63,346 nucleotides of DNA. Origin: a virus. Of the stretch, positions 1 through 63,346 are shown in pieces (within the stretch, counting starts at the first letter, position 1; each line of letters opens with the position of its first letter). The stretch covers positions 1 through 63,346 of IMG/VR virus record IMGVR_UViG_3300033153_008411; one strand, written 5' to 3'. Below the pieces are notes generated by a model, which saw only the letters and a program-made list of their open reading frames with translations, had not been told where the DNA came from and ran no database searches. The position numbers and the translations under genes are program-made.

Positions 1-3000
1 GGATCTGTTGGAATAGTTTGTAAAGTAACAATTAAATCAAATTGATTTTTTACATGACCAAATACTGAGTTTGTTGAATAAGCACCATCACCCCACATCT
101 CATCTAAAAAATCATTCCACCAACAGTACGATTCTGCGTATGTACCTGTCCATGTATAAATTGGTAATGACCCAAATTGTTCAGAATAATTTTCTTCAAT
201 TTTATATGATGTAGCATTCATTCTTAAACGAACATCTAAACTTGAAAGGGGAGTATCCACCCACGCATATACTGTTCTTGAAGTTGAATCTTTACATACA
301 AATGCTGATCCTTGATCAGGAAAATTAGAAGTTCTTGCACTCGAAAAAGCTATATAAGTTGTTTGATCACCACTTGCACCCAATAATGTTCCAACCCACG
401 CTGATTTAGTTGGTGTTGTTACTCTTTTAGTTGTCGTTCCGGTATATGGAGATCCTGGCCCTTCAGCTAATGCAAATCTTGCATTTTCGTATCTAGGTGA
501 TAGATCAAATGTCCATCTCTTGTGCATTAAAGTAGACCACAATAAAGTCGAGACTGTATCTGGTGAAGCACCCGTAAAATATTTGTCTTGAATTTCTCGG
601 TGATCTCCAGCTAACAAATCGTCGATTGTTTTACTGTAAGCCGTTTGTATAGATTCTTCGTTTCCGTTAGTAGCTGGTTTTAATGGATTAAGATATATAT
701 CTGGATAAGTCGGTAAATCATCTGTATCATCAGCCCCTTCAGCACTGCTTGATTTTAAGTCTGGATTACCGGATTCAATAATATCATCTGACCCGGTTGG
801 ATCTAACCAACCCATCAAGGATAAAAATTCAGTATCATCTATTGTGGTACAATCCTTGCCTGTGGCATCACCTGAATATACCCAACCTGATTTTTGTTGT
901 AACCCGTGACAAACAATTCTTAATTCAGCCCACGTTGTATAGTCTGTTTTTTTTCGGAGTAATAATACTTCATCTAGTACATTAGGAGTTGTTACGATTC
1001 CGCCAGATACATCGAATCGTAGCATTGTTACAGTCTCACCAGAAAGTGTATCATCTGATAATAAAGTAAATCCTAATTGTTCATACGTAGTATCGAATGT
1101 TGTTAATTCAGTTAAATATCCGTACTCAACTAATACTTCCCAATCTTCAGTCGGGTATGTAGTAAATGTCAAAGCTGTAATTGCTGAAGTCGTAGCAGTT
1201 CCGGCTATTGTTACACCATCGTACGAACCTGATATAATACCAGCGTTTGTGCATGTTGCAGCTTCGTAAGTATCTGTTTCATTCCTGAATTTTATTTTAA
1301 TAGAATCTAATGCAACTGTTCGGGCTACTGCTTCAGAGTCTTCAAAATCGTAAGTTGACGATCCGGTTAAATCTGTTAAATTAAAAACATTAGCGTTCAG
1401 TTTTCCAAATGTCATTCCACTTTCGACTGATGTAACTAAAGTTGCGTACTTTACAACTATATCATCAGCGTCTATTGCTTGACCTTTCATGAATTTTAAT
1501 ACTAGTTCTTTTGAACTTGATGTATAAGTACAATTCGCAACATCAAGATAAATCGACATGAAAGATCCAACGTCTGTACCCGCCCCTATTTGTTCGTCGT
1601 TTTGCCAGATCTGAAAACTAATAGGTGCCGCATCTGTTGCTAAAGTTTTTTCAAAAGTTTTGTCTGTATTATTCCATACTAATGTCTCTGTTGTTAAACT
1701 ATCATAGTCTGTCGTATCTTCTGTAAATGCTAATGTCATTGTAGTATTATTAGCTAATGAGGTAGCGGCTGTACAATTTGCATTAGGTGCTGTTGCAGTA
1801 TCCCACTCAAAGACTAAATCATTCCATAAGGATGCTTCAGTATCGTAACCAAAAATTTTTACGTAATTAAATGCGGCTGTTGTTGTATTATACAATGAAC
1901 AATCTATCAGTAATGGCCAAGTTGGTATTATTTTAGAAGTATATATTAAAGTGTCACCATCATCAGCGTAATAGTTCACTTCATTATCAACAATTTCAAT
2001 TGAAAAAGGATTATGTAATTCATAGCTTTCACCAAAATCTAAATCAATTATATTGACTCCATTTTCGTATACATAAACTTTATCACTTTGTGCTGTATCC
2101 CAATATAAAGTGTAATCTATATCCGTAGAATTATCTGGATTGCCGTTCGTGATTCCTATCATTCTACTTGTTGAATTTTCCGAAACATCAACTTTTAATC
2201 TAAGACCTTGTTCAGTGTACGTTGTATTTGAACTTGCTCCAGCATCAGACCATGTAGTATCTGATCCACCCGATTTGTACAACCGTGTTTCTTTGTACTT
2301 GAGTGTTATTGTTTTAGTACCTAGATTTAGATTCGAATTATCTTCGTCTATACAAATTCCTGTTGATGTATTCCCGGCTGGTACATTTACAATATTTCCG
2401 TGTGAATCAATTGATCCTAATTGATATGTACTTGCCTTGACTTGTGCAATTTCTGTATCATCACCTGTATAATAGATATCTTCGTAATCAAGAATAGTTT
2501 CAAACCCGCTTTCAAGTAATAATAAATTAGCAAATTTTTCTTCTATTTCTTCGATGAATGTCGGATTTGCTGTAGCATCTGCATCGTTTTCATTGACAAG
2601 CACTAAGTCGGTTTTATGTCTAGTTGCGAAAAAATTTCCCCAATAATCTTCGTGTGTACTTGTCAATGAAAAAGTTTTTCCATCGGATAACTCGTACGAT
2701 GTATCATAGTTGTTCCCTGAGATTTCTGGTCCTTTAGTAACGCTTGCAACTGTTTGAGTATAATCATTCGTAAAATTGTTAGTCTGAAAATGATCTTCAT
2801 CAGATGCTCCATTCAAAACAGCTCTTTGTTGTGCTAGTTCTTTACAATTTTCGTATTGAGTTTTTGCACTCGAACCAATATCAGCGGCAACGGCATCACC
2901 TAAACTTTCTATTGTTTCTTCAGCTAATAACATTTTATCAAAAATATCCAGCCTAGCTGTAACAACTTGATTTGGTAGATCTGTTAATTTACTTTGTAAA

Positions 3001-3029
3001 TCTATAATTTTTTCTTCTATTTTTCCCAT
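1..3029 (-). CDS. Large fibre/baseplate-associated virion protein, C-terminus outside window
   Basis: The frame opens at ATG 3029 (MGKIEEKIID) and stays open to the window edge, about 1,009 residues, so the stop lies outside. The first ~90 residues look helical; the rest is Thr/Ser/Asp/Gly-rich and beta-like, as in fibre proteins. Residues about 254-400 form a module also present in the 14906-18289 protein (both have VYENG, YYA.(D/N)(D/N)G and PTWP followed by DCS-Y). I associate that kind of module with concanavalin-like, possibly sugar-binding, folds. It is the last visible gene of the tail run, so a baseplate-attached fibre or wedge role is likely but inferred. Confidence 0.7.
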   Translation of the reverse strand, partial: MGKIEEKIIDLQSKLTDLPNQVVTARLDIFDKMLLAEETIESLGDAVAADIGSSAKTQYENCKELAQQRAVLNGASDEDHFQTNNFTNDYTQTVASVTKGPEISGNNYDTSYELSDGKTFSLTSTHEDYWGNFFATRHKTDLVLVNENDADATANPTFIEEIEEKFANLLLLESGFETILDYEDIYYTGDDTEIAQVKASTYQLGSIDSHGNIVNVPAGNTSTGICIDEDNSNLNLGTKTITLKYKETRLYKSGGSDTTWSDAGASSNTTYTEQGLRLKVDVSENSTSRMIGITNGNPDNSTDIDYTLYWDTAQSDKVYVYENGVNIIDLDFGESYELHNPFSIEIVDNEVNYYADDGDTLIYTSKIIPTWPLLIDCSLYNTTTAAFNYVKIFGYDTEASLWNDLVFEWDTATAPNANCTAATSLANNTTMTLAFTEDTTDYDSLTTETLVWNNTDKTFEKTLATDAAPISFQIWQNDEQIGAGTDVGSFMSIYLDVANCTYTSSSKELVLKFMKGQAIDADDIVVKYATLVTSVESGMTFGKLNANVFNLTDLTGSSTYDFEDSEAVARTVALDSIKIKFRNETDTYEAATCTNAGIISGSYDGVTIAGTATTSAITALTFTTYPTEDWEVLVEYGYLTELTTFDTTYEQLGFTLLSDDTLSGETVTMLRFDVSGGIVTTPNVLDEVLLLRKKTDYTTWAELRIVCHGLQQKSGWVYSGDATGKDCTTIDDTEFLSLMGWLDPTGSDDIIESGNPDLKSSSAEGADDTDDLPTYPDIYLNPLKPATNGNEESIQTAYSKTIDDLLAGDHREIQDKYFTGASPDTVSTLLWSTLMHKRWTFDLSPRYENARFALAEGPGSPYTGTTTKRVTTPTKSAWVGTLLGASGDQTTYIAFSSARTSNFPDQGSAFVCKDSTSRTVYAWVDTPLSSLDVRLRMNATSYKIEENYSEQFGSLPIYTWTGTYAESYCWWNDFLDEMWGDGAYSTNSVFGHVKNQFDLIVTLQTIPTD

Positions 3030-3035
3030 GTTCTT

Positions 3036-3521
3036 TTATTGTAATGGACCCATCGGTGGAATAAAATCTGGTCCGACACCAGTTCCATAAACCTGTCCAG
3101 TTTTTGTGTAATCGTCAATTGCACCGGCTAATTTTTGTGCGTGATCTGTAAATTTATTAAATTCACTAAAGGCATCTTGCAACCCACTTTTAAGAACTGC
3201 TTTTTGAGCACTCGACATTCCGCCTATTCCGTGTTTACCACCCGTGATGATAATAGCTAAAAAACCACTATCGATAGCATCGGCCATTTTGTTTGCCGCT
3301 TCGCTGTTCTTTTTAAATCCGTTATTCACTTCACTTAATCCAGCTATAAGAATCGGTTTTGCTGGTGCTGCATTTACTGATCCACCCAGATTAGATAAAC
3401 CCATACTCCAATAATCTGCTATTGCATTAGCAAGACCTTTTGCATTTGTTATTCCCATTTTATTAAATTTACTGTACATATCTGTTAATGCACCTTGTAG
3501 TGTTGCTTTAATTAGTGGCAT
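3036..3521 (-). CDS. Small tail-module protein with three internal repeats
   Basis: 161 residues from ATG 3521, which directly follows the stop of the spike needle gene; the longer reading of this frame begins inside that gene and is less likely. Three repeats of about 35 residues are visible: L(K)xxLQxAL(T/S)(D/E)-YSKFNK...LANAIADY, a looser copy with GLSEVNNGFKK...MADAIDSG, and LQDAFSEFNKF...LAGAIDDY. They look like helix-turn-helix hairpins separated by Gly/Pro linkers. I do not recognise the family. Position between spike and fibre genes suggests a virion or tail-assembly part. Confidence 0.7.
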   Translation of the reverse strand: MPLIKATLQGALTDMYSKFNKMGITNAKGLANAIADYWSMGLSNLGGSVNAAPAKPILIAGLSEVNNGFKKNSEAANKMADAIDSGFLAIIITGGKHGIGGMSSAQKAVLKSGLQDAFSEFNKFTDHAQKLAGAIDDYTKTGQVYGTGVGPDFIPPMGPLQ

Positions 3522-3522
3522 A

Positions 3523-4806
3523 TTAACCTGAAAAGAAAACTTTTTTAGATAATAATTTTGGTAAAGGTGCTTTAATTGCAACACCAGTATCACCATTTGT
3601 TCCGAAATGTTTATGATCTTTCAGCCAATTTAATGTATCTGATCCTAATAATATACTTTCACTTGCGCTACTCGATCCTAAAGATACCGTTTTAGCATCC
3701 AAGACAGCACTAATTAATCCTTTTAATGTTGCTACTCCAGCGAGTGTTAAAGATAATTGAGATGAGGCACCACCCGGCCCGCAACTTTGTGTAATATTTC
3801 CGACTGTTGCTTCTACTACCCAATTTCCAAGTTGTACACTAAGAACATACGTATCAGGCGAAGGTAATTGACTAACCCCTGAGATAACATCTGTTCTAAT
3901 TCCAACTACTGAATACAAAGAATCACCAGCTGATACAAAATTTAATCCATCTTGTGCTGTAAGATAAATTCCATCAGCTGCAATTGTCCTAGCACCCATT
4001 ACTTTTTCTTCGTACCCACCATCAACTAATAATGTTTGGCTTGATACGTTGTACACAATTTCTGGTGCTTCTAGTATAATTCTTGTCTTTGATTTTATTC
4101 CTACATCTCCACCCGCATCGACAATATACGCTTGTTTCATTTCGAACACAAAATTACTACTTGATGTGAATACTCCCTCTTTAAAAGAAGCAGTCAAAAA
4201 AGCATCGGCGTTTAATCGTATACTTCCGTTCGAAGAAACGTAAAAATCTTTACCAGTAGAAAAAACAAAATCTTGTTGAGCTGAAATTTGTCCACGTTTA
4301 CCTTTAATTCCTAATGAATAATCACCACCGACAATGTACTCTAAATGACCACCGACTAAATTAGTAAAATCATCTTTTGTTTTAATTATGTATGACCCAT
4401 CTGGCCGCATTTCCCAATACGTACCTGTTGTATGCAATAAACGAATTCTTTCGTTGTTTAAAGTATAATCATACAGGAATTGTAACCTTTTTGTTGGATC
4501 GTCTCGTTTCTTTCGATCAAATAAAACACTGACAGTATCCGACTCTGTGTATTCTGTTAATGGTGTTGGTTCACCTAATGCGAACGCATCACTTACTGGT
4601 TGTGTCACGATTGCACCATCAGGTAAAACTTCTACTCCGACTGTCTCAATTGGTATATTTTCAAGAATAATATTTTCAAAAATTTCTTTGTCGGGTGTAT
4701 CAAGAACATTAATACTCGGATTTGGTATTACATTACCATCAGCATCGGTACTAATAATCTGTGATTGCTCTGATACACTAGATTTAATTTCTAATTTTTC
4801 TGCCAT
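3523..4806 (-). CDS. Baseplate spike needle (gp5 C-terminal/VgrG-like beta-helix)
   Basis: 427 residues. The middle (about 120-300) is made of short beta-strand repeats rich in G, D, S and alternating hydrophobics (DGSYIIKTKDDF, GSIRLNADAF, AGGDVGIKSKTRIILEAPEI), the pattern of the triple-stranded beta-helix in T4 gp5 and VgrG needles. The C-terminus holds DHKHFGTNGDTG, like the His-rich tips of phage spikes. It lacks an OB-fold; that domain is the separate gene directly upstream (4806-5198), joined by a TAATG stop/start overlap. I infer that the two assemble into one central spike. No lysozyme domain is visible. Confidence 0.8.
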   Translation of the reverse strand: MAEKLEIKSSVSEQSQIISTDADGNVIPNPSINVLDTPDKEIFENIILENIPIETVGVEVLPDGAIVTQPVSDAFALGEPTPLTEYTESDTVSVLFDRKKRDDPTKRLQFLYDYTLNNERIRLLHTTGTYWEMRPDGSYIIKTKDDFTNLVGGHLEYIVGGDYSLGIKGKRGQISAQQDFVFSTGKDFYVSSNGSIRLNADAFLTASFKEGVFTSSSNFVFEMKQAYIVDAGGDVGIKSKTRIILEAPEIVYNVSSQTLLVDGGYEEKVMGARTIAADGIYLTAQDGLNFVSAGDSLYSVVGIRTDVISGVSQLPSPDTYVLSVQLGNWVVEATVGNITQSCGPGGASSQLSLTLAGVATLKGLISAVLDAKTVSLGSSSASESILLGSDTLNWLKDHKHFGTNGDTGVAIKAPLPKLLSKKVFFSG

Positions 4807-5198
4807 TAAGCTTCCGTCTTTTCTGGTATACTACTTTGTACAAGTACAAATTCATCTTGTTTTTCTAGAATCGTCTGTGTTGAATATCGCACAAATCCTA
4901 ACCACACAATAAACATCGGATTTCTTGGATTTGGAAACATCACCCAAACCCAATCGTTAAGTTCTGGTAATTCTGCCTTTGCTCGAATAGGTGAACAATG
5001 AGTTGCCCATATTCCATAATCATCTGGTTCAATTCCTAGTTTATCAAGGATATTTTCGTCTGTTAAGTCTTCGTGAACTCCTAATACACGAACTAAAATT
5101 CTTTCTTGATTTTTTGGATCTTTGACTTTTATTACTTTTGCAACTTTAAGACCGTTTAAGTCCATTCGAGTTACAAAAGGCATTTCATCTATTTTCAT
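4806..5198 (-). CDS. OB-fold spike/hub protein (gp5 N-terminal domain-like)
   Basis: 130 residues with beta-barrel character: VTRMDLNGLKVAKVIKVKDP, then RILVRVLGV, an acidic loop, GIWATHCSPIRA, and a WVWVMFPNPRNPMFIVWLGF strand pair. This is the layout of the OB-fold at the start of T4 gp5 and of phage gpV spikes, which joins the hub to the needle. Its start overlaps the hub gene's stop by ATGA and its stop overlaps the needle gene's start by TAATG, so the three are translationally coupled. Standalone OB and needle genes differ from T4, where they are one polypeptide with a lysozyme in between. Confidence 0.75.
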   Translation of the reverse strand: MKIDEMPFVTRMDLNGLKVAKVIKVKDPKNQERILVRVLGVHEDLTDENILDKLGIEPDDYGIWATHCSPIRAKAELPELNDWVWVMFPNPRNPMFIVWLGFVRYSTQTILEKQDEFVLVQSSIPEKTEA

Positions 5199-6658
5199 AT
5201 TATGAACCCCGGCCCTTCACTTATATCTAAATTTTCTAGATCGCTTTTACTTGCCTTGTCAAAATCTTCATCTGTTTGTTCTTGGCTATCCCATGTTAAG
5301 GCATTTTCATTTTGAAAATTGTTGTATCCTTCACGAACTACTACAATAGAATTTGAATAAAATTTTCTTTTTATTACGTGTACATTTTCCTTGACAAGAT
5401 ACCGTCCAGATAGTTGTGGATCTTTTGCATCACCTGATTCAGCTTTAGGAACAATAATTTGAATTTGTCTACCGATCTTTTTTGTCTCTGGATCTCCTTC
5501 TGTTAAAATATTTAGCTTTAACATGTCGGCCATTAACAAAGATGTTTTCGTGGCGGCTTTTCCTTTAGTCATTAAATCTGTATCGTAATCTTTTGTTCCG
5601 TCTGGTGCAATCACTGTGTTGGTATTCGGATAATCAAACGCACTCTTTAACGTTCCGAAATTGTCATGAAGTAAGAATTTTCGTACTGGAAATCCTTCTG
5701 ATAATCTCCACTGTTGAAAAGGTTCATCACCACCGGCAACATTTCTTATCGGTAAAGCAACACCTTTGTCGAAATCAAATCCCATAGTAGTTGAATTAGC
5801 AACTCCAGTATCGGCAATAATTGCCGCATCAAATGATTGCATTACTTCGATATTATGTATTCTGTATATACTATGCTGATCGGGTACTTTTGTTGATAAA
5901 ACAGATGCCTCTTCGAATTCATTCCTTGATAGAGTTTCATCGTTTGTGGTATAGTTATCATCATCTTGCATTAAAAAATCTAATGGTGCGAAATTAATCC
6001 AATTACCACCACCCGGATTTTCTTTTATATTTGTCCATAATACGTACGCTCCACTTGTATGATCTTCTGTGGCATCCTCTTGTTTTCGAATAGCTATTGA
6101 CATCAAATAATTCAAAGATTCCATGATAGTCCATTTTGGAGTAATGAATCTTTCAATAGTCCCTTCAGTTTCGATCCACATTTCATCATTCGGAACACCA
6201 CCACAAGTTTCAACTAAATCTTTTACTATATCACTAATTTTCCATCCTTCACCATCAACTGAATTTGATTTGGTATAAGCTTTAGTCATCTTCATAGTGA
6301 AAGCATTTACTGACCACCGGGTTTCGAAATTTACAGCAATAGCATTATGTATTGAAGTATCGACTGTTGTAATAATGTCACCGTGACCATTTGAAACAAT
6401 AAAATTAGTACCTGAAAAATGAAAATTTTGTTCACGAATTTTCATATGTAAATTGATTTCGTCGTATCCAATAAGTTGAGTTTGTAATTTGATATCATCG
6501 AAATCCTGTAAAACGACACGTCCGGTTATACCCGGATAATCTAATTGTTCTTCTATCTCGACTTCAACAATTTTTGATGTATCAACTTGATAACCGTTCA
6601 GTGAAAATCGTTCGTACGTGATCTGAGGTTCTGATATATTTAAAGGTTCTTGTGTCAT
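5195..6658 (-). CDS. Baseplate hub protein, gp27-like
   Basis: 487 residues. The N-terminal part (SLNGYQVDTSKIVEVEIEEQ, then GRVVLQDFDDI and a second barrel with HMKIREQNFHFSGTNFIV) matches the paired tube-like beta-barrels of gp27/gpD hub proteins, which form the pseudo-sixfold ring below the tail tube. The helical insert near 150-200 (KISDIVKDLVE...ESLNYLMSIAIRKQ) fits the family. Gene order (tube, tape measure, tube end, gp53, hub, spike) supports the call. It is coupled to gp53 upstream through a TAATG overlap at 6658. Confidence 0.8.
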   Translation of the reverse strand: MTQEPLNISEPQITYERFSLNGYQVDTSKIVEVEIEEQLDYPGITGRVVLQDFDDIKLQTQLIGYDEINLHMKIREQNFHFSGTNFIVSNGHGDIITTVDTSIHNAIAVNFETRWSVNAFTMKMTKAYTKSNSVDGEGWKISDIVKDLVETCGGVPNDEMWIETEGTIERFITPKWTIMESLNYLMSIAIRKQEDATEDHTSGAYVLWTNIKENPGGGNWINFAPLDFLMQDDDNYTTNDETLSRNEFEEASVLSTKVPDQHSIYRIHNIEVMQSFDAAIIADTGVANSTTMGFDFDKGVALPIRNVAGGDEPFQQWRLSEGFPVRKFLLHDNFGTLKSAFDYPNTNTVIAPDGTKDYDTDLMTKGKAATKTSLLMADMLKLNILTEGDPETKKIGRQIQIIVPKAESGDAKDPQLSGRYLVKENVHVIKRKFYSNSIVVVREGYNNFQNENALTWDSQEQTDEDFDKASKSDLENLDISEGPGFII

Positions 6659-7191
6659 TATAAATTAAGATTCACGTTTAGTGTATTCGTAAAAACCCTT
6701 GATTTAAACTGTTCAATTAATTCGTACAGGTGTTCTATTTTTAGGACTTCGACTTTTCTTCTATTTTCGTTCCAATCAAATAATAATGTGTAGTATCCAT
6801 CACTCGAATATTTGTCTTCTATAGATGAATATAAATCCCTGAGTGTAATCAATTGGTCGTTCGTCAAAGGCCAATCGGTGAAACCATTATGCATATCGTT
6901 GAATAATACTATAGCCCACCAAAAATCTTCTGATCCGTAATATTTGATTGCTAAGTCTTCTGGCAATTCTCCCTCTTGAACATAATGAACCAGAAACGTT
7001 CCACCTTTTTCTTTGAACTGATCTATTAAATCGGCGTGTTCAAATATGTTTTTTACCGTGGCAATTACTGGTTGTTTGTTATTAAGATTCAGCGTAAATC
7101 TATCATCTGAATATTTAGTAATATAAGCATTTAGATTTATGGTTGTGTCGATTAACTGATCTGTAAAAGAATAATTTGGATATAATGGCAT
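6658..7191 (-). CDS. Baseplate wedge protein, gp53-like
   Basis: 177 residues. The signature block GELPEDLAIKYYGSEDFWWAI and the following LFNDMHNGFTDWPLTNDQL match the conserved core of T4 gp53, a LysM-like fold that clamps wedges to the hub. The N-terminus MPLYPNYSF and the terminal beta segment are also usual for the family, and the length is close to T4 gp53. It lies between the tube-end protein and the hub, as expected for baseplate genes. Confidence 0.85.
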   Translation of the reverse strand: MPLYPNYSFTDQLIDTTINLNAYITKYSDDRFTLNLNNKQPVIATVKNIFEHADLIDQFKEKGGTFLVHYVQEGELPEDLAIKYYGSEDFWWAIVLFNDMHNGFTDWPLTNDQLITLRDLYSSIEDKYSSDGYYTLLFDWNENRRKVEVLKIEHLYELIEQFKSRVFTNTLNVNLNL

Positions 7192-7194
7192 TTG

Positions 7195-8115
7195 TTAATC
7201 CTTTTTTGTTGAAGATGGTGCCGATCTTGCATTCGGAAACATCGCTTTAAAACTTAAAGATAGTTTTGCATCTGTTGGTGCGAAATTAATTCCTCTTGCT
7301 GTTAGTTCATCTGAATTAAAATAAGTCATTGAATCAGCAAAATTTCCATACGATACTTTAAATGATTCAAGGACCATAAAACTGAATCCAAAAAAAGCAT
7401 TACTTCTGGCTGTTGTTACAGTAGGATTGAAAATACGGATATCAAATATAGGTGGATAACGATATGTATTCACTCCAGCTGCGTCTAATAAATCATTATC
7501 GTTATTTAAAAGATCGCCTAAAGTTAAACTTTCAAATATTGGTCTTGAAGAATTTCGAAAAAAATCTATAATATTTACCATCTGCTCGACTTCATCTATA
7601 TTCTTTGGCAAGAACGTGTATTCTAAAGGTAATTCAGCGTGACTTGTTCCTTTGTACGTCATAACTTCATTCGGTGCTAACGTCCTACCAAAATTTGCTG
7701 AGAACGATCCTTCGATTCCACCTAATCCCTTTAATCCTTCGGATGCCATTTTTGTTAAGAAAGCTGGTCCTGTATCTTTTAAAGCGGCTGTTGATAGAGA
7801 TTTCGCTATTCCGACTATTGATCCGAATTTATCTTCTGGGTTGAATGTCGCTTTACTGAATGCTTCTTTTACACCACCTATAGGAATTATATTTTCGTTC
7901 GACCATGTTGCATTAACTGCATCACCAAATCCACCGGGTATAGGTAATTGAAGTCTAGCGACAATTTCAGTCTCTTCGACGTTTGCATTAGCTGTCGTTT
8001 TGTTTGTTGTAGCTAATGCATATTGAGCTTGAGAAGGTGCTTTGTAATTCGAAGCAATTAATTCTAAATGCATTTTTGAACTTATTGTATCTGGATACTT
8101 ATATCTTACTGCCAT
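7195..8115 (-). CDS. Tail tube-baseplate junction protein (gp48/gp54-like)
   Basis: 306 residues starting MAVRYKYPD. A C-terminal tube-like beta domain is seen around 200-295 (YRYPPIFDIRIFNP, NAFFGFSFMVLESFKVSYGN, AKLSLSFKAMFPNA), preceded by LPLEYTFLPKNIDEVEQM and an Ala/Gly-rich middle. gp48 and gp54 of T4 have a tube-like domain and cap the hub to start tail-tube polymerisation. The place directly after the tape measure agrees. Whether it is closer to gp48 or gp54 cannot be decided here. Confidence 0.7.
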   Translation of the reverse strand: MAVRYKYPDTISSKMHLELIASNYKAPSQAQYALATTNKTTANANVEETEIVARLQLPIPGGFGDAVNATWSNENIIPIGGVKEAFSKATFNPEDKFGSIVGIAKSLSTAALKDTGPAFLTKMASEGLKGLGGIEGSFSANFGRTLAPNEVMTYKGTSHAELPLEYTFLPKNIDEVEQMVNIIDFFRNSSRPIFESLTLGDLLNNDNDLLDAAGVNTYRYPPIFDIRIFNPTVTTARSNAFFGFSFMVLESFKVSYGNFADSMTYFNSDELTARGINFAPTDAKLSLSFKAMFPNARSAPSSTKKD

Positions 8116-8117
8116 AA

Positions 8118-10286
8118 TTAACCTTGTTGACTCATCATATTAATAACTTTTGATAATGAACTTTTATCTACTTTTCTACCTTCTGGAACACCGTGTGTAA
8201 TTGCTGCTCCACCATCGCTTGCTGTTTGTTGAACATTTTGTATCGTCGGTGCAAATACTCCTTTTACAGCATCCCAACCGGCTTCAATTTTAGATGCAAC
8301 TGAACTATCGGATTGTGGAATAGCATCTATTGTATCTGATCTCGTTTTTGCAACACCAGCTATTTGACCTACTCGTTCTGTACTCGATTTTACTATTGCA
8401 CCAGCGGCGGCGGCACCTTTCGTTTTAGACAGATAATCCATTTGTGCTTTAGCACTGGCCTTTTCTGTGAATCCTAACATGTCTGCAATTTCAGGTGCGT
8501 ACTTCTCAGCGAACCATCCACCAGCATATCGACCGGCTAATGTACCAGCGATTGTTGCACCCGGTATCGGAACAGCAAATCCAGCGGCGGCACCCATAAG
8601 TTCACCTATAACATTTCCGTAACGTGGAATTGTTTGTAAAGCGACTTCTCTCGGTGACATTCCGCTTTCAAGTAATTTTTTAGCATTTCCAGTAATTGAA
8701 CCAGCTTCTAATAATGCGAATAAGCTTGATAGTACAGGAATTCTTTTTAATAAATTTTTTGCTACTTTACCAAATCCTAATAGGATCTTGCTTGAATGTC
8801 TTGATAAGAATTTAACAGCACCACTCGGACCTTTTACTAAAGCTCCAGTTTTTGAAGCAATACTCGAACCAAAAGATTTGACTTTACTGAATATACTACC
8901 AGCGGCACCGGCTATTTTTTCTTTCGCTCCACCGATTGCCCCACCAATTGTTCCACCAATACTTTTTGCACCAGCACCACCACTAAAGAATTTACCGATA
9001 AATGGAAGTTTAGATAACCCGGACTTAAGCATACCCCAAATAGCACCACCGACATTTTTTAAACTTCCAAAGATCTTACCGGGTAAATTTTTTAAAGTTT
9101 GTATAAATGGTAATTTAAGTAATGCTTTTCCTAATGTTTTTCCTAATGCTAAACCAAGCCCACCTATTTTCTTTATTAAAAATAATGAAAGTTGTCCGAT
9201 TTTGAAAAAGACTTTACTGGCTATTCCAATGAATTTACCAATTTTTGCAATCGTTGGAAATTTCTTGAAGATCCATTCTTTGATGAATTTTCCACCTGAT
9301 GATAATAACATGAAAACTTGACTTAAGAATGATTTCTTTTCTGGTTCGTCTTTTTTACTGCCACCTACAGGTTTTTTTCCATCGACTCCTTTAGCACCGG
9401 CACTTTGAAGTATAATTGTATCAAGTTTTTGGTCCATAATATTAAGTTTTTCTAAGACCATTTCTTGCCAACTTGCACCACCCCTTTCAGCTATTCTTTC
9501 TTTAGCTCCAGCGATAACAGCATCTTCAGGATTAGCACCACCTATCGGTTTTACTCCATCTGCTTTTTGGGATTTTTTATTAGTATCAACCTTTAACCCT
9601 TGAAGCTTCTCGATATTTTTATTTAAGATATCGATTTTGTCTGGACTAATTTTTTTAATTAATTTATCGACGTTCTTGACTGCTTTATTAACGTTGACTT
9701 TGGATAATGCATCAATTGATTCAGCAAATGCTTTGATCTTTTCGAAATCACCACCTTCGGATATTGCTTGAAGATCATCTTTGAGTAACAATAGACTCTT
9801 GATGTTCTTCATTATACCTTTAATATCTTTATTCGTTATGTTCGTTAAGACCTCAACCTTCATCCCTATATTTGCAATCGCTTTTGTATCGATATCAGCG
9901 AAAACTTGAATAGATTTTTTTATTTGTGCCATTCGTTTAATGTACGTGGCACTCTGTTCGACCATTTTCGGGTCTGTTTCACCAATCTTTAATAAACTCT
10001 GGATCTTTTCATCTATATCTTTTGGTAATTTACCAATTGCTTCTAGTAAATCGGTGATTTCTTCAACGTTGATATTTTGAAGTTGATCAAGATTATTCTT
10101 TTTTAATTGACCCAAATTCTTAATAACAGTAGAAAAATCTTTTTTCATATCTGTCATCTGTTCAACTACTTCAACGATCTTTTCAAGATTCTCGATGATA
10201 TGCCCGGACTTCGAATTCTTTCCGGCTACTTTATCCAGAAGTACGATCTCATTTCTTATTGATTGTAATGTTTTATCTTCAGCCAT
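8118..10286 (-). CDS. Tail tape measure protein
   Basis: 722 residues. Residues 1-250 are charged coiled-coil repeats (NLGQLKKNNLDQLQ, LLEAIGKLPKDID, LINKISPDKID-type). Residues about 310-400 hold consecutive hydrophobic helices (LSQVFMLLSSG, FFKIGQLSLFLIKKIGGLGLAL), then Gly/Ala-rich membrane-active-looking stretches (GGTIGGAIGGAKEKIAGAAG) near 440-560. This helix plus hydrophobic-patch layout is typical of tape measures, which set tail length and enter the host membrane. It follows the gp26-like chaperone and its frameshift extension, the usual arrangement in contractile and non-contractile tails. Part of the usual gp29 hub role may be included. Confidence 0.8.
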   Translation of the reverse strand: MAEDKTLQSIRNEIVLLDKVAGKNSKSGHIIENLEKIVEVVEQMTDMKKDFSTVIKNLGQLKKNNLDQLQNINVEEITDLLEAIGKLPKDIDEKIQSLLKIGETDPKMVEQSATYIKRMAQIKKSIQVFADIDTKAIANIGMKVEVLTNITNKDIKGIMKNIKSLLLLKDDLQAISEGGDFEKIKAFAESIDALSKVNVNKAVKNVDKLIKKISPDKIDILNKNIEKLQGLKVDTNKKSQKADGVKPIGGANPEDAVIAGAKERIAERGGASWQEMVLEKLNIMDQKLDTIILQSAGAKGVDGKKPVGGSKKDEPEKKSFLSQVFMLLSSGGKFIKEWIFKKFPTIAKIGKFIGIASKVFFKIGQLSLFLIKKIGGLGLALGKTLGKALLKLPFIQTLKNLPGKIFGSLKNVGGAIWGMLKSGLSKLPFIGKFFSGGAGAKSIGGTIGGAIGGAKEKIAGAAGSIFSKVKSFGSSIASKTGALVKGPSGAVKFLSRHSSKILLGFGKVAKNLLKRIPVLSSLFALLEAGSITGNAKKLLESGMSPREVALQTIPRYGNVIGELMGAAAGFAVPIPGATIAGTLAGRYAGGWFAEKYAPEIADMLGFTEKASAKAQMDYLSKTKGAAAAGAIVKSSTERVGQIAGVAKTRSDTIDAIPQSDSSVASKIEAGWDAVKGVFAPTIQNVQQTASDGGAAITHGVPEGRKVDKSSLSKVINMMSQQG

Positions 10287-10319
10287 ATTTGCCTTGTTGA
10301 GATTGGGGATACCGTCAAT

Positions 10320-10517
10320 CTATCTTAATGAATTATTAAGTGCTTCTAATCGTTTTCTTTCTTCTTCTCGAATCTTAAAATCGTTTACTGTTTGGTAATA
10401 ATACAGTTCCCATTCGTACGGAAACATTTCTTTTTGTTCTGTTATACTATAATTTCCGTGTTGCTTCATAAAATGCGATAATGTGTAAAAGTTAGTTAAA
10501 GTGGTATCCCTAGTTAA
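10320..10517 (-). CDS. C-terminal extension of the gp26-like chaperone, reached by -1 frameshift
   Basis: A frame with no stop from 10538 down to TAG at 10320-10322 lies in the -1 frame relative to the chaperone gene upstream. The chaperone ends GTT TTT TAA; slipping back one base on the run of six T just before the stop continues as L-T-R-D-T-T-L-T-N-F for 65 residues (…KQHGNYSITEQKEM, FPYEWELYYYQ, charged EEERKRLEAL end), giving a 334-residue fusion. The only alternative start is ATG 10469 (48 residues), which has no visible Shine-Dalgarno sequence. Tail-assembly chaperones just before tape measure genes commonly use such a frameshift. The slippery site is not a canonical X_XXY_YYZ heptamer, so slippage efficiency is uncertain. 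Confidence 0.6.
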   Translation of the reverse strand, partial: LTRDTTLTNFYTLSHFMKQHGNYSITEQKEMFPYEWELYYYQTVNDFKIREEERKRLEALNNSLR

Positions 10518-11323
10518 AAAACCAACATACCGAAAACGTTATCGTAAGTCAGATCTGTTGGATCTTGGCATTGTGGGCATATTGCTTTTTTAGTAATTTT
10601 ATAATCGCTTAGATGTTCAGCGAATTCTTTACCTATTTTTTCCATTACTTTTGGTTCCATATCATCCATAACCGCTCGTAATTCTTCTATATTAAAATCA
10701 ATGATCGGTTCACCTTCAATTGGAATTACTTCTTTGATACAAGCCAGAAGCATTTCATAATTAAATTTTGAAACAGATATTTTACCTTCTTCGTGTAAGT
10801 ACAATTTCTCTAATCCTTGTTGTATTGGATAAGAACATTCTTCAATTACAAATGTAAATTTATCTGTAACAATCGGTTCTTTATTAAATTCTTGAATCTC
10901 TATGTCTTGATCTATATCGATAACTGTTTCAAATGGTACACTTCCCATCCCTAGAATATTTGTTCTTGCTACTGTTGCTTCGTCGTGCTTAACGAACGTT
11001 GGACAATCAGGATTTGTGCACATAAATGTCATCTCAATTTCACCACCTTTTGACATCTTTCTTATCTGAGAAATTAAATGTAATAAAGTATTTCTCGGTA
11101 ATGTATTGAACAACTCGATATCGTCAACACATTTTCTGGCTAAATCGATACAATGAGTTATGACTGAATCTTCATCATTATCAGCACTCGTTTCAATTGC
11201 GTACAATAAAGCATTCTCTTGTTTTACTTTCCATCCGGTTATCCCAATTGATCTACCGTCTAGGAGTTTCGTTTTTTGATGTACTACATCACTTTGATCT
11301 ATATATTTGCTTAAATCGCTCAT
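10514..11323 (-). CDS. Baseplate hub/tail assembly chaperone, gp26-like
   Basis: 269 residues, a little longer than T4 gp26. Features: the N-terminal GRSIGITGWKVKQENALLYA, the DIELFNTLPRNTLLHLISQIR helix, a metal-binding-like CTNPDCPTF (about 107-115) and a C-terminal CPQC-type pair followed by DLTYDNVFGMLVF. The fold resembles the phage T4 baseplate hub assembly family (gp26/gp51). It sits between the tail tube genes and the tape measure and overlaps a downstream -1 frame extension at its stop, which favours a chaperone role in loading the tape measure. Confidence 0.7.
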   Translation of the reverse strand: MSDLSKYIDQSDVVHQKTKLLDGRSIGITGWKVKQENALLYAIETSADNDEDSVITHCIDLARKCVDDIELFNTLPRNTLLHLISQIRKMSKGGEIEMTFMCTNPDCPTFVKHDEATVARTNILGMGSVPFETVIDIDQDIEIQEFNKEPIVTDKFTFVIEECSYPIQQGLEKLYLHEEGKISVSKFNYEMLLACIKEVIPIEGEPIIDFNIEELRAVMDDMEPKVMEKIGKEFAEHLSDYKITKKAICPQCQDPTDLTYDNVFGMLVF

Positions 11324-11338
11324 TTTTTCCTTTGTTTA

Positions 11339-11917
11339 TTAAATTAATCTTAGCGTATGAAATCTGTAACTGAATGTAACTGCGATTTCAACTAAACTAT
11401 TTTCTTGCTCTATATTATAATTTATGTTTTGTAAATTTGTTGGATATACGTCATCAAATACATCACATTTCGAATTATTTGCTTGACCATCTTGACCAAT
11501 GTGATATACTGCAAATTTACCAACTACATCATCGTACAGGTACCGTTGCATATACATATTGTCATCTTTGTCGGTGTAGATAGCATTTATCCAAGAATAA
11601 AAATAATTTTTTATGTCTAAATTATTCGATTCAAAGAATGTTATGGTCAGTGTACTTGGTTTTTTTCTACCTGATATTCCTTTTCTAAGAAAAGCTGTTT
11701 GTTGTTCTTCTAATCCGATCTCTGGAAGAGCTACATTTTTAACATTAACTGACATACTATTATCGAAAAATCCACTCGGTATACCACCGTCTGTTAAAAC
11801 TTTAGGTTCTCGAACAAAAGATACGTGAAATCTACTCGGTCTAGCAAATCCCGGACCATCAGACCTACCAAAACTCTTCTTCGAAAAATGATCAATAGAT
11901 GAAAAATTTATATCCAT
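11339..11917 (-). CDS. Tail tube-like protein 3 (gp19 family)
   Basis: 192 residues. The GFARPSRFHVSFVREPK start, the NVALPEIGLEEQQ loop, the ISGRKKPSTLTITFFES strand and the closing NINYNIEQENSLVEIAVTFSYRF strand match the T4 gp19/Hcp-like tube fold. This is the last of three adjacent tube-like genes. The three differ strongly in length and loops, so they probably occupy different positions (tube shaft, tube start, terminator) and are not simple copies. Which of them is the main tube protein cannot be told from sequence. Confidence 0.75.
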   Translation of the reverse strand: MDINFSSIDHFSKKSFGRSDGPGFARPSRFHVSFVREPKVLTDGGIPSGFFDNSMSVNVKNVALPEIGLEEQQTAFLRKGISGRKKPSTLTITFFESNNLDIKNYFYSWINAIYTDKDDNMYMQRYLYDDVVGKFAVYHIGQDGQANNSKCDVFDDVYPTNLQNINYNIEQENSLVEIAVTFSYRFHTLRLI

Positions 11918-11929
11918 ATTTTATCTCTT

Positions 11930-12577
11930 TTATAACTGTCCACTCGATATGCCAAATTGAACAGCCGAGTAATTAGATGAATGTGATGGTTCAAAATTTG
12001 TGTATTCGGCGTAAGAAAAAGCTAATGTAATTGAAAACATTGTTAAAGAATTTTCTGTATTATGACTAAATTGCATTTCTCCTACAATCCGTGGAAATAC
12101 TTTGTACATTGTAACTCTGTTTCTTCTATCGTGATTTCCATCTAATGCGTACACTGTTACTGTTCCCATTTCTGCATAAGTTAATGGATTAGCATAATCA
12201 ACTGTTTTGCTGATAGATCCACCTGTATTAGTTCCATTTTTAGAATCACTACCGTAATACGCTCGTTGCCATGCATCAAAAAATGATCGTGTTCTACCTT
12301 CGACATCAGCGTAAACAGATATTGTTAAATCAGCCGGATTTTGAACATCACCCGGAATAATAAGTTTTCTACCCATCCTATTGATTGTAACAGCACCAAT
12401 TATTGTCGATGGAAAAGAAACTGAAACAATTAAATTACTAGTTAGATTCATTATAGTAGAATCATTATCAGAATTTTTTCCGTTGGTATCAATTAAGACT
12501 TCAAATAAATTTGGCCTTTGAAGATCTTGCATCAATGAATGTTTTAGTACATCTACCGCGTGTCTTTTAACTGTCAT
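11930..12577 (-). CDS. Tail tube-like protein 2 (gp19 family)
   Basis: 215 residues. It shares with its neighbours the QRPNLFEVLIDT first strand, the RMGRKLIIPGDVQNPADLTISVY strand pair, an FFDAWQRAYYG helix and a final strand SLTMFSITLAFSYAEYT. All are standard for T4 gp19-like tube proteins. The KVFPRIVGEMQFSHNTE segment corresponds to YPTNLQNINYNIEQE in the next gene. The C-terminal ~25 residues are a Ser/Tyr-rich tail. Confidence 0.8.
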   Translation of the reverse strand: MTVKRHAVDVLKHSLMQDLQRPNLFEVLIDTNGKNSDNDSTIMNLTSNLIVSVSFPSTIIGAVTINRMGRKLIIPGDVQNPADLTISVYADVEGRTRSFFDAWQRAYYGSDSKNGTNTGGSISKTVDYANPLTYAEMGTVTVYALDGNHDRRNRVTMYKVFPRIVGEMQFSHNTENSLTMFSITLAFSYAEYTNFEPSHSSNYSAVQFGISSGQL

Positions 12578-12580
12578 TGT

Positions 12581-13387
12581 TTAATTCCTTCCAAATTTAG
12601 TAATATAAGCATCAGAAACTCGATCCCATTCAACATTTCCAGTATTAGCGTTAGTCGGCAATCCTATTATTTGCTCAACTGGTACTTTCAATCCAGCTGG
12701 TCCTGTTTCACTTTCACTTGTAACACCAGAATTTCCTTTCGTTCTTTCATAACCGACATCAGTTTTATTGATTGCTGAGTCCATAGATGATTCATTCGAC
12801 AATTTTTGAGACTGACTATCAATTGTATATTTTCTTTCCCATCGTGCGTAATGGAAAATACAATCAAATTCTTCTATTGTGTTTTGCTGTCCATGATCTA
12901 AAGCAATATTTGATAAGCTTAATGGTACAGCATCATGATAAACATAAGTTGCTACTGGTGCCGGTGCGCCCCTTACTAAACCATTTCCGTATTGTGTAAT
13001 CTCAACAGAAGCTCCAAATCTGTAATTTCTTAATCTTGCACGTCTATTTCGTGAATCATAATTTACTGTTGCTCTGATCCAATCCTCAAAAAGTGCTCTT
13101 GCTTCCCATGTTTCATCGTTGTAAAAACCAATTGATAATGGTTCTCTTTTATAATCTCCAGCTAATTGAACATGTGTACCCCTGTAATTAAACACCGGGC
13201 CAACTACATCAAATTGAGGTATACTGGATTTATTTGCGTAAAATTTTATCCTTCTTTCTTGCAAGATAGATCTATCGTTTACACCACGCCAAATATTACC
13301 TATAATTTCTACGGTAAATCTGTTTGGTCTAGCGATATTTTTTACTGCGTGTTTGAATTCTTTTAAAGAATAATCTTTTAAAGCCAT
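12581..13387 (-). CDS. Tail tube-like protein 1 with C-terminal extension (gp19 family)
   Basis: I chose ATG 13387, which directly follows the upstream stop and has GGTGG before it; the frame can be read four codons further only from a TTG. The tube core is visible in NIARPNRFTVEIIG, HVQLAGDYKREPLSIGFY, ALFEDWIRATVNYD and TIEEFDCIFHYARWE. About 70 further residues after the core (Ser/Gly/Asn-rich, then VEWDRVSDAYITKFGRN) are absent from the other two tube genes; such tails occur on tube-end or tail-completion proteins. Confidence 0.75.
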   Translation of the reverse strand: MALKDYSLKEFKHAVKNIARPNRFTVEIIGNIWRGVNDRSILQERRIKFYANKSSIPQFDVVGPVFNYRGTHVQLAGDYKREPLSIGFYNDETWEARALFEDWIRATVNYDSRNRRARLRNYRFGASVEITQYGNGLVRGAPAPVATYVYHDAVPLSLSNIALDHGQQNTIEEFDCIFHYARWERKYTIDSQSQKLSNESSMDSAINKTDVGYERTKGNSGVTSESETGPAGLKVPVEQIIGLPTNANTGNVEWDRVSDAYITKFGRN

Positions 13388-13388
13388 A

Positions 13389-14897
13389 TTAACCACCAAT
13401 TAAAATAATAAATTTTTCATCTGAAGCAAGATATTTTCTGTACACTGGTATGCTTCTTGAATAATAAAGAATTGTACCCATATCATATTGATGTTTCGTT
13501 TCATTGAACATATCGGCGTGTGTTACGTCATCAGCTGTTAGTAATGCTTCGGCTGAATCTAATGGATTCACACAAACAAAACTTTCTCGGTATACTTCTT
13601 CTGTTAAATCACCACCCACTCCACCTGTTATATCTATATCTATAAGAACGTATTCAAAGTGGTTATTTTTAGCATCGTATACATCCGTTGTAACCGCATA
13701 CTCGATTGCAGATTCACCATCATCAGCAATAGTACATGTCACTATCTCACCAGATGAAACGCTCGGAATAGCTAACAAATACGCTCGATCATCTGCATCA
13801 ACAATTCTTCTGGCGAATTTCATACTAGCTGTCGGTACTTTTTTTAGACCTAGGACTTGCATTATACTTGATTGATAAGCCGAAGTCTTAAGTAAATCTA
13901 ACGGCATTCCCGGTGGAAATATATCACTGGCGTCTGATCCATCGGAAAATCTTTCATAAAAAATTGATAATTTATCTGAAGGCCCAACTGATTGAACAAC
14001 TAATCTTCCACTGTTCGGAACAACTTCACCTACCACCGGATAATTAAAAATCATACTTATTTCGTCTAGTGCGTTTATAACAGCATCATAAGATAATCCT
14101 GTTTGTAAGATAACACCATCGGCATCAGTAATAAAAAACGTTGCATTAGTTAATGAATTGTCTTCAATGTATCCAGCACCATCTGTAATAAATTCTGGTT
14201 TAACACCACTTACATAAACTTCACCGTACACGGTAACATTTCTGAACAAATCACCAATTATTGAACTATCGAAAGCTGTACTTGGTTCTGTTGCACTCAC
14301 TTCAGTAGAATACATCAATTGCACTGGTTCACGAATAGCTGGTTTTGTGACTGTATCAAATTCTTCTATTTGTGTTCTCGAATCTAAATGTTTACAAAAA
14401 TTAAATATATAATATTCGTAATCAGCTATGTTGTAAGTGATTAGTGTATTCTCCATAAAGTCAGAATTTAGACCTTGAATCATACCCCAATGTTCATTCA
14501 TATAAAGCAAACTTAAATTACCGATTCCATTTTTACCTTCAGTAATGAATGTATAACTAGAAATTTGATCTTTGGTTGTACTAGTTTTATCGATGTACGC
14601 TATATAAACAACTTCGTCACCAGTATTATTTCCGCCTGATATGATAATGTCCGTGTTTTTATCGTAAAATTTATCATCGTCTAATCTAGGAGAAACTGCT
14701 TTGGATGTAACATCACCAATTACAGAAGTTGCCCACGTTCTTGTGTGAGTAATTTTTGCGTGTGTACCGAAACCCCAAAGTGGTTCACTTCGGCCTAAAC
14801 CTAAATAAACATTTGCGTAATTTTGTATCCAATCGAAAAACAACGATGTTTGAAATTGCGTTGTAGTTCCGACCATAAAAGTTTGAACTTTTGTCAT
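13389..14897 (-). CDS. Baseplate wedge protein, gp8-like
   Basis: 502 residues, against 334 in T4 gp8. The N-terminal YANVYLGLGRSEPLWGFG corresponds to the T4 gp8 FGRSEPW region and the end (MGTILYYSRSIPVYRK, then DEKFIILIGG) to its GEMIYMENRPPI...INILFTF end. The long middle holds Ig-like beta segments. gp8 is a dimer in each wedge that binds gp7, gp6 and gp10; the neighbouring upstream gene is the gp7 candidate, the same order as in T4. Confidence 0.75.
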   Translation of the reverse strand: MTKVQTFMVGTTTQFQTSLFFDWIQNYANVYLGLGRSEPLWGFGTHAKITHTRTWATSVIGDVTSKAVSPRLDDDKFYDKNTDIIISGGNNTGDEVVYIAYIDKTSTTKDQISSYTFITEGKNGIGNLSLLYMNEHWGMIQGLNSDFMENTLITYNIADYEYYIFNFCKHLDSRTQIEEFDTVTKPAIREPVQLMYSTEVSATEPSTAFDSSIIGDLFRNVTVYGEVYVSGVKPEFITDGAGYIEDNSLTNATFFITDADGVILQTGLSYDAVINALDEISMIFNYPVVGEVVPNSGRLVVQSVGPSDKLSIFYERFSDGSDASDIFPPGMPLDLLKTSAYQSSIMQVLGLKKVPTASMKFARRIVDADDRAYLLAIPSVSSGEIVTCTIADDGESAIEYAVTTDVYDAKNNHFEYVLIDIDITGGVGGDLTEEVYRESFVCVNPLDSAEALLTADDVTHADMFNETKHQYDMGTILYYSRSIPVYRKYLASDEKFIILIGG

Positions 14898-14905
14898 TTT
14901 TTTCC

Positions 14906-17900
14906 TTAACTATTTAATCCTGTTAAAACGTCTGTCATTACTAAATTATGTGCTGTTTCATCTATTCTTTCCCAATCCAATTCTAAATCGATATCGTATA
15001 ATATCGCACCCTCAGCTAAAAATTCTAAAGTATTATCATAATTTCTAGAAATTGCCACATAAGTTAAACCTGATTGTGGTTTAACAGTCCAAGTGTAATC
15101 CTCAAATGTTGGATGATTATATTGAACAGAAATTTTATTAGTCCAATTGTCATACGTCAATTCATCTAAACCGACCGATCCGAATGCAACATTTGTACTT
15201 GTATAAATTGAACAATCAACATACATTGGCCAAGTTGGTGTTGCACTTGATTCATATAATAATTGTGTACCATTATTAGCATAATATCGAACTGTATCAT
15301 TTATTACTTCAATTACAAATAGATTATCACCAAAGAAACCAGTGAACACAACCGTAGCTTTTACATCACCATTTTCGTATACATCAACAGTGTTATTATC
15401 TTCATTGAAATACAAAGCAAAATCAATACCCGTATAATTATTATCTGGATTTGTATTTGTAAATCCGATTGCTCTACGACAAGTTGTTTCTGATACACTT
15501 ATTTCTAACCTATAATCACTAGATGCATACGTTGTATCTGAAGTTGCACCAGCATCCCATGTATCTGGTGTTCCACCTGATTTGTGAAGTGCTGTACCAC
15601 TAGAATTTGTTGTATTAGCATTAGGTGATGTTGTTGTATCCCATGTAAAACTTTGATCCGCTGAATCAAATGTCCACCATGCACCTTCAGCAATATGATC
15701 ATCAGCCGGATCTATTAACCAATGATAGCCCGGTTCGTACCAATAATATTTTTCAGATTTTATATAATCATCGGGATCATAAAATTTAATAATCATATCT
15801 GTTGCATCATCACTTGAATCATAATATTCAATTGCTCCAATTTTGGTTCCTATGATATCTGATGCATCGTCGTATTCGTATATATAATGCCCTGATTTCC
15901 AAACTGGTGCATTGCCAACTTGTGTATAAGTATATTGTTTGAATGTTCCACCTTCTTCAAGTGTATCAAATAAAGCACTCAAGCTTAAAGTATTCGTGAA
16001 ATTTGTATCTGAATCAACTGGCAATTCTATTGTACTATCTTTTGTAGTATATTTAATCCTGAATTCCATCCAATCTTCGTAATCTTTTATATCGATGTAC
16101 CCTAAAATAAACATATAAGAATACCCGTACCATAAATTCACATCAGCTGATACAATACCAGGATAATACCAAGTGATAACTTTCTTAACGTCTGGTGTTC
16201 CGTAATTAAAATGAACAGCCGGATTGTCTAAAGCATTAATAATATCGTCACCATCTGGATCGACTGTAATATAATTTGTGCTGTAATCATAATCTTTAAT
16301 GAGTAACGGCGGAACATCAACACTCGAAATTTCACAAATAGTAGAACCATCAGATTCAAGTAAAAGTATTTCACCTATCGTTGTTAAATCGGGTATAGTT
16401 GATATGTCAAAATCACATTGAATGTCAACATAACTAGGGTAATTAGCATTTATAGTTAATCCCGGTGAATTCGTCGTCGTATCAATATCATAATCTGTGG
16501 TACCCATTGCGCCTGTTATGTGGTATTCTTCGTTGTAAAGAACTACACCACCGATTGAAAATGTAGTTGTTAAAAAACTAGTTGAAGTATGATATACTAA
16601 ATTTTTATAAAAAGATCCTGTCCAAGTATCTTCGACTCCAAAAGTTGTATCACCAACTGTCCAAACATAAGTGCTGTCGATATGGAAGATAACTCCTAAA
16701 GTTGTTTGATCTTCAACATTTTCTTCAAAACGAGTTGCATTTAACGCAACCCCTAAAGCAAACGCTCTAGTATAAGGCATAACCCACCTATCAAAAAACC
16801 TTGTTGCATTTCGAACAACTAATATATCATCTAAATCGTTATCATCGACAAAATTATCAAAATCAGAAATTTTCCAATCGTACAGATCTGTTTGTGCGTA
16901 TTGTAATTTATGGATTGTGTGTGTACCTATTCCTTCATCTCTGATTTCTATTGAATCACCGCCTTCTAAAGCTGATAACCTAAAATATGTTCCGGCTGAA
17001 TCCACTACATAATAAGTTGTATTATTTTCTAATCCGAGCGGTAAAGTATCACTTGTATCAATATGTACATTTGTATCATCTAAAATTGTCGGTGTTGTCA
17101 GTGTGAATATACTACCAGATAATAAGGCAGAAATTTTATAATTATTATTTTCATCGTCGTAACAAGTTAACACACCCGACCCAATATCTGTAATAGTTAC
17201 GGCATCACCGTCAATTTCTGGTGATACTTGAAAAGTATTAGATGAAGTATTAACTACGTAGTACGTTACGCCTGTTTCTAATCCAGCTGGTATTGCTATT
17301 GTCGATTCAAAAATAACTGGTGTTTCGTCGGCTATTGTTCTTGGTGTAAAAGTCAAATAATCATTTGTTACATTAACTGTAAATTCACTTAATTCTACAC
17401 CCATAAATGTATAATCTGGTAATCTTCTGTACTTCTCTTGCCATGAAATCGGATGTAATAAATCTTTTAAAATTCCGTTCCAATGTTCTGTTTCGATGTT
17501 TGTTACTATATGATAAACAAAAGGATCGTTGATATCCGCCTGTACATCTATAAAATTCCGATTTATTGTTTGGCCGTAAATCTTCATCAATGATTCAATT
17601 TGCGTTTTAGTTCCTGATGAAATTGCAATTTCGAATGCATTAGTATAAATAAATCTTTCTATATCATTGAACTCAGAAGCCGGTAAAACATTCAATTCAG
17701 TAATTTTTTCTAGGTACCCGGTCAACCCATCAAGATATTGACCTTGAAATTTCTCTTTGAATAATGTCTGAATATCAAAATCAATTACAACTGTTTTATC
17801 TTTTTCGTATACTTTAGTATCAGGATCAAATGCAGTTGGATTATAAGAAAAATTTAAATTATCTCCAAGATTTGACATCATCCAATCGACATCTAATAAT

Positions 17901-18289
17901 TTATTTGTTTCATTCAGATTAGTATTAAACATATCTAAATGATTTTTACCTAAATTTTCCGAGACTTGTTCGTTATAAGTCTCTTCTGTTTCAGTGATAA
18001 ACTTTAATGTAACGGGCGTAATTGGACTTGACAAATAATCTAGAATACTAGCTGTAAAAGTCAGCTCATAAATTGTTTCTGGACTTAATATTGCAGTAGG
18101 CGTAACTACAATCGTAGTAGTTGGTGAATTAGAAATTGTATAATCAACCGGACTACCGTCTGTTTCAAAAATAATATTTTGTTTGTTTACACTTGAACCT
18201 AAAAGAACAGCATCAAAAACGGCTGTTAAGACTGAATTTGTTGCAATCCTTGTATTAAGTGCTGGTGTTATTGTGCTTAAAGCTGTCAT
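14906..18289 (-). CDS. Large baseplate wedge protein (gp7 position) with Ig-like and lectin-like modules
   Basis: 1,127 residues, near the 1,032 of T4 gp7. Residues 1-100 resemble a bacterial Ig-like domain (SVNKQNIIFETDG, LSPETIYELTFTASI). Residues ~110-300 are helical with wedge-like sequence (FIYTNAFEIAISSGTKTQIE). Two similar small beta units follow near 300-385 (VIFESTIAIPAGLETGVTYY; NVHIDTSDTLPLGLENNTTYY). Residues about 910-1050 carry the module shared with the fibre-like gene at the window start. Order gp6-X-gp7-gp8 supports the call; direct similarity to gp7 is weak to the eye. Confidence 0.6.
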   Translation of the reverse strand: MTALSTITPALNTRIATNSVLTAVFDAVLLGSSVNKQNIIFETDGSPVDYTISNSPTTTIVVTPTAILSPETIYELTFTASILDYLSSPITPVTLKFITETEETYNEQVSENLGKNHLDMFNTNLNETNKLLDVDWMMSNLGDNLNFSYNPTAFDPDTKVYEKDKTVVIDFDIQTLFKEKFQGQYLDGLTGYLEKITELNVLPASEFNDIERFIYTNAFEIAISSGTKTQIESLMKIYGQTINRNFIDVQADINDPFVYHIVTNIETEHWNGILKDLLHPISWQEKYRRLPDYTFMGVELSEFTVNVTNDYLTFTPRTIADETPVIFESTIAIPAGLETGVTYYVVNTSSNTFQVSPEIDGDAVTITDIGSGVLTCYDDENNNYKISALLSGSIFTLTTPTILDDTNVHIDTSDTLPLGLENNTTYYVVDSAGTYFRLSALEGGDSIEIRDEGIGTHTIHKLQYAQTDLYDWKISDFDNFVDDNDLDDILVVRNATRFFDRWVMPYTRAFALGVALNATRFEENVEDQTTLGVIFHIDSTYVWTVGDTTFGVEDTWTGSFYKNLVYHTSTSFLTTTFSIGGVVLYNEEYHITGAMGTTDYDIDTTTNSPGLTINANYPSYVDIQCDFDISTIPDLTTIGEILLLESDGSTICEISSVDVPPLLIKDYDYSTNYITVDPDGDDIINALDNPAVHFNYGTPDVKKVITWYYPGIVSADVNLWYGYSYMFILGYIDIKDYEDWMEFRIKYTTKDSTIELPVDSDTNFTNTLSLSALFDTLEEGGTFKQYTYTQVGNAPVWKSGHYIYEYDDASDIIGTKIGAIEYYDSSDDATDMIIKFYDPDDYIKSEKYYWYEPGYHWLIDPADDHIAEGAWWTFDSADQSFTWDTTTSPNANTTNSSGTALHKSGGTPDTWDAGATSDTTYASSDYRLEISVSETTCRRAIGFTNTNPDNNYTGIDFALYFNEDNNTVDVYENGDVKATVVFTGFFGDNLFVIEVINDTVRYYANNGTQLLYESSATPTWPMYVDCSIYTSTNVAFGSVGLDELTYDNWTNKISVQYNHPTFEDYTWTVKPQSGLTYVAISRNYDNTLEFLAEGAILYDIDLELDWERIDETAHNLVMTDVLTGLNS

Positions 18290-18290
18290 A

Positions 18291-19442
18291 TTAAGTTGTC
18301 GTTACGTCTTTAATGAATTCTAATTGAAAATTATCATAATTCAAGATCAGTTTAGGAATATAAGTTCCAGCGTGTTGATACGTATTTGATACTTGTGTTA
18401 ACGGATTTAATGTTTGTGTATGCATCATTAACTGTGATACATCGGCTGTTGTATCATTTTCAGTGAAGCTTATTCGCATACCTGATACACCGTTTGTAAT
18501 TGTTACTACTCCAGCTGATGAACTTGCAACTATATTTGTGCCTGTTAATTCGGCGGCTGTTTTAGTGGCTAATTCTGTTAATGTATCAGCTGCGACAACA
18601 TCAACTTGTATACCTGTTTTACCGGATAATGCTGGATCGTCTTGTGTAAATCCACCGTCTGTTACATTATACCAAACGTATGAATCGTCACTGAGTTGAT
18701 TGTACTGAAATTCGAAATAAAGTGCCGTTCCATCGATATCAAAATCAGATCCAAGTTGTGTCGTGAATGTTATTGTACTGATTTGTTCATCCCAATCCCA
18801 AACATAAATTGTGGCATCCAGCGGAACATCTGTTGCTGTTAATTGTACTAATTTCCCGGCTACACCTTTGGCGATTGCTAAAGAAGTATAATCACTATCT
18901 AAAAATAATTTCATATCTTTTTCTTCTTTCTTCTCTAGCATTTCCAAAAAGATTCTAGTGAAGCTCGGTAGCCAAGGATAATTATCAATTTCAGTATCAC
19001 TATAAAAACCGGTTATATTATGGCTTAAAAATTCTGTATTCTGAAATTCAATGTCTGATCGGATATTTAGAGTAGTCAATATAAAAGTTGTTAATCCATC
19101 AATGTATATTCTAACAAAACTAGCATCAATATCATCTGATGAATAATCAGCTTCTACACTTTTAGTCACGTCATCCGGTGAAAATATATCTGATAATGTC
19201 CACCAAGAAATATCATCAATTGAGTATTCGATTTTCATTGATGTACACGAACCTGTATAAGTCAAATCTAAAGAATCAATATTTGTTAGTTCGTATAGAT
19301 TAATTTTTAACCAAGCTGGTCCACTTCCGGGTGTCCAACTAACTGTAGGTTTAGCAGTATTGAAAGTTACTAATGCTGTCGGTGACGATTCAGCCGAAAC
19401 AGTAATTGTATTTTTCTTGTATGTTACTAGATCTATAATCAT
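18291..19442 (-). CDS. Baseplate-associated structural protein with F5/8-type-like N-terminal domain
   Basis: 383 residues. Residues about 15-130 look like a galactose-binding/discoidin-type beta sandwich (WLKINLYELTNIDSLDLTYTG, MKIEYSIDDISWW, SFVRIYIDG). A helical linker follows, then a second beta domain with a PKD/adhesin-like end (LTELATKTAAELTGTNIVAS, VVTITNGVSGMRISFTE). It sits between gp6- and gp7-like genes with TAATG coupling at 19442 and a one-base gap to the next gene, so it is probably a wedge or fibre-anchor protein not present in T4. Confidence 0.6.
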   Translation of the reverse strand: MIIDLVTYKKNTITVSAESSPTALVTFNTAKPTVSWTPGSGPAWLKINLYELTNIDSLDLTYTGSCTSMKIEYSIDDISWWTLSDIFSPDDVTKSVEADYSSDDIDASFVRIYIDGLTTFILTTLNIRSDIEFQNTEFLSHNITGFYSDTEIDNYPWLPSFTRIFLEMLEKKEEKDMKLFLDSDYTSLAIAKGVAGKLVQLTATDVPLDATIYVWDWDEQISTITFTTQLGSDFDIDGTALYFEFQYNQLSDDSYVWYNVTDGGFTQDDPALSGKTGIQVDVVAADTLTELATKTAAELTGTNIVASSSAGVVTITNGVSGMRISFTENDTTADVSQLMMHTQTLNPLTQVSNTYQHAGTYIPKLILNYDNFQLEFIKDVTTT

Positions 19443-22400
19443 TATTTTGCTGTCGGTTGAGTAATATTAGCAATTAAGTATTGATTAAATCTTCCATCGT
19501 ACGAATTATTTTGACCAAGAAATGATCCACTGGCTGTGTATAAATCAATAGGAACGATTTTTATTTTATCCATGTACGTAGTTCCGGTATAGTTATTGAA
19601 TGTATCTCGAACATTTCTTATTTTAAATTTTTTATTTTCGAAGTCAGTGTAACCTTTAACAGTATCCTTAAAAGAAAGTTCACCTGTAGAATAATTCATC
19701 GTTCCGATAGAAATATTGTGAAAAGTATCATAAGAAGAAACTAAGTATTCACCGAAAGTTCCATCTGTTAATGTCCAATGTGTAATTTCTCCTATTCCTG
19801 TTATGTCAATGTCACCCCTTCTATTGTACAGCGTTAATGTTCCAACAGATGTATAATCAACTTCTTTTACTTCAAACGTTCCTAGATTATCAGCACTTTG
19901 ACCGTCCCCGGTGATCGTTACAAAATCACCCACTAAAATGTCTTGAATATCTGTTAGTACATTACTTCCACCCGGTACAGGTACAGTTGTAAAATCAAAT
20001 CCTGTTGATCGGTCGATTCCACCATCACCACTTAAATCAATACCGTCTACGATGTCAGTTGATTTTCCGTTAGCTAACCAATCGAATGTCAATTCATCAC
20101 TGTCAACGGCAATTTCAATATCAGCGGCAAAATTTGGATTGGCGTCTAAATCTATTTTAATTCTAGCGGCCACCGCTGTTGCGGCTGTTATTCCGGTTAA
20201 TGTAACTTCGATGATCTCAATTGTGTCATTCGGTGCATCTGGCTTAGGATAAGGACTTCCACTATAAGCAGTACCACCCGCATCATAAAACCAAATCCAA
20301 TATTCTGTTTCATCTTCAGCTGACCAGATCTTGAAATAAGTTCCATCTAATACTTCACTCGAATTACCTGTTGCATCAAATACAACTTGTTTTGTAGCAT
20401 TGAGTGTGATAATCTGTACCGATTCACCATCACCATCAACAGTTGTAGCGGCGCAAGTTGATAATTCGTACGTTTTTAGATCTTCATCTTGTGTAATAGT
20501 GTAATTTTCTTCCATGATTAAATCATTTCTTTGTTCTTGAAGTATTAAATAATCATCATTATAGTTATCTAATGTTCCAGCTCCATTATAATGTGTCAAC
20601 TCGAATAAAATGTCTGTGTTTGCACCTTCACGTCTTTCAACCACTACATTGTCAAGATCGTCTGATCCAACTGCGAATGTTACCAGACCGCCATTGAATG
20701 TATTACTTTCTGAGATTGACCATGTATAAGCATGATTATCAATAGTTGCTAAACACAATTGATTTTTTGAATAAATTCTTATGTCTGATTTTTCGTCGTT
20801 TTCAACTAAGAATTTTAAACTATAATATTCTCTATATATTCCTGTTTCTGAAGTTTCACCTACAAGCGACAAATCGATTAGATCTGAGTTATCACCAAGC
20901 TCACTTAAAATACCAACTGTTTCTGTTAAGTACGCTTCTTCGACCGCTGAAATTGCGAATGTATCTGTTGCTTTTGTTCTGGTTAATTTACAAATCAAAC
21001 GCGAGTTTAGTTGTACCTGCCAAACTGTTGCAGTACCATCATTTGATAATTCGTATAAATTAGGAATATAATCATTTCCGTCTTTATTTTCAAACCTTAA
21101 TGCTTCGAATGATAGAACTTTTGTATCTCCAGCATCAATCATTTGAAAAGTGACAAATTCAACCTCTTGAATATCGACGTTGTACATAAATCTGTCTGAT
21201 TCGGCGTGTGTCAATTCACCGTATATTGGAGAAAGGCTAACTGGCAATGTAAACTGATCATAATTATCTGTTATGATTCTAGAAGAATTTTCATAAGAAA
21301 TTATATCATCCCTTTTCTTAACAAAGTTTGTTGTTAACGGATTATTATTAGAATCATATACAATTCTACCGTTCGTATCTTTTTGAAATAATACTGGTAA
21401 AGTTAAGAATGTACTCTTTGATGTATAAAATGTATCATAATTAACAATGAAATGGTGTGTGATTTCCAGATCAGCATTAACAATCCCGGCTGTATTTGTA
21501 GCGGCGGCTAAAAATTTTGTAAATTTTAATGATTCACCTAACCCGTTTAACTCATCGTCATAATGGGTGTTTAAGTTCGTATAAACGGTTGAGATAGCCG
21601 CTGTTTTTTCAGCGGGTGAGAAGGTGTCCGGTACCTCAATAAATGGATTGACGTCTATATATAGATACGTAGGCTTAGAAAATACACGGTTAGTTGAGAT
21701 AACTGATGCACCGTCTAAAGTTGGTCTTAATTCTGCCTCTTCTATTTCACTTAAATACAACTTTGCGTTGTTCAGAAAATCGTCTTCATCAAGCGAAGCT
21801 GGTACCGCTGTAATATATGTAATACCCCGTTGATCTTCATCTTCTGGAAAAAGGATAGGACCAGATTCAACGTTGTAATCTTTCATTGATGAATCGTTGC
21901 GTGATAATAACGCAATGATGTCGCTTTTGATAACCCCCCGCCCCCCGGTTGAGTAAAATCTATTAGCGTTGAAATTTATTTGCTCTATTGTTTCAGCATC
22001 TTCACCACCATAAGACTTCTGGCCAGCTGGAATAGCAATTGCAAATTTTGTATAGTCGAAAATAATTCCACCTGTTGTCGTGATAGCATCATAAGATACT
22101 GGCGTTACCCCTGTTTCATCATTTCCTGTTGATCCTTTAGTCTTTAAATATTCAATTTCAATTGTTTCTGTGATAGCTGGCATGTTTCCTAAAGTACCAT
22201 TACCGAAAATAATTTTAGGTTTGTATTCGTCTTTGATATCCTCTTCAATAAAGAATACATCATCATCATCTACTATTTGAAAGAATGATGGTGCGTACGT
22301 CCATTGTGTGTTATCCGCTCTTGATGTATTACTTGCTCGAATATAAACATTTAAATTATTTTCTTCTACATCGACAGAATTAACAGTAAAAGATTGTAAA

Positions 22401-22912
22401 GCTAGTCCTGTTCCGTATAAAGTCACATATTCAAATGAACCTTCAGTTAGTATAAAGTCGCCTTGTAATAGTACGTCATTGACGTATCTTAGTGTAATTG
22501 CATTCAAGTTTGTGAATGTGTACCCACTCGGTGAACTAGTGAAAATTGAATTAGCTGGAATAGTAACGGTCGCATCACTCGCAAAAACTACTTGGCCAGA
22601 TTCATCACCGTAGTATTCCATCGTGCCTGTAAATTGAGATGATATTTTTCTCTTTGGCCTATATCCCATTGTCTTTGCAATCGAGATAGCGTTCTTGCGG
22701 ATTTCTGTTGTGTCAAGAAAAATATTATTTGATTTTTGAACATTTTGATAACTAAGCAACATTGCAATATATGACATAGATTCTATCATATAACTGATGT
22801 TACTACCGTCGAAATCAAAAGTTCCCTGATAGTTTGAATATTCCTTGAGATAATCCACTACGCCCTGTCGAATATCTTCAAAACGTATAATATTTAAGGC
22901 AAACTCGGCCAT
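19442..22912 (-). CDS. Baseplate wedge protein, gp6-like (baseplate J superfamily)
   Basis: 1,156 residues, much longer than T4 gp6 (660). The N-terminal ~100 residues are diagnostic: RFEDIRQGVVDYLKEY, FDGSNISYMIESMSYIAMLL, NNIFLDTTEIRKNAISIAK, MGYRPKRKISS. This is the wedge heterodimer region of gp6/gpJ proteins. About 550 extra residues in the C-terminal half consist of beta-rich insertions. It starts three bases after the stop of the inserted HNH endonuclease gene, so its original junction was with gp25. Confidence 0.85.
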   Translation of the reverse strand: MAEFALNIIRFEDIRQGVVDYLKEYSNYQGTFDFDGSNISYMIESMSYIAMLLSYQNVQKSNNIFLDTTEIRKNAISIAKTMGYRPKRKISSQFTGTMEYYGDESGQVVFASDATVTIPANSIFTSSPSGYTFTNLNAITLRYVNDVLLQGDFILTEGSFEYVTLYGTGLALQSFTVNSVDVEENNLNVYIRASNTSRADNTQWTYAPSFFQIVDDDDVFFIEEDIKDEYKPKIIFGNGTLGNMPAITETIEIEYLKTKGSTGNDETGVTPVSYDAITTTGGIIFDYTKFAIAIPAGQKSYGGEDAETIEQINFNANRFYSTGGRGVIKSDIIALLSRNDSSMKDYNVESGPILFPEDEDQRGITYITAVPASLDEDDFLNNAKLYLSEIEEAELRPTLDGASVISTNRVFSKPTYLYIDVNPFIEVPDTFSPAEKTAAISTVYTNLNTHYDDELNGLGESLKFTKFLAAATNTAGIVNADLEITHHFIVNYDTFYTSKSTFLTLPVLFQKDTNGRIVYDSNNNPLTTNFVKKRDDIISYENSSRIITDNYDQFTLPVSLSPIYGELTHAESDRFMYNVDIQEVEFVTFQMIDAGDTKVLSFEALRFENKDGNDYIPNLYELSNDGTATVWQVQLNSRLICKLTRTKATDTFAISAVEEAYLTETVGILSELGDNSDLIDLSLVGETSETGIYREYYSLKFLVENDEKSDIRIYSKNQLCLATIDNHAYTWSISESNTFNGGLVTFAVGSDDLDNVVVERREGANTDILFELTHYNGAGTLDNYNDDYLILQEQRNDLIMEENYTITQDEDLKTYELSTCAATTVDGDGESVQIITLNATKQVVFDATGNSSEVLDGTYFKIWSAEDETEYWIWFYDAGGTAYSGSPYPKPDAPNDTIEIIEVTLTGITAATAVAARIKIDLDANPNFAADIEIAVDSDELTFDWLANGKSTDIVDGIDLSGDGGIDRSTGFDFTTVPVPGGSNVLTDIQDILVGDFVTITGDGQSADNLGTFEVKEVDYTSVGTLTLYNRRGDIDITGIGEITHWTLTDGTFGEYLVSSYDTFHNISIGTMNYSTGELSFKDTVKGYTDFENKKFKIRNVRDTFNNYTGTTYMDKIKIVPIDLYTASGSFLGQNNSYDGRFNQYLIANITQPTAK

Positions 22913-22914
22913 TT

Positions 22915-23547
22915 TTATTTCTCCTTACAATTGTCAAAATGCCATCTTATGAAAGCACCATTTCCACCCTCTTTTTTACAATATGGACATGTTAATATTT
23001 TTTGTTTTTTTCCGTACATAGGATTTCCTTTTCCTGTAACTGCTTTTTTAATATTACTTTTCCATTCACTAGTAATAACAACATTTTTCCTTGATTCTTT
23101 CATTTTTTGTATAGTTAATTCAGAATGTTTTTTATTATACATTCCATTATCTTTTCCTTTATGTTTACCTTTTTGAGCTAAACACAATTTTTGTATATGC
23201 TCTTTAGATTTTGGTTTCCCTTTTTGTGCTTTACTCATTTTTTCTCGTTGTTGTTTACTTTTAGGAATTCCAAGATGCGAATCACTCGCCAATTTACTCA
23301 TTTTTTTTCTATATTCTTCATTTTCCCATTGTTTTTTTGCTTTTTCTGAATTTTTTAATTGTATTATTTCTTCTTTTCCAATTCTTCCAGATAAACCCAA
23401 CCAAGCAATTTTATCTTGCCAACGGTTATATTTTTCAAAAAGTTTTTTATGTGCTGTAGCGTGTTGTTCAACTGTTAATAAAATAATATTTATTAGATCG
23501 TCGGTACCGCCCGCATGTCTTGGTATGATATGATGCTTATGTTTCAT
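22915..23547 (-). CDS. HNH homing endonuclease with NUMOD-like repeats
   Basis: 210 residues. The HNH core is at the very N-terminus (KHHIIPRHAGGTDDLINIIL, then VEQHATAHKK). Residues ~75-150 hold several Gly-Lys repeats (LGIPKSKQQREKMSKAQKG, KSKEHIQKLCLAQKGKHKG, MYGKKQ) like the NUMOD3 DNA-binding motif of phage homing endonucleases, and the C-terminus is a CPYCK...H...C zinc motif. It is inserted cleanly between gp25 and gp6, starting in TAATG overlap with gp25. Codon context is more Lys/Asn/Phe-rich than its neighbours, fitting a mobile gene. Confidence 0.88.
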   Translation of the reverse strand: MKHKHHIIPRHAGGTDDLINIILLTVEQHATAHKKLFEKYNRWQDKIAWLGLSGRIGKEEIIQLKNSEKAKKQWENEEYRKKMSKLASDSHLGIPKSKQQREKMSKAQKGKPKSKEHIQKLCLAQKGKHKGKDNGMYNKKHSELTIQKMKESRKNVVITSEWKSNIKKAVTGKGNPMYGKKQKILTCPYCKKEGGNGAFIRWHFDNCKEK

Positions 23548-23948
23548 TACCTAATCTCTTTCAATAACTTTGTAAGTTGTAACGGGTTTTCAGATTCTTC
23601 GATTCTAAAATTAATATCGATAATGAACGTATTGTCATTCGGAAGTGGTGTTATTTCAACGTCCAAATCTAGTGCTCTAGGCTCATATTTTGAGATTGAT
23701 GATTCGATTTCTCTTAGAATTTCGTGCGAAGTGAAAATGTCGATAGGCTCGTAGATATACTGAAGAAGATCACAACCAAAATCACGCTTTCTGTATACAC
23801 GAGATTTTTTTTCAGTCGTAATAATATTCAATACAGAATCTAGAACAGATTCTTCATTTATTGATTTTTTGATATCTAGGTCTGTGTCGCTTACGGTTTG
23901 ACCGGTTTTCGATAGGTCAAAGTAAGACGTTCTTATAGATTGAGCCAT
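23547..23948 (-). CDS. Baseplate wedge protein, gp25-like
   Basis: 133 residues, the normal gp25 size. The family signature is present: SVLNIITTEKKSRVYRKRDF, the GCDLLQYIYEPID segment, HEILREIESSISKYEPRA and a closing beta hairpin (NTFIIDINFRIEE). gp25 nucleates sheath contraction from the wedge in T4. It is the first gene after the late promoter at 23977-23984 and so the probable leader of the tail transcript. Confidence 0.9.
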   Translation of the reverse strand: MAQSIRTSYFDLSKTGQTVSDTDLDIKKSINEESVLDSVLNIITTEKKSRVYRKRDFGCDLLQYIYEPIDIFTSHEILREIESSISKYEPRALDLDVEITPLPNDNTFIIDINFRIEESENPLQLTKLLKEIR

Positions 23949-23976
23949 ATTATTAAAAATTGTTGTTGTTTCTGTT

Positions 23977-23984
23977 TATTTATA
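23977..23984 (-). promoter_or_regulatory. T4-type late promoter upstream of gp25
   Basis: The minus strand reads TTATAAATAAACAG, an exact match to the T4 late -10 element TATAAATA, 28 bases before the gp25 start in a 50-base intergenic gap. No -35 element is seen, as expected for sigma-gp55-type late promoters. It would drive the whole tail module. Confidence 0.65.
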
Positions 23985-23998
23985 ATATCTAAACAGTA

Positions 23999-24274
23999 TC
24001 AACTAATATGGCTAATAATTTCTATAGGCCCGGTGAGATTTATATCGACGTGAACAAATTTTGAGGTAATTTTGAGGTAATCAGTAGATACAACTATCTT
24101 GTTCAATATCTCTTCAGGTGGACCCCGGAATACTTTCGATATTTTCTCAAGGATAAGTTTATCTACCAATTCTTTAGTGTTCTTTATATCCTCTACTGAT
24201 TTACATGGGATTTGTTCGTATAAAGTAGAGAATGCAAGTACAGATTCTTCTATCTTAATACTAGGCTTAATCAT
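23999..24274 (-). CDS. Hypothetical protein
   Basis: 91 residues, mixed helix then beta (NKIVVSTDYLKITSKFVHVD). It starts in TAATG overlap with the upstream charged protein gene and ends just before the late promoter of gp25. I do not recognise it. Lying at the head of the tail module and behind its own late promoter (24505-24512) suggests a late, possibly virion- or assembly-related, role. Confidence 0.65.
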   Translation of the reverse strand: MIKPSIKIEESVLAFSTLYEQIPCKSVEDIKNTKELVDKLILEKISKVFRGPPEEILNKIVVSTDYLKITSKFVHVDINLTGPIEIISHIS

Positions 24275-24477
24275 TATACGTCTTGACGTTTGATCCCTTT
24301 GTCAACTACTTTTTCGTCGCTTTTCTTGAGTTTTTTTGATTCTTTGCCTTTTTTGTCTTTGTCTTTTACAACGCTTTTGGCTGGAACGTCTCGACCAGGA
24401 TTCTCAGCACCCATATCTTCACGCTTAAGTTCTTCTTCGATATCTTTTTCGAACATGTCTTTAAATTGGTTTTCCAT
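24274..24477 (-). CDS. Small highly charged protein
   Basis: 67 residues, almost entirely Lys/Glu/Asp (KDKDKKGKESKKLKKSDEK in the middle) and probably disordered. The start at 24477 has GGAG seven to ten bases upstream. First gene behind the late promoter at 24505-24512. No family recognised; a scaffold-like or assembly role is only a guess. Confidence 0.6.
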   Translation of the reverse strand: MENQFKDMFEKDIEEELKREDMGAENPGRDVPAKSVVKDKDKKGKESKKLKKSDEKVVDKGIKRQDV

Positions 24478-24504
24478 CTTTTCTCCAAATATTTTTATTT
24501 ACTT

Positions 24505-24512
24505 TATTTATA
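24505..24512 (-). promoter_or_regulatory. T4-type late promoter
   Basis: The minus strand reads CTTATAAATAAAGT. The TATAAATA box overlaps the last Leu codon and the stop of the family A gene upstream (TTA TAA ATAAAG) and is 28 bases from the 24477 start. Same spacing as the gp25 promoter. Confidence 0.6.
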
Positions 24513-24771
24513 AGACCATTAAATCTATTGCAATTCTTATTGTTTTGTAATCTGCGCCCTCAAATATTACTTTATACCAACAGTATTTATCTTTGATCTC
24601 TTCTTTATCGACACCTTTAATCCGTGGTCGTTTCATTTCATCCCAAAAATCTTTTTCGATCTCTTCTATAGTCAACGGCGTACCCAAATCTTTAGCGTAT
24701 TTAACGAAAGCTTCACAAAATTCTTTAGGTTTTAGCCCTTTATCGTACGGCGATTTATGTGTTTGTTTCAT
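24508..24771 (-). CDS. Family A small protein 9 (YCW family)
   Basis: 87 residues; last gene of the nine-gene family A array. The family core is [YF]CWYK-(I/V)-x4-G-x(5)-x-(I/V)ALxL near the C-terminus; here YCWYKVIFEGADYKTIRIAI, ending DLMVL. An upstream helix includes TIEEIEKDFWDEM, a motif (x-(I/V)E-x-D-F) also seen in its siblings. No homologue recognised; predicted helical and cytosolic. Confidence 0.7.
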   Translation of the reverse strand: MKQTHKSPYDKGLKPKEFCEAFVKYAKDLGTPLTIEEIEKDFWDEMKRPRIKGVDKEEIKDKYCWYKVIFEGADYKTIRIAIDLMVL

Positions 24772-24989
24772 AAAAATCTCAATTCAAGTGCGACCCTTTC
24801 TACTGAACTATTTCTATTTTCAAGAAGTTCTACGTACCAGCAATATATATCAATTAGCTCATTTACTCTATCTGGTTTTTCTTTCATACGCATTTCCAAA
24901 TATTCACCAGCTCCTTTCATTGTAACATTATCAAATATTTTATTGTGGTCTTTAATATATCTTTCAACCTCATCTTTTTTTGTGAACAT
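24768..24989 (-). CDS. Family A small protein 8
   Basis: 73 residues. Core YCWYVELLENRNSSVERVAL ending ELRFL. Starts MFTKKDEVERYIKD. ATGA overlap with the next gene, TAATG-type overlap with the previous one. It lacks the EEIEKDF segment of other members and is the shortest copy. Confidence 0.7.
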   Translation of the reverse strand: MFTKKDEVERYIKDHNKIFDNVTMKGAGEYLEMRMKEKPDRVNELIDIYCWYVELLENRNSSVERVALELRFL

Positions 24990-25228
24990 TATAAAAGCCT
25001 CAATTCTATTGCTGCTAGTTCAACCCTGAAATCTTTACCTTCAAGAATTTCTTTATACCAACAGTATATGGTAAATAGTTGATCCTTCTCATCTCCTTCT
25101 TTGGTACTTCTCAAAACCTTAAAAATTTCTTCTTCAACTCTTTCCATTGTTAAGTCTTTGCCTGCATTTTTAAAATTCTCTGCATTTTCAAGAATTTCTT
25201 TTTTATTTTTTATCATATTATTGTTCAT
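24989..25228 (-). CDS. Family A small protein 7
   Basis: 79 residues. TMERVEEEIFKVLRST helix then core YCWYKEILEGKDFRVELAAI ending ELRLL. Starts in ATGA overlap with the longer family member upstream. The last codons contain GAGG, which can serve as the ribosome-binding site of the following gene. Confidence 0.7.
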   Translation of the reverse strand: MNNNMIKNKKEILENAENFKNAGKDLTMERVEEEIFKVLRSTKEGDEKDQLFTIYCWYKEILEGKDFRVELAAIELRLL

Positions 25229-25683
25229 ATTAATCTGAATTCAAGAACAGATTTTTCAAGCTCATAATTACCACCACACAAAATAACTTTGATCCAACAG
25301 TACGCTTCAATAGCTCGTATTAAATACATAATATTCGATTCACCGAGCTTCCTTGCGTGTTCAAAATATATATCGTAATCGTGTTCTAATTTTTTCCATG
25401 TAACTTCAGTTCCACCTTCACGCATACAATCAATGACTGTTTTCATTCTTTCACGAGTAATAGGATCACTAATATTTGTCATTTGATCTTTATCTCCTGA
25501 TATAGTTAATATTGTATCTGAATAACACCATCTAAACACATTTAATTCACTCTGTCCAGCTATTTTTAGTGCATCTAAAAGATTATTCACCGGTTTGTAC
25601 CAAGTTCCAACTGGAAATTTAGTACCTTTTGAGCCGTACTGAATGTTGATATTTACAGATAAGATAACTTGATCATTTTTCAT
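25225..25683 (-). CDS. Family A protein 6 with extra N-terminal domain
   Basis: 152 residues, twice the family length. The C-terminal ~80 residues are family A (TWKKLEHDYDIYFEHARKLG; YCWIKVILCGGNYELEKSVL; end EFRLI). The first ~70 residues are a beta-like domain (DQVILSVNINIQYGSKGTKF; NVFRWCYSDTILTISGD) not present in siblings. Either a fusion or an ancestral longer form. Confidence 0.7.
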   Translation of the reverse strand: MKNDQVILSVNINIQYGSKGTKFPVGTWYKPVNNLLDALKIAGQSELNVFRWCYSDTILTISGDKDQMTNISDPITRERMKTVIDCMREGGTEVTWKKLEHDYDIYFEHARKLGESNIMYLIRAIEAYCWIKVILCGGNYELEKSVLEFRLI

Positions 25684-25928
25684 AATAATTGAAACTCTAA
25701 AGCGGCTTTTTCTATATTGTAGTCAGCGTCAAATAGAATTTCTTTCAGTAAACAAAATGCGTGAATGTAAAATTCTAGTTTACTTTTACTAGATTTAGTT
25801 TGATTAAAAAATAAAAAATAATCTTTTTCGATCTCTTCCCATGTAGGCATACTATTTGCTTTTCTTCGTTGAATAATTATTTCTTCTAGACTTTCTTTAG
25901 TTAAGGATTCTATGTTGTAATTTTTCAT
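25680..25928 (-). CDS. Family A small protein 5
   Basis: 82 residues. TWEEIEKDYFLFFNQTKSSK, then a variant core AFCLLKEILFDADYNIEKAA (YCW changed to FCL), ending LEFQLL. ATGA coupling to the next gene. The conserved spacing despite loss of the aromatic pair shows that the family drifts quickly. Confidence 0.68.
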   Translation of the reverse strand: MKNYNIESLTKESLEEIIIQRRKANSMPTWEEIEKDYFLFFNQTKSSKSKLEFYIHAFCLLKEILFDADYNIEKAALEFQLL

Positions 25929-25930
25929 TG

Positions 25931-26167
25931 TTATAATAACCTGAACATTAAAGCTGTCAGTTCATTTTCGAAGTTTTTACCATCACTGAGAATGATTTTG
26001 TACCAGCAATAAGCTTCTAATACTTCTTGCTCTGGTTGATAAGAAGATACATCAATCATATTTTTAAAACGATCTTCAACCATTTCGAATGTTAAATCTT
26101 CTTCGTGTGATTTATTATACGCCTTTATTTTATCTATAGCTTGTCTTCTGGTTACTTTTCGTTTCAT
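25931..26167 (-). CDS. Family A small protein 4
   Basis: 78 residues. Basic start MKRKVTRRQAIDKIKAY, FEMVEDRFKNMIDVS helix, core YCWYKIILSDGKNFENELTA, end MFRLL. ATGA overlap with the upstream copy. Confidence 0.68.
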   Translation of the reverse strand: MKRKVTRRQAIDKIKAYNKSHEEDLTFEMVEDRFKNMIDVSSYQPEQEVLEAYCWYKIILSDGKNFENELTALMFRLL

Positions 26168-26403
26168 AATTCTAATAAATCATTAGCTACTCTTACTGTT
26201 TTATAATTTCCACCATTAAGTATAACAATAAACCACGCATAGGCGCATCTGACACCTTCTTTTACCTCTTCTCTTTCATCACCGTTAATAATCTTGATAT
26301 AATCTCTTTTTATTGTTTCTAGATTTGGTTCACTACCCTTTGAATAGTGATCTTGAATCCTTGCTAATACGTCTGTTTTTGTTGAAAGAAAAGCATCAAT
26401 CAT
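26164..26403 (-). CDS. Family A small protein 3
   Basis: 79 residues from ATG 26403, which overlaps the upstream stop as TAATG; a longer reading would start inside the upstream gene. TIKRDYIKIINGDEREE helix, core AYAWFIVILNGGNYKTVRVA, end NDLLEL. GNYK here and in copies 2 and 6 marks a subgroup. Confidence 0.67.
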   Translation of the reverse strand: MIDAFLSTKTDVLARIQDHYSKGSEPNLETIKRDYIKIINGDEREEVKEGVRCAYAWFIVILNGGNYKTVRVANDLLEL

Positions 26404-26657
26404 TACATCTCCATAAAATCTAATATTATTTTGTGTTTTTTGTAAGTTCCACCCAACATGGCTACTCTCCAGCAAGCAATTATTTTATTACGTGTATCTA
26501 TACTGTAACGATTTTTTAATACATAACGCCAATTATTTTCAATTGTATTAAGAGTGTCATAAATATCACCGTCTGCTAAATCTTCCTGGATTTCTTTTAT
26601 CATTTTTTCAGGAGTAATTTCTTTCCAATAGTCATCTGATACTGTCTCTCTTTTCAT
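26403..26657 (-). CDS. Family A small protein 2
   Basis: 84 residues. NTIENNWRYVLKNRYSID helix replaces the usual EEIEKDF, core ACWRVAMLGGTYKKHKIIL, end DFMEM. TAATG overlap on both sides. Confidence 0.65.
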   Translation of the reverse strand: MKRETVSDDYWKEITPEKMIKEIQEDLADGDIYDTLNTIENNWRYVLKNRYSIDTRNKIIACWRVAMLGGTYKKHKIILDFMEM

Positions 26658-26941
26658 TACATTTCCATTAGTTCTAAAGCTAGTAGCTCGTGCTCTATGC
26701 TACCATACCCACGGTATATTATTTTGATCCAGCAATAGGTTCTACGAATATATTCTTTATCCCAATCGCTTTCTGATGGACTACTTGATCTATTTAAGAG
26801 ATATTTGTACTCTTTCTCTAATCGCTCAAAAGTGTATTTCTCTCCTCTTGCCTCTTCCAAAACCAACAATCTTGCTTCTACATCTGCTCTTGTTGGTTTT
26901 GGTTCGAATGCAATAGGATCAAATTTTGGTCTGATACCCAT
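26657..26941 (-). CDS. Family A small protein 1
   Basis: 94 residues from ATG 26941 (MGIRPKFDPIAFEPK), just after the preceding stop; the eight-codon upstream extension would overlap that gene. FERLEKEYKYLLNRSSS helix, core YCWIKIIYRGYGSIEHELLA, end LELMEM. First gene of the array in transcription order. Confidence 0.68.
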   Translation of the reverse strand: MGIRPKFDPIAFEPKPTRADVEARLLVLEEARGEKYTFERLEKEYKYLLNRSSSPSESDWDKEYIRRTYCWIKIIYRGYGSIEHELLALELMEM

Positions 26942-26942
26942 C

Positions 26943-27299
26943 TTAATCAAACAAAGATTTGTCAATTCTTATAAAAGGTACACCTTTGATTCCCATGTCC
27001 ATTTCAAAAAAACTGATATTCGGATCATTAACCACGACTATCATTTTATCTTCATCGACATCGATTGAGAAATCGGTAACATTGCGCTCTTGCATAGATA
27101 GTGCCAAATCGCTTAAATATTCTGGATCAATTTGATAAACGTATTTGTCATCATCCATATAATCTAAGAATTTATCTTTGACAGGTTCAAGGATTTCTTT
27201 CGTTACAAATTCCTTTCCAGCTTCTTTTATACTATCCGTTGCAGCATCAATAATTCGATCAGCAATCAGTTGTAAAATTATTGAAGTTGTTATAATCAT
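26943..27299 (-). CDS. Hypothetical protein with hydrophobic N-terminus
   Basis: 118 residues. Residues 1-22 are hydrophobic to amphipathic (MIITTSIILQLIADRIID), too polar for a sure membrane span; the rest alternates helix (KDKFLDYMDDDKYVY) and beta strands (DKMIVVVNDPNISFF). A good AAGGAGAAAAA ribosome site precedes ATG 27299. No family recognised. Confidence 0.6.
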   Translation of the reverse strand: MIITTSIILQLIADRIIDAATDSIKEAGKEFVTKEILEPVKDKFLDYMDDDKYVYQIDPEYLSDLALSMQERNVTDFSIDVDEDKMIVVVNDPNISFFEMDMGIKGVPFIRIDKSLFD

Positions 27300-27308
27300 T
27301 TTTTCTCC

Positions 27309-27950
27309 TTATATTAGAATTGCTTCAATTCGTGGATCTTCTAATTCTTGTACGACTTTGATATTTACTTCATCGTCATCGTAAAATTTGATGTGCTCAA
27401 ATCCCATCCGATTAGCAAATATTTCTTGTAGAACAAATGCTTTCAGATATTCATTTCTTAGTATCCTTAAATCAAGATCTGTTAATTCATTCAATGAATT
27501 TATTGTTGCTTCATCTCGAACAGCGAACGTGTACTTCTTTCTGAGTTGTGTTCTTGGAATTGGTTTTAAGACTCCGTGTGGATCTTTGTATTCAAGGATA
27601 GATTTTAAGCCGAAAAGGACACCCCTTTGATCACCCCTAGCAGTCAATATACCGATTTTATCACCCCGGTTAACTGCATTGTCCAATTCGGCAAAAATAT
27701 TTTTGTTTACTTTTCCGTTTGCTATGGTTTTGTATACATTGTCAAACCCCTGAAAATCGTCGTAGTCAACTTCGGCGTCTTCTGATAGGGTTTGTCGGAT
27801 TTCAGCCCACTCTCTTGTTGTTGCTTCGTGCCATTCTTCTGAAAGTGGATCTTTGTACCTTATTTTAGCTGATGAGTGTATCAAACAATCATCGACATCA
27901 AATACTGAAATAATTTTTTTTTCTTGTATGTATTCTTTGAAATTCTCCAT
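27309..27950 (-). CDS. HAD-superfamily phosphatase/nucleotidase-like
   Basis: 213 residues. HAD motif I FDVDDCL (about 17-23, with the two catalytic Asp), motif II ILTARG (about 100-105), and a motif IV-like FYDDDEVNIKVV near 190. A helical cap lies between I and II. HAD enzymes of this size in phages act as nucleotide or polynucleotide 3'-phosphatases, but the substrate cannot be read from sequence. Its start lies 53 bases inside the end of the transglycosylase gene, an unusually long overlap. Confidence 0.75.
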   Translation of the reverse strand: MENFKEYIQEKKIISVFDVDDCLIHSSAKIRYKDPLSEEWHEATTREWAEIRQTLSEDAEVDYDDFQGFDNVYKTIANGKVNKNIFAELDNAVNRGDKIGILTARGDQRGVLFGLKSILEYKDPHGVLKPIPRTQLRKKYTFAVRDEATINSLNELTDLDLRILRNEYLKAFVLQEIFANRMGFEHIKFYDDDEVNIKVVQELEDPRIEAILI

Positions 27951-28557
27951 TCGTTACCATTATAAAAATTGATTCGTTAATATACAAGGCTAAGGTTAAT
28001 TCTGTCTTGTGGAAATACTTATAGAATCTCCTTAAGCCTCTTACTACTTTAGCGTAATATTCGGCCTTATTTTTACTTCCATTGTACGATGAAACAGCAC
28101 AATGAAATAGGTTGATGTAACCTTTTTCTTTAATTATACCACGCTTTATCCAGTTTTGGCAATACTCTTTTTTCTTCTGGAAAATAAATGTACCGGCGTT
28201 GATGTTTATATACGGTATATATAAATCTCTAGTTCGACCAACAATTCCACGCTTGATTAAATTATCTTTATTTCTTTTGTTTTTTATCCAAACAGTTCTG
28301 TTGATCTGCATTAACCCATAATTTCCTTTGCTTCTAGCCCAACGATTAAAATCACTTTCCACTTGATTAATGACTAAAATTACAACCGGATCGTGATTTC
28401 GTTTAGCGGAATACTTGATAATGTTCTGACTTATCAGTTTTACATCCATTGTGGAAATTTTCGGGTTTTCAGCTCTTATGTAATCTTCGAAATTGTTTGC
28501 GTACGCAAAAAAAGAGTAAAAGAATACACAAAAAACCAATATTGATTTTTTTAACAT
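27898..28557 (-). CDS. Secreted lytic transglycosylase (SLT-like)
   Basis: 219 residues. A clear signal peptide (MLKK plus ~14 hydrophobics ending FFAYA) points to export to the periplasm. Catalytic Glu in VINQVESDFNRWA (about residue 70) is followed by GNYGLMQIN, the hallmark of SLT goose-type transglycosylases, then AVSSYNGSKNKAEYYAKVV. It would cut peptidoglycan between MurNAc and GlcNAc, as a lysis enzyme or at entry. About 35 residues after the domain (IMVTNGEFQRIHTRK) overlap the HAD gene and may be a recent read-through extension. Confidence 0.85.
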   Translation of the reverse strand: MLKKSILVFCVFFYSFFAYANNFEDYIRAENPKISTMDVKLISQNIIKYSAKRNHDPVVILVINQVESDFNRWARSKGNYGLMQINRTVWIKNKRNKDNLIKRGIVGRTRDLYIPYININAGTFIFQKKKEYCQNWIKRGIIKEKGYINLFHCAVSSYNGSKNKAEYYAKVVRGLRRFYKYFHKTELTLALYINESIFIMVTNGEFQRIHTRKKNYFSI

Positions 28558-28603
28558 ACATCCTCAAAATTTAATTAATAAAAGATTGATTCCTTTACAG
28601 GAC

Positions 28604-29323
28604 TTATCCTATAAAGAAATCTACGGGTAACGACAATTCTTCCCTAAGTTCAGTCTCCAGTTTTTCTATTTCTTCTTTCGCTTCGGTTAAAATAGTTTGT
28701 GCATCGGTCGTTAGACCACCCGGCAACATAGACCCCGTATATTTGGTAAGATTTTGACCCCACTGATATTTTGTCAGTGCGGTTGAATAGTCCCTTATCC
28801 AGTGATGATCATATATAGGTGAAGTATCTGTTTTGTCTACATACTCATAATATAAAATACCCATCTGCATTGATGTTATTGGTATCTGAATAAAGGTTAA
28901 TTTTTTGGTAGTTGTGTTGTAATTAAATATTTCTTTAATTCGTAAATAGAAATTTATTGTCTCAATTTCTTGACGTGCTAGTTCTAATGTAAACAGTCCA
29001 CCTGTCTTTGTCAAGTGCATTCCGTATTGATCTGCTAATAAACGTCCCGGAAAAACAGCATCAAATTTGTATTCTGTTGTATTGTATACGTCACGAATTG
29101 AATGAACATCTTCATCCATTGTGTAACTTCTTGTTCCAGCTTCAACGTTAATAGTCTTAAACATTAAATTAGTACCGTCATCAGCGTGTTCAATGAACGT
29201 ATCAACTGTTCTATTAATTGCGTGTCTAATCTGTTTTTCGTGAACTTCAACTCGAATTACGGGTTCACCAAGCCGTTCTTTTATATACTCTATCAATTCA
29301 GATAGAGAGTTTACATAAGCCAT
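28604..29323 (-). CDS. Neck/head-tail connector-like structural protein
   Basis: 239 residues. LSELIEYIKERLGEPVIRVE...QIRHAINRTVDTFIEH at the start and HHWIRDYSTALTKYQWGQNL...GSMLPGGLTTDAQTILTEAK...LPVDFFIG at the end match the pattern of T4-like neck or structural proteins in cyanophage and pelagiphage-type myoviruses. I am sure of a virion structural role, less so of gp13 versus gp14. Likely expressed late from the TATAAATA box at 29824-29831. Confidence 0.65.
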   Translation of the reverse strand: MAYVNSLSELIEYIKERLGEPVIRVEVHEKQIRHAINRTVDTFIEHADDGTNLMFKTINVEAGTRSYTMDEDVHSIRDVYNTTEYKFDAVFPGRLLADQYGMHLTKTGGLFTLELARQEIETINFYLRIKEIFNYNTTTKKLTFIQIPITSMQMGILYYEYVDKTDTSPIYDHHWIRDYSTALTKYQWGQNLTKYTGSMLPGGLTTDAQTILTEAKEEIEKLETELREELSLPVDFFIG

Positions 29324-29343
29324 ATTAAATTACTCAAAAAGAA

Positions 29344-29703
29344 TTATTTTTTATTTTTTTTACCCCAAGCACTCTTTTTTTTCTTAAATGCTGGTTTGAC
29401 CTCTTTTTCGACTTCTGTTTCTGTTGTTTCAGTCTCTTTTTCGGCCTTTTCTTCTTCTTTTATTTCGTTTAATACTTCCGGTTTTGGTGCTGGTTTTAAT
29501 TTAATTGGTGCTGGTACTTCAGTTAATACCGCTGGACCATCAGTTGATTCACCTTTAACTTCAATAAAAATAGTCGGATAAGCTGTTGCTATTGCTTCGT
29601 TTTCGATTATTTGGCCATGTTTAAATACTAAATTTCCACCTATTGATGGTGGTGATATCTCTACTTGTACACCATTACGTGCGTGTGTTACCCACTTTGC
29701 CAT
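29344..29703 (-). CDS. Hypothetical protein with charged tail
   Basis: 119 residues. A small N-terminal beta domain (WVTHARNGVQVEISPPSIGG, AYPTIFIEVKG), a Pro/Ala linker, then an acidic Glu/Thr run and a basic KKKKSAWGKKNKK end. No family recognised. It sits directly upstream of the neck gene and overlaps the nuclease gene by 29 bases, so a structural role is possible. Confidence 0.6.
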   Translation of the reverse strand: MAKWVTHARNGVQVEISPPSIGGNLVFKHGQIIENEAIATAYPTIFIEVKGESTDGPAVLTEVPAPIKLKPAPKPEVLNEIKEEEKAEKETETTETEVEKEVKPAFKKKKSAWGKKNKK

Positions 29704-30403
29704 GATATTTCCTCTTTAATTTGATTTTGTGTGGATGACAGTAATTGCCGTTAAAATCACAATACTGACAATTCCAACTTGCATTTAGATCGAAATCTTT
29801 CTCAGATTCAATCATCTGTATTTTATTTATAAAATATTGTTTAATATTCTCAAGCTCTGATCTCTGGTAGATGAAATTAGTCTTTACACTGTGTTCCACG
29901 TAAAATAAAGAGCTATCAACAGTATTTATCTCTGGGTATTTTAATAATATCCATAGTGCGTACAATTTTAATTGATCACTTTCAGTTTTGTTGTACACTT
30001 TACCTGTTTTCCAATCAAGAATTTCAGCTTGATCACCATTTAAACAATAATAATCCACAAAACCTCGAAATAAAGAGGATTTTTCTGTTCCGAATCCTTC
30101 ACTAATTTTTAGTGTTTCTTCTCGGCTAACATTCTCCTTTAATAATAGTGTTTGAATAGCTGTATCATTAAGAATTTTTGTTAATATTTTTTTCCATAGT
30201 TTGCGTTCTTTATCACCAGCTAATGAAAATTTAAACCTTGTATTTGGTATCTTTGGCCAGTGTTCTAACGCAAAATGAATATATTTTCCCTTTTCAAAGA
30301 AGATCTTAGGTACTTGCGGTACTTTAATTTTATCTATGTACTTTAATTTGAATTGTTGTTTACAATTATCAAAACATCCAAGTTTTGATGCTGAGTATGG
30401 CAT
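29675..30403 (-). CDS. PD-(D/E)XK nuclease, Cas4/RecB-like, with Fe-S-type cysteines
   Basis: 242 residues. YSASKLGCFDNCKQQFKLKY is the usual start of the PDDEXK_1/Cas4 class; catalytic residues are in RGFVDYY (about 118) and EILDWKTGK (about 131-139, the D-x-K), followed by the QxxxY helix in SDQLKLYALW. Four or more Cys (N-terminal C10/C14 and a C-terminal CQYC...C cluster) suggest an iron-sulphur cluster like Cas4 and AddB. It probably processes DNA ends in recombination or replication and sits just after the gp32-like gene. Confidence 0.82.
   Translation of the reverse strand: MPYSASKLGCFDNCKQQFKLKYIDKIKVPQVPKIFFEKGKYIHFALEHWPKIPNTRFKFSLAGDKERKLWKKILTKILNDTAIQTLLLKENVSREETLKISEGFGTEKSSLFRGFVDYYCLNGDQAEILDWKTGKVYNKTESDQLKLYALWILLKYPEINTVDSSLFYVEHSVKTNFIYQRSELENIKQYFINKIQMIESEKDFDLNASWNCQYCDFNGNYCHPHKIKLKRKYHGKVGNTRT
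29824..29831 (-). promoter_or_regulatory. Possible T4-type late promoter inside the nuclease gene
   Basis: The minus strand reads TTTTATAAATAAAATA. The box is an exact TATAAATA match inside the nuclease coding sequence, 121 bases before the 29703 start. It could drive the two following late genes without the nuclease. In AT-rich DNA a chance match is possible. Confidence 0.35.
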
Positions 30404-30422
30404 AATTACCTTTAAAAGTGAT

Positions 30423-30451
30423 TAGCCGCACCCCGATATGGAATGCGGCTA
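30423..30451 (-). terminator. GC-rich hairpin after the gp32-like gene
   Basis: Perfect 8-bp inverted repeat TAGCCGCA / TGCGGCTA (30423-30430 and 30444-30451) with a 13-base loop, 9 bases after the gp32-like stop. On the minus strand it is followed by ATCACTTTT, a weak U-tract, so it may be a partial terminator or a 3' stabilising hairpin. Confidence 0.5.
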
Positions 30452-30459
30452 TTGTTCTA

Positions 30460-31428
30460 TTAATCTTCGTCTAATGAAGCAATAAAACTCTGAACTGTTT
30501 CTGCATTACCGCTTGATTCTTTTGTATCACTCGGTGTTGCATCTTTTGTATCTGCATCAGTTGCAGTTGGTTCTTCGAAAGGTATGTCATCCTCTTGAAA
30601 TGTATCATCGGATGTTTGTGTATCGCTTTCTTCAATCACTTGAATACCAAGTTCAGCACCCAAAATACTACGAACTTCTGTTGCATCTGGATAACTGTCT
30701 TTTGCCGGGAAATCTTCTAATCGATAAGTTTGACTCATAATATCATCAATTTTTTCATCACGCTCTGTCTCATCGATAATTTCACCAAACAAAGGTGCTT
30801 GAGTTTTAAATTTTGAAGCAGTGTAAGTATGTTTAATTCTACCTTCACCGGGTATAGCTTTGTAAAGAAAATCCGCCCCTTCGTCAAAATCACAAGGCAT
30901 ATACTTAACGATTTTCTCATCATCTAGCTCATCTTCTACTACATTTTTTGGACCGTTGATTTTAAGATCAATCATTTTTTTGACCATCGGACCATAATCA
31001 AATAGGAAAATCTTTCCATCATTATCTGGTTCTTGAGGATCTTTTACTACTAAAATATTTGAAATAAATCTCGGACCACGTTTCCTATCATCACCTTTTT
31101 CTTTATCGCTGTCGTACGGTGAGTTAAAAAGTTGTGATACTTTTGTACATACAGGACAATCTTGATTGATTGTTGATGCACAATTTCTTACGTAAAACCT
31201 AACTTGACCGTTCTCTTCCCATTTGAAAAAATGTCGGAAATACATTTGAAAGGTAATACCATCTTGATCAGGCATAAATCTAATTATAGCTGATGCTGAA
31301 TGAGTCTTATCATCCACTTTAAGTTCCCAAAATCGACTATCAGAATAATTCTTTCGTTGATTTTGTTCTCTTTTTTCCATCTCTTTTTTGATTTTTGCGA
31401 AATCAAATTTTTCTCTAAATGATGCCAT
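30460..31428 (-). CDS. Single-stranded DNA-binding protein, gp32-like
   Basis: 322 residues against 301 in T4 gp32. The basic N-terminal cooperativity region (FDFAKIKKEMEKREQNQRK), the OB core with FRHFFKWEENGQVRFYVRNC, a zinc-binding-like C...INQDCPVCTKV, and a long acidic C-terminal tail (DTFQEDDIPFEEPTATDADT, ending ASLDED) are all typical. It coats ssDNA and recruits replication proteins through the tail. A nearly pure A/T leader upstream suggests autogenous translational control as in T4. Confidence 0.88.
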   Translation of the reverse strand: MASFREKFDFAKIKKEMEKREQNQRKNYSDSRFWELKVDDKTHSASAIIRFMPDQDGITFQMYFRHFFKWEENGQVRFYVRNCASTINQDCPVCTKVSQLFNSPYDSDKEKGDDRKRGPRFISNILVVKDPQEPDNDGKIFLFDYGPMVKKMIDLKINGPKNVVEDELDDEKIVKYMPCDFDEGADFLYKAIPGEGRIKHTYTASKFKTQAPLFGEIIDETERDEKIDDIMSQTYRLEDFPAKDSYPDATEVRSILGAELGIQVIEESDTQTSDDTFQEDDIPFEEPTATDADTKDATPSDTKESSGNAETVQSFIASLDED

Positions 31429-31507
31429 TTATTTTTTTCCTTTTTTTGAATTTTTTTATTTTTTTATTTTTTTTGAATTTTAGCTATAAGTCGCTTTCAT
31501 TCATCTA
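31429..31507 (-). promoter_or_regulatory. A-rich leader of the gp32-like gene
   Basis: On the minus strand the ~55 bases before ATG 31428 are runs of A separated by single T (AAAAAAATAAAAAAATAA), with AAAGGAAAAAAA as ribosome site. Unstructured A/U-rich leaders over the ribosome site are where T4 gp32 binds its own mRNA. Function here is inferred. Confidence 0.4.
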
Positions 31508-31738
31508 CTAAAAGAATTCGTCGTTGAACGTACTCTTCAAGTTTTCATTTTTAACCACCCGCTTTTTCTTGAATTCAGCTTTAATCTTTTCGATTAACGG
31601 GCGATTCAGATCTAAAACTATTTCTTCTGGATCGTGGCCATTCATCTCACAATATTCTAGAAACGATTCAATATACGTTAGTCCTGTTCTTTGTTTGTGG
31701 CTTTCAATATGATGATCCATTCCTTTAGGCATATCCAC
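31508..31738 (-). CDS. Late transcription coactivator, gp33-like
   Basis: 76 residues (T4 gp33 is 112). The core TYIESFLEYCEMNGHDPEEI, then LNRPLIEKIKAEFKKKR and a short hydrophobic/acidic end (STFNDEFF) match the phage late-transcription coactivator family, which links RNA polymerase to the sliding clamp; the C-terminal end resembles the clamp-binding tail. It has its own strong sigma70-type promoter. Its presence agrees with the TATAAATA promoters in the window. Confidence 0.7.
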   Translation of the reverse strand: MDMPKGMDHHIESHKQRTGLTYIESFLEYCEMNGHDPEEIVLDLNRPLIEKIKAEFKKKRVVKNENLKSTFNDEFF

Positions 31739-31767
31739 TCCAAAATAATAATTAGTCTGTATACTTT

Positions 31768-31797
31768 ATTATACACGGTATTACTTATAATTGTCAA
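31768..31797 (-). promoter_or_regulatory. Sigma70-type promoter for the gp33-like gene
   Basis: TTGACA (31792-31797) and TATAAT (31768-31773) on the minus strand, both perfect, with an 18-base spacer, 30 bases before ATG 31738 in a 65-base gap. Would be used by unmodified host polymerase. Confidence 0.8.
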
Positions 31798-31803
31798 ATA
31801 CTG

Positions 31804-32034
31804 TTACAGATCAATTAATTTTAGAGCTTCTATTTTAGCTGGTTTAACAGTCGGCATAGGATAAGAGTTAATAATACTCAATTTAATAGAAAGAGGTTGA
31901 TCGGGATCATCTAAAAAACAGTTGTCGTGCCACCCTGTTGTTTTTGTTGGATTTGTTTCCAATGAAGCGTACACAACATCTTCATTAGAGATTTCTTTTT
32001 TAGAGATCAGTTTTTTACAATATATACATATCAT
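31804..32034 (-). CDS. Family B zinc-ribbon protein 10
   Basis: 76 residues; last of ten family B genes. Metal site CIYC (3-6) plus WHDNC (about 37-41), a C2HC treble-clef/LIM-like arrangement. The C-terminal helix ends ALKLIDL. Followed by the gp33 promoter. No specific homologue recognised. Confidence 0.72.
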   Translation of the reverse strand: MICIYCKKLISKKEISNEDVVYASLETNPTKTTGWHDNCFLDDPDQPLSIKLSIINSYPMPTVKPAKIEALKLIDL

Positions 32035-32333
32035 AATTCACCTAATTCGTGCGAAACAATTATTGATTTTAATTTAGAAAATTCTCTGATAATATTTTTT
32101 TCTGTTTCGTTCAATTTTTTTCCGTATTTTTTATCACTTAGTAAGTTGTAGTATTGTTGAATTGCACGATTTTTTGTTTCTGGTTCTATATTTTTGTTTT
32201 TAAAAAAGCACTTAGGGTGAAACGGTAATCTTTTATCACCTATTGAATCTATCGGTTGATATGCTCGAATGTCTCCATCGTATATTCGTTTTTTGCATTC
32301 TCGGCATATTACGTATGTTTTTTTCTCTTTCAT
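32031..32333 (-). CDS. Family B zinc-ribbon protein 9
   Basis: 100 residues. CREC (10-13) and FHPKCFFKNKN (about 37); an extra ~25-residue charged helix before the end (SHELGEL). ATGA coupling on both sides. Confidence 0.72.
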   Translation of the reverse strand: MKEKKTYVICRECKKRIYDGDIRAYQPIDSIGDKRLPFHPKCFFKNKNIEPETKNRAIQQYYNLLSDKKYGKKLNETEKNIIREFSKLKSIIVSHELGEL

Positions 32334-32575
32334 AGCATTGTAAATTCGAGTTTTAGTAGTTCTTTTTCGAATAAGTCAAGCGCATTTTTATATTCAGGAT
32401 CACGAATTCTGCGATAGTACAAAACAAATTCTTGTTTATCTTTTATTGGAATATTATTTGATTTCAGGTAACATTCAATGTGATATTGATGACTATATAA
32501 ATGTTGAATACGTACACTACCTTCTGGAATCAATGCGCCACAAAATTCACAATGATCATCTAATTCTTCTTTCAT
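32330..32575 (-). CDS. Family B zinc-ribbon protein 8
   Basis: 81 residues. CEFC (9-12), YHIECYLKSNNIPIKDKQ, then a helix ending KLEFTML. The HxxC-[FY]-[FL] block is the second half of the metal site in most copies. Confidence 0.72.
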   Translation of the reverse strand: MKEELDDHCEFCGALIPEGSVRIQHLYSHQYHIECYLKSNNIPIKDKQEFVLYYRRIRDPEYKNALDLFEKELLKLEFTML

Positions 32576-32811
32576 AAATCCATAAAATTTAATGATTTAA
32601 CTTCAATCGGATAATTAGCGAATATATCTGGATGTTCTTCGATTACTTCTTTTTTTAACTCTGTACTAACCGCTGTAGTCATTAAAAAGCATCTATGATG
32701 AAAATGTTTGTCTTTAGAAATATCACCACTTTCATCTTCAATGAGTAATGCATCGTCGGTATCTTTTTTGGGAATCTCTTTATTACAATAATCACAAAAA
32801 TATTTTATCAT
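32572..32811 (-). CDS. Family B zinc-ribbon protein 7
   Basis: 79 residues. CDYC (6-9), KHFHHRCFLMTTAVSTELKK, end SLNFMDL. Close to copy 5 (33062-33292), which has HYHYKCFVLSENV and the end LLMDL. Confidence 0.72.
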   Translation of the reverse strand: MIKYFCDYCNKEIPKKDTDDALLIEDESGDISKDKHFHHRCFLMTTAVSTELKKEVIEEHPDIFANYPIEVKSLNFMDL

Positions 32812-33062
32812 AATTTTGAAAAGCTTAGGTTTAAAAGCTCACCGTTAGTAATTTTTCCAATTTTTATGTAATGTTCTATCTCTTCGTCTGTCAGCAAAAT
32901 CACTTCACCTTTTTTAAACCGACACCACCTATGTTCAGCACGAATACCGAAATTATCAGAATCTACTTCCGGGAAATAATAATACGCACATTTTGTATTA
33001 TTTGGTATGTTAGGCTCTACCGGTTCGCCACATATTTCACATTTAAGTATCTTATCATCCAT
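32808..33062 (-). CDS. Family B zinc-ribbon protein 6
   Basis: 84 residues. CEIC (8-11) and HRWCRFKKGEV; the following ...YIKIGKITNGELLNLSFSKL is the longer tail form also found in copies 1-4. TAATG overlap with the upstream copy. Confidence 0.72.
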   Translation of the reverse strand: MDDKILKCEICGEPVEPNIPNNTKCAYYYFPEVDSDNFGIRAEHRWCRFKKGEVILLTDEEIEHYIKIGKITNGELLNLSFSKL

Positions 33063-33292
33063 TACAGATCCATTAATAGATAAGGTGCCATTTCTTTCTG
33101 TAAGAAATTAAAATGTTTAGGAAAATTTTTTAAAGCACCGAGTTTTTCTTTCGGTGGTACATTTTCACTCAATACAAAACATTTATAGTGATAATGAAAA
33201 TGTTTATGTTCATCTTCACTTCTTTGCGGATTGAAATTGATATAAGATCCAGTAATTTCTTTTTTACAATGATCGCAATTTATAGTTATCAT
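33062..33292 (-). CDS. Family B zinc-ribbon protein 5
   Basis: 76 residues. CDHC (6-9), FHYHYKCFVLSENVPPKEK, end PYLLMDL. ATGA coupling to the upstream gene. Confidence 0.72.
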   Translation of the reverse strand: MITINCDHCKKEITGSYINFNPQRSEDEHKHFHYHYKCFVLSENVPPKEKLGALKNFPKHFNFLQKEMAPYLLMDL

Positions 33293-33519
33293 ATTGTTCT
33301 AAGCCGGATAGCTACAAGCTGACTTTTAGTGAATACACCATCTTTTATATATTGTGCTTCAGCTTCTTTGTTTTTGTAAACAAAGATGGTATGACACGGT
33401 GTACACATAACATCGTACGGTTTATTTTTATTAACAAAATCATTTTCATTGCGCATCCAGTGTACGGCATTGGTTAAATCTTTTCTGCAATAATAACAAT
33501 ATATTTTAGGATCTGTCAT
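33289..33519 (-). CDS. Family B zinc-ribbon protein 4
   Basis: 76 residues. CYYC (8-11) and a second pair CTPC (about 40-43) in place of H-x-x-C, so this copy could form a four-Cys site. Tail DGVFTKSQLVAIRLRTI is the long tag form. Confidence 0.72.
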   Translation of the reverse strand: MTDPKIYCYYCRKDLTNAVHWMRNENDFVNKNKPYDVMCTPCHTIFVYKNKEAEAQYIKDGVFTKSQLVAIRLRTI

Positions 33520-33737
33520 AATAACCTTAATTTAAGGCTAAGGATTTCAGCTTCAGTGAAAATACCTTTTTTTATTCGATCTTTTTTAACCGATTCATTA
33601 TTTAATAAAAAAATCAGTACACAATCATTGTGGGCTTTTTGAAATGATGTTCCATCATACGTACCACTACTATAATCATCATCATCCCATAATTTCTTTT
33701 CACAAATGGAACACGAACCTATTTTTTTGTATCTCAT
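33516..33737 (-). CDS. Family B zinc-ribbon protein 3
   Basis: 73 residues. CSIC (8-11) and AHNDCVLIFLL; tail KGIFTEAEILSLKLRLL. An Asp-rich turn (DDDDYS) lies between the metal-binding halves. Confidence 0.72.
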   Translation of the reverse strand: MRYKKIGSCSICEKKLWDDDDYSSGTYDGTSFQKAHNDCVLIFLLNNESVKKDRIKKGIFTEAEILSLKLRLL

Positions 33738-33973
33738 AAATTTTGTAATTTAATTGCTAAAATTTCGGCTTTAGTGAAAATACTTTTTTCGATAGCACGT
33801 TTTTCCATTTTATGAGATGATCTTATAAAAATCCAATCACACAACAAATGAACATATCCTGTATTTTCATTTACTTTGCCGTGAATTATCATCCCCGCTC
33901 GGTCAACTGTAATTGGTTTCTTACATATCGAACAGGTAGGCTCTATGTTATAAAATGTCACATTGACTCCCAT
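33734..33973 (-). CDS. Family B zinc-ribbon protein 2
   Basis: 79 residues. CSIC (14-17), then YVHLLCDWIFI; tail KSIFTKAEILAIKLQNL. Overlaps the end of the upstream copy by 16 bases. Confidence 0.72.
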   Translation of the reverse strand: MGVNVTFYNIEPTCSICKKPITVDRAGMIIHGKVNENTGYVHLLCDWIFIRSSHKMEKRAIEKSIFTKAEILAIKLQNL

Positions 33974-34263
33974 TTAATTTTTAGAATTTCAGCTTGTGAC
34001 AGGATATTTTCTTCGATAACTTCTTTTTCGATAATTTCATTTTCTTCTTCAAAAATCTCGTGACAGTGGTAGTGAGCAGCACCTATAACCATTTCTCTTT
34101 TACGAGATTTGGAGTTAAGTACACCGTAAAAAACACTTTGCGAATTATGTAATGATCTACCGCAATAATAACAATCACCTTCACCTAATTCACTTAATTT
34201 GATTTCGTGAAATTTTTTATTACTTATACCATTACTTCTATTCTTTAAAGTTTTTATTTTCAT
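33958..34263 (-). CDS. Family B zinc-ribbon protein 1
   Basis: 101 residues from ATG 34263, in ATGA overlap with the DUF4258-like gene; the longer reading lies inside that gene. CYYC (about 31-34), AAHYHCHEIFEEENE, tail ENILSQAEILKIKWESM. The first ~25 residues are a basic extension missing in other copies. Confidence 0.7.
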   Translation of the reverse strand: MKIKTLKNRSNGISNKKFHEIKLSELGEGDCYYCGRSLHNSQSVFYGVLNSKSRKREMVIGAAHYHCHEIFEEENEIIEKEVIEENILSQAEILKIKWESM

Positions 34264-34505
34264 ACTACCCAACATGTATGAAGTTTTCTTTCTTTTTGAT
34301 CGGTGATAATGCTTACAAAACCCCGTGAAGTTCGGGCTGATATAATGTGCCGGTCTTTCCAATTTTCTCGTTTAACGTGTTCCCTTTTGGTTAGAACTTC
34401 AATGACATCTTTTTCCGAGATCTTTCTTAATGCCATTCGATCTCGGAAATGCTCTAAAGCTTTTAAACCAAGAATCTTTTTTGGAACTATTATACGGGTT
34501 CTCAT
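34260..34505 (-). CDS. DUF4258-like small protein
   Basis: 81 residues. ALEHFRDRMALRKISEKDVI then VLTKREHVKRENW and RTSRGFVSIITDQKERKLH-TCWVV resemble DUF4258/BrnT-like domains (helix followed by antiparallel strands), a group that includes RelE/ParE-like RNase toxins. No antitoxin-like partner is apparent. It does not carry the C-terminal tag of its neighbours. Confidence 0.55.
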   Translation of the reverse strand: MRTRIIVPKKILGLKALEHFRDRMALRKISEKDVIEVLTKREHVKRENWKDRHIISARTSRGFVSIITDQKERKLHTCWVV

Positions 34506-34512
34506 AAGACTC

Positions 34513-34821
34513 CTATAATTTTATAAAATAAAATAATGCTTCTAATTTAGATTTTGATTTGAAGACATACCTATTATCAACCATCCATTGTAAAGTATCA
34601 GGTGGTATAGGAGATTTCCATTCAAGATATTTTACAGGAACGTATATTGGCGAATCTTTGGTACTGGTTTTAAGCTTATGCTGTCTTGTTTTTATGCAAA
34701 ACGGGGCAGAACCTTTACCGCGTGGAAAAGATTCTTCTGGCTGCCTTTTTTCTAAATCTTTAATAATTTCTTTTAATTCCGGTAAATAATAAGTTACTCC
34801 ATTTAATTTTCGTCGTTTCAT
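34513..34821 (-). CDS. Hypothetical protein, paralogue of 35476-35757
   Basis: 102 residues. The last ~35 (LEWKSPIPPDTLQWMVDNRY, then LEALFYFIKL) align with the end of the 35476-35757 protein (W-x-P, LxW, Y, (L/I)(D/E)x(I/L)xxFI(K/Q)). The N-terminal half is basic and unrelated. No known family. Confidence 0.62.
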   Translation of the reverse strand: MKRRKLNGVTYYLPELKEIIKDLEKRQPEESFPRGKGSAPFCIKTRQHKLKTSTKDSPIYVPVKYLEWKSPIPPDTLQWMVDNRYVFKSKSKLEALFYFIKL

Positions 34822-35462
34822 ATTTGTTCTAAGACATCACTCATCTGATCTGCTTTATCTTCAATTTTTTGGATCTTCTCAGAGATGTCAATCCCTTCAA
34901 GTTTATGAGCTTTAAGGCCAGCGGCTTTTTTAAATACCGGTGGATTAATTAAACATTTAGTCTCAACTTCGGCTGAAACATCTTCAACTTCGCTTTTCAG
35001 TATTTCAGAATGTTGTTTAGATTTTTCCGATTGCATAAGCAAATACGAAAGAAGAGCTTGATCGGTTGTCGGCATCGGATCTGTGAAAAGTGCATCCCAC
35101 ATTTTTTGAACTTTCGAATCACGATTTATAGGCGGACATAAATTCGTAGAAGTCAATGTCATTCCGTGATTTCCAAGAATACGATCAATTTCACCTTTTC
35201 GTCCGGCTAGATCGTACCACTTAGCAACAGTAACAAATTTCTCTAGTAATTCATTCAGTCTTCCTTTTGAATCTGCTTTCGGCCTACCGGCAACATAAAA
35301 CATAAAATTACTGACTAACTTGAATATTCCCGGTTTTTCGTTGAAAATCATTTTAAATAATTTTCCTATTTCTCCTACCTTTTTACCATATACCTCACGA
35401 ATGTCAATGTTTATTTCGGCGGCTTCAGTAACCTTGTCATCAAAAAAATCTTTTTCTTTCAT
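34818..35462 (-). CDS. Hypothetical helical protein
   Basis: 214 residues, predicted all-helical with coiled coil near 150-214 (MQSEKSKQHSEILKSEVED, then EKIQKIEDKADQMSDVLEQI). A middle segment AKWYDLAGRKGEIDRILGNH is not one I recognise. Its end overlaps the next gene (ATGA). Confidence 0.62.
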   Translation of the reverse strand: MKEKDFFDDKVTEAAEINIDIREVYGKKVGEIGKLFKMIFNEKPGIFKLVSNFMFYVAGRPKADSKGRLNELLEKFVTVAKWYDLAGRKGEIDRILGNHGMTLTSTNLCPPINRDSKVQKMWDALFTDPMPTTDQALLSYLLMQSEKSKQHSEILKSEVEDVSAEVETKCLINPPVFKKAAGLKAHKLEGIDISEKIQKIEDKADQMSDVLEQI

Positions 35463-35475
35463 TTTTTTCCTTTAG

Positions 35476-35757
35476 TTAAATTTGTATAAATTCGATTATT
35501 TCATCTATATTTGGGTACTCATTTTTACCGTACCCGCTCTTTAGTAGCCATTTAAGACTATTTAAAGACATTCTTGGATTCCAATTTGCTGTTGGTTGAT
35601 TGATAATTTCTTCTTTGTATTCTATCGGCCAATCATGAATCATCATATCTGGCCTAGAAAAAATATTTACTAATTCTACGTACAATTCGATTGTTATAGG
35701 TTTTAGCATTGTATCGTAAATAGAATCTTGCATGAATCTGGTTTTTTCTCTTTCCAT
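35476..35757 (-). CDS. Hypothetical protein, paralogue of 34513-34821
   Basis: 93 residues. N-terminal helix (TIELYVELVNIFSRP), C-terminal NWNPRMSLNSLKWLLKSGYG and IDEIIEFIQI shared with 34513-34821. TAATG overlap with the upstream gene. Confidence 0.62.
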   Translation of the reverse strand: MEREKTRFMQDSIYDTMLKPITIELYVELVNIFSRPDMMIHDWPIEYKEEIINQPTANWNPRMSLNSLKWLLKSGYGKNEYPNIDEIIEFIQI

Positions 35758-36191
35758 TATAAAAGCATTAAGTCCCTTGTGTGCTGTGGTACATCATCGG
35801 CTATAAGATAACCAAGCTGATACAGTACCACTTTGTTGTGAAAATTTATTCCTTCATCCCAATATAAATCTAAAACTCGATTTGAATCGACTGTATCTGT
35901 TCTCATCCAAATTATACCACTCTGTGTACAAAAAAAAGTGTTTTCTATATTCACAACGTGTTTATAAATTTCAATAGTTGGTGCAACCAAATGAACGTAT
36001 TTTGGTATCTCCATTATTGAGCAAGTTCGCTCTGGCCCACGTTCAAAGACAAAATAATCATCAAGAACAGTCAGATGACCTTGCACCTTTTTAGGTGGGA
36101 GTATTTCTTGTAATTTTTCATCCCAAAGCATATCTTCTTTAACCCATTCTGTTCGATTTCTTATCATTCTTTCATTGTACGATTTTATCAT
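35757..36191 (-). CDS. Hypothetical protein with C-terminal tag
   Basis: 144 residues from ATG 36191 (ATG 36167 is an alternative that avoids the 20-base overlap with the kinase gene). Beta-rich centre (LTVLDDYFVFERGPERTCS; ENTFFCTQSGIIWMRTD), end YLIADDVPQHTRDLMLL. No family recognised. Confidence 0.6.
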   Translation of the reverse strand: MIKSYNERMIRNRTEWVKEDMLWDEKLQEILPPKKVQGHLTVLDDYFVFERGPERTCSIMEIPKYVHLVAPTIEIYKHVVNIENTFFCTQSGIIWMRTDTVDSNRVLDLYWDEGINFHNKVVLYQLGYLIADDVPQHTRDLMLL

Positions 36192-36777
36192 CTGTTACAC
36201 TTTTCATATCCTGTAATGTTATTTCGATTTTTTGCTTTTGGAGTTCTTCACCAATCCGCCTGTGTGTTGCTTCGTCTAGCTCAGTCTCGATAATATCCGC
36301 TCTTAGGTGTGAAGCAATGAACAATTGCGGAATGCTTTCTTGAAGTACACGTTGTTTAATTTTTTCGGGATCGTCACCACGTTTTTCCATATTGGCGGCA
36401 CACTCTTCTCTTGGAATATCCATATAGATTATTTGCAGTTGTACACTCGTGAACAATCGGTGCATAATGTATTGGTTGATCTGAAGTGCACCCATTACCT
36501 CAACCACGGCAATTACGTCTTGATCGTCTTTAAGTAATTCAGCACTTGTCAGTCCGTAATATTCACCATCGTATTCAGCGGTTTCAATGTAATCTTGAAT
36601 CGCTAAAAAATTCTCTTTTGTTACGAATTGATAATCAACTCCATTGACTTCGTGATCTCTTTTTTCCCTTGAAGTCACTGATACGGCCTTTCTGTATCCG
36701 TAATGTTTGCATAAATTTTCTTCTAATATTGTTTTCCCAGATCCGCTCGGACCTATAATTAAGACTAAACTTTTCAT
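36172..36777 (-). CDS. Guanylate kinase-like NMP kinase
   Basis: 201 residues, the usual size. P-loop GPSGSGKT (9-16), GMP-binding region AVSVTSREKRDHEVNGVDYQ with FVTKENF, then ETAEYDGEYYGLT, and an ALQINQY stretch matching the Gmk pattern. It would phosphorylate GMP/dGMP with ATP for phage DNA synthesis. The C-terminal ~25 residues (EITLQDMKSVTDDK) are an extension. Confidence 0.82.
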   Translation of the reverse strand: MKSLVLIIGPSGSGKTILEENLCKHYGYRKAVSVTSREKRDHEVNGVDYQFVTKENFLAIQDYIETAEYDGEYYGLTSAELLKDDQDVIAVVEVMGALQINQYIMHRLFTSVQLQIIYMDIPREECAANMEKRGDDPEKIKQRVLQESIPQLFIASHLRADIIETELDEATHRRIGEELQKQKIEITLQDMKSVTDDKIVQ

Positions 36778-36992
36778 TTTATTTTTCCCTCTTTAGTATT
36801 CATAGTAAAAATAACCTCTTTATTTTTAGATTTTTCTATTACCCAATTTTCCACAGTATTAGTATAAGGACATTTTGGAAAATCATCATCACCCGGTTCT
36901 ACCCAGGTTGCAACAGGACCGCTCATTGTAATTTTACAAGTTCCAAATTTACAGTTACAATTTTTACAAATGTATGTATAGTTATTACTCAT
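36774..36992 (-). CDS. Small zinc-finger-like protein
   Basis: 72 residues from ATG 36992; the extra codon upstream is a TTG. CKNCNC (8-13) and a later C (KCPYTN) could bind metal. ATGA overlap with the kinase gene. Confidence 0.55.
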   Translation of the reverse strand: MSNNYTYICKNCNCKFGTCKITMSGPVATWVEPGDDDFPKCPYTNTVENWVIEKSKNKEVIFTMNTKEGKIK

Positions 36993-37275
36993 CAATGCTA
37001 TGCCTATTAAAATGTATTCTAAACCATTTACTTATCATCATAACAGATGGTTTGTATCTTGTCAAAGGATTCCCACAATACGGACAAAATTCGAACGGGC
37101 CTTGTGTGTATTCAAGCCCGCTGTGGTTTGTACTATTGTTTTGTTGTGCAACTATTTCGTCAAGCCCTCTGTCAAATTTAACGCAATTTGGACAATGCAG
37201 CTTCCCGTTTTCCTCTTTCCCACTCTCTCGTATTTTCAGGTGAGCTGAAGATGGAGAAATGACAATTTTTATCAT
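36985..37275 (-). CDS. Zinc-ribbon protein, start uncertain
   Basis: Stop at 36985; I chose ATG 37275 (GGA five bases upstream), but ATG 37284 and later non-ATG starts are possible. It overlaps the neighbouring gene by about 100 bases in another frame. The convincing part is the second half: LHCPNC and, 40 residues on, FEFCPYCGNPLTRYK, a zinc ribbon. Confidence 0.45.
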   Translation of the reverse strand: MIKIVISPSSAHLKIRESGKEENGKLHCPNCVKFDRGLDEIVAQQNNSTNHSGLEYTQGPFEFCPYCGNPLTRYKPSVMMISKWFRIHFNRHSIDE

Positions 37276-37387
37276 TCGGTCCATTATTTGCACAATCTTT
37301 GCCGAGTTCATAAGCTTGGTATGGGTAGATAGGTTCACGTACAAATTTCTTTACAGTTTCTTTTATTTGGTCAAATTCATTATTCAT
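37178..37387 (-). CDS. Small phage protein, RMF-like pattern
   Basis: 69 residues. YPYQAYELGKDCANNGPNDK then HFSIFSSPENTREWERGKRE resembles small phage proteins distantly similar to ribosome modulation factor (AYExGxDCxxNG...W..G). Function unproved. Overlaps the zinc-ribbon frame downstream. Confidence 0.6.
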   Translation of the reverse strand: MNNEFDQIKETVKKFVREPIYPYQAYELGKDCANNGPNDKNCHFSIFSSPENTREWERGKREAALSKLR

Positions 37388-37389
37388 AA

Positions 37390-37596
37390 TTACCTTTGTT
37401 GAAAACGCTTGTCATCAATGTAGATTATTAATGTGTTTTCAGATCGAAGTAACAAGACGTTTAAATTACAATGCAAAATATTCTCAATTAAAAATTCTCG
37501 CATTTCCAATGAGTACGGAAATTTTTCATTGTGTGCGAGATTCGTTTTATCTTCATGATTACCGTACCAATAACCAATTTGTATCTCTTTAAACAT
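37390..37596 (-). CDS. Hypothetical protein
   Basis: 68 residues; beta-rich (LNVLLLRSENTLIIYIDDKR). TAATG overlap with the previous gene. No family recognised and no C-terminal tag. Confidence 0.55.
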   Translation of the reverse strand: MFKEIQIGYWYGNHEDKTNLAHNEKFPYSLEMREFLIENILHCNLNVLLLRSENTLIIYIDDKRFQQR

Positions 37597-37856
37597 TATA
37601 GTACCATGAATATATGTTTAGGGTCAACTTCTACATAATCGCATAGAAGTGGTTTTGCTTGCACAGCTTTTAATTTTTGATTATTTGTTAAGCATCCAAA
37701 GGCTATTTGTAACCAGTATATATGGCTTTTGGTATCTCTTCTGTCTGGATACAAAGAATGTAGATCTGTATTTTTAATACAATCTTTAAAATATTCACTG
37801 AGAATATATTGACAAAGTTCTTCCAAATCGAGTAATTCTTTTTCTCTTTTATTCAT
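37596..37856 (-). CDS. Hypothetical helical protein
   Basis: 86 residues, helical (REKELLDLEELCQYILSEYF; IYWLQIAFGCLTNNQKLKA), end PKHIFMVL. The IYWLQIAFG segment faintly recalls the YCW core of family A, too weakly to assign. ATGA coupling to the first family C gene. Confidence 0.6.
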   Translation of the reverse strand: MNKREKELLDLEELCQYILSEYFKDCIKNTDLHSLYPDRRDTKSHIYWLQIAFGCLTNNQKLKAVQAKPLLCDYVEVDPKHIFMVL

Positions 37857-38152
37857 AATTCCATTAGATCTCTAGCGGTATGATTAATCCGCATACGATG
37901 GGTAAAGTCTTTTAAAGATGCGAATTCCTTGATATTGTAATCTGTGTATGTCCAATGAATCGGCCTTTCATCTATTGGTATATTATCCCAATATATTCTA
38001 TAATAACTTAAATCTTCAAAGTAATATCGGTAAAATGGTCTGCCTGTCCTTTTACCGTTTCTTCGAATTCGATGAACTTTGCACGTAAACCGAGTCTTAT
38101 CGATTTTATCTCTTTCTCGGATTCTGATATTAGTGTGTATATTAAAATTCAT
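37853..38152 (-). CDS. Family C1 protein 3
   Basis: 99 residues. C1 signature G-x-PFYR-x-x-F (here GRPFYRYYFEDLSYYRIYW), then EFASLKDFTHRMRI and the end ARDLMEL. Basic N-terminus. ATGA overlaps both sides. C1 and C2 genes alternate in this array. Confidence 0.68.
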   Translation of the reverse strand: MNFNIHTNIRIRERDKIDKTRFTCKVHRIRRNGKRTGRPFYRYYFEDLSYYRIYWDNIPIDERPIHWTYTDYNIKEFASLKDFTHRMRINHTARDLMEL

Positions 38153-38436
38153 AATTCAGTGAAGGCAAGTTTAAGAGCTTTTAGAACTATTTCGTGATTC
38201 GGTGAAAGTATCTTACCGATAAGTTGGTAATCATCCATACATTTTAAAAATATAATTTGGTGTTCTGTTTTGTACGTCAAAATGTAATAAGCTTCATAAC
38301 TTCGTAATAATGAAATACCATGAACAGGTATAAAAAACTTATTTTTTTTATTTCCGTGTGATAAATCTACATCTTTGTAATCGACAATCAATACTCTCTT
38401 GATGTGTTTACTACTCGGTACACTAGTGATATCCAT
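38149..38436 (-). CDS. Family C2 protein 3
   Basis: 95 residues. C2 members share a beta core with a [DY]xx(I/L)xxxxxxx(I/F)(I/F)(L/M)K pattern; here YYILTYKTEHQIIFLKCMDD; end LKLAFTEL. Less conserved than C1. Confidence 0.62.
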   Translation of the reverse strand: MDITSVPSSKHIKRVLIVDYKDVDLSHGNKKNKFFIPVHGISLLRSYEAYYILTYKTEHQIIFLKCMDDYQLIGKILSPNHEIVLKALKLAFTEL

Positions 38437-38437
38437 T

Positions 38438-38698
38438 TCATAATTCCATTAAATCTTCAGCTGTTCGGGTAATTAAAATTTTTGTTCGCATTTCTTCCAG
38501 TGAAATATACATAGACAAATCATATGATTGATGTTGTGGGTATTCTTTACCATTTTCACTTATAGTAAGAAAATAATGCCTGTAAAAAGGCAATCCTATT
38601 GGTTCGTCGCTTTGATGATCATAATAAATCATCAGACAAAATCTTTCGAATTTGTCGTCGAGTGATCTAAGAATTTTTGTGATTCCTTTATGATTCAT
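38438..38698 (-). CDS. Family C1 protein 2
   Basis: 86 residues. GLPFYRHYFLTISENGKEYP signature, then LSMYISLEEMRTKILITRT and the end AEDLMEL, nearly the same as copy 3. Confidence 0.68.
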   Translation of the reverse strand: MNHKGITKILRSLDDKFERFCLMIYYDHQSDEPIGLPFYRHYFLTISENGKEYPQHQSYDLSMYISLEEMRTKILITRTAEDLMEL

Positions 38699-39042
38699 AA
38701 TTCTAAAAAGTCTTTGATTATACTACATTTCAAAAGATACTGAATTTTTGCATTTCGACCGGACCAGATCCGGCCAGAAAAACAATTTGAAGTATCTTTC
38801 ATAAAAAATGCCTGTTTACCGTCTGTTAGGATGATGAAATCACAATCGTATACATCGCCGTACTCGATACCCTTCTCCATAAGAAAGTTCGATTTGGTGC
38901 TGTCTGTGGATAATACAGCACTATGATTTAAGATGGTATCTATACTTTTGACATCGATTGTGAGAACATTCGGATTTGTGTACGCATTTTTTAAATCTCT
39001 TAATGAGAATACCGGTGCTGTTGATGTCGTGTAATATTTCAT
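38695..39042 (-). CDS. Family C2 protein 2
   Basis: 115 residues. CDFIILTDGKQAFFMKDTSN corresponds to the C2 core; end IIKDFLEL. The longest C2 member with an extra segment at 45-65. ATGA overlaps on both sides. Confidence 0.62.
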   Translation of the reverse strand: MKYYTTSTAPVFSLRDLKNAYTNPNVLTIDVKSIDTILNHSAVLSTDSTKSNFLMEKGIEYGDVYDCDFIILTDGKQAFFMKDTSNCFSGRIWSGRNAKIQYLLKCSIIKDFLEL

Positions 39043-39347
39043 AAATTCATTAATCCGTTAGCTGTATTTTGAAGTTTTATGTACCGAGCAAAATTTTTTA
39101 ATGACGAAAATTCATTTAACTCGTAATCGTAAAAGAGAATTTTTTCTTCGTATACACCTGTAAGTTCTCTTGTTTTTGGATCTTCTCTCCATCCTTCTAA
39201 TGTTCTACTAACAAAAAAACATCGATAAAAAGGTTCTCCAACTAAATTTGCGTTTTTATCTACAAATTGAACATAACATACTGCATTATTTTTGTCAATA
39301 TGTATTCTATTAAGAATAGCTAGGTTTTTTCTTGGTTTGATTCTCAT
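39039..39347 (-). CDS. Family C1 protein 1
   Basis: 102 residues. GEPFYRCFFVSRTLEGWRED signature; LNEFSSLKNFARYIKLQNT parallels the EFASLKDF stretch of copy 3; end ANGLMNL. Confidence 0.68.
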   Translation of the reverse strand: MRIKPRKNLAILNRIHIDKNNAVCYVQFVDKNANLVGEPFYRCFFVSRTLEGWREDPKTRELTGVYEEKILFYDYELNEFSSLKNFARYIKLQNTANGLMNL

Positions 39348-39643
39348 AATGCAATAAAAAGATATTTTAATAAAATTTCGTAATCTTCATCTTCGGGCGT
39401 CCACGGGTCATAACTAAATGATATAAAATGATTATATCGATCTTTTAAAACAATAATTTTATTTTCATCGTATGCTAATATCAAATCTGCATGTTGAAAT
39501 GTTTGTCTCGTTTCAATTCTTGCTCTTGACATAACCGCCTGAGATAAGATATTTCTTGGTAATGTACCACTCCAATCTTTTAGCGGAAAGGCAATTATTT
39601 TTTTGTACTTACCCATTCTGTAAGGTTTACTGACCTGTGACAT
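39344..39643 (-). CDS. Family C2 protein 1
   Basis: 99 residues. ADLILAYDENKIIVLKDRYN is the C2 core; end LLKYLFIAL. Its start overlaps the end of the membrane protein gene by 17 bases. First gene of the alternating array. Confidence 0.62.
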   Translation of the reverse strand: MSQVSKPYRMGKYKKIIAFPLKDWSGTLPRNILSQAVMSRARIETRQTFQHADLILAYDENKIIVLKDRYNHFISFSYDPWTPEDEDYEILLKYLFIAL

Positions 39644-40064
39644 CTTTCATCTTATTAATTAATAATGCACCATAACTGTCGATTAATAATGCTATGGCCA
39701 GCATAACACTGTAAACAACCAACATAAAAATGAAATGATTGATTGCAGCTACTATCAACGCACCGCATACAACTAAAATATAAGCCAATTTTAAGCCCGG
39801 TGAATCGGCGCGTTCAACCCTAAGCTTCATTGTATTCTTGAGTACCTTTTTAACCTTGATTTTATCAGCTAATTTTGTTATACGCCCAACAAAAAGATAC
39901 GCGGTAATAAATGTAATAAGCGTAAAACATACACCACCAGTAAGCATACCAATCAAAATATTCGATAATAATATAGCCGTTGGTGTAACTGCATAATGTG
40001 CGCTTGAAGCGACAACGATATGTATTAATATCGATATTGTGTATTTTATTTGCTGTTTATTCAC
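39627..40064 (-). CDS. Membrane protein with GTG start
   Basis: 145 residues from GTG 40064, chosen because AAGGAGACAAAAGTG carries the ribosome box used by the neighbouring early genes; no ATG fits. About four transmembrane segments (SILIHIVVASSAHYAV; LLSNILIGMLTGGVCFTLI; LAYILVVCGALIVAA; FMLVVYSVMLAIALLI). Overlaps the upstream membrane gene by 8 bases. Lies behind the rIIA-like gene. Confidence 0.68.
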   Translation of the reverse strand: MNKQQIKYTISILIHIVVASSAHYAVTPTAILLSNILIGMLTGGVCFTLITFITAYLFVGRITKLADKIKVKKVLKNTMKLRVERADSPGLKLAYILVVCGALIVAAINHFIFMLVVYSVMLAIALLIDSYGALLINKMKDVTGQ

Positions 40065-40515
40065 TTTTGTCTCCTTGTAAATAATTATCGATGGTTTGAC
40101 CGGTGTGTGATAATATGTTTTTTCCAACAAGTCGGGTGTAACAAGATCCTAAATAAATCAACCCAAATATCCAGCGACCGGTCATAAAGGATACGAAACA
40201 CATCACAATATCAACTGCAAGCATAAACATATCCATAGAAATATTTATTTTGCACATTCCAGTGTACCCCTTTAAAATACGTTCACGTTGTGCTTTGAGA
40301 TGTTCTATATTTTTCCGGGTGTATATTTGACTCGTTCGATTTCCATAAACAAAATAAAAAAATTCAACGACAACAGTAGTAGCAAGCATTTGGAATAACC
40401 ACATTCCAACTAATACTGCAAAGAATCCACCTGATACATAACCTAATAAATACATCAGGGTTAAACCGTCACCGGCAATAGTTAATAAGAAATGTCTCCA
40501 GTTTGTGTCATTCAT
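40057..40515 (-). CDS. Membrane protein downstream of rIIA-like gene
   Basis: 152 residues with about four transmembrane segments (LMYLLGYVSGGFFAVLVGMW; TTVVVEFFYFVYG; MFMLAVDIVMCFVSF; WIFGLIYLGSC). Box AAGGAGACAAAATG before the start. Its start overlaps the end of the rIIA-like gene (ATGA), so the three genes form one unit, perhaps acting at the inner membrane. Confidence 0.7.
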   Translation of the reverse strand: MNDTNWRHFLLTIAGDGLTLMYLLGYVSGGFFAVLVGMWLFQMLATTVVVEFFYFVYGNRTSQIYTRKNIEHLKAQRERILKGYTGMCKINISMDMFMLAVDIVMCFVSFMTGRWIFGLIYLGSCYTRLVGKNILSHTGQTIDNYLQGDKSE

Positions 40516-42656
40516 TTTGTCTCCTTTGAATTAACTGCATCTTTCATGTTAATGAAATTTTTGATATCTTCTATTATATCATAAGATATCTGCTCATCAT
40601 ACCTGAGATTGATTTTTGAAAGTAAAGTGTATCTTGCAAAATCGGCGTGAAGTTTAACAAAAAGATCTTGAAAATACTTCGGTGCTAATTCGAAACTTTT
40701 CTTTCTTAAATGACTTAAGATGTTAGGAATAGTGCTGACACTTTCGGTATTTGAATCGTTGAATGCTTCTTTAAGTTTAATCCACAATTTGATATTCGGA
40801 TTACTGATCTCTTCCAAAAATAACGGATTTACTTTATACATTTTTTCAATTGTTCGGGTAAACTCGCTATCATGAAATACAACTCTTGAAAGCATCTGTC
40901 TCTTATAAAAACTATGCGATAATGTATAGTTCTGAATGAGATCATCGATATGCATAAACTCAGCGAAATTTTCAACGTGCTTTAGGTTCGGCTTAGACAG
41001 GCAAATAAAACTTAATTTTTCATCTTTGAGATAATGTCTCTGAGCGAAACGAATTATTTGATAAACTTTTTTCTCGTGTGCATCTCTTTCATCATGTAAA
41101 AAATAAACGTACGTGTGATTTTCTCTCAGATTTTTAATGTTAATTGTGTGTCTTTTTCGGTTGTCATAATCATTCATATAATGATAGCAAGAAATTTCTT
41201 CAGGATCTTTTTTTGTACGTTCTGCTTTCAGTTTAGCGTAAGGCTCAACATCTGATAGTTTTTTTAACTGAAGATCAGTAATTATTTTCTGAAAAGCTAC
41301 TAAATCAGGACTAGCAGTAACGATTTCAGCACCGAATGAGTCAAGTGACATGTTAGTTGTAGTTTCCGGTGAAACAAGATAAATTTCTTCTTTATTTTCT
41401 TTAAGCAATATAGTGCGTACACGATTGTTAATTCTAACACTCGTTTCATCTGGGTCCACGTAGTAATAGTGACCGTACTGAAGTTCATTGACATCGAAAT
41501 TTTCTGCATCGTGTTTTCTCAGTAGACCTCTTTTATCACCGAGAGTACCGTACTTGTCAGTTTTCGGCCTTAAACGTTTAATAATAACATTTTTTACGTG
41601 TGCACCAACAAAATGACCGGATATTAATGCATAGTTATCGTATTTTATACCACCAGTTCTTTTTAAACCTTTGATTTTGTCTTTGAATTCAATGAGATCT
41701 AAAACTGAATTGACTTTTTCGTATTCGGTTTCAATAAATTCGTCGATGGCTTCTTGCTCGAATGTTGCTACAGTGGCTAGTACACCTTGGTTAGCTTCGT
41801 TTTCGGCTACACCTTCACGATTAGCGGCTATCTCGATACCCCAATCTTTGTCAGCTTTAAGGATAACGTGACCACTCCAAGTTGGCATTTTAATCTTGTC
41901 TCTAAGATCAGTCATTTCAGTAATCCGGCTTAGATGACCGTCAAAAGGGATTCCATCGACAACTAAAGCAAACCTGTTAATATCTAAATCACTTAATGTC
42001 TCATCGCTTATATAAAGATGATCAGTGATTTTACGAAGACTAGGATTAAAATTTTCAACGTCATTCATATAAGAATCATTATCTTCTAGGTCGTGAAAAG
42101 TAACCGGTTCATTCCAGAACATTGTAGTTCTGATAGCGGCCATTATCACACTGTCAATATCACCGTAATCTTTTACTTTGAATGCGATCTCGGTTCCATC
42201 CGGTTCAGTGGTCGGGTTAGATCCAAGCTCAGTCAGGGTTCCATTATGATTGTCGTTAATTGATGCACAATAACGTGCTTCTTTACCACCGATAAAGGTA
42301 GTAATAAAAAATTCGGTAGTATAAGCCCATGCGGACTTAGCACCGATACCGAAACCACCTGTTTGTCCATCATCAGAAGTTTTAGTCGTTCCGCCGTACT
42401 TAACAAATACATCAGCGATTCTATTCGGGCTGATACCCGGTCCAAAATCACGAACCTTAAACCAAAATAAATTCTTTTCTTTATTCGGTACAGTGATTTC
42501 AATCGGTACATCTTCTACACCAATTTCACGGTGAGCGTCACGGGCATTAGATATGTATTCCTGTATTGCAGTTCTAAGCGGGTGAGAGTAAAGTTTGTTT
42601 CGAAGAATACCAATGATAGTCGAAGCGTCACCGATACCGAATTCAAGAGCTTCCAT
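40512..42656 (-). CDS. rIIA-like GHKL ATPase
   Basis: 714 residues; T4 rIIA has 725. N-box EYISNARDAHREIG (about 33-46), G1 DFGPGIS (about 69), G2 TGGFGIGAKSAW (about 99-110) form the ATP site of the GyrB/Hsp90/MutL fold, as in rIIA. The rest is charged and helical. rIIA protects T4 development against lambda Rex-type exclusion; its molecular role is poorly known. Preceded by promoter 42706-42736 and box TAGGAGACAGAAATATG. No rIIB-like gene is seen next to it. Confidence 0.75.
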   Translation of the reverse strand: MEALEFGIGDASTIIGILRNKLYSHPLRTAIQEYISNARDAHREIGVEDVPIEITVPNKEKNLFWFKVRDFGPGISPNRIADVFVKYGGTTKTSDDGQTGGFGIGAKSAWAYTTEFFITTFIGGKEARYCASINDNHNGTLTELGSNPTTEPDGTEIAFKVKDYGDIDSVIMAAIRTTMFWNEPVTFHDLEDNDSYMNDVENFNPSLRKITDHLYISDETLSDLDINRFALVVDGIPFDGHLSRITEMTDLRDKIKMPTWSGHVILKADKDWGIEIAANREGVAENEANQGVLATVATFEQEAIDEFIETEYEKVNSVLDLIEFKDKIKGLKRTGGIKYDNYALISGHFVGAHVKNVIIKRLRPKTDKYGTLGDKRGLLRKHDAENFDVNELQYGHYYYVDPDETSVRINNRVRTILLKENKEEIYLVSPETTTNMSLDSFGAEIVTASPDLVAFQKIITDLQLKKLSDVEPYAKLKAERTKKDPEEISCYHYMNDYDNRKRHTINIKNLRENHTYVYFLHDERDAHEKKVYQIIRFAQRHYLKDEKLSFICLSKPNLKHVENFAEFMHIDDLIQNYTLSHSFYKRQMLSRVVFHDSEFTRTIEKMYKVNPLFLEEISNPNIKLWIKLKEAFNDSNTESVSTIPNILSHLRKKSFELAPKYFQDLFVKLHADFARYTLLSKINLRYDEQISYDIIEDIKNFINMKDAVNSKETK

Positions 42657-42705
42657 ATTTCTGTCTCCTAAAAGATTTCAAAAGATTTAATTTATAATAC
42701 AACCC

Positions 42706-42736
42706 ATTATAGGCATACTTAAAATATCTTTGTCAA
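42706..42736 (-). promoter_or_regulatory. Sigma70-type promoter for the rIIA-like gene
   Basis: TTGACA (42731-42736) and TATAAT (42706-42711) with a 19-base spacer on the minus strand; the -35 lies inside the end of the upstream gene. About 50 bases before ATG 42656. Confidence 0.7.
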
Positions 42737-43054
42737 GTCATCTTTTGTTAATTTAATTTTTCTTTGGATTAAAAGATTTCCTATACTTCTTCTGGCTTGC
42801 TTCATCCTGAATTCGGCTGAAGTGTTTGACGTGTGAATGAAAATAATAGGTGGGTCAAAATCGGTTACTGCAACTTGCTGTTCGATCCATAATAAAACAT
42901 CATAACCGGTACCAGATTCATCGTCTCCTAGATCGTGATCTAGGGATATCTGTTTTACTTGATCGGTTTTCAGATATTCAATTGCACCATTAGCAGTTTT
43001 AGTTAATATCCAGCCGGATGGTGGTGTTCTTACATCGTCAAGATAAATTTTCAT
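42719..43054 (-). CDS. Receiver-like protein (cyclic-phosphate-type receiver)
   Basis: 111 residues from ATG 43054 in ATGA overlap with the upstream gene; the longer frame runs back through that gene. KIYLDDVRTPPSGWILTKTA, QISLDHDLGDDESGTGYDVL and PIIFIHTSN follow the small receiver-like family found with cyclic-phosphate-processing enzymes (acidic DD, central D-H-D-L, Thr/Ser near the end). Phosphorylation or nucleotide binding is not shown. Confidence 0.65.
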   Translation of the reverse strand: MKIYLDDVRTPPSGWILTKTANGAIEYLKTDQVKQISLDHDLGDDESGTGYDVLLWIEQQVAVTDFDPPIIFIHTSNTSAEFRMKQARRSIGNLLIQRKIKLTKDDLTKIF

Positions 43055-43305
43055 AGTTTCATAAATTCTTGGTACGTTTTTTCTTTTTCTTTTCTTTTTT
43101 TCTTTGTATGTTTTTGAATTGTTATTATTGATCTTATTATAAAAGCACCGGGCCACACACAAAGAACAATCAAAATCGATCCTGTTGTCTGTAACCATTC
43201 GAATAAATCATCACCTACTTTTTCTTTAAAGACAGCTACGTAAATAAAGTAAAGTAAACCAACGAAAAAATATATCAAAATACCGATAACAATATTTAAT
43301 GTCAT
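43051..43305 (-). CDS. Family D small membrane protein 6
   Basis: 84 residues. Two transmembrane segments (IVIGILIYFFVGLLYFIYVA; ILIVLCVWPGAFIIRSI) with a Lys-rich cytosolic tail ending TYQEFMKL. Last of the membrane array. Confidence 0.68.
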   Translation of the reverse strand: MTLNIVIGILIYFFVGLLYFIYVAVFKEKVGDDLFEWLQTTGSILIVLCVWPGAFIIRSIITIQKHTKKKRKEKEKTYQEFMKL

Positions 43306-43547
43306 AAATGCATAAACTCCTTTATTACTCTTTTGTTTTTTTCTATCCTAATCTCTTCTATTTCATTTTTGTAGTACATTACAATCGTCAAAGGAAATAC
43401 CGCTAATAATACGCACGTACATAAAAATAATAAGAAATATAAACCTCTTTCAATTATACTTTCGCTTTCAAAACACATACCCCACAAGAAAAAAAATGGT
43501 GCGCCAAAAGTAAATACTAAAGCTGTTTTTAATGCTTTGATTTTCAT
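43302..43547 (-). CDS. Family D small membrane protein 5
   Basis: 81 residues. Two transmembrane segments (LVFTFGAPFFFLWGMCF; LYFLLFLCTCVLLAVFPLTI), charged tail ending VIKEFMHL. ATGA coupled. Confidence 0.68.
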   Translation of the reverse strand: MKIKALKTALVFTFGAPFFFLWGMCFESESIIERGLYFLLFLCTCVLLAVFPLTIVMYYKNEIEEIRIEKNKRVIKEFMHL

Positions 43548-43813
43548 AATTCCATAAAATCATGAGCTAATTGTTCATTGATCATATTTCTAATAACACG
43601 TTTCCAAACAAAAAAGAAAATAGGAAAAAAAGGTATAAAAACGAGAGTCAGAAAGAAAATAAAAACAGCTATGCTTTTATCTTGTTTGTCCATTTTTTTT
43701 CTTTCATCAATTATATACCAAATTATAAAAACTGGAAAGAAAAAACAAAGTAACAACGAGAAAGTATTTTGGTTTTTAATTAATCTTTCCATTACTTCAT
43801 TGCAAGTTATCAT
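43544..43813 (-). CDS. Family D small membrane protein 4
   Basis: 89 residues. Two transmembrane segments (FSLLLCFFFPVFIIWYI; IAVFIFFLTLVFIPFFPIFF), tail ending LAHDFMEL. ATGA coupled on both sides. Confidence 0.68.
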   Translation of the reverse strand: MITCNEVMERLIKNQNTFSLLLCFFFPVFIIWYIIDERKKMDKQDKSIAVFIFFLTLVFIPFFPIFFFVWKRVIRNMINEQLAHDFMEL

Positions 43814-44088
43814 AATTCCTGAAAATCTTTAATAATTTCTTTTTTATGGGTTATTTTTTCTTTGTGTCGAGTTATCTTCAGTAATATAAAATAGAAAACC
43901 GGGATAGAAATAGGAAACAAACAAAATAAAAAAAGACTTGAAATAAGTGCACAGAACAATTTAAAATGATCCAATTTATCCCATACATCAAAATTGTGAA
44001 TATAATCAACTGGTAGTTCCCAAATTCCCTTAAGCACAATATCAAGAGTGTCCTGGTAAATTAATCTTTTTGGCTTTGTTTCTTTCAT
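43810..44088 (-). CDS. Family D small membrane protein 3
   Basis: 92 residues from ATG 44088 (ATGA overlap); the longer reading runs through the upstream gene. Soluble N-terminal ~45 residues, then one hairpin of membrane segments (FCALISSLFLFCLFPISIPV), Lys/His tail ending IIKDFQEL. Confidence 0.65.
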   Translation of the reverse strand: MKETKPKRLIYQDTLDIVLKGIWELPVDYIHNFDVWDKLDHFKLFCALISSLFLFCLFPISIPVFYFILLKITRHKEKITHKKEIIKDFQEL

Positions 44089-44408
44089 AATTGAATAAAT
44101 TTTTTGATTAAATATGTTTTGTATTTGCGGTGTAAAGTAAAATAATAATACGGAATTGTAATAAAGAAAAAACAAACACCTAAAAGATTTATTAATATCA
44201 GCACTGGCATATGGAAGAAAATAAAGCTCCAAACACCATCAAGTATACACATAAACCACATAAAAATCATTCCTAGTGGTAGAAAAAAAGTATACCAAGA
44301 TGCCGCCATGAAAAAATAAAATCTTAAATGTTTTGTTTTAATTTCACTAAAAAAATCTTCTAGGGCTTGCGGTAAAAACTCGCTGTAATATTCTTTGATT
44401 GTTAACAT
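44085..44408 (-). CDS. Family D small membrane protein 2
   Basis: 107 residues. Two membrane segments (FFMAASWYTFFLPLGMIFMW; FFHMPVLILINLLGVCFFFI) and a tail ending LIKKFIQL. The first ~30 residues (FLPQALEDFFSEIKTKH) are amphipathic. Confidence 0.68.
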   Translation of the reverse strand: MLTIKEYYSEFLPQALEDFFSEIKTKHLRFYFFMAASWYTFFLPLGMIFMWFMCILDGVWSFIFFHMPVLILINLLGVCFFFITIPYYYFTLHRKYKTYLIKKFIQL

Positions 44409-44654
44409 TTAAATTTCGTATTTCATGCCTCTTTCAGCTAAAGCCAATACCAAAATCGGCCATATCAAAGGAAATAGAAATACAACAACAAATATTCTAA
44501 GTATCCATAACACGGCACTAAAAAATCCTATTTTAAAATGGCTTGTCAGATTTCTTATTGTTGTTTTACACAAAGCGTTGATTATTACCAACCAACAAAC
44601 AACACAACCAAAAACGTAGTAACATATAGCTACTACGGTTAATGTTTCAAACAT
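44409..44654 (-). CDS. Family D-position small membrane protein 1
   Basis: 81 residues. Two membrane segments (VVAICYYVFGCVVCWLVIIN; ILRIFVVVFLFPLIWPILVL). It ends LAERGMKYEI and lacks the tag of the other five, so membership in the family is topological only. Confidence 0.65.
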   Translation of the reverse strand: MFETLTVVAICYYVFGCVVCWLVIINALCKTTIRNLTSHFKIGFFSAVLWILRIFVVVFLFPLIWPILVLALAERGMKYEI

Positions 44655-45033
44655 TTTTTCCTTCGACTATTCGATCAAGGACATCTACTAACATATCGTT
44701 ATAAATGCCGGGATCTACAATTTTGTGAACTTTAACAGTGGTTTTCCAATCGTTGTGATTGATAACCTTAACAAAGGCCAATTCGTAAGTATCGGACCAA
44801 TCAAGGCCAATATACACATAACCTTTAAATTTTAATCCGTTGACTTTAAACTTGACACTACCCATCGGACCAAATTCTTTCTTTTTGGTGATAGGCGCAC
44901 CGTCTTTAATCATTTCAAAGATTTCAGTGGGCTTGTCGGTACTAACAAAATTTTTCGCACCGTAAGCCATTAATGCCATAGGATCAATATGTTTGATTTG
45001 ACTCAGGATAGTTTCGGCAACGATTTTACTCAT
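44647..45033 (-). CDS. Hypothetical early protein
   Basis: 128 residues from ATG 45033, selected by AAGGAGACAAAATG. Helical start (ETILSQIKHIDPMALMAYGA) then a small beta domain (KFKVNGLKFKGYVYIGLDWS) with conserved-looking aromatic turns. It has its own promoter (45074-45102). No known family and no tag. Confidence 0.65.
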   Translation of the reverse strand: MSKIVAETILSQIKHIDPMALMAYGAKNFVSTDKPTEIFEMIKDGAPITKKKEFGPMGSVKFKVNGLKFKGYVYIGLDWSDTYELAFVKVINHNDWKTTVKVHKIVDPGIYNDMLVDVLDRIVEGKNV

Positions 45034-45073
45034 TTTGTCTCCTTGAAGGGTTTTATCAATTAAGTACACCTTT

Positions 45074-45102
45074 AATATGCGCCTTTGAATTCACTCTGTC
45101 AA
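45074..45102 (-). promoter_or_regulatory. Sigma70-type promoter for the 44647-45033 gene
   Basis: TTGACA (45097-45102), 17-base spacer, CATATT (45074-45079) on the minus strand. The following AAAGGTGTACTTAATT recurs after the 59976-60006 promoter. Confidence 0.65.
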
Positions 45103-45110
45103 GGAAAAAA

Positions 45111-45362
45111 TCACCTTTTCATCAAATCATAATGTAACTGTTCTCGCTCTGTTGGTGTGCAATATTCAGTAACAACTCTGCGAGATAACCGATAACCCAA
45201 AGAGCAACTTTCGTATAGAAATTTAACAGCTTTTGTTTTACTATACTGTAAATAAACTTCTTTCACATCAGTTAAAAAAGAAGTAGATATTTTATGTTGT
45301 TTCCATCCAGCGAATACAAACATATTGTTACTTTCTTTGTTTATTTTAATTGATATGGTCAT
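45111..45362 (-). CDS. Family E helical protein 11
   Basis: 83 residues. Family E proteins have one helical segment and the tail [C/x]-x-P-[TS]-x-x-E-x-x-[AG]-[YFHI]-x-L-x-x-L. This last copy has YCTPTEREQLHYDLMKR, the only one that does not end in a hydrophobic residue; it is also the last gene before a promoter. Confidence 0.68.
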   Translation of the reverse strand: MTISIKINKESNNMFVFAGWKQHKISTSFLTDVKEVYLQYSKTKAVKFLYESCSLGYRLSRRVVTEYCTPTEREQLHYDLMKR

Positions 45363-45589
45363 AATTTTTTTAATTGATATGCTAATAATTCTGCTTCTGT
45401 TGGTAATAGAGTACCTAAATAAAGTTTATCAACTCGAATCAGCCATGTGATTGTTTCTTCTTCACTCATTTTATAGCACTCTCGAAACCACGAAAATAAT
45501 CGTTGTGCATTACCATATTCTAATATATTATTTCGCATTGTTTCAACTATTTGTGGATCTGGCCTAGGCTGTTTTTGTACAGACTTCAT
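45359..45589 (-). CDS. Family E helical protein 10
   Basis: 76 residues. LFSWFRECYKMSEEETITWL helix; tail GTLLPTEAELLAYQLKKL. ATGA coupled on both sides. Confidence 0.7.
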   Translation of the reverse strand: MKSVQKQPRPDPQIVETMRNNILEYGNAQRLFSWFRECYKMSEEETITWLIRVDKLYLGTLLPTEAELLAYQLKKL

Positions 45590-45801
45590 AAATCCCCAAA
45601 ATGAAATGCAATTTTTTCAGTGTTAGTTGGATTGATAATGTCTAATAAGTTTTCCAAGTTGTTTTCACTTAGCGTTGAAGAAAATTCAATCAACAAAAGA
45701 ATTTCTATTTCAAATTTTGCGGCATCACGCCCTTCTTTGATGTATACATTTTTAGCTAGGTGCATTATTTTTCTTGAATCTTCATCAGTAATTTCACTCA
45801 T
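45586..45801 (-). CDS. Family E helical protein 9
   Basis: 71 residues. KIMHLAKNVYIKEGRDAAKF, the same pattern (x-I/L-x-x-x-x-G-x-x-A) as siblings; tail INPTNTEKIAFHFGDL. The GGGGAT before the stop can serve the next gene as ribosome site. Confidence 0.7.
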   Translation of the reverse strand: MSEITDEDSRKIMHLAKNVYIKEGRDAAKFEIEILLLIEFSSTLSENNLENLLDIINPTNTEKIAFHFGDL

Positions 45802-46001
45802 AAATCACCTAGTCTATGCCCGGTTATTTCCGCTTCTGTTGGTTTACAATGTTCGTTCACAAATGATTCAGCTTTCGGCCAAGTTAAATCCAACATAATT
45901 ACAATATGAGCTATTGCTCGTTCTTTCCGATTGAATATCCAATGCCTTTTAGCGATCCTAATAATTTCTTGAACATGTTCACTATCTAAATCTACTTCCA
46001 T
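45798..46001 (-). CDS. Family E helical protein 8
   Basis: 67 residues, the shortest copy. EIIRIAKRHWIFNRKERAIA helix; WPKAESFVNEHCKPTEAEIT then GHRLGDL. The AGGTGA inside the last codons is a strong ribosome site for the next gene. Confidence 0.7.
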   Translation of the reverse strand: MEVDLDSEHVQEIIRIAKRHWIFNRKERAIAHIVIMLDLTWPKAESFVNEHCKPTEAEITGHRLGDL

Positions 46002-46276
46002 TACAGATTACCAAGCTGCATTCCTGTTTCTTCGCTTTGTGTTGGTCGAAATTTATTCGTTAAAGAAAAAGCCATATCCCACAAATCGTCATCGTCAATG
46101 GTAGACATTGACGGATCACCTTCTCTTTTTTCGGTTAGTTTTTCTAACACCAATTCGAAAGCGGCATTAAAATTCGTCAATATGATCAGTTTTTTAATAC
46201 TTTCGATAAAACTTGGATCAACTTCATTAAAGAATTCAGGTTCAATTTCTTCAGTTTGATTAAATTTATAAGTCAT
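46001..46276 (-). CDS. Family E helical protein 7
   Basis: 91 residues. PSFIESIKKLIILTNFNAAF; tail KFRPTQSEETGMQLGNL. Acidic N-terminus. TAATG overlap with the next gene. Confidence 0.7.
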   Translation of the reverse strand: MTYKFNQTEEIEPEFFNEVDPSFIESIKKLIILTNFNAAFELVLEKLTEKREGDPSMSTIDDDDLWDMAFSLTNKFRPTQSEETGMQLGNL

Positions 46277-46521
46277 AAATCTCCTAAATTAAATGCAATT
46301 TTTTCAAGTTCAGTGGGTGTACAAAAATTTCTAACAAATTTTTTGGATTGAGTTGATTCCATTTTTGTGTGCAAAAAAACAAATTTATAAGCCCACACTG
46401 GACCAAATTTTATATATTTCTTTTTTGTAGAATTTATAAAATCTAAATCCTCTTCGTACGGTTCATTTGCCCGGTGCATATCAATCAACATTATTTCTCC
46501 ACAAGGGTTTTTAATCATCAT
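46273..46521 (-). CDS. Family E helical protein 6
   Basis: 82 residues. DFINSTKKKYIKFGPVWAYK; tail NFCTPTELEKIAFNLGDL. NPCGEI near the N-terminus is a chance resemblance to the ribonucleotide reductase motif. Confidence 0.7.
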   Translation of the reverse strand: MMIKNPCGEIMLIDMHRANEPYEEDLDFINSTKKKYIKFGPVWAYKFVFLHTKMESTQSKKFVRNFCTPTELEKIAFNLGDL

Positions 46522-46790
46522 AAATTTGTTAACTCGTAAGCTGCGTATTCACTTGCTGTTGGTTTGATTTGATCGATGACATCTTTTGCTAAACTATGTA
46601 TATGTCCAAGTGTCATAACCGAGTATGGATGTATACCAGTATTTGCTTTCGATATCATATTCTTAGCGGCTATATCAATAGCTGTGTTTTCATTATGTTG
46701 TAAACAAACATCCTTTAAGCTTTGTAAAAACGAAGCTGTATTTTTTTCGGAATTCTGTTTATATTTGTTGTATAATTCTTGTGAATTCAT
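46518..46790 (-). CDS. Family E helical protein 5
   Basis: 90 residues from ATG 46790, which forms the usual ATGA overlap; two codons further upstream is only a TTG. FLQSLKDVCLQHNENTAIDI; tail QIKPTASEYAAYELTNL. Confidence 0.7.
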   Translation of the reverse strand: MNSQELYNKYKQNSEKNTASFLQSLKDVCLQHNENTAIDIAAKNMISKANTGIHPYSVMTLGHIHSLAKDVIDQIKPTASEYAAYELTNL

Positions 46791-47035
46791 AAGCAACCTA
46801 ATTCGATAGCGATAATTTCTTTTTCTGTTGGGTAATGTTTTTTAACAAGTTCTTTTGATCTTTTATCAGCTTTGAAAAAATTCTCTTGTGACAGGTAATA
46901 ACCATTGGCTTTTCTTAATATTTTACACAATTCTCGGCAAATACCTTCTTGTGCAAATTCTTCACCGTGTAAAGCAACTGCTCTTTTTACTTTTCTGATA
47001 AATTGTGGTGTATCTGTCCAAGGTACATCAATCAT
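46787..47035 (-). CDS. Family E helical protein 4
   Basis: 82 residues from ATG 47035 (ATGA overlap; the longer form needs a TTG). QFIRKVKRAVALHGEEFAQE; tail KHYPTEKEIIAIELGCL. Confidence 0.7.
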   Translation of the reverse strand: MIDVPWTDTPQFIRKVKRAVALHGEEFAQEGICRELCKILRKANGYYLSQENFFKADKRSKELVKKHYPTEKEIIAIELGCL

Positions 47036-47241
47036 AATTTGCAAAACTCGTAAGCTGCAATTTCAGCGTTTGTTGGTGTACAATGGTTTTGGACAAACCA
47101 AGTAGATTTTGAATCACATTCATGTTTATCTTGACAAAATTCTTCGATGGATACCCAAATATGTCGGATAGCACTTCGTTTTCCATATTTCAAAAAAATT
47201 TGTTTTGTATTTTCAATTTCGTCTTCTAATAGTTCTTTCAT
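47032..47241 (-). CDS. Family E helical protein 3
   Basis: 69 residues. ENTKQIFLKYGKRSAIRHIW; tail NHCTPTNAEIAAYEFCKL. Coupled on both sides. Confidence 0.7.
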   Translation of the reverse strand: MKELLEDEIENTKQIFLKYGKRSAIRHIWVSIEEFCQDKHECDSKSTWFVQNHCTPTNAEIAAYEFCKL

Positions 47242-47465
47242 AAATGACCTAATTGAATAGCTACAACTTCGGTTTTACTAGGTATGTATTTGTGTACTAA
47301 CCTAGTAGCTTCTTCCCATAGATATTCACATTCTTCTAAATTTGGATTTTTCCCAAATTCATTTGCGTCTAGTAAATGAAAATACATGATAAGTCTACAA
47401 GCTCTGAACCCATCTAAAGCAATTCTTTTCTTTATCTGTTTGATGAATTCGGGTGTTGCTTTCAT
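47238..47465 (-). CDS. Family E helical protein 2
   Basis: 75 residues. EFIKQIKKRIALDGFRACRL; tail KYIPSKTEVVAIQLGHL. Almost the same N-terminal pattern as copy 4 (QFIRKVKRAVALHG). Confidence 0.7.
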   Translation of the reverse strand: MKATPEFIKQIKKRIALDGFRACRLIMYFHLLDANEFGKNPNLEECEYLWEEATRLVHKYIPSKTEVVAIQLGHL

Positions 47466-47707
47466 AAATCACCTAGATCGAAAGCAGTCCGTTCAGCCTT
47501 GCTTGGTGTACAAAAATCATCTAAATAATTATTTGATTCTTCTTTTGTTATTTTTTCGTTGTTGTACACGTATTCATAAATTAAACGCAAGGTTCCACTG
47601 GATACGTCTTTGCCGTGTTGTAGCCAAGTTAGTTTTAAATCTTCTCGTACTTTTTCTTCAGATATGTATTCACCTTGATTAGTATTAAAATTTAGTTTTT
47701 TGATCAT
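47462..47707 (-). CDS. Family E helical protein 1
   Basis: 81 residues from ATG 47707, in TAATG overlap with the upstream stop; the longer frame lies in the upstream gene. REDLKLTWLQHGKDVSSGTL; tail DFCTPSKAERTAFDLGDL. First gene of the array. Confidence 0.7.
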   Translation of the reverse strand: MIKKLNFNTNQGEYISEEKVREDLKLTWLQHGKDVSSGTLRLIYEYVYNNEKITKEESNNYLDDFCTPSKAERTAFDLGDL

Positions 47708-48789
47708 TACATACTCATTAGATCGATTGCCGGATGCACATTTTCCATTTGCTTTTCTAAACACGGAAATTCTTTAAAAGTATTTGCCTGTAAAGTTCCA
47801 GATGGATTTTTAATGAAAGCAATTAACGGTGGACTCTTCTCAACGGCTAATTCTTTCAATTCATCTGATAACTCGCCTAGATACTTAGTTATCCACGGAT
47901 CTTTCTTAATGGCTGTTTCAAGCATCTTATCGGTAGGATTTAGGATCTTAAAAATATACCAAGGTTCGAATCGAAGAATTTTTAACATTTCTTTTTCTTC
48001 TAGTAGTTCATCAGTAGGTTCATCTTCGTTCCAAACATCTTCAACGATGACTCTGTTTATTGCTGTTTCGTTTCCAGCTTCATTAGTTAACCGTACAGCC
48101 GAAGCTCGGATCAAATATTTTTTGTGTGTACCGGGTGTAGTGTCTTTAAAAGGTGTGTTCTCCAGATTATGTGAACAAAACCAAATTAATCGCTCACCAT
48201 TTTGTGTCCGCATTTTGATAATTGTTTTTGTGTAACTATCAACTTTACGTACTGGAAATGCACTCTCAAAATACACAATATCACTAAATCGATAAGGTTC
48301 AGTTTCCGATTTATCAAAACTACCCATGCTTAGTATTAAAACACCTTTTTTTGTTGTTATTTCTGCTTTATCCATTATCGGAAAAGGGGTAGATGATTCA
48401 GGTACATCACTTTCAAAACTTTTTTTTCTTATTGTTTCTTCAGCTTTTCTAGGAATACAAACAGCAATACCAAAATTAGAATAAGGAATCGTTTCCTTTT
48501 TCAATACGAATTTCATACTGGATTCGAATTCGTTTTCGGAATTGAGATTTTCGACTAAATCATTAAGAATAAATTTTGTGAGTGTATCGTGTTCTCTTTT
48601 TACTTGTGATGGTACTGGAATTTCGAGATCTAATCTATTACGTACCATTTCTTTTGAAGATTTTGAACCCTCAGAAGTAGGGTAAAAACCACGTAACAAA
48701 TAATCAGACACCGTAGCACTGACAAAATCAGGCAATGAATAATTTGTCTTAGGATCGTAAACAACTTTTTCTTCGATGGTGTTAAACAT
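47707..48789 (-). CDS. DUF4116-like repeat protein, large
   Basis: 360 residues. N-terminal two thirds are a mixed domain I do not recognise (KKGVLILSMGSFDKSETEPY; ERLIWFCSHNLENTPFKDTT). Residues ~265-355 are helical repeats of the kind (P-x-x-I-F-K-I-x-N-P-T-x-x-x-x-x-x-A-I-x-x-x-P), shared with 48860-49246 and 60203-60625, and end HPAIDLMSM. Driven by the promoter at 48823-48852; strong AAGGAG site. Heads the transcript that includes family E. Confidence 0.65.
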   Translation of the reverse strand: MFNTIEEKVVYDPKTNYSLPDFVSATVSDYLLRGFYPTSEGSKSSKEMVRNRLDLEIPVPSQVKREHDTLTKFILNDLVENLNSENEFESSMKFVLKKETIPYSNFGIAVCIPRKAEETIRKKSFESDVPESSTPFPIMDKAEITTKKGVLILSMGSFDKSETEPYRFSDIVYFESAFPVRKVDSYTKTIIKMRTQNGERLIWFCSHNLENTPFKDTTPGTHKKYLIRASAVRLTNEAGNETAINRVIVEDVWNEDEPTDELLEEKEMLKILRFEPWYIFKILNPTDKMLETAIKKDPWITKYLGELSDELKELAVEKSPPLIAFIKNPSGTLQANTFKEFPCLEKQMENVHPAIDLMSM

Positions 48790-48822
48790 AAAACTCCTTG
48801 AATTTTTGTTTTCTTATATCTC

Positions 48823-48852
48823 ATTATAAACATAAGAAAATAATTTTGTCAA
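48823..48852 (-). promoter_or_regulatory. Sigma70-type promoter for the 47707-48789 gene and family E
   Basis: TTGACA (48847-48852), 18-base spacer, TATAAT (48823-48828) on the minus strand, 34 bases before ATG 48789. Confidence 0.8.
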
Positions 48853-48859
48853 GGGTAAA

Positions 48860-49246
48860 TTACATATCCATTAAGTCAACAACTAAGTCTGGATCTAATA
48901 TCATTTTTCTGGCTTGTTTGGATTGTTGTATTGCTAAGGCTTGTGTTTTTCTGGAAGGGTTGCTGATACTACCGATAAGTTTCCAATCTTTTTCTATGGC
49001 TTTTTGAACACTTTTTTCGGATGGTTCTACTAAGTACAGGATATATTTAGGATTTTCCTCTACCATTTTTAGTTGATATTCTTCGGGTATGTGGCCTTTG
49101 AACCAATGAAGATAATAATAAGATAAATCATTATCTTTAATATATCTTGCAACGGCATCAAAATTGGCACCATTTAAACAATCATCTTGTAAGGATACAG
49201 GTAGTGGATTCATATCTGTATATTTCCAACCTAAGATATCTCTCAT
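48860..49246 (-). CDS. DUF4116-like repeat protein, small
   Basis: 128 residues made almost only of the helical repeat: LKMVEENPKYILYLVEPSEK, VQKAIEKDWKLIGSISNPSR, TQALAIQQSKQARKMILDPD, end LVVDLMDM. It carries the tail although no gene overlaps its stop (the next start is 71 bases away behind a promoter). GATAAATA, one mismatch from the late consensus, lies about 30 bases upstream. Confidence 0.68.
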   Translation of the reverse strand: MRDILGWKYTDMNPLPVSLQDDCLNGANFDAVARYIKDNDLSYYYLHWFKGHIPEEYQLKMVEENPKYILYLVEPSEKSVQKAIEKDWKLIGSISNPSRKTQALAIQQSKQARKMILDPDLVVDLMDM

Positions 49247-49288
49247 AGTTTTAAAATTTCATTTGTGTACCTTTATTTATCGTTCGTT

Positions 49289-49660
49289 TGGTGGAGATGT
49301 CGGCATCGAAGCCGAGTTTCGGTAACTAACAAAACTAAGATTTATTCACGATTATAGAATTATTTTAATTTTAAAACATTTGTTTAAATAATTCAAAAAA
49401 CAAATATTCGATCAAGTAAAATGTCCTGATCATATCCTTGATTTATAATCAGTAAAGCCTGAATAAAAATGACATGTTTTGTGTACTATCAGGCATACTG
49501 CACAAAACACGTAAATTAAGCCGCTATTGCGGCAAAATTTAAAGAATAATCGCTGTTGTTTGCGTTTATTTTTTAGTCAAATTTTAAGGTAGACCATTAA
49601 GACTAACTACCAATCGAATTCTTAATTTCATTCATGTTCCGGTCTTAGCCTTTCACCCCC
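49289..49660 (-). ncRNA. ssrA: tmRNA (ssrA)
   Basis: 372 bases on the minus strand. The 5' GGGGGTG (49654-49660) pairs over 7 bp (two G-U) with CATCTCC (49293-49299), followed by A and an encoded CCA (49289-49292). Before it is a T-arm, TCGGC-TTCGAT-GCCGA. The tag frame starts with GCA 49561-49563 after TAAAC and reads ANNSDYSLNFAAIAA then TAA (49516-49518), the usual resume-codon context (GCA AAC AAC) and an Ala-rich degradation end. The molecule rescues stalled ribosomes and tags products for proteolysis. The T-loop has six bases if the stem has five pairs. The 5' end overlaps the stop of the upstream gene by eight bases. Confidence 0.88.
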
Positions 49661-49925
49661 ACATTGTTACTTCTCTAAATCTTGGAATCGATGTAGCTTG
49701 ATCAACAAATATATACGGAATTTTTTCAACATTTCGTTCAAAGGTTGTAATCATTTTAACTTCTTGCTTTGAAACTTCAAGCCAAAGAAATAACAGTTTA
49801 TCACCTACTTGAATTTTATCTTTTGTGATATCATCAACAGTTTCTTCTTTTTTCTGTAATCCGTTAATGTCATCATCCGAAAAAGCAACTGCTCTTTCTA
49901 GCTGTTCTTCGAAATATTCTATCAT
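49653..49925 (-). CDS. Hypothetical protein overlapping tmRNA 5' end
   Basis: 90 residues. Acidic helical start (EYFEEQLERAVAFSDDDIN) then a beta-like half (VGDKLLFLWLEVSKQEVKMI) ending EVTMWG. The stop TGA (49653-49655) lies in the first bases of the tmRNA, so both are probably cut from one late transcript. Not recognised. Confidence 0.65.
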   Translation of the reverse strand: MIEYFEEQLERAVAFSDDDINGLQKKEETVDDITKDKIQVGDKLLFLWLEVSKQEVKMITTFERNVEKIPYIFVDQATSIPRFREVTMWG

Positions 49926-50131
49926 TATTTATTCTCCTTTGAATATCCATCTTTAGCCCAACCCCCGCCTTTCAGTGAAAAGTTCGTGCCGGTCGGTACA
50001 GCAAATTGCATTAAGCACGAGCATTCTGGACACTTAGGTGGATTTTCTTTTTCTTGGTTATGCTGCTTAAAACTTAGAAATTTTTCTTCGTTATGGCCGC
50101 AATTTTTGCATTCTAATTCGTAATATGGCAT
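49925..50131 (-). CDS. FmdB-type zinc-ribbon protein 1
   Basis: 68 residues. MPYYELECKNCGHNEEKFLS then KCPECSCLMQFAVPTG is the CxxC...CxxC FmdB/DUF-type regulatory zinc ribbon. A paralogue lies at 55133-55420. It starts 21 bases after the late promoter at 50152-50159, with TAATG coupling to the next gene. Function in phages unknown. Confidence 0.75.
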   Translation of the reverse strand: MPYYELECKNCGHNEEKFLSFKQHNQEKENPPKCPECSCLMQFAVPTGTNFSLKGGGWAKDGYSKENK

Positions 50132-50151
50132 CTTTATTCTTCTTAAAACTT

Positions 50152-50159
50152 TATTTATA
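50152..50159 (-). promoter_or_regulatory. T4-type late promoter upstream of FmdB gene and tmRNA
   Basis: The minus strand reads ATTATAAATAAAGT, exact TATAAATA, 21 bases before ATG 50131. As at 24505-24512 the box overlaps the final Leu codon and stop of a tagged gene. It would place the tmRNA under late control. Confidence 0.55.
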
Positions 50160-51069
50160 ATTCCATAAGAGTTGCTGCCTGATCCATTACATCCATCGAA
50201 ATATCAAAATCGTACAAATGTGTAACAGCCCAATATTGACCCAACGAACCGATATGCCCGTTTTTATCTTTTTTAAGTTGATATTTTCTTGTTTGTTTTG
50301 TTTTTTTAATTTCGAAAGGATGTGGTTTTTTGTAAAAATAAAGTCTTTTAGATGATAAACAACGAAATGCATAAACTCTTTGAAACTTTACATCTTTACT
50401 TAATGTAGAGTTATTCCTATAATACTCTGCCATATATGGTGCGTAATCACATTCTGCAATAAATTTTCCTAAATATTTTTTACGTGTTGAATGTGTACCA
50501 ACGAGAGCTGTATCACCGGGCTTCATTTCATTTAAACTTTTATGTTCTTTTTTTGCTTTTTTATGAGCTTCATAATCTTCAGTCCCGTATTGAACTAAAA
50601 AGAAACCATCATGTCCTAATCTTGTTGCAAGAACATATTTACTTAAAAGTTTCTTTTTAACGATTCCTTCAAAATTTAAAATCCGATTTAGGCATTTAGA
50701 AGAAACATCAACAGTAAAATCATCATCGATGCATTTAAGCTTGACACTATAAAACCCTAAAGGACCATCTAAATAATATTCCTTTGGTGTATTATTTAAT
50801 ACGATAGCTTTTTTTTTCGTGTATCTACCATTTTGGTATGATTCAATATATTTAAATTTTTTATCATCCACTAAAGCTTGCACTACATGATTATGTGGAT
50901 GAATTTTTAAATATTTCCGTATATCGTGAAAAGGTGCTCTTTTTGCTTTCTTTGGTTTTTCTGTTTTTAATTTCATTTTTAATCTTATTTTTTCTTTTTT
51001 CATTACAGCATTTATTTTTTGTATTTTAAATGTTGCTATTCTTAGATTTTTTATTCCTTGTCTTGGCAT
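50155..51069 (-). CDS. Hypothetical basic protein with C-terminal tag
   Basis: 304 residues, strongly basic, especially 1-50 (KKEKIRLKMKLKTEKPKKAK). The centre has beta segments (PLGFYSVKLKCIDDDFTVDV; FLVQYGTEDYEAHKKAKK) and a GDTALVGTHSTRKKYLG turn; the end is ISMDVMDQAATLMEL. RNA or DNA binding is plausible from charge only. Directly follows the ribonucleotide reductase gene. Confidence 0.65.
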   Translation of the reverse strand: MPRQGIKNLRIATFKIQKINAVMKKEKIRLKMKLKTEKPKKAKRAPFHDIRKYLKIHPHNHVVQALVDDKKFKYIESYQNGRYTKKKAIVLNNTPKEYYLDGPLGFYSVKLKCIDDDFTVDVSSKCLNRILNFEGIVKKKLLSKYVLATRLGHDGFFLVQYGTEDYEAHKKAKKEHKSLNEMKPGDTALVGTHSTRKKYLGKFIAECDYAPYMAEYYRNNSTLSKDVKFQRVYAFRCLSSKRLYFYKKPHPFEIKKTKQTRKYQLKKDKNGHIGSLGQYWAVTHLYDFDISMDVMDQAATLMEL

Positions 51070-51071
51070 TT

Positions 51072-53000
51072 TTAAAATAATTCACATGAAGCAGATCCAG
51101 AACAAGCTAATTCTTGTGCACCTTGTGTGTAATCCTCAGATTCAAATTGTTCTAAATCATCAAAATTAATATCACTCGGAAAATCAACACATAAGTCTTT
51201 GTATTTTTCTTCTGTTATTTCTTGGTATGGTGCTAATTGGTAAACACCTGAATCATAAGGTAGAAAACTGATACCCGACATATCATCCCAATGTGTTCGT
51301 ACCCATGCTGCCACTTGTAACCACTCTTCATCACGAACGTAAACTGTTATACTTGGTTCGTGCTCACACCAAGAATCTTTTACGATCTTCCAATGCTCTA
51401 GTTGTTCTAAAGCTGTCTTATCATATCGAAATGTACACTTTTTGCTCGGTGCTTTTATTGGAAATTCGAAAACAGCTGTTGTAAAATTATCAATTGTTTG
51501 TCCATTTTCAGGTTTCCAAGGTACATTCTTTTCGATTAAATATTTTGTTATTGCGTCTGTTGCTGTCGATCTGACTCGACGAATGTAGTACGGTGCAAAA
51601 CGAGCATGTATACCCGGTGAACAACCAACTCTTTGAGAAACTGTCCCTGAAGGTTTTGTACATGTTATAGCGACCGGCATATTAATATCAAGTGCTTTCG
51701 ACCATTTCTTAGCTACGTTAATAGCAGTTTCACGCATAGCAACTAGCCAATCTTCCATTCGTTCTGGTTTCTTTTCGTTTGAAAGCACCGGGTGATCCAT
51801 TATACCTGATAACGAAACACCTAATAATCTTTCTTCTTCGCAATTCTTTTTCCAATCTTCATCAATAAAATGAAAATCAGTTAATGTACTTTGAAGTATA
51901 CCTAATATTGTAGCAAACTTAACCTTCTCTTGCAAGCTATTTAATGTATCTTGTGGTCGAACGATTACTTCACTGAGATTACAGAATTGTTTGGATCTTA
52001 AAAAGATCTCAGCACAAGGATTTAAACCAAAATCCCAATCTGGATCACGTCTTCCAATTTCAGCAATTTTTTTCTTTGCGCCTTCACGGTTAAAAATACC
52101 ACGCTCACCAGTTCCAGAAGTCATAAGATTGATCCACTCTTCTAGAAAAATACTCATCTCTGGTTTTTCGGTGTACGCAACTGAATTATTCGCTAACTCT
52201 CTTTGTGGGTTTGAATCCCAAAAATTCCCAGACTTTGCACCACGCATTCTCAAATCGGATAAATTCGAAAGAGAAATTAAAGCAGACCTTCGTACACCCC
52301 CAACAACAACGGCTTCAGCGATCCCGCATACAATATCGTGACACTCTAAAGAACTCAATTTTGGACCTTGTGAATTCAAAAAAGTATTAGCAATAAATTT
52401 CATTGCTTTTTCTAGTGGTTCTGGTCCTGATGCTCGACCACCAAAAGTTTTTAAAATCGCACCGGACGGTCGGACCAAAGAAAAATCAATAGTGGGAATT
52501 ATCCCTTTATACAGGTACTCTATTAGCTCGTTTACAGCTACAGCCCATCCCATTTTACTGTCTTCTACAACAACAATTATTTCTGATATTTTTTCTAGCT
52601 TCGGTGGCAGATCAGGTAAACAATTTATTACTTGTCGTTCTACTGATATACCAACACCAGCCCCGTTCATCAGTAAATACAGAACATCTGAAAAGGCTTT
52701 CGGTGTATTGATCTCCAAATAGGAGCAATTATAAGCGGCAATATTCTCTCTTGCTAGTGCTGGACCAGCCGACCAAAGTGCTCGCATTGAAGGCATTACT
52801 TGTAAATCTAATACGTATTGTTTTGCTTTTTGAAATTGTTTTTTAAGTGTTTCTGGTACTCGTTCGTCAAAGAAGTCAAAATATCTATCTATTGTTTCCG
52901 GCCAATGTTCTCTACGTTCTTTATCGTAATCCCATCTTGAGTATCGGCTTTTGTATATAAACCTTTCGTATATTTGCTCTACTTGTTTTCCACTTGACAT
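51072..53000 (-). CDS. Class II (adenosylcobalamin-dependent) ribonucleoside-triphosphate reductase
   Basis: 642 residues. Substrate-site and radical-site motifs: AAYNCSYLEINTPKAFSDVL, MNGAGVGISVERQVI, FGGRASGPEPL, TGERGIFNREGAKKK, and NPCAEIFLRSKQFCNLSE, with a C-terminal CSGSASC redox pair. The arrangement fits monomeric B12-dependent RTPR (NrdJ), not the NrdA/NrdB pair of T4; no small subunit is present. It makes dNTPs without oxygen and depends on host or medium cobalamin. Directly upstream of the 50155-51069 gene with a two-base gap. Confidence 0.85.
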   Translation of the reverse strand: MSSGKQVEQIYERFIYKSRYSRWDYDKERREHWPETIDRYFDFFDERVPETLKKQFQKAKQYVLDLQVMPSMRALWSAGPALARENIAAYNCSYLEINTPKAFSDVLYLLMNGAGVGISVERQVINCLPDLPPKLEKISEIIVVVEDSKMGWAVAVNELIEYLYKGIIPTIDFSLVRPSGAILKTFGGRASGPEPLEKAMKFIANTFLNSQGPKLSSLECHDIVCGIAEAVVVGGVRRSALISLSNLSDLRMRGAKSGNFWDSNPQRELANNSVAYTEKPEMSIFLEEWINLMTSGTGERGIFNREGAKKKIAEIGRRDPDWDFGLNPCAEIFLRSKQFCNLSEVIVRPQDTLNSLQEKVKFATILGILQSTLTDFHFIDEDWKKNCEEERLLGVSLSGIMDHPVLSNEKKPERMEDWLVAMRETAINVAKKWSKALDINMPVAITCTKPSGTVSQRVGCSPGIHARFAPYYIRRVRSTATDAITKYLIEKNVPWKPENGQTIDNFTTAVFEFPIKAPSKKCTFRYDKTALEQLEHWKIVKDSWCEHEPSITVYVRDEEWLQVAAWVRTHWDDMSGISFLPYDSGVYQLAPYQEITEEKYKDLCVDFPSDINFDDLEQFESEDYTQGAQELACSGSASCELF

Positions 53001-53009
53001 TATTCTCCA

Positions 53010-53273
53010 TTATTTTGTAAAGTAACCGTTTATTTTTATATCTGATTTTTTTTCATCGTCTTCAATAGAATCAATGAATTTGGACATATCAGCAAACCCT
53101 CTTAATAATTTTGTAATTAATTCTTTAGTTTCTATAAATGTTAATTCGAAATTATGACTATAATGAGCTTCTTCTGAATAAATTCGCATATTTAAAAAAG
53201 ATTCTTTATGATCGCCCCACGATTCTTGATTATTTGCGTATATTTCAAGTTCTTTGTTATTTTTTAATCTCAT
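53010..53273 (-). CDS. Family H small protein 6
   Basis: 87 residues. Family H copies share a short beta segment followed by the helix (E/N)xx(x)LIxxLLxx(Y/F). Here HNFELTFIETKELITKLLRG then FADMSKF. Acidic tail. Last of the array, ten bases before the reductase gene. Confidence 0.62.
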   Translation of the reverse strand: MRLKNNKELEIYANNQESWGDHKESFLNMRIYSEEAHYSHNFELTFIETKELITKLLRGFADMSKFIDSIEDDEKKSDIKINGYFTK

Positions 53274-53493
53274 TTTTTACCCACACTTTCAATAATTTTT
53301 TTGTTAATTCTACCATTTGATTTTCAGTGAAAATGATATCGTGGATATCACCGCTATCACGATCAATAAATGAAAACATCGCTCTAGAATCATCTAGATC
53401 CGGTGGATCTGGATGTTTTCTTTCTATTTCGAATCTGTCGTATATAGCTAAAACTCTAACGTGACATTTTAAGGTTGATGATTTGTTTTGCAT
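53257..53493 (-). CDS. Family H small protein 5
   Basis: 78 residues. CHVRVLAIYDRFEIERKH strands; HDIIFTENQMVELTKKLLKV then WVKNEI. Overlaps the next gene by 17 bases. Confidence 0.62.
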   Translation of the reverse strand: MQNKSSTLKCHVRVLAIYDRFEIERKHPDPPDLDDSRAMFSFIDRDSGDIHDIIFTENQMVELTKKLLKVWVKNEIKK

Positions 53494-53659
53494 ACATTTT
53501 CAATAGATCGTTGATTAAATGTTTTAATTGTTTTTCATTTATATTAATATCGATAGTATCAGGTGTATTAAGACTCTCTTTAAGTATCATAGAAATATAG
53601 TACCGCCCATTACCTAATGCAAATATTTTCATTGCGTTTTCATGTGGGTATAGTTCCAT
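53456..53659 (-). CDS. Family H small protein 4
   Basis: 67 residues. NGRYYISMILKES strand pair; IDININEKQLKHLINDLLKM then YAKQI. Overlaps the next gene by 38 bases. Confidence 0.62.
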   Translation of the reverse strand: MELYPHENAMKIFALGNGRYYISMILKESLNTPDTIDININEKQLKHLINDLLKMYAKQIINLKMSR

Positions 53660-53883
53660 TAGAAATTCCGTTTTTTGGTTTTGAGTCTTAAGTACCCGGA
53701 TAAAAGTTGCCTAATTAATTTGAATACTATTGAACTGTCTATTTCCATTTTATATTGAACACTCATAGACGTGTTATAACCATTATCGTGATGGAAAAAA
53801 ACAGTCAAACCATTAGGATTATCATTAATGTACGTTACTTGCGTATCTTTTACCTTAACCAGTATTACTGTCGGTGTTGTCAT
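53659..53883 (-). CDS. Family H small protein 3
   Basis: 74 residues from ATG 53883 (one codon upstream is a TTG). VILVKVKDTQVTYINDNPNG strands; KMEIDSSIVFKLIRQLLSGY helix; basic end LKTKKRNF. Confidence 0.62.
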   Translation of the reverse strand: MTTPTVILVKVKDTQVTYINDNPNGLTVFFHHDNGYNTSMSVQYKMEIDSSIVFKLIRQLLSGYLRLKTKKRNF

Positions 53884-54223
53884 CAAGTTCCTTTTTCCAA
53901 TTTAACATCAGTTCACCAATTTCTTCGATATGATCTTCATTTCGAAATATGAATTCAGTGCTAATTTCTAAATGACCCTTGAATAAAAATAAAAATCTTT
54001 GCTTAATTTGTTTCCATAATTCTTTCAAACTACGGTCGTAAATTCTTGAAGATAGATTTGTATAGATAATAAAAGATGTCATTTTATCTTTTTTATCTCT
54101 GGAAATTTCAAACTCTAGTGAATGTTTTTCGTACTGGCAATCGCACGTTGTCCGGTAGACAATAGTATCCGGGTATTCGAATACGCATTCTTTTTGTGGA
54201 CGTTTATTATTTATTGTTTTCAT
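53855..54223 (-). CDS. Family H-related protein 2
   Basis: 122 residues, longer than siblings. The end ISTEFIFRNEDHIEEIGELM then LNWKKELD is the family pattern in weaker form; the front has strands CQYEKHSLEFEISRD and an amphipathic helix. Membership less certain. Confidence 0.55.
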   Translation of the reverse strand: MKTINNKRPQKECVFEYPDTIVYRTTCDCQYEKHSLEFEISRDKKDKMTSFIIYTNLSSRIYDRSLKELWKQIKQRFLFLFKGHLEISTEFIFRNEDHIEEIGELMLNWKKELDDNTDSNTG

Positions 54224-54461
54224 TATTTTTTTTATAAAAATTTTTTGATTCTACGTAAGCACGTAGTAGTTGTTCTATAAGTGTTTCATTTTCAGCAAGA
54301 CTTAATTCAAAACTTTGAAAAGAATGATTTTTATAGTCATCTATATGCACAGTTGTTATAATATCTGAAGGCCAAGCATACACATCACCGTCTTTTCCCT
54401 TCACATATTTGACATCATTGAATACTGAAAAACTTTTATTATGATTTTTCTTCCCATTCAT
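54207..54461 (-). CDS. Family H small protein 1
   Basis: 84 residues. QSFELSLAENETLIEQLLRA then YVESKNF closely parallels copy 6 (NFELTFIETKELITKLLRG). Preceded by a strand pair with KYVKGKDGDVYAWPSDI. Overlaps the deoxyribosyltransferase-like gene by 23 bases. Confidence 0.62.
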   Translation of the reverse strand: MNGKKNHNKSFSVFNDVKYVKGKDGDVYAWPSDIITTVHIDDYKNHSFQSFELSLAENETLIEQLLRAYVESKNFYKKNNENNK

Positions 54462-54786
54462 TAATCATCCTTGGAAAAGATTTTGTATTAGGATCATAAT
54501 TCTCATTTTCGATTACAACAATTTTTTTATGTAAAGCAAATGCAACTCCCATATCAAAATGTGATCCTTGACTATCTGAATTATAAAAAATGTGAACTTC
54601 ATCGGCGTATTTGATAGCTTCCATATTTTCTGTACAGATATCATAACCACACGCATCTTGTTTTGTATCACGTTTTGGAAGATGAACCTGATGACCATGA
54701 TGCTCTAAAAAATCTACGTAATCTTCCATCATTATTTGATTTTCTCTGGTAGCATCTCTGACACTACCGATAATAAAAATTTTCAT
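54439..54786 (-). CDS. Nucleoside 2-deoxyribosyltransferase-like protein
   Basis: 115 residues. KIFIIGSVRDATRENQIM, YDICTENMEAIKYADEVHIF and NSDSQGSHFDMGVAFALHKK follow the Nuc_deoxyrib_tr family (Rossmann-like, with the S-x-G-x-x-x-E/D-x-G-x-A active-site stretch; here the catalytic Glu position is Asp in HFDMG). It may act on deoxynucleosides or as a nucleotide hydrolase/sensor. Confidence 0.7.
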   Translation of the reverse strand: MKIFIIGSVRDATRENQIMMEDYVDFLEHHGHQVHLPKRDTKQDACGYDICTENMEAIKYADEVHIFYNSDSQGSHFDMGVAFALHKKIVVIENENYDPNTKSFPRMINEWEEKS

Positions 54787-55125
54787 TTATTCCTTGCATT
54801 TGATTGGTAAATTAACCGAAGCGGCCCATGTTCGTTGCTTTGGGTTTATTTTGTACATTTGCACTAATGAAACCGCTGAAGCACCAAAACCACCACTAGC
54901 ATTCGCTATATAAGCAAATTTGTAACTGTCAATGCACACTGAACCGTACTGAAATGTTGAATGAACATGGTTATCATGCTTTTTAATGGTATTGACATAC
55001 CCTGATACTTTAAATTTTACAGGAATTTCAGCTTTAACAAAATTAACACCTATAAATGTCAAAGCAACTAACATAAAACTCAAAATTATAAACGATCTAA
55101 TTATTGCATCTTTTTTCCAGTACAT
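54787..55125 (-). CDS. Membrane-anchored or secreted protein
   Basis: 112 residues from ATG 55125 (AAGGAAAAA site; the longer form runs into the FmdB gene). One transmembrane/signal segment (SFIILSFMLVALTFIGVNFV) ending at KAE, then a periplasmic-looking beta domain (KFKVSGYVNTIKKHDNHVHS; SVCIDSYKFAYIAN) with two Cys. Unknown; envelope or superinfection-related roles are possible. Confidence 0.65.
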   Translation of the reverse strand: MYWKKDAIIRSFIILSFMLVALTFIGVNFVKAEIPVKFKVSGYVNTIKKHDNHVHSTFQYGSVCIDSYKFAYIANASGGFGASAVSLVQMYKINPKQRTWAASVNLPIKCKE

Positions 55126-55132
55126 TTTTTCC

Positions 55133-55420
55133 TTATGAAATAAATTCACCTGATCGAATTTGAGATTCAACACGATTGTCTTGATCTCGTTTATGCTGAT
55201 CCCATTCATGAAGTTCAGTGTCTAATTCATTTTTTGATTGACTATCAAGTGCTTCGACTTGTGGATCACTAAAAAGCCCATGTAAATTTGGAGCTGTCAA
55301 TTGTTTTTTAAGTGGTGTTTTACACTTCGAGCATTTCTGTTCGTCTTGATAATTCTTTACTTTCAAAAATATTTCTTCTGTGTTTTCGCAATTCGGGCAT
55401 TTGTAATTATAAATCGGCAT
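55133..55420 (-). CDS. FmdB-type zinc-ribbon protein 2
   Basis: 95 residues. MPIYNYKCPNCENTEEIFLK and KCSKCKTPLKKQLTAPNLHG, a textbook FmdB ribbon, followed by a charged coil (LDTELHEWDQHKRDQDNRVE). Paralogue of 49925-50131. Confidence 0.78.
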   Translation of the reverse strand: MPIYNYKCPNCENTEEIFLKVKNYQDEQKCSKCKTPLKKQLTAPNLHGLFSDPQVEALDSQSKNELDTELHEWDQHKRDQDNRVESQIRSGEFIS

Positions 55421-55421
55421 C

Positions 55422-55583
55422 CTATTCCTCTTGTTCTTTACAGAATTCTTTAATAAAATTTCTTAACCATTCATTATTTTGCTTCAAATCTTCAATGTGT
55501 TTTTCTTTTTCTTTTAACAGAATTTTATTTTCATAAACAAATTGAATGCAAAGAAGTATTAAACCCGCAATAATAAAAGCCAT
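55422..55583 (-). CDS. Small single-pass membrane protein with coiled coil
   Basis: 53 residues. ATG 55583 overlaps the primase stop as TAATG, and the stop TAG is at 55422-55424. One transmembrane helix (MAFIIAGLILLCIQFVY) followed by a coiled coil (KILLKEKEKHIEDLKQNNEW). The layout is like inner-membrane spanin or holin-class proteins, but it is too short to be sure. Confidence 0.6.
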   Translation of the reverse strand: MAFIIAGLILLCIQFVYENKILLKEKEKHIEDLKQNNEWLRNFIKEFCKEQEE

Positions 55584-56563
55584 TATAATTGTAACCTCAC
55601 TTTTGCTTGAAATCCTGTAAAAATGTTATCTTTAATTATACTCGTGATTTCTTCCTTTGTAAAGCCATTCTGCATAGCCTTATTTGCATCTTTGTACTTA
55701 GACATAGACCTAGGCCAACAAAAGATCTTATGCCCATCGTCGGCGTATTTTAAGGATTTTTCTTTTCCCGGTTTGTCATTGTCAAAACAAAAAACAATAT
55801 CGGTAAGCTCAGACAGAAAGCGATTATTAATATCGGCACCCAAAGATGCAATAGCGTTATCTGTGGATAAGGAGTCAATGATTGACTCAAATATGAAGAC
55901 TGTGCTGCTTCTATCCACGTTAAAAAATCCATAAATTTTCCAACCGGCGTCAACAACAGTATGAAAAAATTTAGTACGTAAAGACCGACCCTGAAAACCA
56001 TAAACTTTTTTACCTTTATAGAATGGAAAAATAAGCATATCACGATAAGGAAGTAAAATTACTTCACTCTTTGTATTTACTATTGATAGATCAGGTGGAG
56101 AATAGAAAAGCCTATCAACGATTTTATTAGGGATTTTTCGCTTTTGGCAATATTCCACTACCTCTTCAACTTCTTGAGCCGGAATAAACCGATCATCTAA
56201 ATTGATAAAAGGTGGAATGTAAGACTCCACCTGACCACTTTCTTTAAAAATTTTTTTCTTTTTTCCTATCTCTCCTTTTTTTAGCTTCTCAATATATCCT
56301 TTCTTTTTTTCGATTAAAAAATCAGAGTAAATTGTTGGATAGTGCAACATCAAAAGATTCTCTAAAGATGTCGATCTAGGGCAATTGTGACAATAATAAG
56401 TCACGTAATTTTTCGACTGATCACCCCAAAGAATAAAACCACGTTTTTTCCGACCTTCAGAAGATCCTTCTTTACAGTACGGACAGGATAGGTTTAACCC
56501 CCCTGATATCGGCGTTGTATTCGGTACTCTATTCGCGTATTTAATCTGATCGTATTTGTCCAT
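55583..56563 (-). CDS. DNA primase, gp61-like
   Basis: 326 residues (T4 gp61 has 342). N-terminal zinc ribbon CPYC (about 27-30) and CHNC (about 58-61), then a linker and a Toprim domain with VFIFESIIDSLS (catalytic Glu) and IVFCFDNDKPGKE (DxD). Makes RNA primers for lagging-strand synthesis with a gp41-type helicase, which is not in this window. Confidence 0.82.
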   Translation of the reverse strand: MDKYDQIKYANRVPNTTPISGGLNLSCPYCKEGSSEGRKKRGFILWGDQSKNYVTYYCHNCPRSTSLENLLMLHYPTIYSDFLIEKKKGYIEKLKKGEIGKKKKIFKESGQVESYIPPFINLDDRFIPAQEVEEVVEYCQKRKIPNKIVDRLFYSPPDLSIVNTKSEVILLPYRDMLIFPFYKGKKVYGFQGRSLRTKFFHTVVDAGWKIYGFFNVDRSSTVFIFESIIDSLSTDNAIASLGADINNRFLSELTDIVFCFDNDKPGKEKSLKYADDGHKIFCWPRSMSKYKDANKAMQNGFTKEEITSIIKDNIFTGFQAKVRLQL

Positions 56564-56564
56564 C

Positions 56565-56795
56565 TTAACAAGCTAGATAACATGTTCCTTCTAAATTTTC
56601 GTTTAATTCTTCAACAACATCTGGTGTACAAGGTAATGTTTTTATTTTACCAACACCGAATGCTATTGATTTACAGTCTTCAGTACATTTTACCACATGT
56701 TCACAATGTAAGCAACAGATGTTCGATTCGTACCGGCAAAAACTCGGTCGAGTTTCAGCTGAACACCCTAATAATTTTGTATTTAGATTTGGCAT
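56565..56795 (-). CDS. Cys-rich small protein
   Basis: 76 residues with ten Cys, including CCLHCEHVVKCTEDCKS in the middle, likely one or two zinc sites. One-base gap before the primase. Resembles no family I know. Confidence 0.62.
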   Translation of the reverse strand: MPNLNTKLLGCSAETRPSFCRYESNICCLHCEHVVKCTEDCKSIAFGVGKIKTLPCTPDVVEELNENLEGTCYLAC

Positions 56796-56799
56796 TTTT

Positions 56800-57066
56800 T
56801 CATATTTTATTTAAGGCTGTTTCAGCCTTGGTTAATAAATCAGTCACGGAAGCTAATAGCTTCTTTTTCTGTTCAAAATCGGTTTGTTTATCGTGTTCAT
56901 CGTACAGTAAAAACTCGTATAGGTCTATAGCACTTAATACTGCTAACTTGTATTTGAGTATTTCTGGTGATGATATATCCGAAAGTTCATCAAACCGATT
57001 AAACAGATTTTCAGTGGAAATTTTACATTCTCTGATTTCTTCTTTTAAGTCTTTCCACTCTTTCAT
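56800..57066 (-). CDS. Hypothetical helical protein
   Basis: 88 residues, all-helical with heptad character (EWKDLKEEIRECKISTENLF; KKKLLASVTDLLTKAETALN). GGAG five bases upstream (CTGGAGTATTAATG). No family recognised. Confidence 0.62.
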   Translation of the reverse strand: MKEWKDLKEEIRECKISTENLFNRFDELSDISSPEILKYKLAVLSAIDLYEFLLYDEHDKQTDFEQKKKLLASVTDLLTKAETALNKI

Positions 57067-57073
57067 TAATACT

Positions 57074-57197
57074 CCAGTTTAGGCAAGCGGTTAGCCTGTT
57101 ACCCATACCTAGGGCGGTTTAACCCGACTCCCTTTTATTCAGGATGCTTCCCTAGGCCGAGACTCGAACTCGTTAAGACCACTTAAGGTTCTTACCC
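57074..57197 (-). other. tRNA-like structured element with halves in reversed order
   Basis: On the minus strand a T-arm (ACGAG-TTCGAGT-CTCGG, 57157-57173, perfect T-loop consensus) runs straight into CCTAGGG (57150-57156). CCCTAGG (57108-57114), its full 7-bp partner, comes about 35 bases downstream, followed by TA and a D-arm-like GGGT-AACAGGCTA-ACCG. The next CTTGCC (57082-57087) can pair over 6 bp, one of them G-U, with GGTAAG (57191-57196) upstream of the T-arm, leaving a long variable arm. This is the order expected of a circularly permuted class II-type tRNA. No clean anticodon can be assigned, CCTAGG is itself palindromic, and the 5' part overlaps the end of a coding gene. A decayed tRNA is the alternative. 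Confidence 0.35.
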
Positions 57198-57391
57198 GTT
57201 GTTAAATACCATTCTAATAATGGCATTAATTCTTCCATCCATCCTTCTCTAGCATTAGGTATATATCGAATAGGATGCTGATCTAGTTGATTGAGATCGT
57301 AAGTAGCAATATTTCTAAATAATTCATCAATCCTATTACATTTATAATACTCTTTCCAAAGATCAACTTTTTCACGTAATGATACGGCCAT
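57173..57391 (-). CDS. Family G protein 4
   Basis: 72 residues. Family G pattern: LxxxIxxY...W-x-x-E-[IL]-x-x-L-[FL]-x-W near the C-terminus; here LFRNIATYDLNQL, then GWMEELMPLLEWYLTTGKNL. Its last ~9 codons lie in the tRNA-like element. Confidence 0.6.
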   Translation of the reverse strand: MAVSLREKVDLWKEYYKCNRIDELFRNIATYDLNQLDQHPIRYIPNAREGWMEELMPLLEWYLTTGKNLKWS

Positions 57392-57394
57392 TTT

Positions 57395-57583
57395 TTATCT
57401 AGCCTTTCGAAGTTCTAACCATCGATAAAATAATTTCTTTATTTCTTTTTTCTTGACAGTTCCATCTAATAATTCGAATTTATCTGTTTCTTCGTTTATG
57501 AATGAAACACATACAATAGTATTCAAATGAGATACAATTTTTGAGTGTACATCTAACAACGCAATAAAATTGTCTTTACGCAT
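57395..57583 (-). CDS. Family G protein 3
   Basis: 62 residues. Beta-like front (SHLNTIVCVSFINEETDKFE), end KKKEIKKLFYRWLELRKAR, the E-[IL]-x-x-L-F-x-x-W part of the family. The most divergent copy. Confidence 0.55.
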   Translation of the reverse strand: MRKDNFIALLDVHSKIVSHLNTIVCVSFINEETDKFELLDGTVKKKEIKKLFYRWLELRKAR

Positions 57584-57878
57584 CAGGAAAATTCCTTTGA
57601 GTATTAGGATATTTTCTTAAATTTTTATTTTTTAGCATCCATTTAAATAATTGGTGTAATTCGATTTTCCATATATTCATGAGATTTTCAAATCCTTTTG
57701 GATTATTTTTATATCCAACCCATGTTACATAATCATATATGGCGCGGCATAGATCGTAGATTCTACTTTCTTTGTGCGCCCATTCTGGTGTGCATCCTAA
57801 TGGTAGTTTTTCATGGTTGTCTGAACCACTTAAAGTACGTATTTTTGTCCCTTTTACATTAGCTGGTATAGACATCAT
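57576..57878 (-). CDS. Family G protein 2
   Basis: 100 residues (ATG 57875 equally possible). LCRAIYDYVTWVGYKNNPKG then NIWKIELHQLFKWMLKNKNL. AAGGAATA upstream. Overlaps the previous gene by 20 bases and the next by 8. Confidence 0.6.
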   Translation of the reverse strand: MMSIPANVKGTKIRTLSGSDNHEKLPLGCTPEWAHKESRIYDLCRAIYDYVTWVGYKNNPKGFENLMNIWKIELHQLFKWMLKNKNLRKYPNTQRNFPDA

Positions 57879-58230
57879 TATTCCTTATTTTAACTTCATC
57901 GTTAATCCACCATCTAAATAAAATTTTTATTTCTTCTTTCCACATATCTACAAGTTCGATTCGCATCTCTTCGAAATTTTCCGGGATATCCTTATTCCAT
58001 TCTAAATAAGTGATTTGGTACTTCTCAATACTTTCTAGCAAAAGATTTATTCTGTTTGTATGGTGCTCGTATTCACCCATTAGTTCCTGTCTTGGATCTT
58101 TGTTAATAGAATTCCATTTAACTTTAAGTTTACCTTTACCTTTGAATTTTTGCACTTTCGCTTGAATTTTTTTTATCATGGCTTTTTCTCTAGCCAATTT
58201 CATCAATTGATTGTGTGTCAAACGCACCAT
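57859..58230 (-). CDS. Family G protein 1
   Basis: About 123 residues from ATG 58230; the frame extends further only through the inverted repeat to a TTG. LLLESIEKYQITYLEWNKDI then MWKEEIKILFRWWINDEVK. Very basic helix at 15-45 (KIQAKVQKFKGKGKLKVKWN). Confidence 0.6.
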   Translation of the reverse strand: MVRLTHNQLMKLAREKAMIKKIQAKVQKFKGKGKLKVKWNSINKDPRQELMGEYEHHTNRINLLLESIEKYQITYLEWNKDIPENFEEMRIELVDMWKEEIKILFRWWINDEVKIRNNDVYTS

Positions 58231-58250
58231 ATCATTTCTTAAACGGATTA

Positions 58251-58299
58251 AGGGAGTCAACACAAGAACAGCAAGTTTAAAACTTTGTGTTGACTCCCT
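58251..58299 (-). repeat. 15-bp perfect inverted repeat between the AAA+ gene and family G
   Basis: AGGGAGTCAACACAA (58251-58265) and TTGTGTTGACTCCCT (58285-58299) with a 19-base loop, 12 bases after the AAA+ gene stop. No U-tract follows on the minus strand, so it is not a standard terminator. It may be an mRNA-processing or stabilising hairpin or a protein-binding palindrome. Confidence 0.75.
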
Positions 58300-58311
58300 A
58301 GGAGACAATCT

Positions 58312-59496
58312 TTATGTGGACTTAATTTCTTTAGTCATCTTGATAACCGCTTCGAACAATGTATGATCATTCTTATCAACGTCATCAAGTACATCCACAA
58401 TCATTCCGGCATCATAAGTATTAGCCATTTCAGCAACTTCTTTCATCATGACTATACTCATGTCTTTATCAGCTTTGGCAACTGAACTGGCAAGCTTACT
58501 AAAGGTTCCAATTAAGTCTTTCAACTTTTTGTCACCTTTGGTATCTTCTTTATGAGTCATGTACCGGTCAATGTACTCGTAGGCCATCGCCATCGTAAAT
58601 ATAAACATGTTAGTGGAATCGGTTTTGAACTTGAAATTCTTTCTGTCAAAAACCGCCGATGTATCGATTTTTGAGTACAGTTCGTAATACATTGAAAATT
58701 CTCGGCCACCTTCAGGACCGACATGACCACCAGCACGAAACATAACTTCTGGCAGTTTGACATTATCGCTGGTACGCTCAACTGAGCTATCCAAAGCGAG
58801 TGAAAATTTATGCCAAGAACGTGGTGAACCCCACGGCTCTTTTGAATTTTCATCTTCGTGGAAGAATTTCAGGTTTGACTTCTTAGCCAGAAAAGTGGTG
58901 ATGATCGGATTAATGCTGTGTTTCATTGCCCACTGTCTCCAATCTTCAAAGTCAGCAACTACGTTATAAAAAGCAACTCGGTTGGTAATGGCAGAAAGCA
59001 TGGTTTTTGCACCAGCTCTTGCACCAGGATTACCAGCAAGCATAATGTGCGTATTCCTTGGAAGATCGTAACCTTTCAGGGAATAATCGGTAAACAACTG
59101 AAAACAGAATTTTTGGTTTTCAGGACTCGCAAGGTGAAAGTCATCCATAAAAAGGATCACACCTTTATGTTTTTCGGAAAGTTCCATCAACTCAGTAATC
59201 ATGTCAGGGAAAGTCCAGCGGGTACCTTCAACCTTTTCACCGTTGACAACGATCTTATGAAACTGAGGCAGACCGGTCATTTCTTCGATGGTTTTGGTTG
59301 ACAAATGGACGGTCAATATCGCCCAATCAACAGCTTTGACTTTTGCTTCTAACATCTTGGTTTTACCAGCACCGGGGGGAGATACAACGAATGGTACGGC
59401 TGGTAATGCTTCCGGGTTCCACGGGTTATTCCGCATAGCATCGTAGAACAGCATTTCAAGGGTTTCTTTCAATGACATCGTGGTGTTAAGTTCCAT
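58312..59496 (-). CDS. MoxR-type AAA+ ATPase
   Basis: 394 residues. Walker A VSPPGAGKTKML (about 38-49), Walker B GVILFMDDFHLAS (about 111-123), sensor 1 IMLAGNPGARAG (about 146-157). The sequence fits the MoxR/RavA group, which acts as a chaperone or remodeller with a VWA partner; the partner is plausibly the 60615-62006 protein. Early promoter 59545-59574 and box TAGGAGACAAAAATATG upstream. Client and purpose unknown. Confidence 0.78.
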   Translation of the reverse strand: MELNTTMSLKETLEMLFYDAMRNNPWNPEALPAVPFVVSPPGAGKTKMLEAKVKAVDWAILTVHLSTKTIEEMTGLPQFHKIVVNGEKVEGTRWTFPDMITELMELSEKHKGVILFMDDFHLASPENQKFCFQLFTDYSLKGYDLPRNTHIMLAGNPGARAGAKTMLSAITNRVAFYNVVADFEDWRQWAMKHSINPIITTFLAKKSNLKFFHEDENSKEPWGSPRSWHKFSLALDSSVERTSDNVKLPEVMFRAGGHVGPEGGREFSMYYELYSKIDTSAVFDRKNFKFKTDSTNMFIFTMAMAYEYIDRYMTHKEDTKGDKKLKDLIGTFSKLASSVAKADKDMSIVMMKEVAEMANTYDAGMIVDVLDDVDKNDHTLFEAVIKMTKEIKST

Positions 59497-59544
59497 ATTT
59501 TTGTCTCCTATAAGACGGTTTTAGATTAAAAAATGTTATAACTA

Positions 59545-59574
59545 ATTAAAACATAACTCAAATGTTTCTGTCAA
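59545..59574 (-). promoter_or_regulatory. Sigma70-type promoter for the AAA+ gene
   Basis: TTGACA (59569-59574), 18-base spacer, TTTAAT (59545-59550) on the minus strand, about 50 bases before ATG 59496. Lies in the 96-base gap after the 36-residue gene. Confidence 0.7.
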
Positions 59575-59592
59575 GTAAAAAATGAAATTATT

Positions 59593-59703
59593 TTAAAAAT
59601 ATTTTGCTTTGTAATATTGCATTGAAAGTTTGTGCATCTCAATACAATTCAGGGCTAAATCTTGATGAGCCAACAATATACGAGTTGCGTCGAACCAAGT
59701 CAT
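59593..59703 (-). CDS. 36-residue early peptide
   Basis: MTWFDATRILLAHQDLALNC then IEMHKLSMQYYKAKYF, one amphipathic helix. Accepted despite its size because it starts at the same kind of ribosome box as neighbouring early genes (TAGGAGATAGAAATATG) and sits 11 bases after the previous stop. Unknown function. Confidence 0.6.
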   Translation of the reverse strand: MTWFDATRILLAHQDLALNCIEMHKLSMQYYKAKYF

Positions 59704-59714
59704 ATTTCTATCTC

Positions 59715-59924
59715 CTATAGGGTTAAGTCAACAACAATAGATGCACCATCAAACCTTGCACGTTCTTTCAAGGCCATTTCAAAATCATCGGCCAGATCGC
59801 CGGTTTCGAGATCATCAATGTATTCGTCACAATCAACATCGTAATCAGAAGAGGTATCAGCGTCACTAACACAAGCAAGTGTGCAATCTGTACAGTCATC
59901 TTCACAATAAAGTTTGTAAGTCAT
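59715..59924 (-). CDS. Small acidic Cys-rich early protein
   Basis: 69 residues. Front cluster CEDDCTDCTLACVSDAD, then a strongly acidic stretch (DYDVDCDEYIDDLETGDLAD). Possible metal binding or DNA mimic; neither shown. Box TAGGAGACAGAAAATG and the promoter at 59976-60006 upstream. Confidence 0.68.
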   Translation of the reverse strand: MTYKLYCEDDCTDCTLACVSDADTSSDYDVDCDEYIDDLETGDLADDFEMALKERARFDGASIVVDLTL

Positions 59925-59975
59925 TTTCTGTCTCCTAAAAGGTTTGTTCGAATGGTTTAATAATTAAGTACACCT

Positions 59976-60006
59976 TCAATGTGGACTAACAAAATTACTT
60001 TGTCAA
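59976..60006 (-). promoter_or_regulatory. Sigma70-like promoter for the 59715-59924 gene
   Basis: TTGACA (60001-60006) with a weak -10, CATTGA (59976-59981) on the minus strand, spacer 19. The following AAGGTGTACTTAATT is almost the same as after the 45074-45102 promoter. Confidence 0.5.
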
Positions 60007-60206
60007 GACTTTTTTTTATCTAAATTGAATATTTTTGCGTGATGCTCTGTAATATTTTTTAAAGCTAGGTGAATTCCGATAGCCATTGCTTTATCAATTG
60101 ATTTGGATTTTTCATCAACAACTTTTGTGTAATCTTCTACCATGTTGATTAATGTTTTATGAAATTTTTCAATTTTATCTCTGTCTTTTGTTTTAACTGA
60201 TATCAT
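60003..60206 (-). CDS. Hypothetical helical protein
   Basis: 67 residues, all-helical and charged (DRDKIEKFHKTLINMVEDYT; AMAIGIHLALKNITEHHAKI). ATGA overlap with the repeat protein upstream; its end overlaps the -35 of the next promoter. Not recognised. Confidence 0.6.
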   Translation of the reverse strand: MISVKTKDRDKIEKFHKTLINMVEDYTKVVDEKSKSIDKAMAIGIHLALKNITEHHAKIFNLDKKKS

Positions 60207-60625
60207 AATTTCATTAGCTCGATGCTTGGATGTGGGTTTCTTATCAAATCGGTGACATCCGCTTTAACAGCTATTTTTTGCATTTCCAAAGACGGATACT
60301 CAACGTACCGGATTAAATGCGGCTGTTCTTTGATTAATAAATCAATTGTTTTCGGTTGAACATTTTCTAACAAATCAAAAAGTTCTTTCACGCCTTTTCT
60401 CATTGGGTATTTTGGAAATGTTACTGTTGGTTCGTTTTGCAATAATACTTTAGTTGTTGTTACAGCGATACCAACACGAATACCTTTTTCATTAAATATA
60501 ATTTCACCCGGTTTAAATTCACGTTTACCGGTGTATTTTTGGATAATAGATTGTGAAAAACCCACTATACCCGTATCGACTACAGTGGTTTCAACAGTCA
60601 AATAATCTGATTGTTTAGGCGGCAT
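60203..60625 (-). CDS. DUF4116-like repeat protein with N-terminal domain
   Basis: 140 residues. N-terminal ~80: small beta domain (SIIQKYTGKREFKPGEIIFN; RVGIAVTTTKVLLQNEP). C-terminal ~60: repeat units LLIKEQPHLIRYVEYPSLEM and QKIAVKADVTDLIRNPHPSI, end ELMKL. The last repeat is nearly the same as the end of 47707-48789 (VHPAIDLMSM). Overlaps the VWA gene by 11 bases. Confidence 0.66.
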   Translation of the reverse strand: MPPKQSDYLTVETTVVDTGIVGFSQSIIQKYTGKREFKPGEIIFNEKGIRVGIAVTTTKVLLQNEPTVTFPKYPMRKGVKELFDLLENVQPKTIDLLIKEQPHLIRYVEYPSLEMQKIAVKADVTDLIRNPHPSIELMKL

Positions 60626-62006
60626 TTTGCAGATTCCTAGGAATCTTAACCGTAATTGGTTCGTTATCCACGAACTTTGGTACTTGACCGATCATATGCC
60701 GACCTTCGGGAATCATGATTTGAATCGGAATATCTTCAACCCATCCGTATTGCTTGGATTGAACTAATTCTTCGATATCAGATTCAAAGTCAGTGATGAT
60801 AAGAACAATGCCGATTCCTTCATCTTCGGCGTACAGCTCTTCGATCCTATCAAAAACCTCTTTATGAGAAGTTCCACCACGACCTTTAACTTGTAACAAA
60901 TCTTCGACTGAAATTTCACCTTCATAATATTTTTCATCAAGAATATTCCAATCGTGCTTGATAACGTACATATTCTGGAAAAGATCATCACAGGCTTTTA
61001 CAGCACCCGCCGCAACTTTTAATTCGGTGTCACTAATTGATCCAGATGAATCAATTACACTTATAGCACCGTCTAGCAGCTCTTCTTCACCGTGACCGGA
61101 AACAGTCAAACCGATTCCTTGGTAAATTCGATTTAAACTTCTCCAAGATCGGTTTTCCATACTTGGCATCATTTTCCGGGATATTGCTCTTGCTAACAAC
61201 TGTTCAGTAGGGATGTCAACTCGAATCATATCTTCTAGCATTCCTACAACCGCACCAGAACCGGCACCACGACCACGTTCACCATCAGCTTCATGAGTGT
61301 GGCGGATTTCGTTCAATGCACGATCAACTAAATCTTTCTCAGCATCACTCATATCACCGGGCGCACTTCCATCTTGTTTTTCATCACCATCACCATCACC
61401 ATCACTTTTACCACTACCTTTAGGATCTTTGATATCGATATCGATGGTAACTGAGTTACCTTGCTTGTCAGTAAAAGTTACCTGATTCCCATCACCTGAC
61501 ATTGTGACAGTAATTTTATTTTGCTCTTGTTTTTTCTCAAGATATTCATAAGCCTCTTCAACCGTGATTTTTGAGTCAATATCATTATCACGAATAAGAA
61601 AAATTTTATCTTGTGGTACTTTAATCGGTAAAATACCATCATTGGCATCTTGAAGTAAAACAGTGTTGATTACATGATCACCGGCAAGATTAAACAAACC
61701 GGGATGCCGACCACCACGCCTTTGTTGGTGCTTATGTAGCGGATGAAGCATTTCATGAAGCAATGCAAAACGAATTTCATTTACAGCCCACTTATCAACT
61801 AAGTCTTCGTGAATCATAATATGAAATTTTCGTTTGATTGGATTGAAGAAGACGCAAGCTGTCTTACAGAAATGTTTTTCACCTTTTTCAAGCGTTATAT
61901 CGTAGTGATACAGGATAGTTTTGAATAGTGAAAATTCTTTCTTAAGCATGATTGACATAATTGCCAACTTTAGCTTTTCGTCTAATGGTGTCAAACTTTC
62001 TGCCAT
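60615..62006 (-). CDS. Metallopeptidase-like/VWA protein (DUF2201-type), MoxR partner
   Basis: 463 residues. Zinc-protease motif LHEMLHPLHKHQ (about 83-94, HExxH with a further His) in the N-terminal domain, a Gly/Asp/Ser-rich linker (about 195-225), and a C-terminal VWA-like domain with MIDAS SVIDSSGSISD (about 313) and VLIITDFESD. This matches the putative metallopeptidase plus VWA family often encoded near MoxR ATPases. Promoter 62051-62080 and box AAAGGAGACAAAAAATG. Whether the HExxH is active is not shown. Confidence 0.8.
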   Translation of the reverse strand: MAESLTPLDEKLKLAIMSIMLKKEFSLFKTILYHYDITLEKGEKHFCKTACVFFNPIKRKFHIMIHEDLVDKWAVNEIRFALLHEMLHPLHKHQQRRGGRHPGLFNLAGDHVINTVLLQDANDGILPIKVPQDKIFLIRDNDIDSKITVEEAYEYLEKKQEQNKITVTMSGDGNQVTFTDKQGNSVTIDIDIKDPKGSGKSDGDGDGDEKQDGSAPGDMSDAEKDLVDRALNEIRHTHEADGERGRGAGSGAVVGMLEDMIRVDIPTEQLLARAISRKMMPSMENRSWRSLNRIYQGIGLTVSGHGEEELLDGAISVIDSSGSISDTELKVAAGAVKACDDLFQNMYVIKHDWNILDEKYYEGEISVEDLLQVKGRGGTSHKEVFDRIEELYAEDEGIGIVLIITDFESDIEELVQSKQYGWVEDIPIQIMIPEGRHMIGQVPKFVDNEPITVKIPRNLQNAA

Positions 62007-62050
62007 TTTTTGTCTCCTTTAGAGATTGATTTTTTACTTGGTATGCCTAA

Positions 62051-62080
62051 TTAAAACACAAACAAAATAACTCTGTCAAG
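62051..62080 (-). promoter_or_regulatory. Sigma70-type promoter for the VWA gene
   Basis: TTGACA (62075-62080), 18-base spacer, TTTAAT (62051-62056) on the minus strand, 45 bases before ATG 62006; same form as the AAA+ gene promoter. Confidence 0.7.
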
Positions 62081-62087
62081 TAAAAAT

Positions 62088-62273
62088 TTATAGAATTACA
62101 AAAAAGAATTCACGGTGAAGAATACTTTTACTTGCGTACTTATATAGTTCTGGATATTTTTTATGTATTGCAAGTTGTTCTTTGAGTGTTTTATTCATAA
62201 ATAATTCATCAACTTCTTCTCTGGTAGGGAAAAATTGAACTTTACCCCGTTCAGGTGGGAATTTTATTTTCAT
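62088..62273 (-). CDS. Hypothetical small protein
   Basis: 61 residues. FPPERGKVQFFPTREEVDEL, helix LKEQLAIHKKYPELYKYASK, end REFFFVIL. ATGA overlap with the previous small gene. The EQLAIHKKYPELYKYASKSI stretch faintly recalls the DUF4116-like repeat. Confidence 0.6.
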   Translation of the reverse strand: MKIKFPPERGKVQFFPTREEVDELFMNKTLKEQLAIHKKYPELYKYASKSILHREFFFVIL

Positions 62274-62434
62274 AATAATCTAAACCGAATCATAGTCATT
62301 ATTTTTTTATCACGTACAGCTTTTTTTCTCCACGACATAAATTCTTCAAAGGCTGTATCAAACGGAGTTTTTTTATCAAGTACAACAAAATCTCGGAAAT
62401 ACTCAAATAAAGCACATTCTTCGGCGATTGTCAT
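62270..62434 (-). CDS. Small tagged helical protein
   Basis: 54 residues: ATG 62434 (ATGA overlap with the previous stop) to TGA at 62270-62272. MTIAEECALFEYFRDFVVLD, then DTAFEEFMSWRKKAV and the end MTMIRFRLL, like family A tails. Coupled on both sides, which supports it as a real gene. Confidence 0.62.
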   Translation of the reverse strand: MTIAEECALFEYFRDFVVLDKKTPFDTAFEEFMSWRKKAVRDKKIMTMIRFRLL

Positions 62435-62682
62435 AATAATATAAATTTTGCTTCTGGTGTTAAATAATCTTCATCATAAAAAACATCAGGATTGTTTTTA
62501 ATTAGTTCAAGCTGTTTTTTAGTATCGGACGTATATAATTGCACATGGAAAAGAATTCGTTTATCAATTTCATCTGTGATTTCTTTTGAAAGTTGCTTTG
62601 TTAATTCATCGTCAAATTCAGATTTAAATTTTTGAGTCATATCAATTGAATATTCAACTTTTAATTTTCTTGATTTTATCAT
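62431..62682 (-). CDS. Hypothetical protein with C-terminal tag
   Basis: 83 residues. KFKSEFDDELTKQLSKEITD helix, YTSDTKKQLELIKNNPDVFY, end PEAKFILL. The KQLELIKNNPDVFYDEDYLT section is like a single DUF4116-type repeat. ATGA overlap with the radical SAM gene. Confidence 0.6.
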   Translation of the reverse strand: MIKSRKLKVEYSIDMTQKFKSEFDDELTKQLSKEITDEIDKRILFHVQLYTSDTKKQLELIKNNPDVFYDEDYLTPEAKFILL

Positions 62683-63346
62683 ATATCACACCGACTGCAA
62701 AGCTTTATTTTATCCCGTAATCCTTGAAATAGATACGTTCTGTATAATTGCATCAACGGACTATGCCAAATTTCATACACTGTATTAAGGTGTATATCAC
62801 CGACAATAGCTTGCTCCTTGGCATCCCAACAACACAATGTTGCTTCACCATTCGATAAAAAAGATAAGAAGAATTTTGATCTTGTGCATCGTTGTACTAT
62901 ACTTTTTGTTTGTCCTTGATGCGGGTATCGATAGAGCCACGGAAAATTTATTCCTGTTGGATTGAATTGTTTCCAGTACGCTTCGTAATCTTGCTGCTCT
63001 TTTTCACGTCCGGGCATCCTGATCATTCTGACAAAAGTTTTTATATCTTTTTTTGATTTATTTGCTTCTTCGATAAAATACCGGACATTAGTGTAAACCT
63101 TATCGTAATCGAGCATTCTTGTTTTGTCAAAAGTTTCCTTGTAAAACCCATCAACACTGAACCGCATAATATTAACACCGGCATCAATGAGTTGGTCGGA
63201 TAATTCTGGTGTCAGTAATTCAGCATTTGTGTTGAATTCAACTTCAGCTTTTGGATCTTTTTTTATGTACTGGACAATATCTATCATTCGTTTGTCCATA
63301 AACGGTTCATTTAATAAGAATGGTTGATACACTGAACCCCAACCCC
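62679..63346 (-). CDS. Radical SAM/SPASM-domain protein, N-terminus outside window
   Basis: The frame is open to the right window edge, so the start and the CxxxCxxC SAM cluster are missing; about 222 residues are seen. FSVDGFYKETFDKTRMLDYD (second half of the SAM barrel), then the SPASM-type region: QRCTRSKFFLSFLSNGEATL, CCWDAKEQAIVGDIHLNTVY, EIWHSPLMQLYR, and the terminal CSRCDI. The Cys positions suit extra Fe-S clusters, as in peptide-modifying enzymes. Substrate unknown; the small tagged genes immediately downstream are possible partners. Confidence 0.78.
   Translation of the reverse strand, partial: GWGSVYQPFLLNEPFMDKRMIDIVQYIKKDPKAEVEFNTNAELLTPELSDQLIDAGVNIMRFSVDGFYKETFDKTRMLDYDKVYTNVRYFIEEANKSKKDIKTFVRMIRMPGREKEQQDYEAYWKQFNPTGINFPWLYRYPHQGQTKSIVQRCTRSKFFLSFLSNGEATLCCWDAKEQAIVGDIHLNTVYEIWHSPLMQLYRTYLFQGLRDKIKLCSRCDI

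Follow-up and report, generated by a model that had tools for sequence, protein, structure and literature searches.

Genes carrying a common C-terminal tail

In an uncultured T4-like phage, about 50 proteins that are small and for the most part unrelated share a short amphipathic C-terminal tail. Within the window (the whole 63,346-nucleotide stretch of viral DNA that was analysed), all genes of the 24 to 63 kb region were read with their final codons and the bases beyond the stop. With C-terminal [LFMW]xx[LMI] as the criterion, approximately 51 tailed genes were counted manually between 24508 and 62682, compared with 43 from automatic gene calls. This bears out the figure of about fifty proteins of unrelated families given in a preliminary description of this DNA, and its families A, B, C1/C2, D and E, together with three DUF4116-like proteins, were found as described. 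The tailed and control genes detailed in this section are all on the minus strand.

Family A (YCW proteins) includes 24508..24771 (AIDLMVL), which is the last gene of its array and is uncoupled (TAA, with no overlapping start), 24768..24989 (ALELRFL), 24989..25228 (AIELRLL; TAATG junction), 25225..25683 (VLEFRLI), 25680..25928 (ALEFQLL), 25931..26167 (ALMFRLL; the following start lies immediately past the stop), 26164..26475 (ANDLLEL), 26403..26657 (ILDFMEM) and 26657..26965 (ALELMEM), the last two with TAATG junctions. The zinc ribbons of family B are encoded by 31804..32034 (ALKLIDL), again the uncoupled last gene of its array, 32031..32333 (SHELGEL), 32330..32575 (KLEFTML), 32572..32811 (SLNFMDL), 32808..33062 (NLSFSKL), 33062..33292 (PYLLMDL), 33289..33519 (AIRLRTI), 33516..33737 (SLKLRLL; extended, FTEAEILSLKLRLL), 33734..33973 (AIKLQNL; extended, FTKAEILAIKLQNL) and 33958..34362 (KIKWESM, weak). 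The homologue of 33062..33292 in the distant relative G001 (101400-101636, 40% identity) ends in PYELMDL.

Family C1 comprises 37853..38152 (ARDLMEL), 38438..38698 (AEDLMEL) and 39039..39347 (ANGLMNL), and family C2 comprises 38149..38436 (KLAFTEL), 38695..39042 (IKDFLEL) and 39344..39643 (KYLFIAL, weak). The two-pass membrane proteins of family D are encoded by 43051..43305 (YQEFMKL), 43302..43547 (IKEFMHL), 43544..43813 (AHDFMEL, a tail found identically in G001 69285-69587), 43810..44232 (IKDFQEL) and 44085..44408 (IKKFIQL). Family E consists of 45111..45362 (the degenerate HYDLMKR), 45359..45589 (AYQLKKL; PTEAELLAYQLKKL), 45586..45801 (AFHFGDL), 45798..46001 (GHRLGDL), 46001..46276 (GMQLGNL; TAATG junction), 46273..46521 (AFNLGDL), 46518..46796 (AYELTNL), 46787..47044 (AIELGCL), 47032..47241 (AYEFCKL), 47238..47465 (AIQLGHL) and 47462..47764 (AFDLGDL). 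The first of these is the last gene of its array and is uncoupled, and its DLMKR end amounts to loss of the residue at -1.

DUF4116-like proteins are encoded by 47707..48789, whose DUF4116-like C-terminal part ends in AIDLMSM (TAATG junction), 48860..49246 (VVDLMDM, uncoupled; the G001 homologue at 60950-61753 ends in KLKFMTM) and 60203..60625 (SIELMKL). Tails also occur on 34513..34821 (LFYFIKL; homologue G001 49356-49694), 35476..35757 (IIEFIQI), 35757..36191 (TRDLMLL) and 37596..37856 (KHIFMVL), the last two with TAATG junctions, and on 50155..51069, a single, uncoupled gene for a 304-residue protein (AATLMEL). Possible tails, all weak, are those of 62088..62273 (EFFFVIL, uncoupled), 62270..62434 (MIRFRLL) and 62431..62682 (EAKFILL). 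Two genes of the same region serve as internal controls: 31508..31738, encoding a gp33-type late-transcription coactivator (phrog_254, E=1.2e-11), ends in KSTFNDEFF and is untailed, and 27309..27950, whose product has an N-terminus resembling a capsid-targeting sequence (CTS; MENFKEYIQEK), has no C-terminal tail. Among the structural genes (3036-23547) no such tails were found except at 11339-11917 (HTLRLI), a chance match to the loose pattern.

Definition and significance of the tail

The consensus is [A/S]-x-[DE]-[LF]-[M/I/x]-x-[LM] at the C-terminus, often with [ST]-x-x-E upstream; a fuller form of 7 to 13 residues reads [ST]-x-x-E-[ILV]-x-A-x-[DE]-[LF]-[MI]-[DEN]-[LM]-COOH. There are several types of tail, AEDLMEL being only one among them, and positions -3 and -2 are the most variable. 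All 28 of 28 sampled tails align without gaps at the C-terminus, with conservation reaching -13 and including the N-cap-like [ST]xxE. The tail is acidic and amphipathic (hydrophobic at -8, -7, -4 and -1), with a free hydrophobic carboxyl end. Example peptides from three unrelated families are PTEKEIIAIELGCL, AHDFMEL with its upstream residues, and LTKKEKIAFDLGTL.

The tail is real. The strict motif A.[DE][LF]..[LM]$ ends 14 of 117 window genes, against 0.02 expected (mean from shuffling the last 25 residues), and when shifted by 1 to 10 residues from the end it matched none of the window genes at any offset. The looser [AGSC]..[LF]..[LMI]$ ends 31/117 (0.55 expected). In unrelated, unselected phage genes the strict motif was present in 0/592 and the looser in 4/592. 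There are 10 coding-strand occurrences of the back-translated tail followed by TTATGA, and none on the opposite strand. The 15-residue similarity that had been pointed out between families E and B (PTNAEIAAYEFCKL, from 47032..47241, and FTKAEILAIKLQNL) is likewise genuine.

Gene overlap and the ribosome site

The tail might be merely a by-product of gene overlap, with the ribosome site of the next gene and the ATGA overlap fixing the last codons. The majority of tails are indeed at ATGA junctions: [LF]xx[LMI] at offset 0 ends 26/32 ATGA, 8/15 TAATG and 4/19 uncoupled genes in the window, and 21/59, 5/15 and 8/110, respectively, in G001. The ribosome site also leaves its mark at -3/-2, where GGTGAT gives G-D and LGDL corresponds to ..AGGTGATTTATGA. 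However, if the ribosome site were the cause, a shift of one codon would be expected at TAATG junctions, and [LF]xx[LMI] offset by one codon was seen there in only 1/15 window and 0/15 G001 genes; the register is identical at TAATG and uncoupled junctions. Columns outside the selection pattern are enriched too: A/S occupies -7 in 31/45 coupled tails, [DE] is present at -5 in 28/45 coupled tails and 19/34 of the others, and -3 is M in 15/34 tails at non-ATGA junctions. The third positions of codons -4, -5 and -7 hold only 0.02 to 0.09 bits, so synonymous sites are free, unlike nonsynonymous ones. Among ATGA-coupled genes of other AT-rich phages only 9/206 have the tail, and the commonest last residue is K.

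Since the register is constant across junction types, third positions are free and the tail is rare in other coupled genes, overlap is refuted as the sole cause and hardly merits retention as an explanation. It is clear that the tail is under constraint at the level of protein, acting on amino acids and not on codons. The preliminary description had ascribed part of the tail to the ribosome site, which stands for -3/-2 and fails for the tail as a whole. It had also proposed that a by-product would be revealed by loss of the tail from uncoupled genes in related phages, or by codon conservation that followed only ribosome-site bases. Neither was the case: the tail is kept on uncoupled genes both in the window (24508, 31804, 48860 and 50155) and in G001 (20266, 24649, 43215, 48065, 60950, 62282, 63994 and 99869, plus 101400 with a short gap).

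Occurrence in other genomes

Pattern scans of IMG/VR revealed a single relative with the tail on multiple families. This is G001, a distant T4-like relative of 151 kb, in which about 40 proteins are tailed, mostly of other families and including uncoupled single genes. A profile built from the window tails detected 39/293 G001 genes at the 1% false-positive level, and 28 with -4 and -1 masked; the cross-genome test at this level gave 39/293 and 29/102 hits. The tail is far above chance in both genomes and has been retained in a distant relative. With two carrier genomes only, conservation of the tail within orthologues rests on few pairs.

Other searches were unproductive. Among the matches listed from a scan of genome contigs, tails of the looser motif never numbered more than one per locus. 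As baits in IMG/VR, rIIA, gp32 and gp6-like proteins gave no relatives, and the loci found with ribonucleotide reductase were without the tail. Eight tail-like DNA matches in G010 are antisense within a gene for a 1778-residue protein and were rejected as a repeat artefact. Eleven further loci (L017, L027, L043, L047, L049, L053, L063, L142, L176, L183 and L187) have a few tandem paralogues with ADELEAL or ANELEAL ends, which is a single-family and not a multi-family phenomenon. A profile search of the PDB with the tail alignment returned weak internal matches only (best E = 0.17), and nothing relevant was found in the literature on a shared C-terminal tail of phage proteins.

Attachment to existing domains

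The bodies that bear the tail are zinc ribbons, a DUF551-like beta domain, helical proteins, two-pass membrane proteins and DUF4116-like repeat proteins, and once tails are removed the tailed proteins fall into 57 sequence components. The DUF551-like small phage domain forms the body of a 15-member G001 family at 20 to 30 kb, and its structure matches a protein of Salmonella phage SETP7 with very high probability (0.98). In contrast to the G001 proteins, the homologues in SETP7 and S4lw (Jerseyvirus relative) terminate where the domain does (DIVKYRVIK*), without the 13-residue tail. Similarly, DUF4116-like proteins of Salicola phage SCTP-2 and Agrobacterium phage Atu_ph07 have NPSxxxQxxAV-type repeats, as do those of 47707-48789, 48860-49246 and 60203-60625, but end without the tail that the latter carry. 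Given these untailed relatives of both domains, the tail looks, by sequence comparison, as if it had been appended to pre-existing domains. Derivation of the tail from half a DUF4116 repeat was considered and rejected, as its Pro-to-Ala spacing is one residue different and the tail comes after the repeats.

For two different folds, AlphaFold2 models the tail, with high confidence in both cases, as a helix that follows the final element of the domain. In the family E protein of 46787..47044 it spans residues 74 to 81, and in the DUF551-like model it begins no more than three residues after the last strand. A fold search of the family E model against viral models gave no significant match, nor did one of the DUF551-like model against the PDB.

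With a helix modelled this confidently, the tail could also lack a separate function and simply be the terminal helix of a single ancient scaffold, or else a 3' end that genes share through recombination at their junctions. Members of any one array are paralogues, and recombination at junctions would move tail and next ribosome site as a unit. Set against this are the variety of bodies (zinc-ribbon, beta, all-alpha, membrane and repeat) in so many sequence components, the untailed domain relatives, and the persistence of the same residues on bodies against which they would need to pack; common ancestry or structure is therefore considered unlikely.

Possible roles of the tail

The suggestion that the tail is a common signal for targeting, packaging, partner binding or degradation is supported by tailed uncoupled genes and by conservation at the amino-acid level, and which of these functions applies is unsettled. 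The favoured reading is that the tail is a short C-terminal docking (sorting) peptide, most likely with one common partner, and our confidence in it is about even; the partner is unidentified and there are no binding data. Such a peptide would have become attached, within a T4-like phage lineage, to many small non-structural proteins unrelated to one another, and a single partner, encoded by phage or host, would recognise it. A fast-diversifying arsenal of small proteins might in this way reach one place or machine by means of a shared handle. Binding itself, a single partner and the early nature of the tailed proteins are all inferences. No tail partner was found in this analysis, and the tail helix may, judging from the high confidence of both AlphaFold2 models, pack on its own domain instead of docking. 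It would be unusual for one partner to serve two-pass membrane, zinc-ribbon and helical proteins.

The main rival, which we regard as rather unlikely, is a degradation tag, in which the tail is a C-degron for a host AAA+ protease (Lon, ClpXP or FtsH) and early proteins are short-lived. The C-degrons of bacteria consist of short peptides at the C-terminus (PMC8138137), and the terminal hydrophobic residue, free carboxylate, extreme C-terminal position and presence on many unrelated proteins, from small non-structural genes only, all suit such a role. However, helix-type conservation to -13 exceeds the needs of a simple C-degron, the [LF]xx[LMI] end is not LAA/ssrA- or MuA-like, and the tail is acidic rather than basic, although none of these points is a functional test.

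Were docking on a single receptor (a hub, condensate or machine) correct, the tail could be a genome-wide C-terminal address tag of a T4-like lineage on dozens of unrelated, small and fast-diversifying proteins, in effect a phage equivalent of a targeting signal that has its own receptor, distinct from capsid-targeting and clamp-binding tags, a proposal that remains tentative. Few of the small accessory genes in large phages have a known function, and one tag on 40 to 50 proteins would give much of this 'dark matter' a partner in common. If the partner is common, a single pull-down with tail peptide could give dozens of proteins a shared pathway, and the tail provides a sequence handle by which such proteins may be recognised in other genomes.

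Comparison with known systems

Bacterial microcompartments use encapsulation peptides, which are short helices at a protein terminus that assemble into trimers and make unrelated cargo condense (PMC12339742). The tail, a helix in two models, resembles them as a terminal amphipathic element common to unrelated proteins, and its hydrophobic positions are compatible with tails that bind one another and co-assemble the proteins. Encapsulation peptides are longer, however (about 18 residues), and are usually joined by a disordered linker, whereas the tail often follows the fold directly. We know of no compartment in this phage lineage, and self-association seems improbable.

Docking of tailed proteins on the phage gp45 sliding clamp is attractive in sequence. 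T4 gp43 ends in SLDFLFG, gp55 in SLDFLYEAND and RB69 gp43 in KKASLFDMFDF, a hydrophobic-acidic pattern like ILDFMEM, and G001 encodes gp45 (phrog_223). Nevertheless, clamp partners of this lineage end otherwise (G001 gp43 ..KITDEWY, G001 gp55 ..TDQIKI, window gp33 ..STFNDEFF) and the tail is also on membrane proteins, so T4-type clamp binding is weakened and appears very improbable.

The T4 CTS is a short terminal peptide common to otherwise unrelated internal proteins (PMC9026906). It is N-terminal, about 10 residues long and removed by gp21, in contrast to the tail, which is C-terminal and not an N-terminal sequence of MxxFxxF type. Clear CTS-like genes form a separate set; in the head region of G001 such N-termini (MKTFKEYI, MKTFKQFL and MESFKTYI) include that of a 1384-residue PARP-domain protein, and all are without the tail. 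These N-terminal tags are carried by other genes, which makes it unlikely that tailed proteins are packaged by the capsid-targeting route of T4.

Docking through the tail would nonetheless follow the same principle as the N-terminal CTS and the clamp-binding C-terminal motifs, which are interchangeable between unrelated proteins (PMC2988020). The clamp-binding C-termini of T4 are on three proteins (gp43, gp55 and gp33), compared with about 50 tailed here. This suggests that a common terminal address in a phage genome can extend to far more proteins than the capsid-targeting and clamp-binding motifs reach in T4. By analogy, the best reading is that the tail acts like the capsid-targeting and clamp-binding motifs of T4 and, as far as tested, is a member of neither.

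A conserved C-terminal tail in two T4-like phages

The window (63,346 bases, G+C 33%) represents part of the genome of a T4-like myovirus. Phage tail and baseplate genes occupy it up to 24 kb and non-structural genes lie beyond, including those for gp32-type (recognized by eye), gp33-type (phrog_254), rIIA-type and primase proteins. Gene calls rest on a simple ORF rule. From 24508 onward, the minus strand carries arrays of small overlapping genes grouped in paralogous families. An ATPase gene (phrog_1297; 58312-59496) lies near a 463-aa gene (60615-62006) whose single phage-database match, in Sinorhizobium phage Phosso, adjoins a gene annotated as an AAA-ATPase.

When every C-terminus was read with its codons, the common tail of the preliminary description was confirmed in about 51 window genes from 24508 on. 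Counting back from the last residue (-1), the conserved positions are E at -10, A/S at -7, D/E at -5, L/F at -4, M/I at -3 and L/M/I at -1; in the helical (E) and zinc-ribbon (B) families conservation reaches back to -13, residues -13 to -10 being an N-cap-like [ST]-x-x-E.

Baits retrieved no relative bearing the tail from IMG/VR; therefore, the database was scanned with a DNA-level pattern combining one junction and one tail, in three gap ranges. All three returned IMGVR_UViG_3300033153_009458 (G001; 151,141 bases; loci L098-L105), the sole contig dense in tails in these scans, which may leave out near-identical records of the window's phage. Evidence for the tail is limited to two genomes. 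G001 has a T4-like gene set (gp43, gp41, UvsX, gp46/47, gp49, gp55, gp45, gp44, portal and terminase) and about 40 tails, in single genes and three arrays at 20-30 kb, 47-50 kb and 68-71.5 kb, the last between the helicase and UvsX genes. Several copies of HNH/homing-endonuclease-like genes are spread over the two phages (window 22915-23547; G001 75779, 79787, 98719, 109265 and 136134), which at ≤ 55% identity are closer than their other genes.

The tail is not due to chance. The strict motif A.[DE][LF]..[LM]$ ends 14 of 117 window genes and 12 of 294 in G001 (0.02 expected in each from shuffled ends), was absent from 592 unselected genes of other phages and was not found at offsets 1-10 from the C-terminus in either genome. 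In DNA, the back-translated tail plus stop/start junction had ten matches on the coding strand and none on the opposite one. With the cut-off placed at the score that 1% of a set of 635 unrelated phage genes surpassed, a window-trained profile recognized 39 of 293 genes in G001 (28 when columns -4 and -1 were masked, and 0-2 when applied at other offsets), and a G001-trained profile 29 of 102 window genes (20 masked).

Bodies that carry the tail

From its distribution, the tail appears to be a module appended to unrelated bodies. Once it was removed, 89 tailed proteins fell into 57 sequence components (BLAST, E 0.01), an upper bound on families, many of the singletons being paralogues that have diverged. 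No fewer than five kinds of body can be distinguished clearly: zinc ribbon, two-pass membrane, all-helical (modelled with very high confidence), beta domain (modelled with high confidence) and DUF4116-like repeats. Few families are common to both phages (zinc ribbons, DUF4116-like proteins, W_34513/G_49356 and one member of family C1), and the tail is identical in kind. Zinc-ribbon homologues keep it (PYLLMDL, window 33062-33292; PYELMDL, G001 101400-101636), as do DUF4116-like homologues with no overlapping neighbour (VVDLMDM, window 48860-49246; KLKFMTM, G001 60950-61753), whereas DUF4116-like proteins of SCTP-2, Atu_ph07 and ctwe8250 are without it.

By sequence, the G001 beta family has a relative in a small protein that Salmonella phages SETP7 and S4lw encode (E 0.02-0.07); by structure, it matches DUF551-annotated proteins, with near-certain probability for that of SETP7. 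All sequence matches to the Salmonella-phage proteins stop at residue 74 of the G001 query; just there those proteins terminate (..WDIVKYRVIK*), while the G001 protein runs on (..YDILKWRRL-NKSEVVAMELSEL). At G001 20266-30008, about 15 DUF551-like beta-domain proteins form a tandem expansion to which no function is assigned.

Scans of whole-record DNA gave ten tail-like junctions each in the window and G001, and 0-1 each in T4, RB69, phiM12, S-SM2, LR756500, Phosso, SCTP-2 and Atu_ph07. Short tandem paralogues ending ADELEAL/ANELEAL, followed by an overlapping junction, occur on other viral contigs (L017, L027, L043, L047, L049, L053, L063, L142, L176, L183 and L187); they look similar but involve a single family only. 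L198 10682-16018 (contig G010, 184-187 kb) was rejected, being eight near-identical DNA repeats in a 1778-aa gene whose antisense strand mimics a tail junction.

Contribution of gene overlap

The tail could be a by-product of gene overlap, its last codons being written by the next gene's ribosome site. As had been proposed, that site explains part of the tail, marking -3/-2 (Gly-Asp from GGTGAT). However, the next start overlaps by four bases at ATGA and one at TAATG, so a tail of this origin should shift one codon at TAATG. Instead, among TAATG genes, [LF]xx[LMI] was exactly terminal in 8/15 of the window and 5/15 of G001, and lay one codon inward in just 1/15 and 0/15, respectively. Met, which an ATGA overlap could not encode as the last residue, is an extra final residue in 5/34 non-ATGA tails. 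Third codon positions at -4, -5 and -7 hold 0.02-0.09 bits against 0.9-3.0 for the residue; as tails were picked by columns -4 and -1, residue information there is partly circular, but -7, -5 and -3 were unused in selection. A loose motif fits only 9 of 206 ATGA-coupled genes in other AT-rich phages, where Lys is the commonest final residue. The further claim that genes without an overlapping neighbour bear the tail held in both genomes. With the register fixed across junction types and third positions nearly free, overlap alone is insufficient, as the preliminary description had argued, and the tail is not its by-product.

Possible function and relation to known tags

Early expression of the tailed proteins is inferred, without expression data, from non-structural gene content and sigma-70-type promoters upstream of two arrays. 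Near-consensus sites (TTGACA..TATAAT) lie on the minus strand just upstream of array E (window 48823), the gp33/gp32 region (window 31768) and the first G001 array (G001 30009); the number of such sites across the window is at chance level.

Structure models predict a helical tail. It is amphipathic (mean hydropathy maxima at -8, -7, -4 and -1) and net acidic, ending in a free hydrophobic carboxylate. It probably works as a docking handle for one partner, as its bearers share nothing else and are all small non-structural genes. No partner was found, and packing on the protein's own domain is not excluded. The main rival is that such an end would serve as a degradation tag; that it is a self-association element or a structural leftover is less likely.

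The best precedents for docking both come from this phage group: the N-terminal capsid-targeting sequence (PMC9026906) and the C-terminal clamp-binding motif, interchangeable among gp43, gp55 and gp33 (PMC2988020). N-termini clearly resembling the capsid-targeting sequence occur in the G001 head region on genes other than tailed ones, so head targeting seems, from these sequences, to have its own tag. Near the portal gene (109756-119090, L098-L105) they include MKTFKEYIMES, MKTFKQFLNEE and MESFKTYIAEG, and one of these genes encodes a PARP-domain protein of 1384 aa, which resembles a packaged ADP-ribosyltransferase of the Alt type. Clamp motifs of T4 and RB69 (SLDFLFG, SLDFLYEAND, SLFDMFDF) resemble some tails, for example ILDFMEM. 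However, clamp partners in the lineage of the window and G001 end differently (gp43 KITDEWY, gp55 TDQIKI, gp33 STFNDEFF), and the tail is therefore not filed with that motif. The NDEFF end of the gp33-type protein (window 31508-31738) and TDEWY of the G001 DNA polymerase (64346-66895) may be this lineage's own clamp-binding motif, unlike the LDFLF of T4. The tail would thus work like the capsid-targeting and clamp-binding tags while being assigned to neither.
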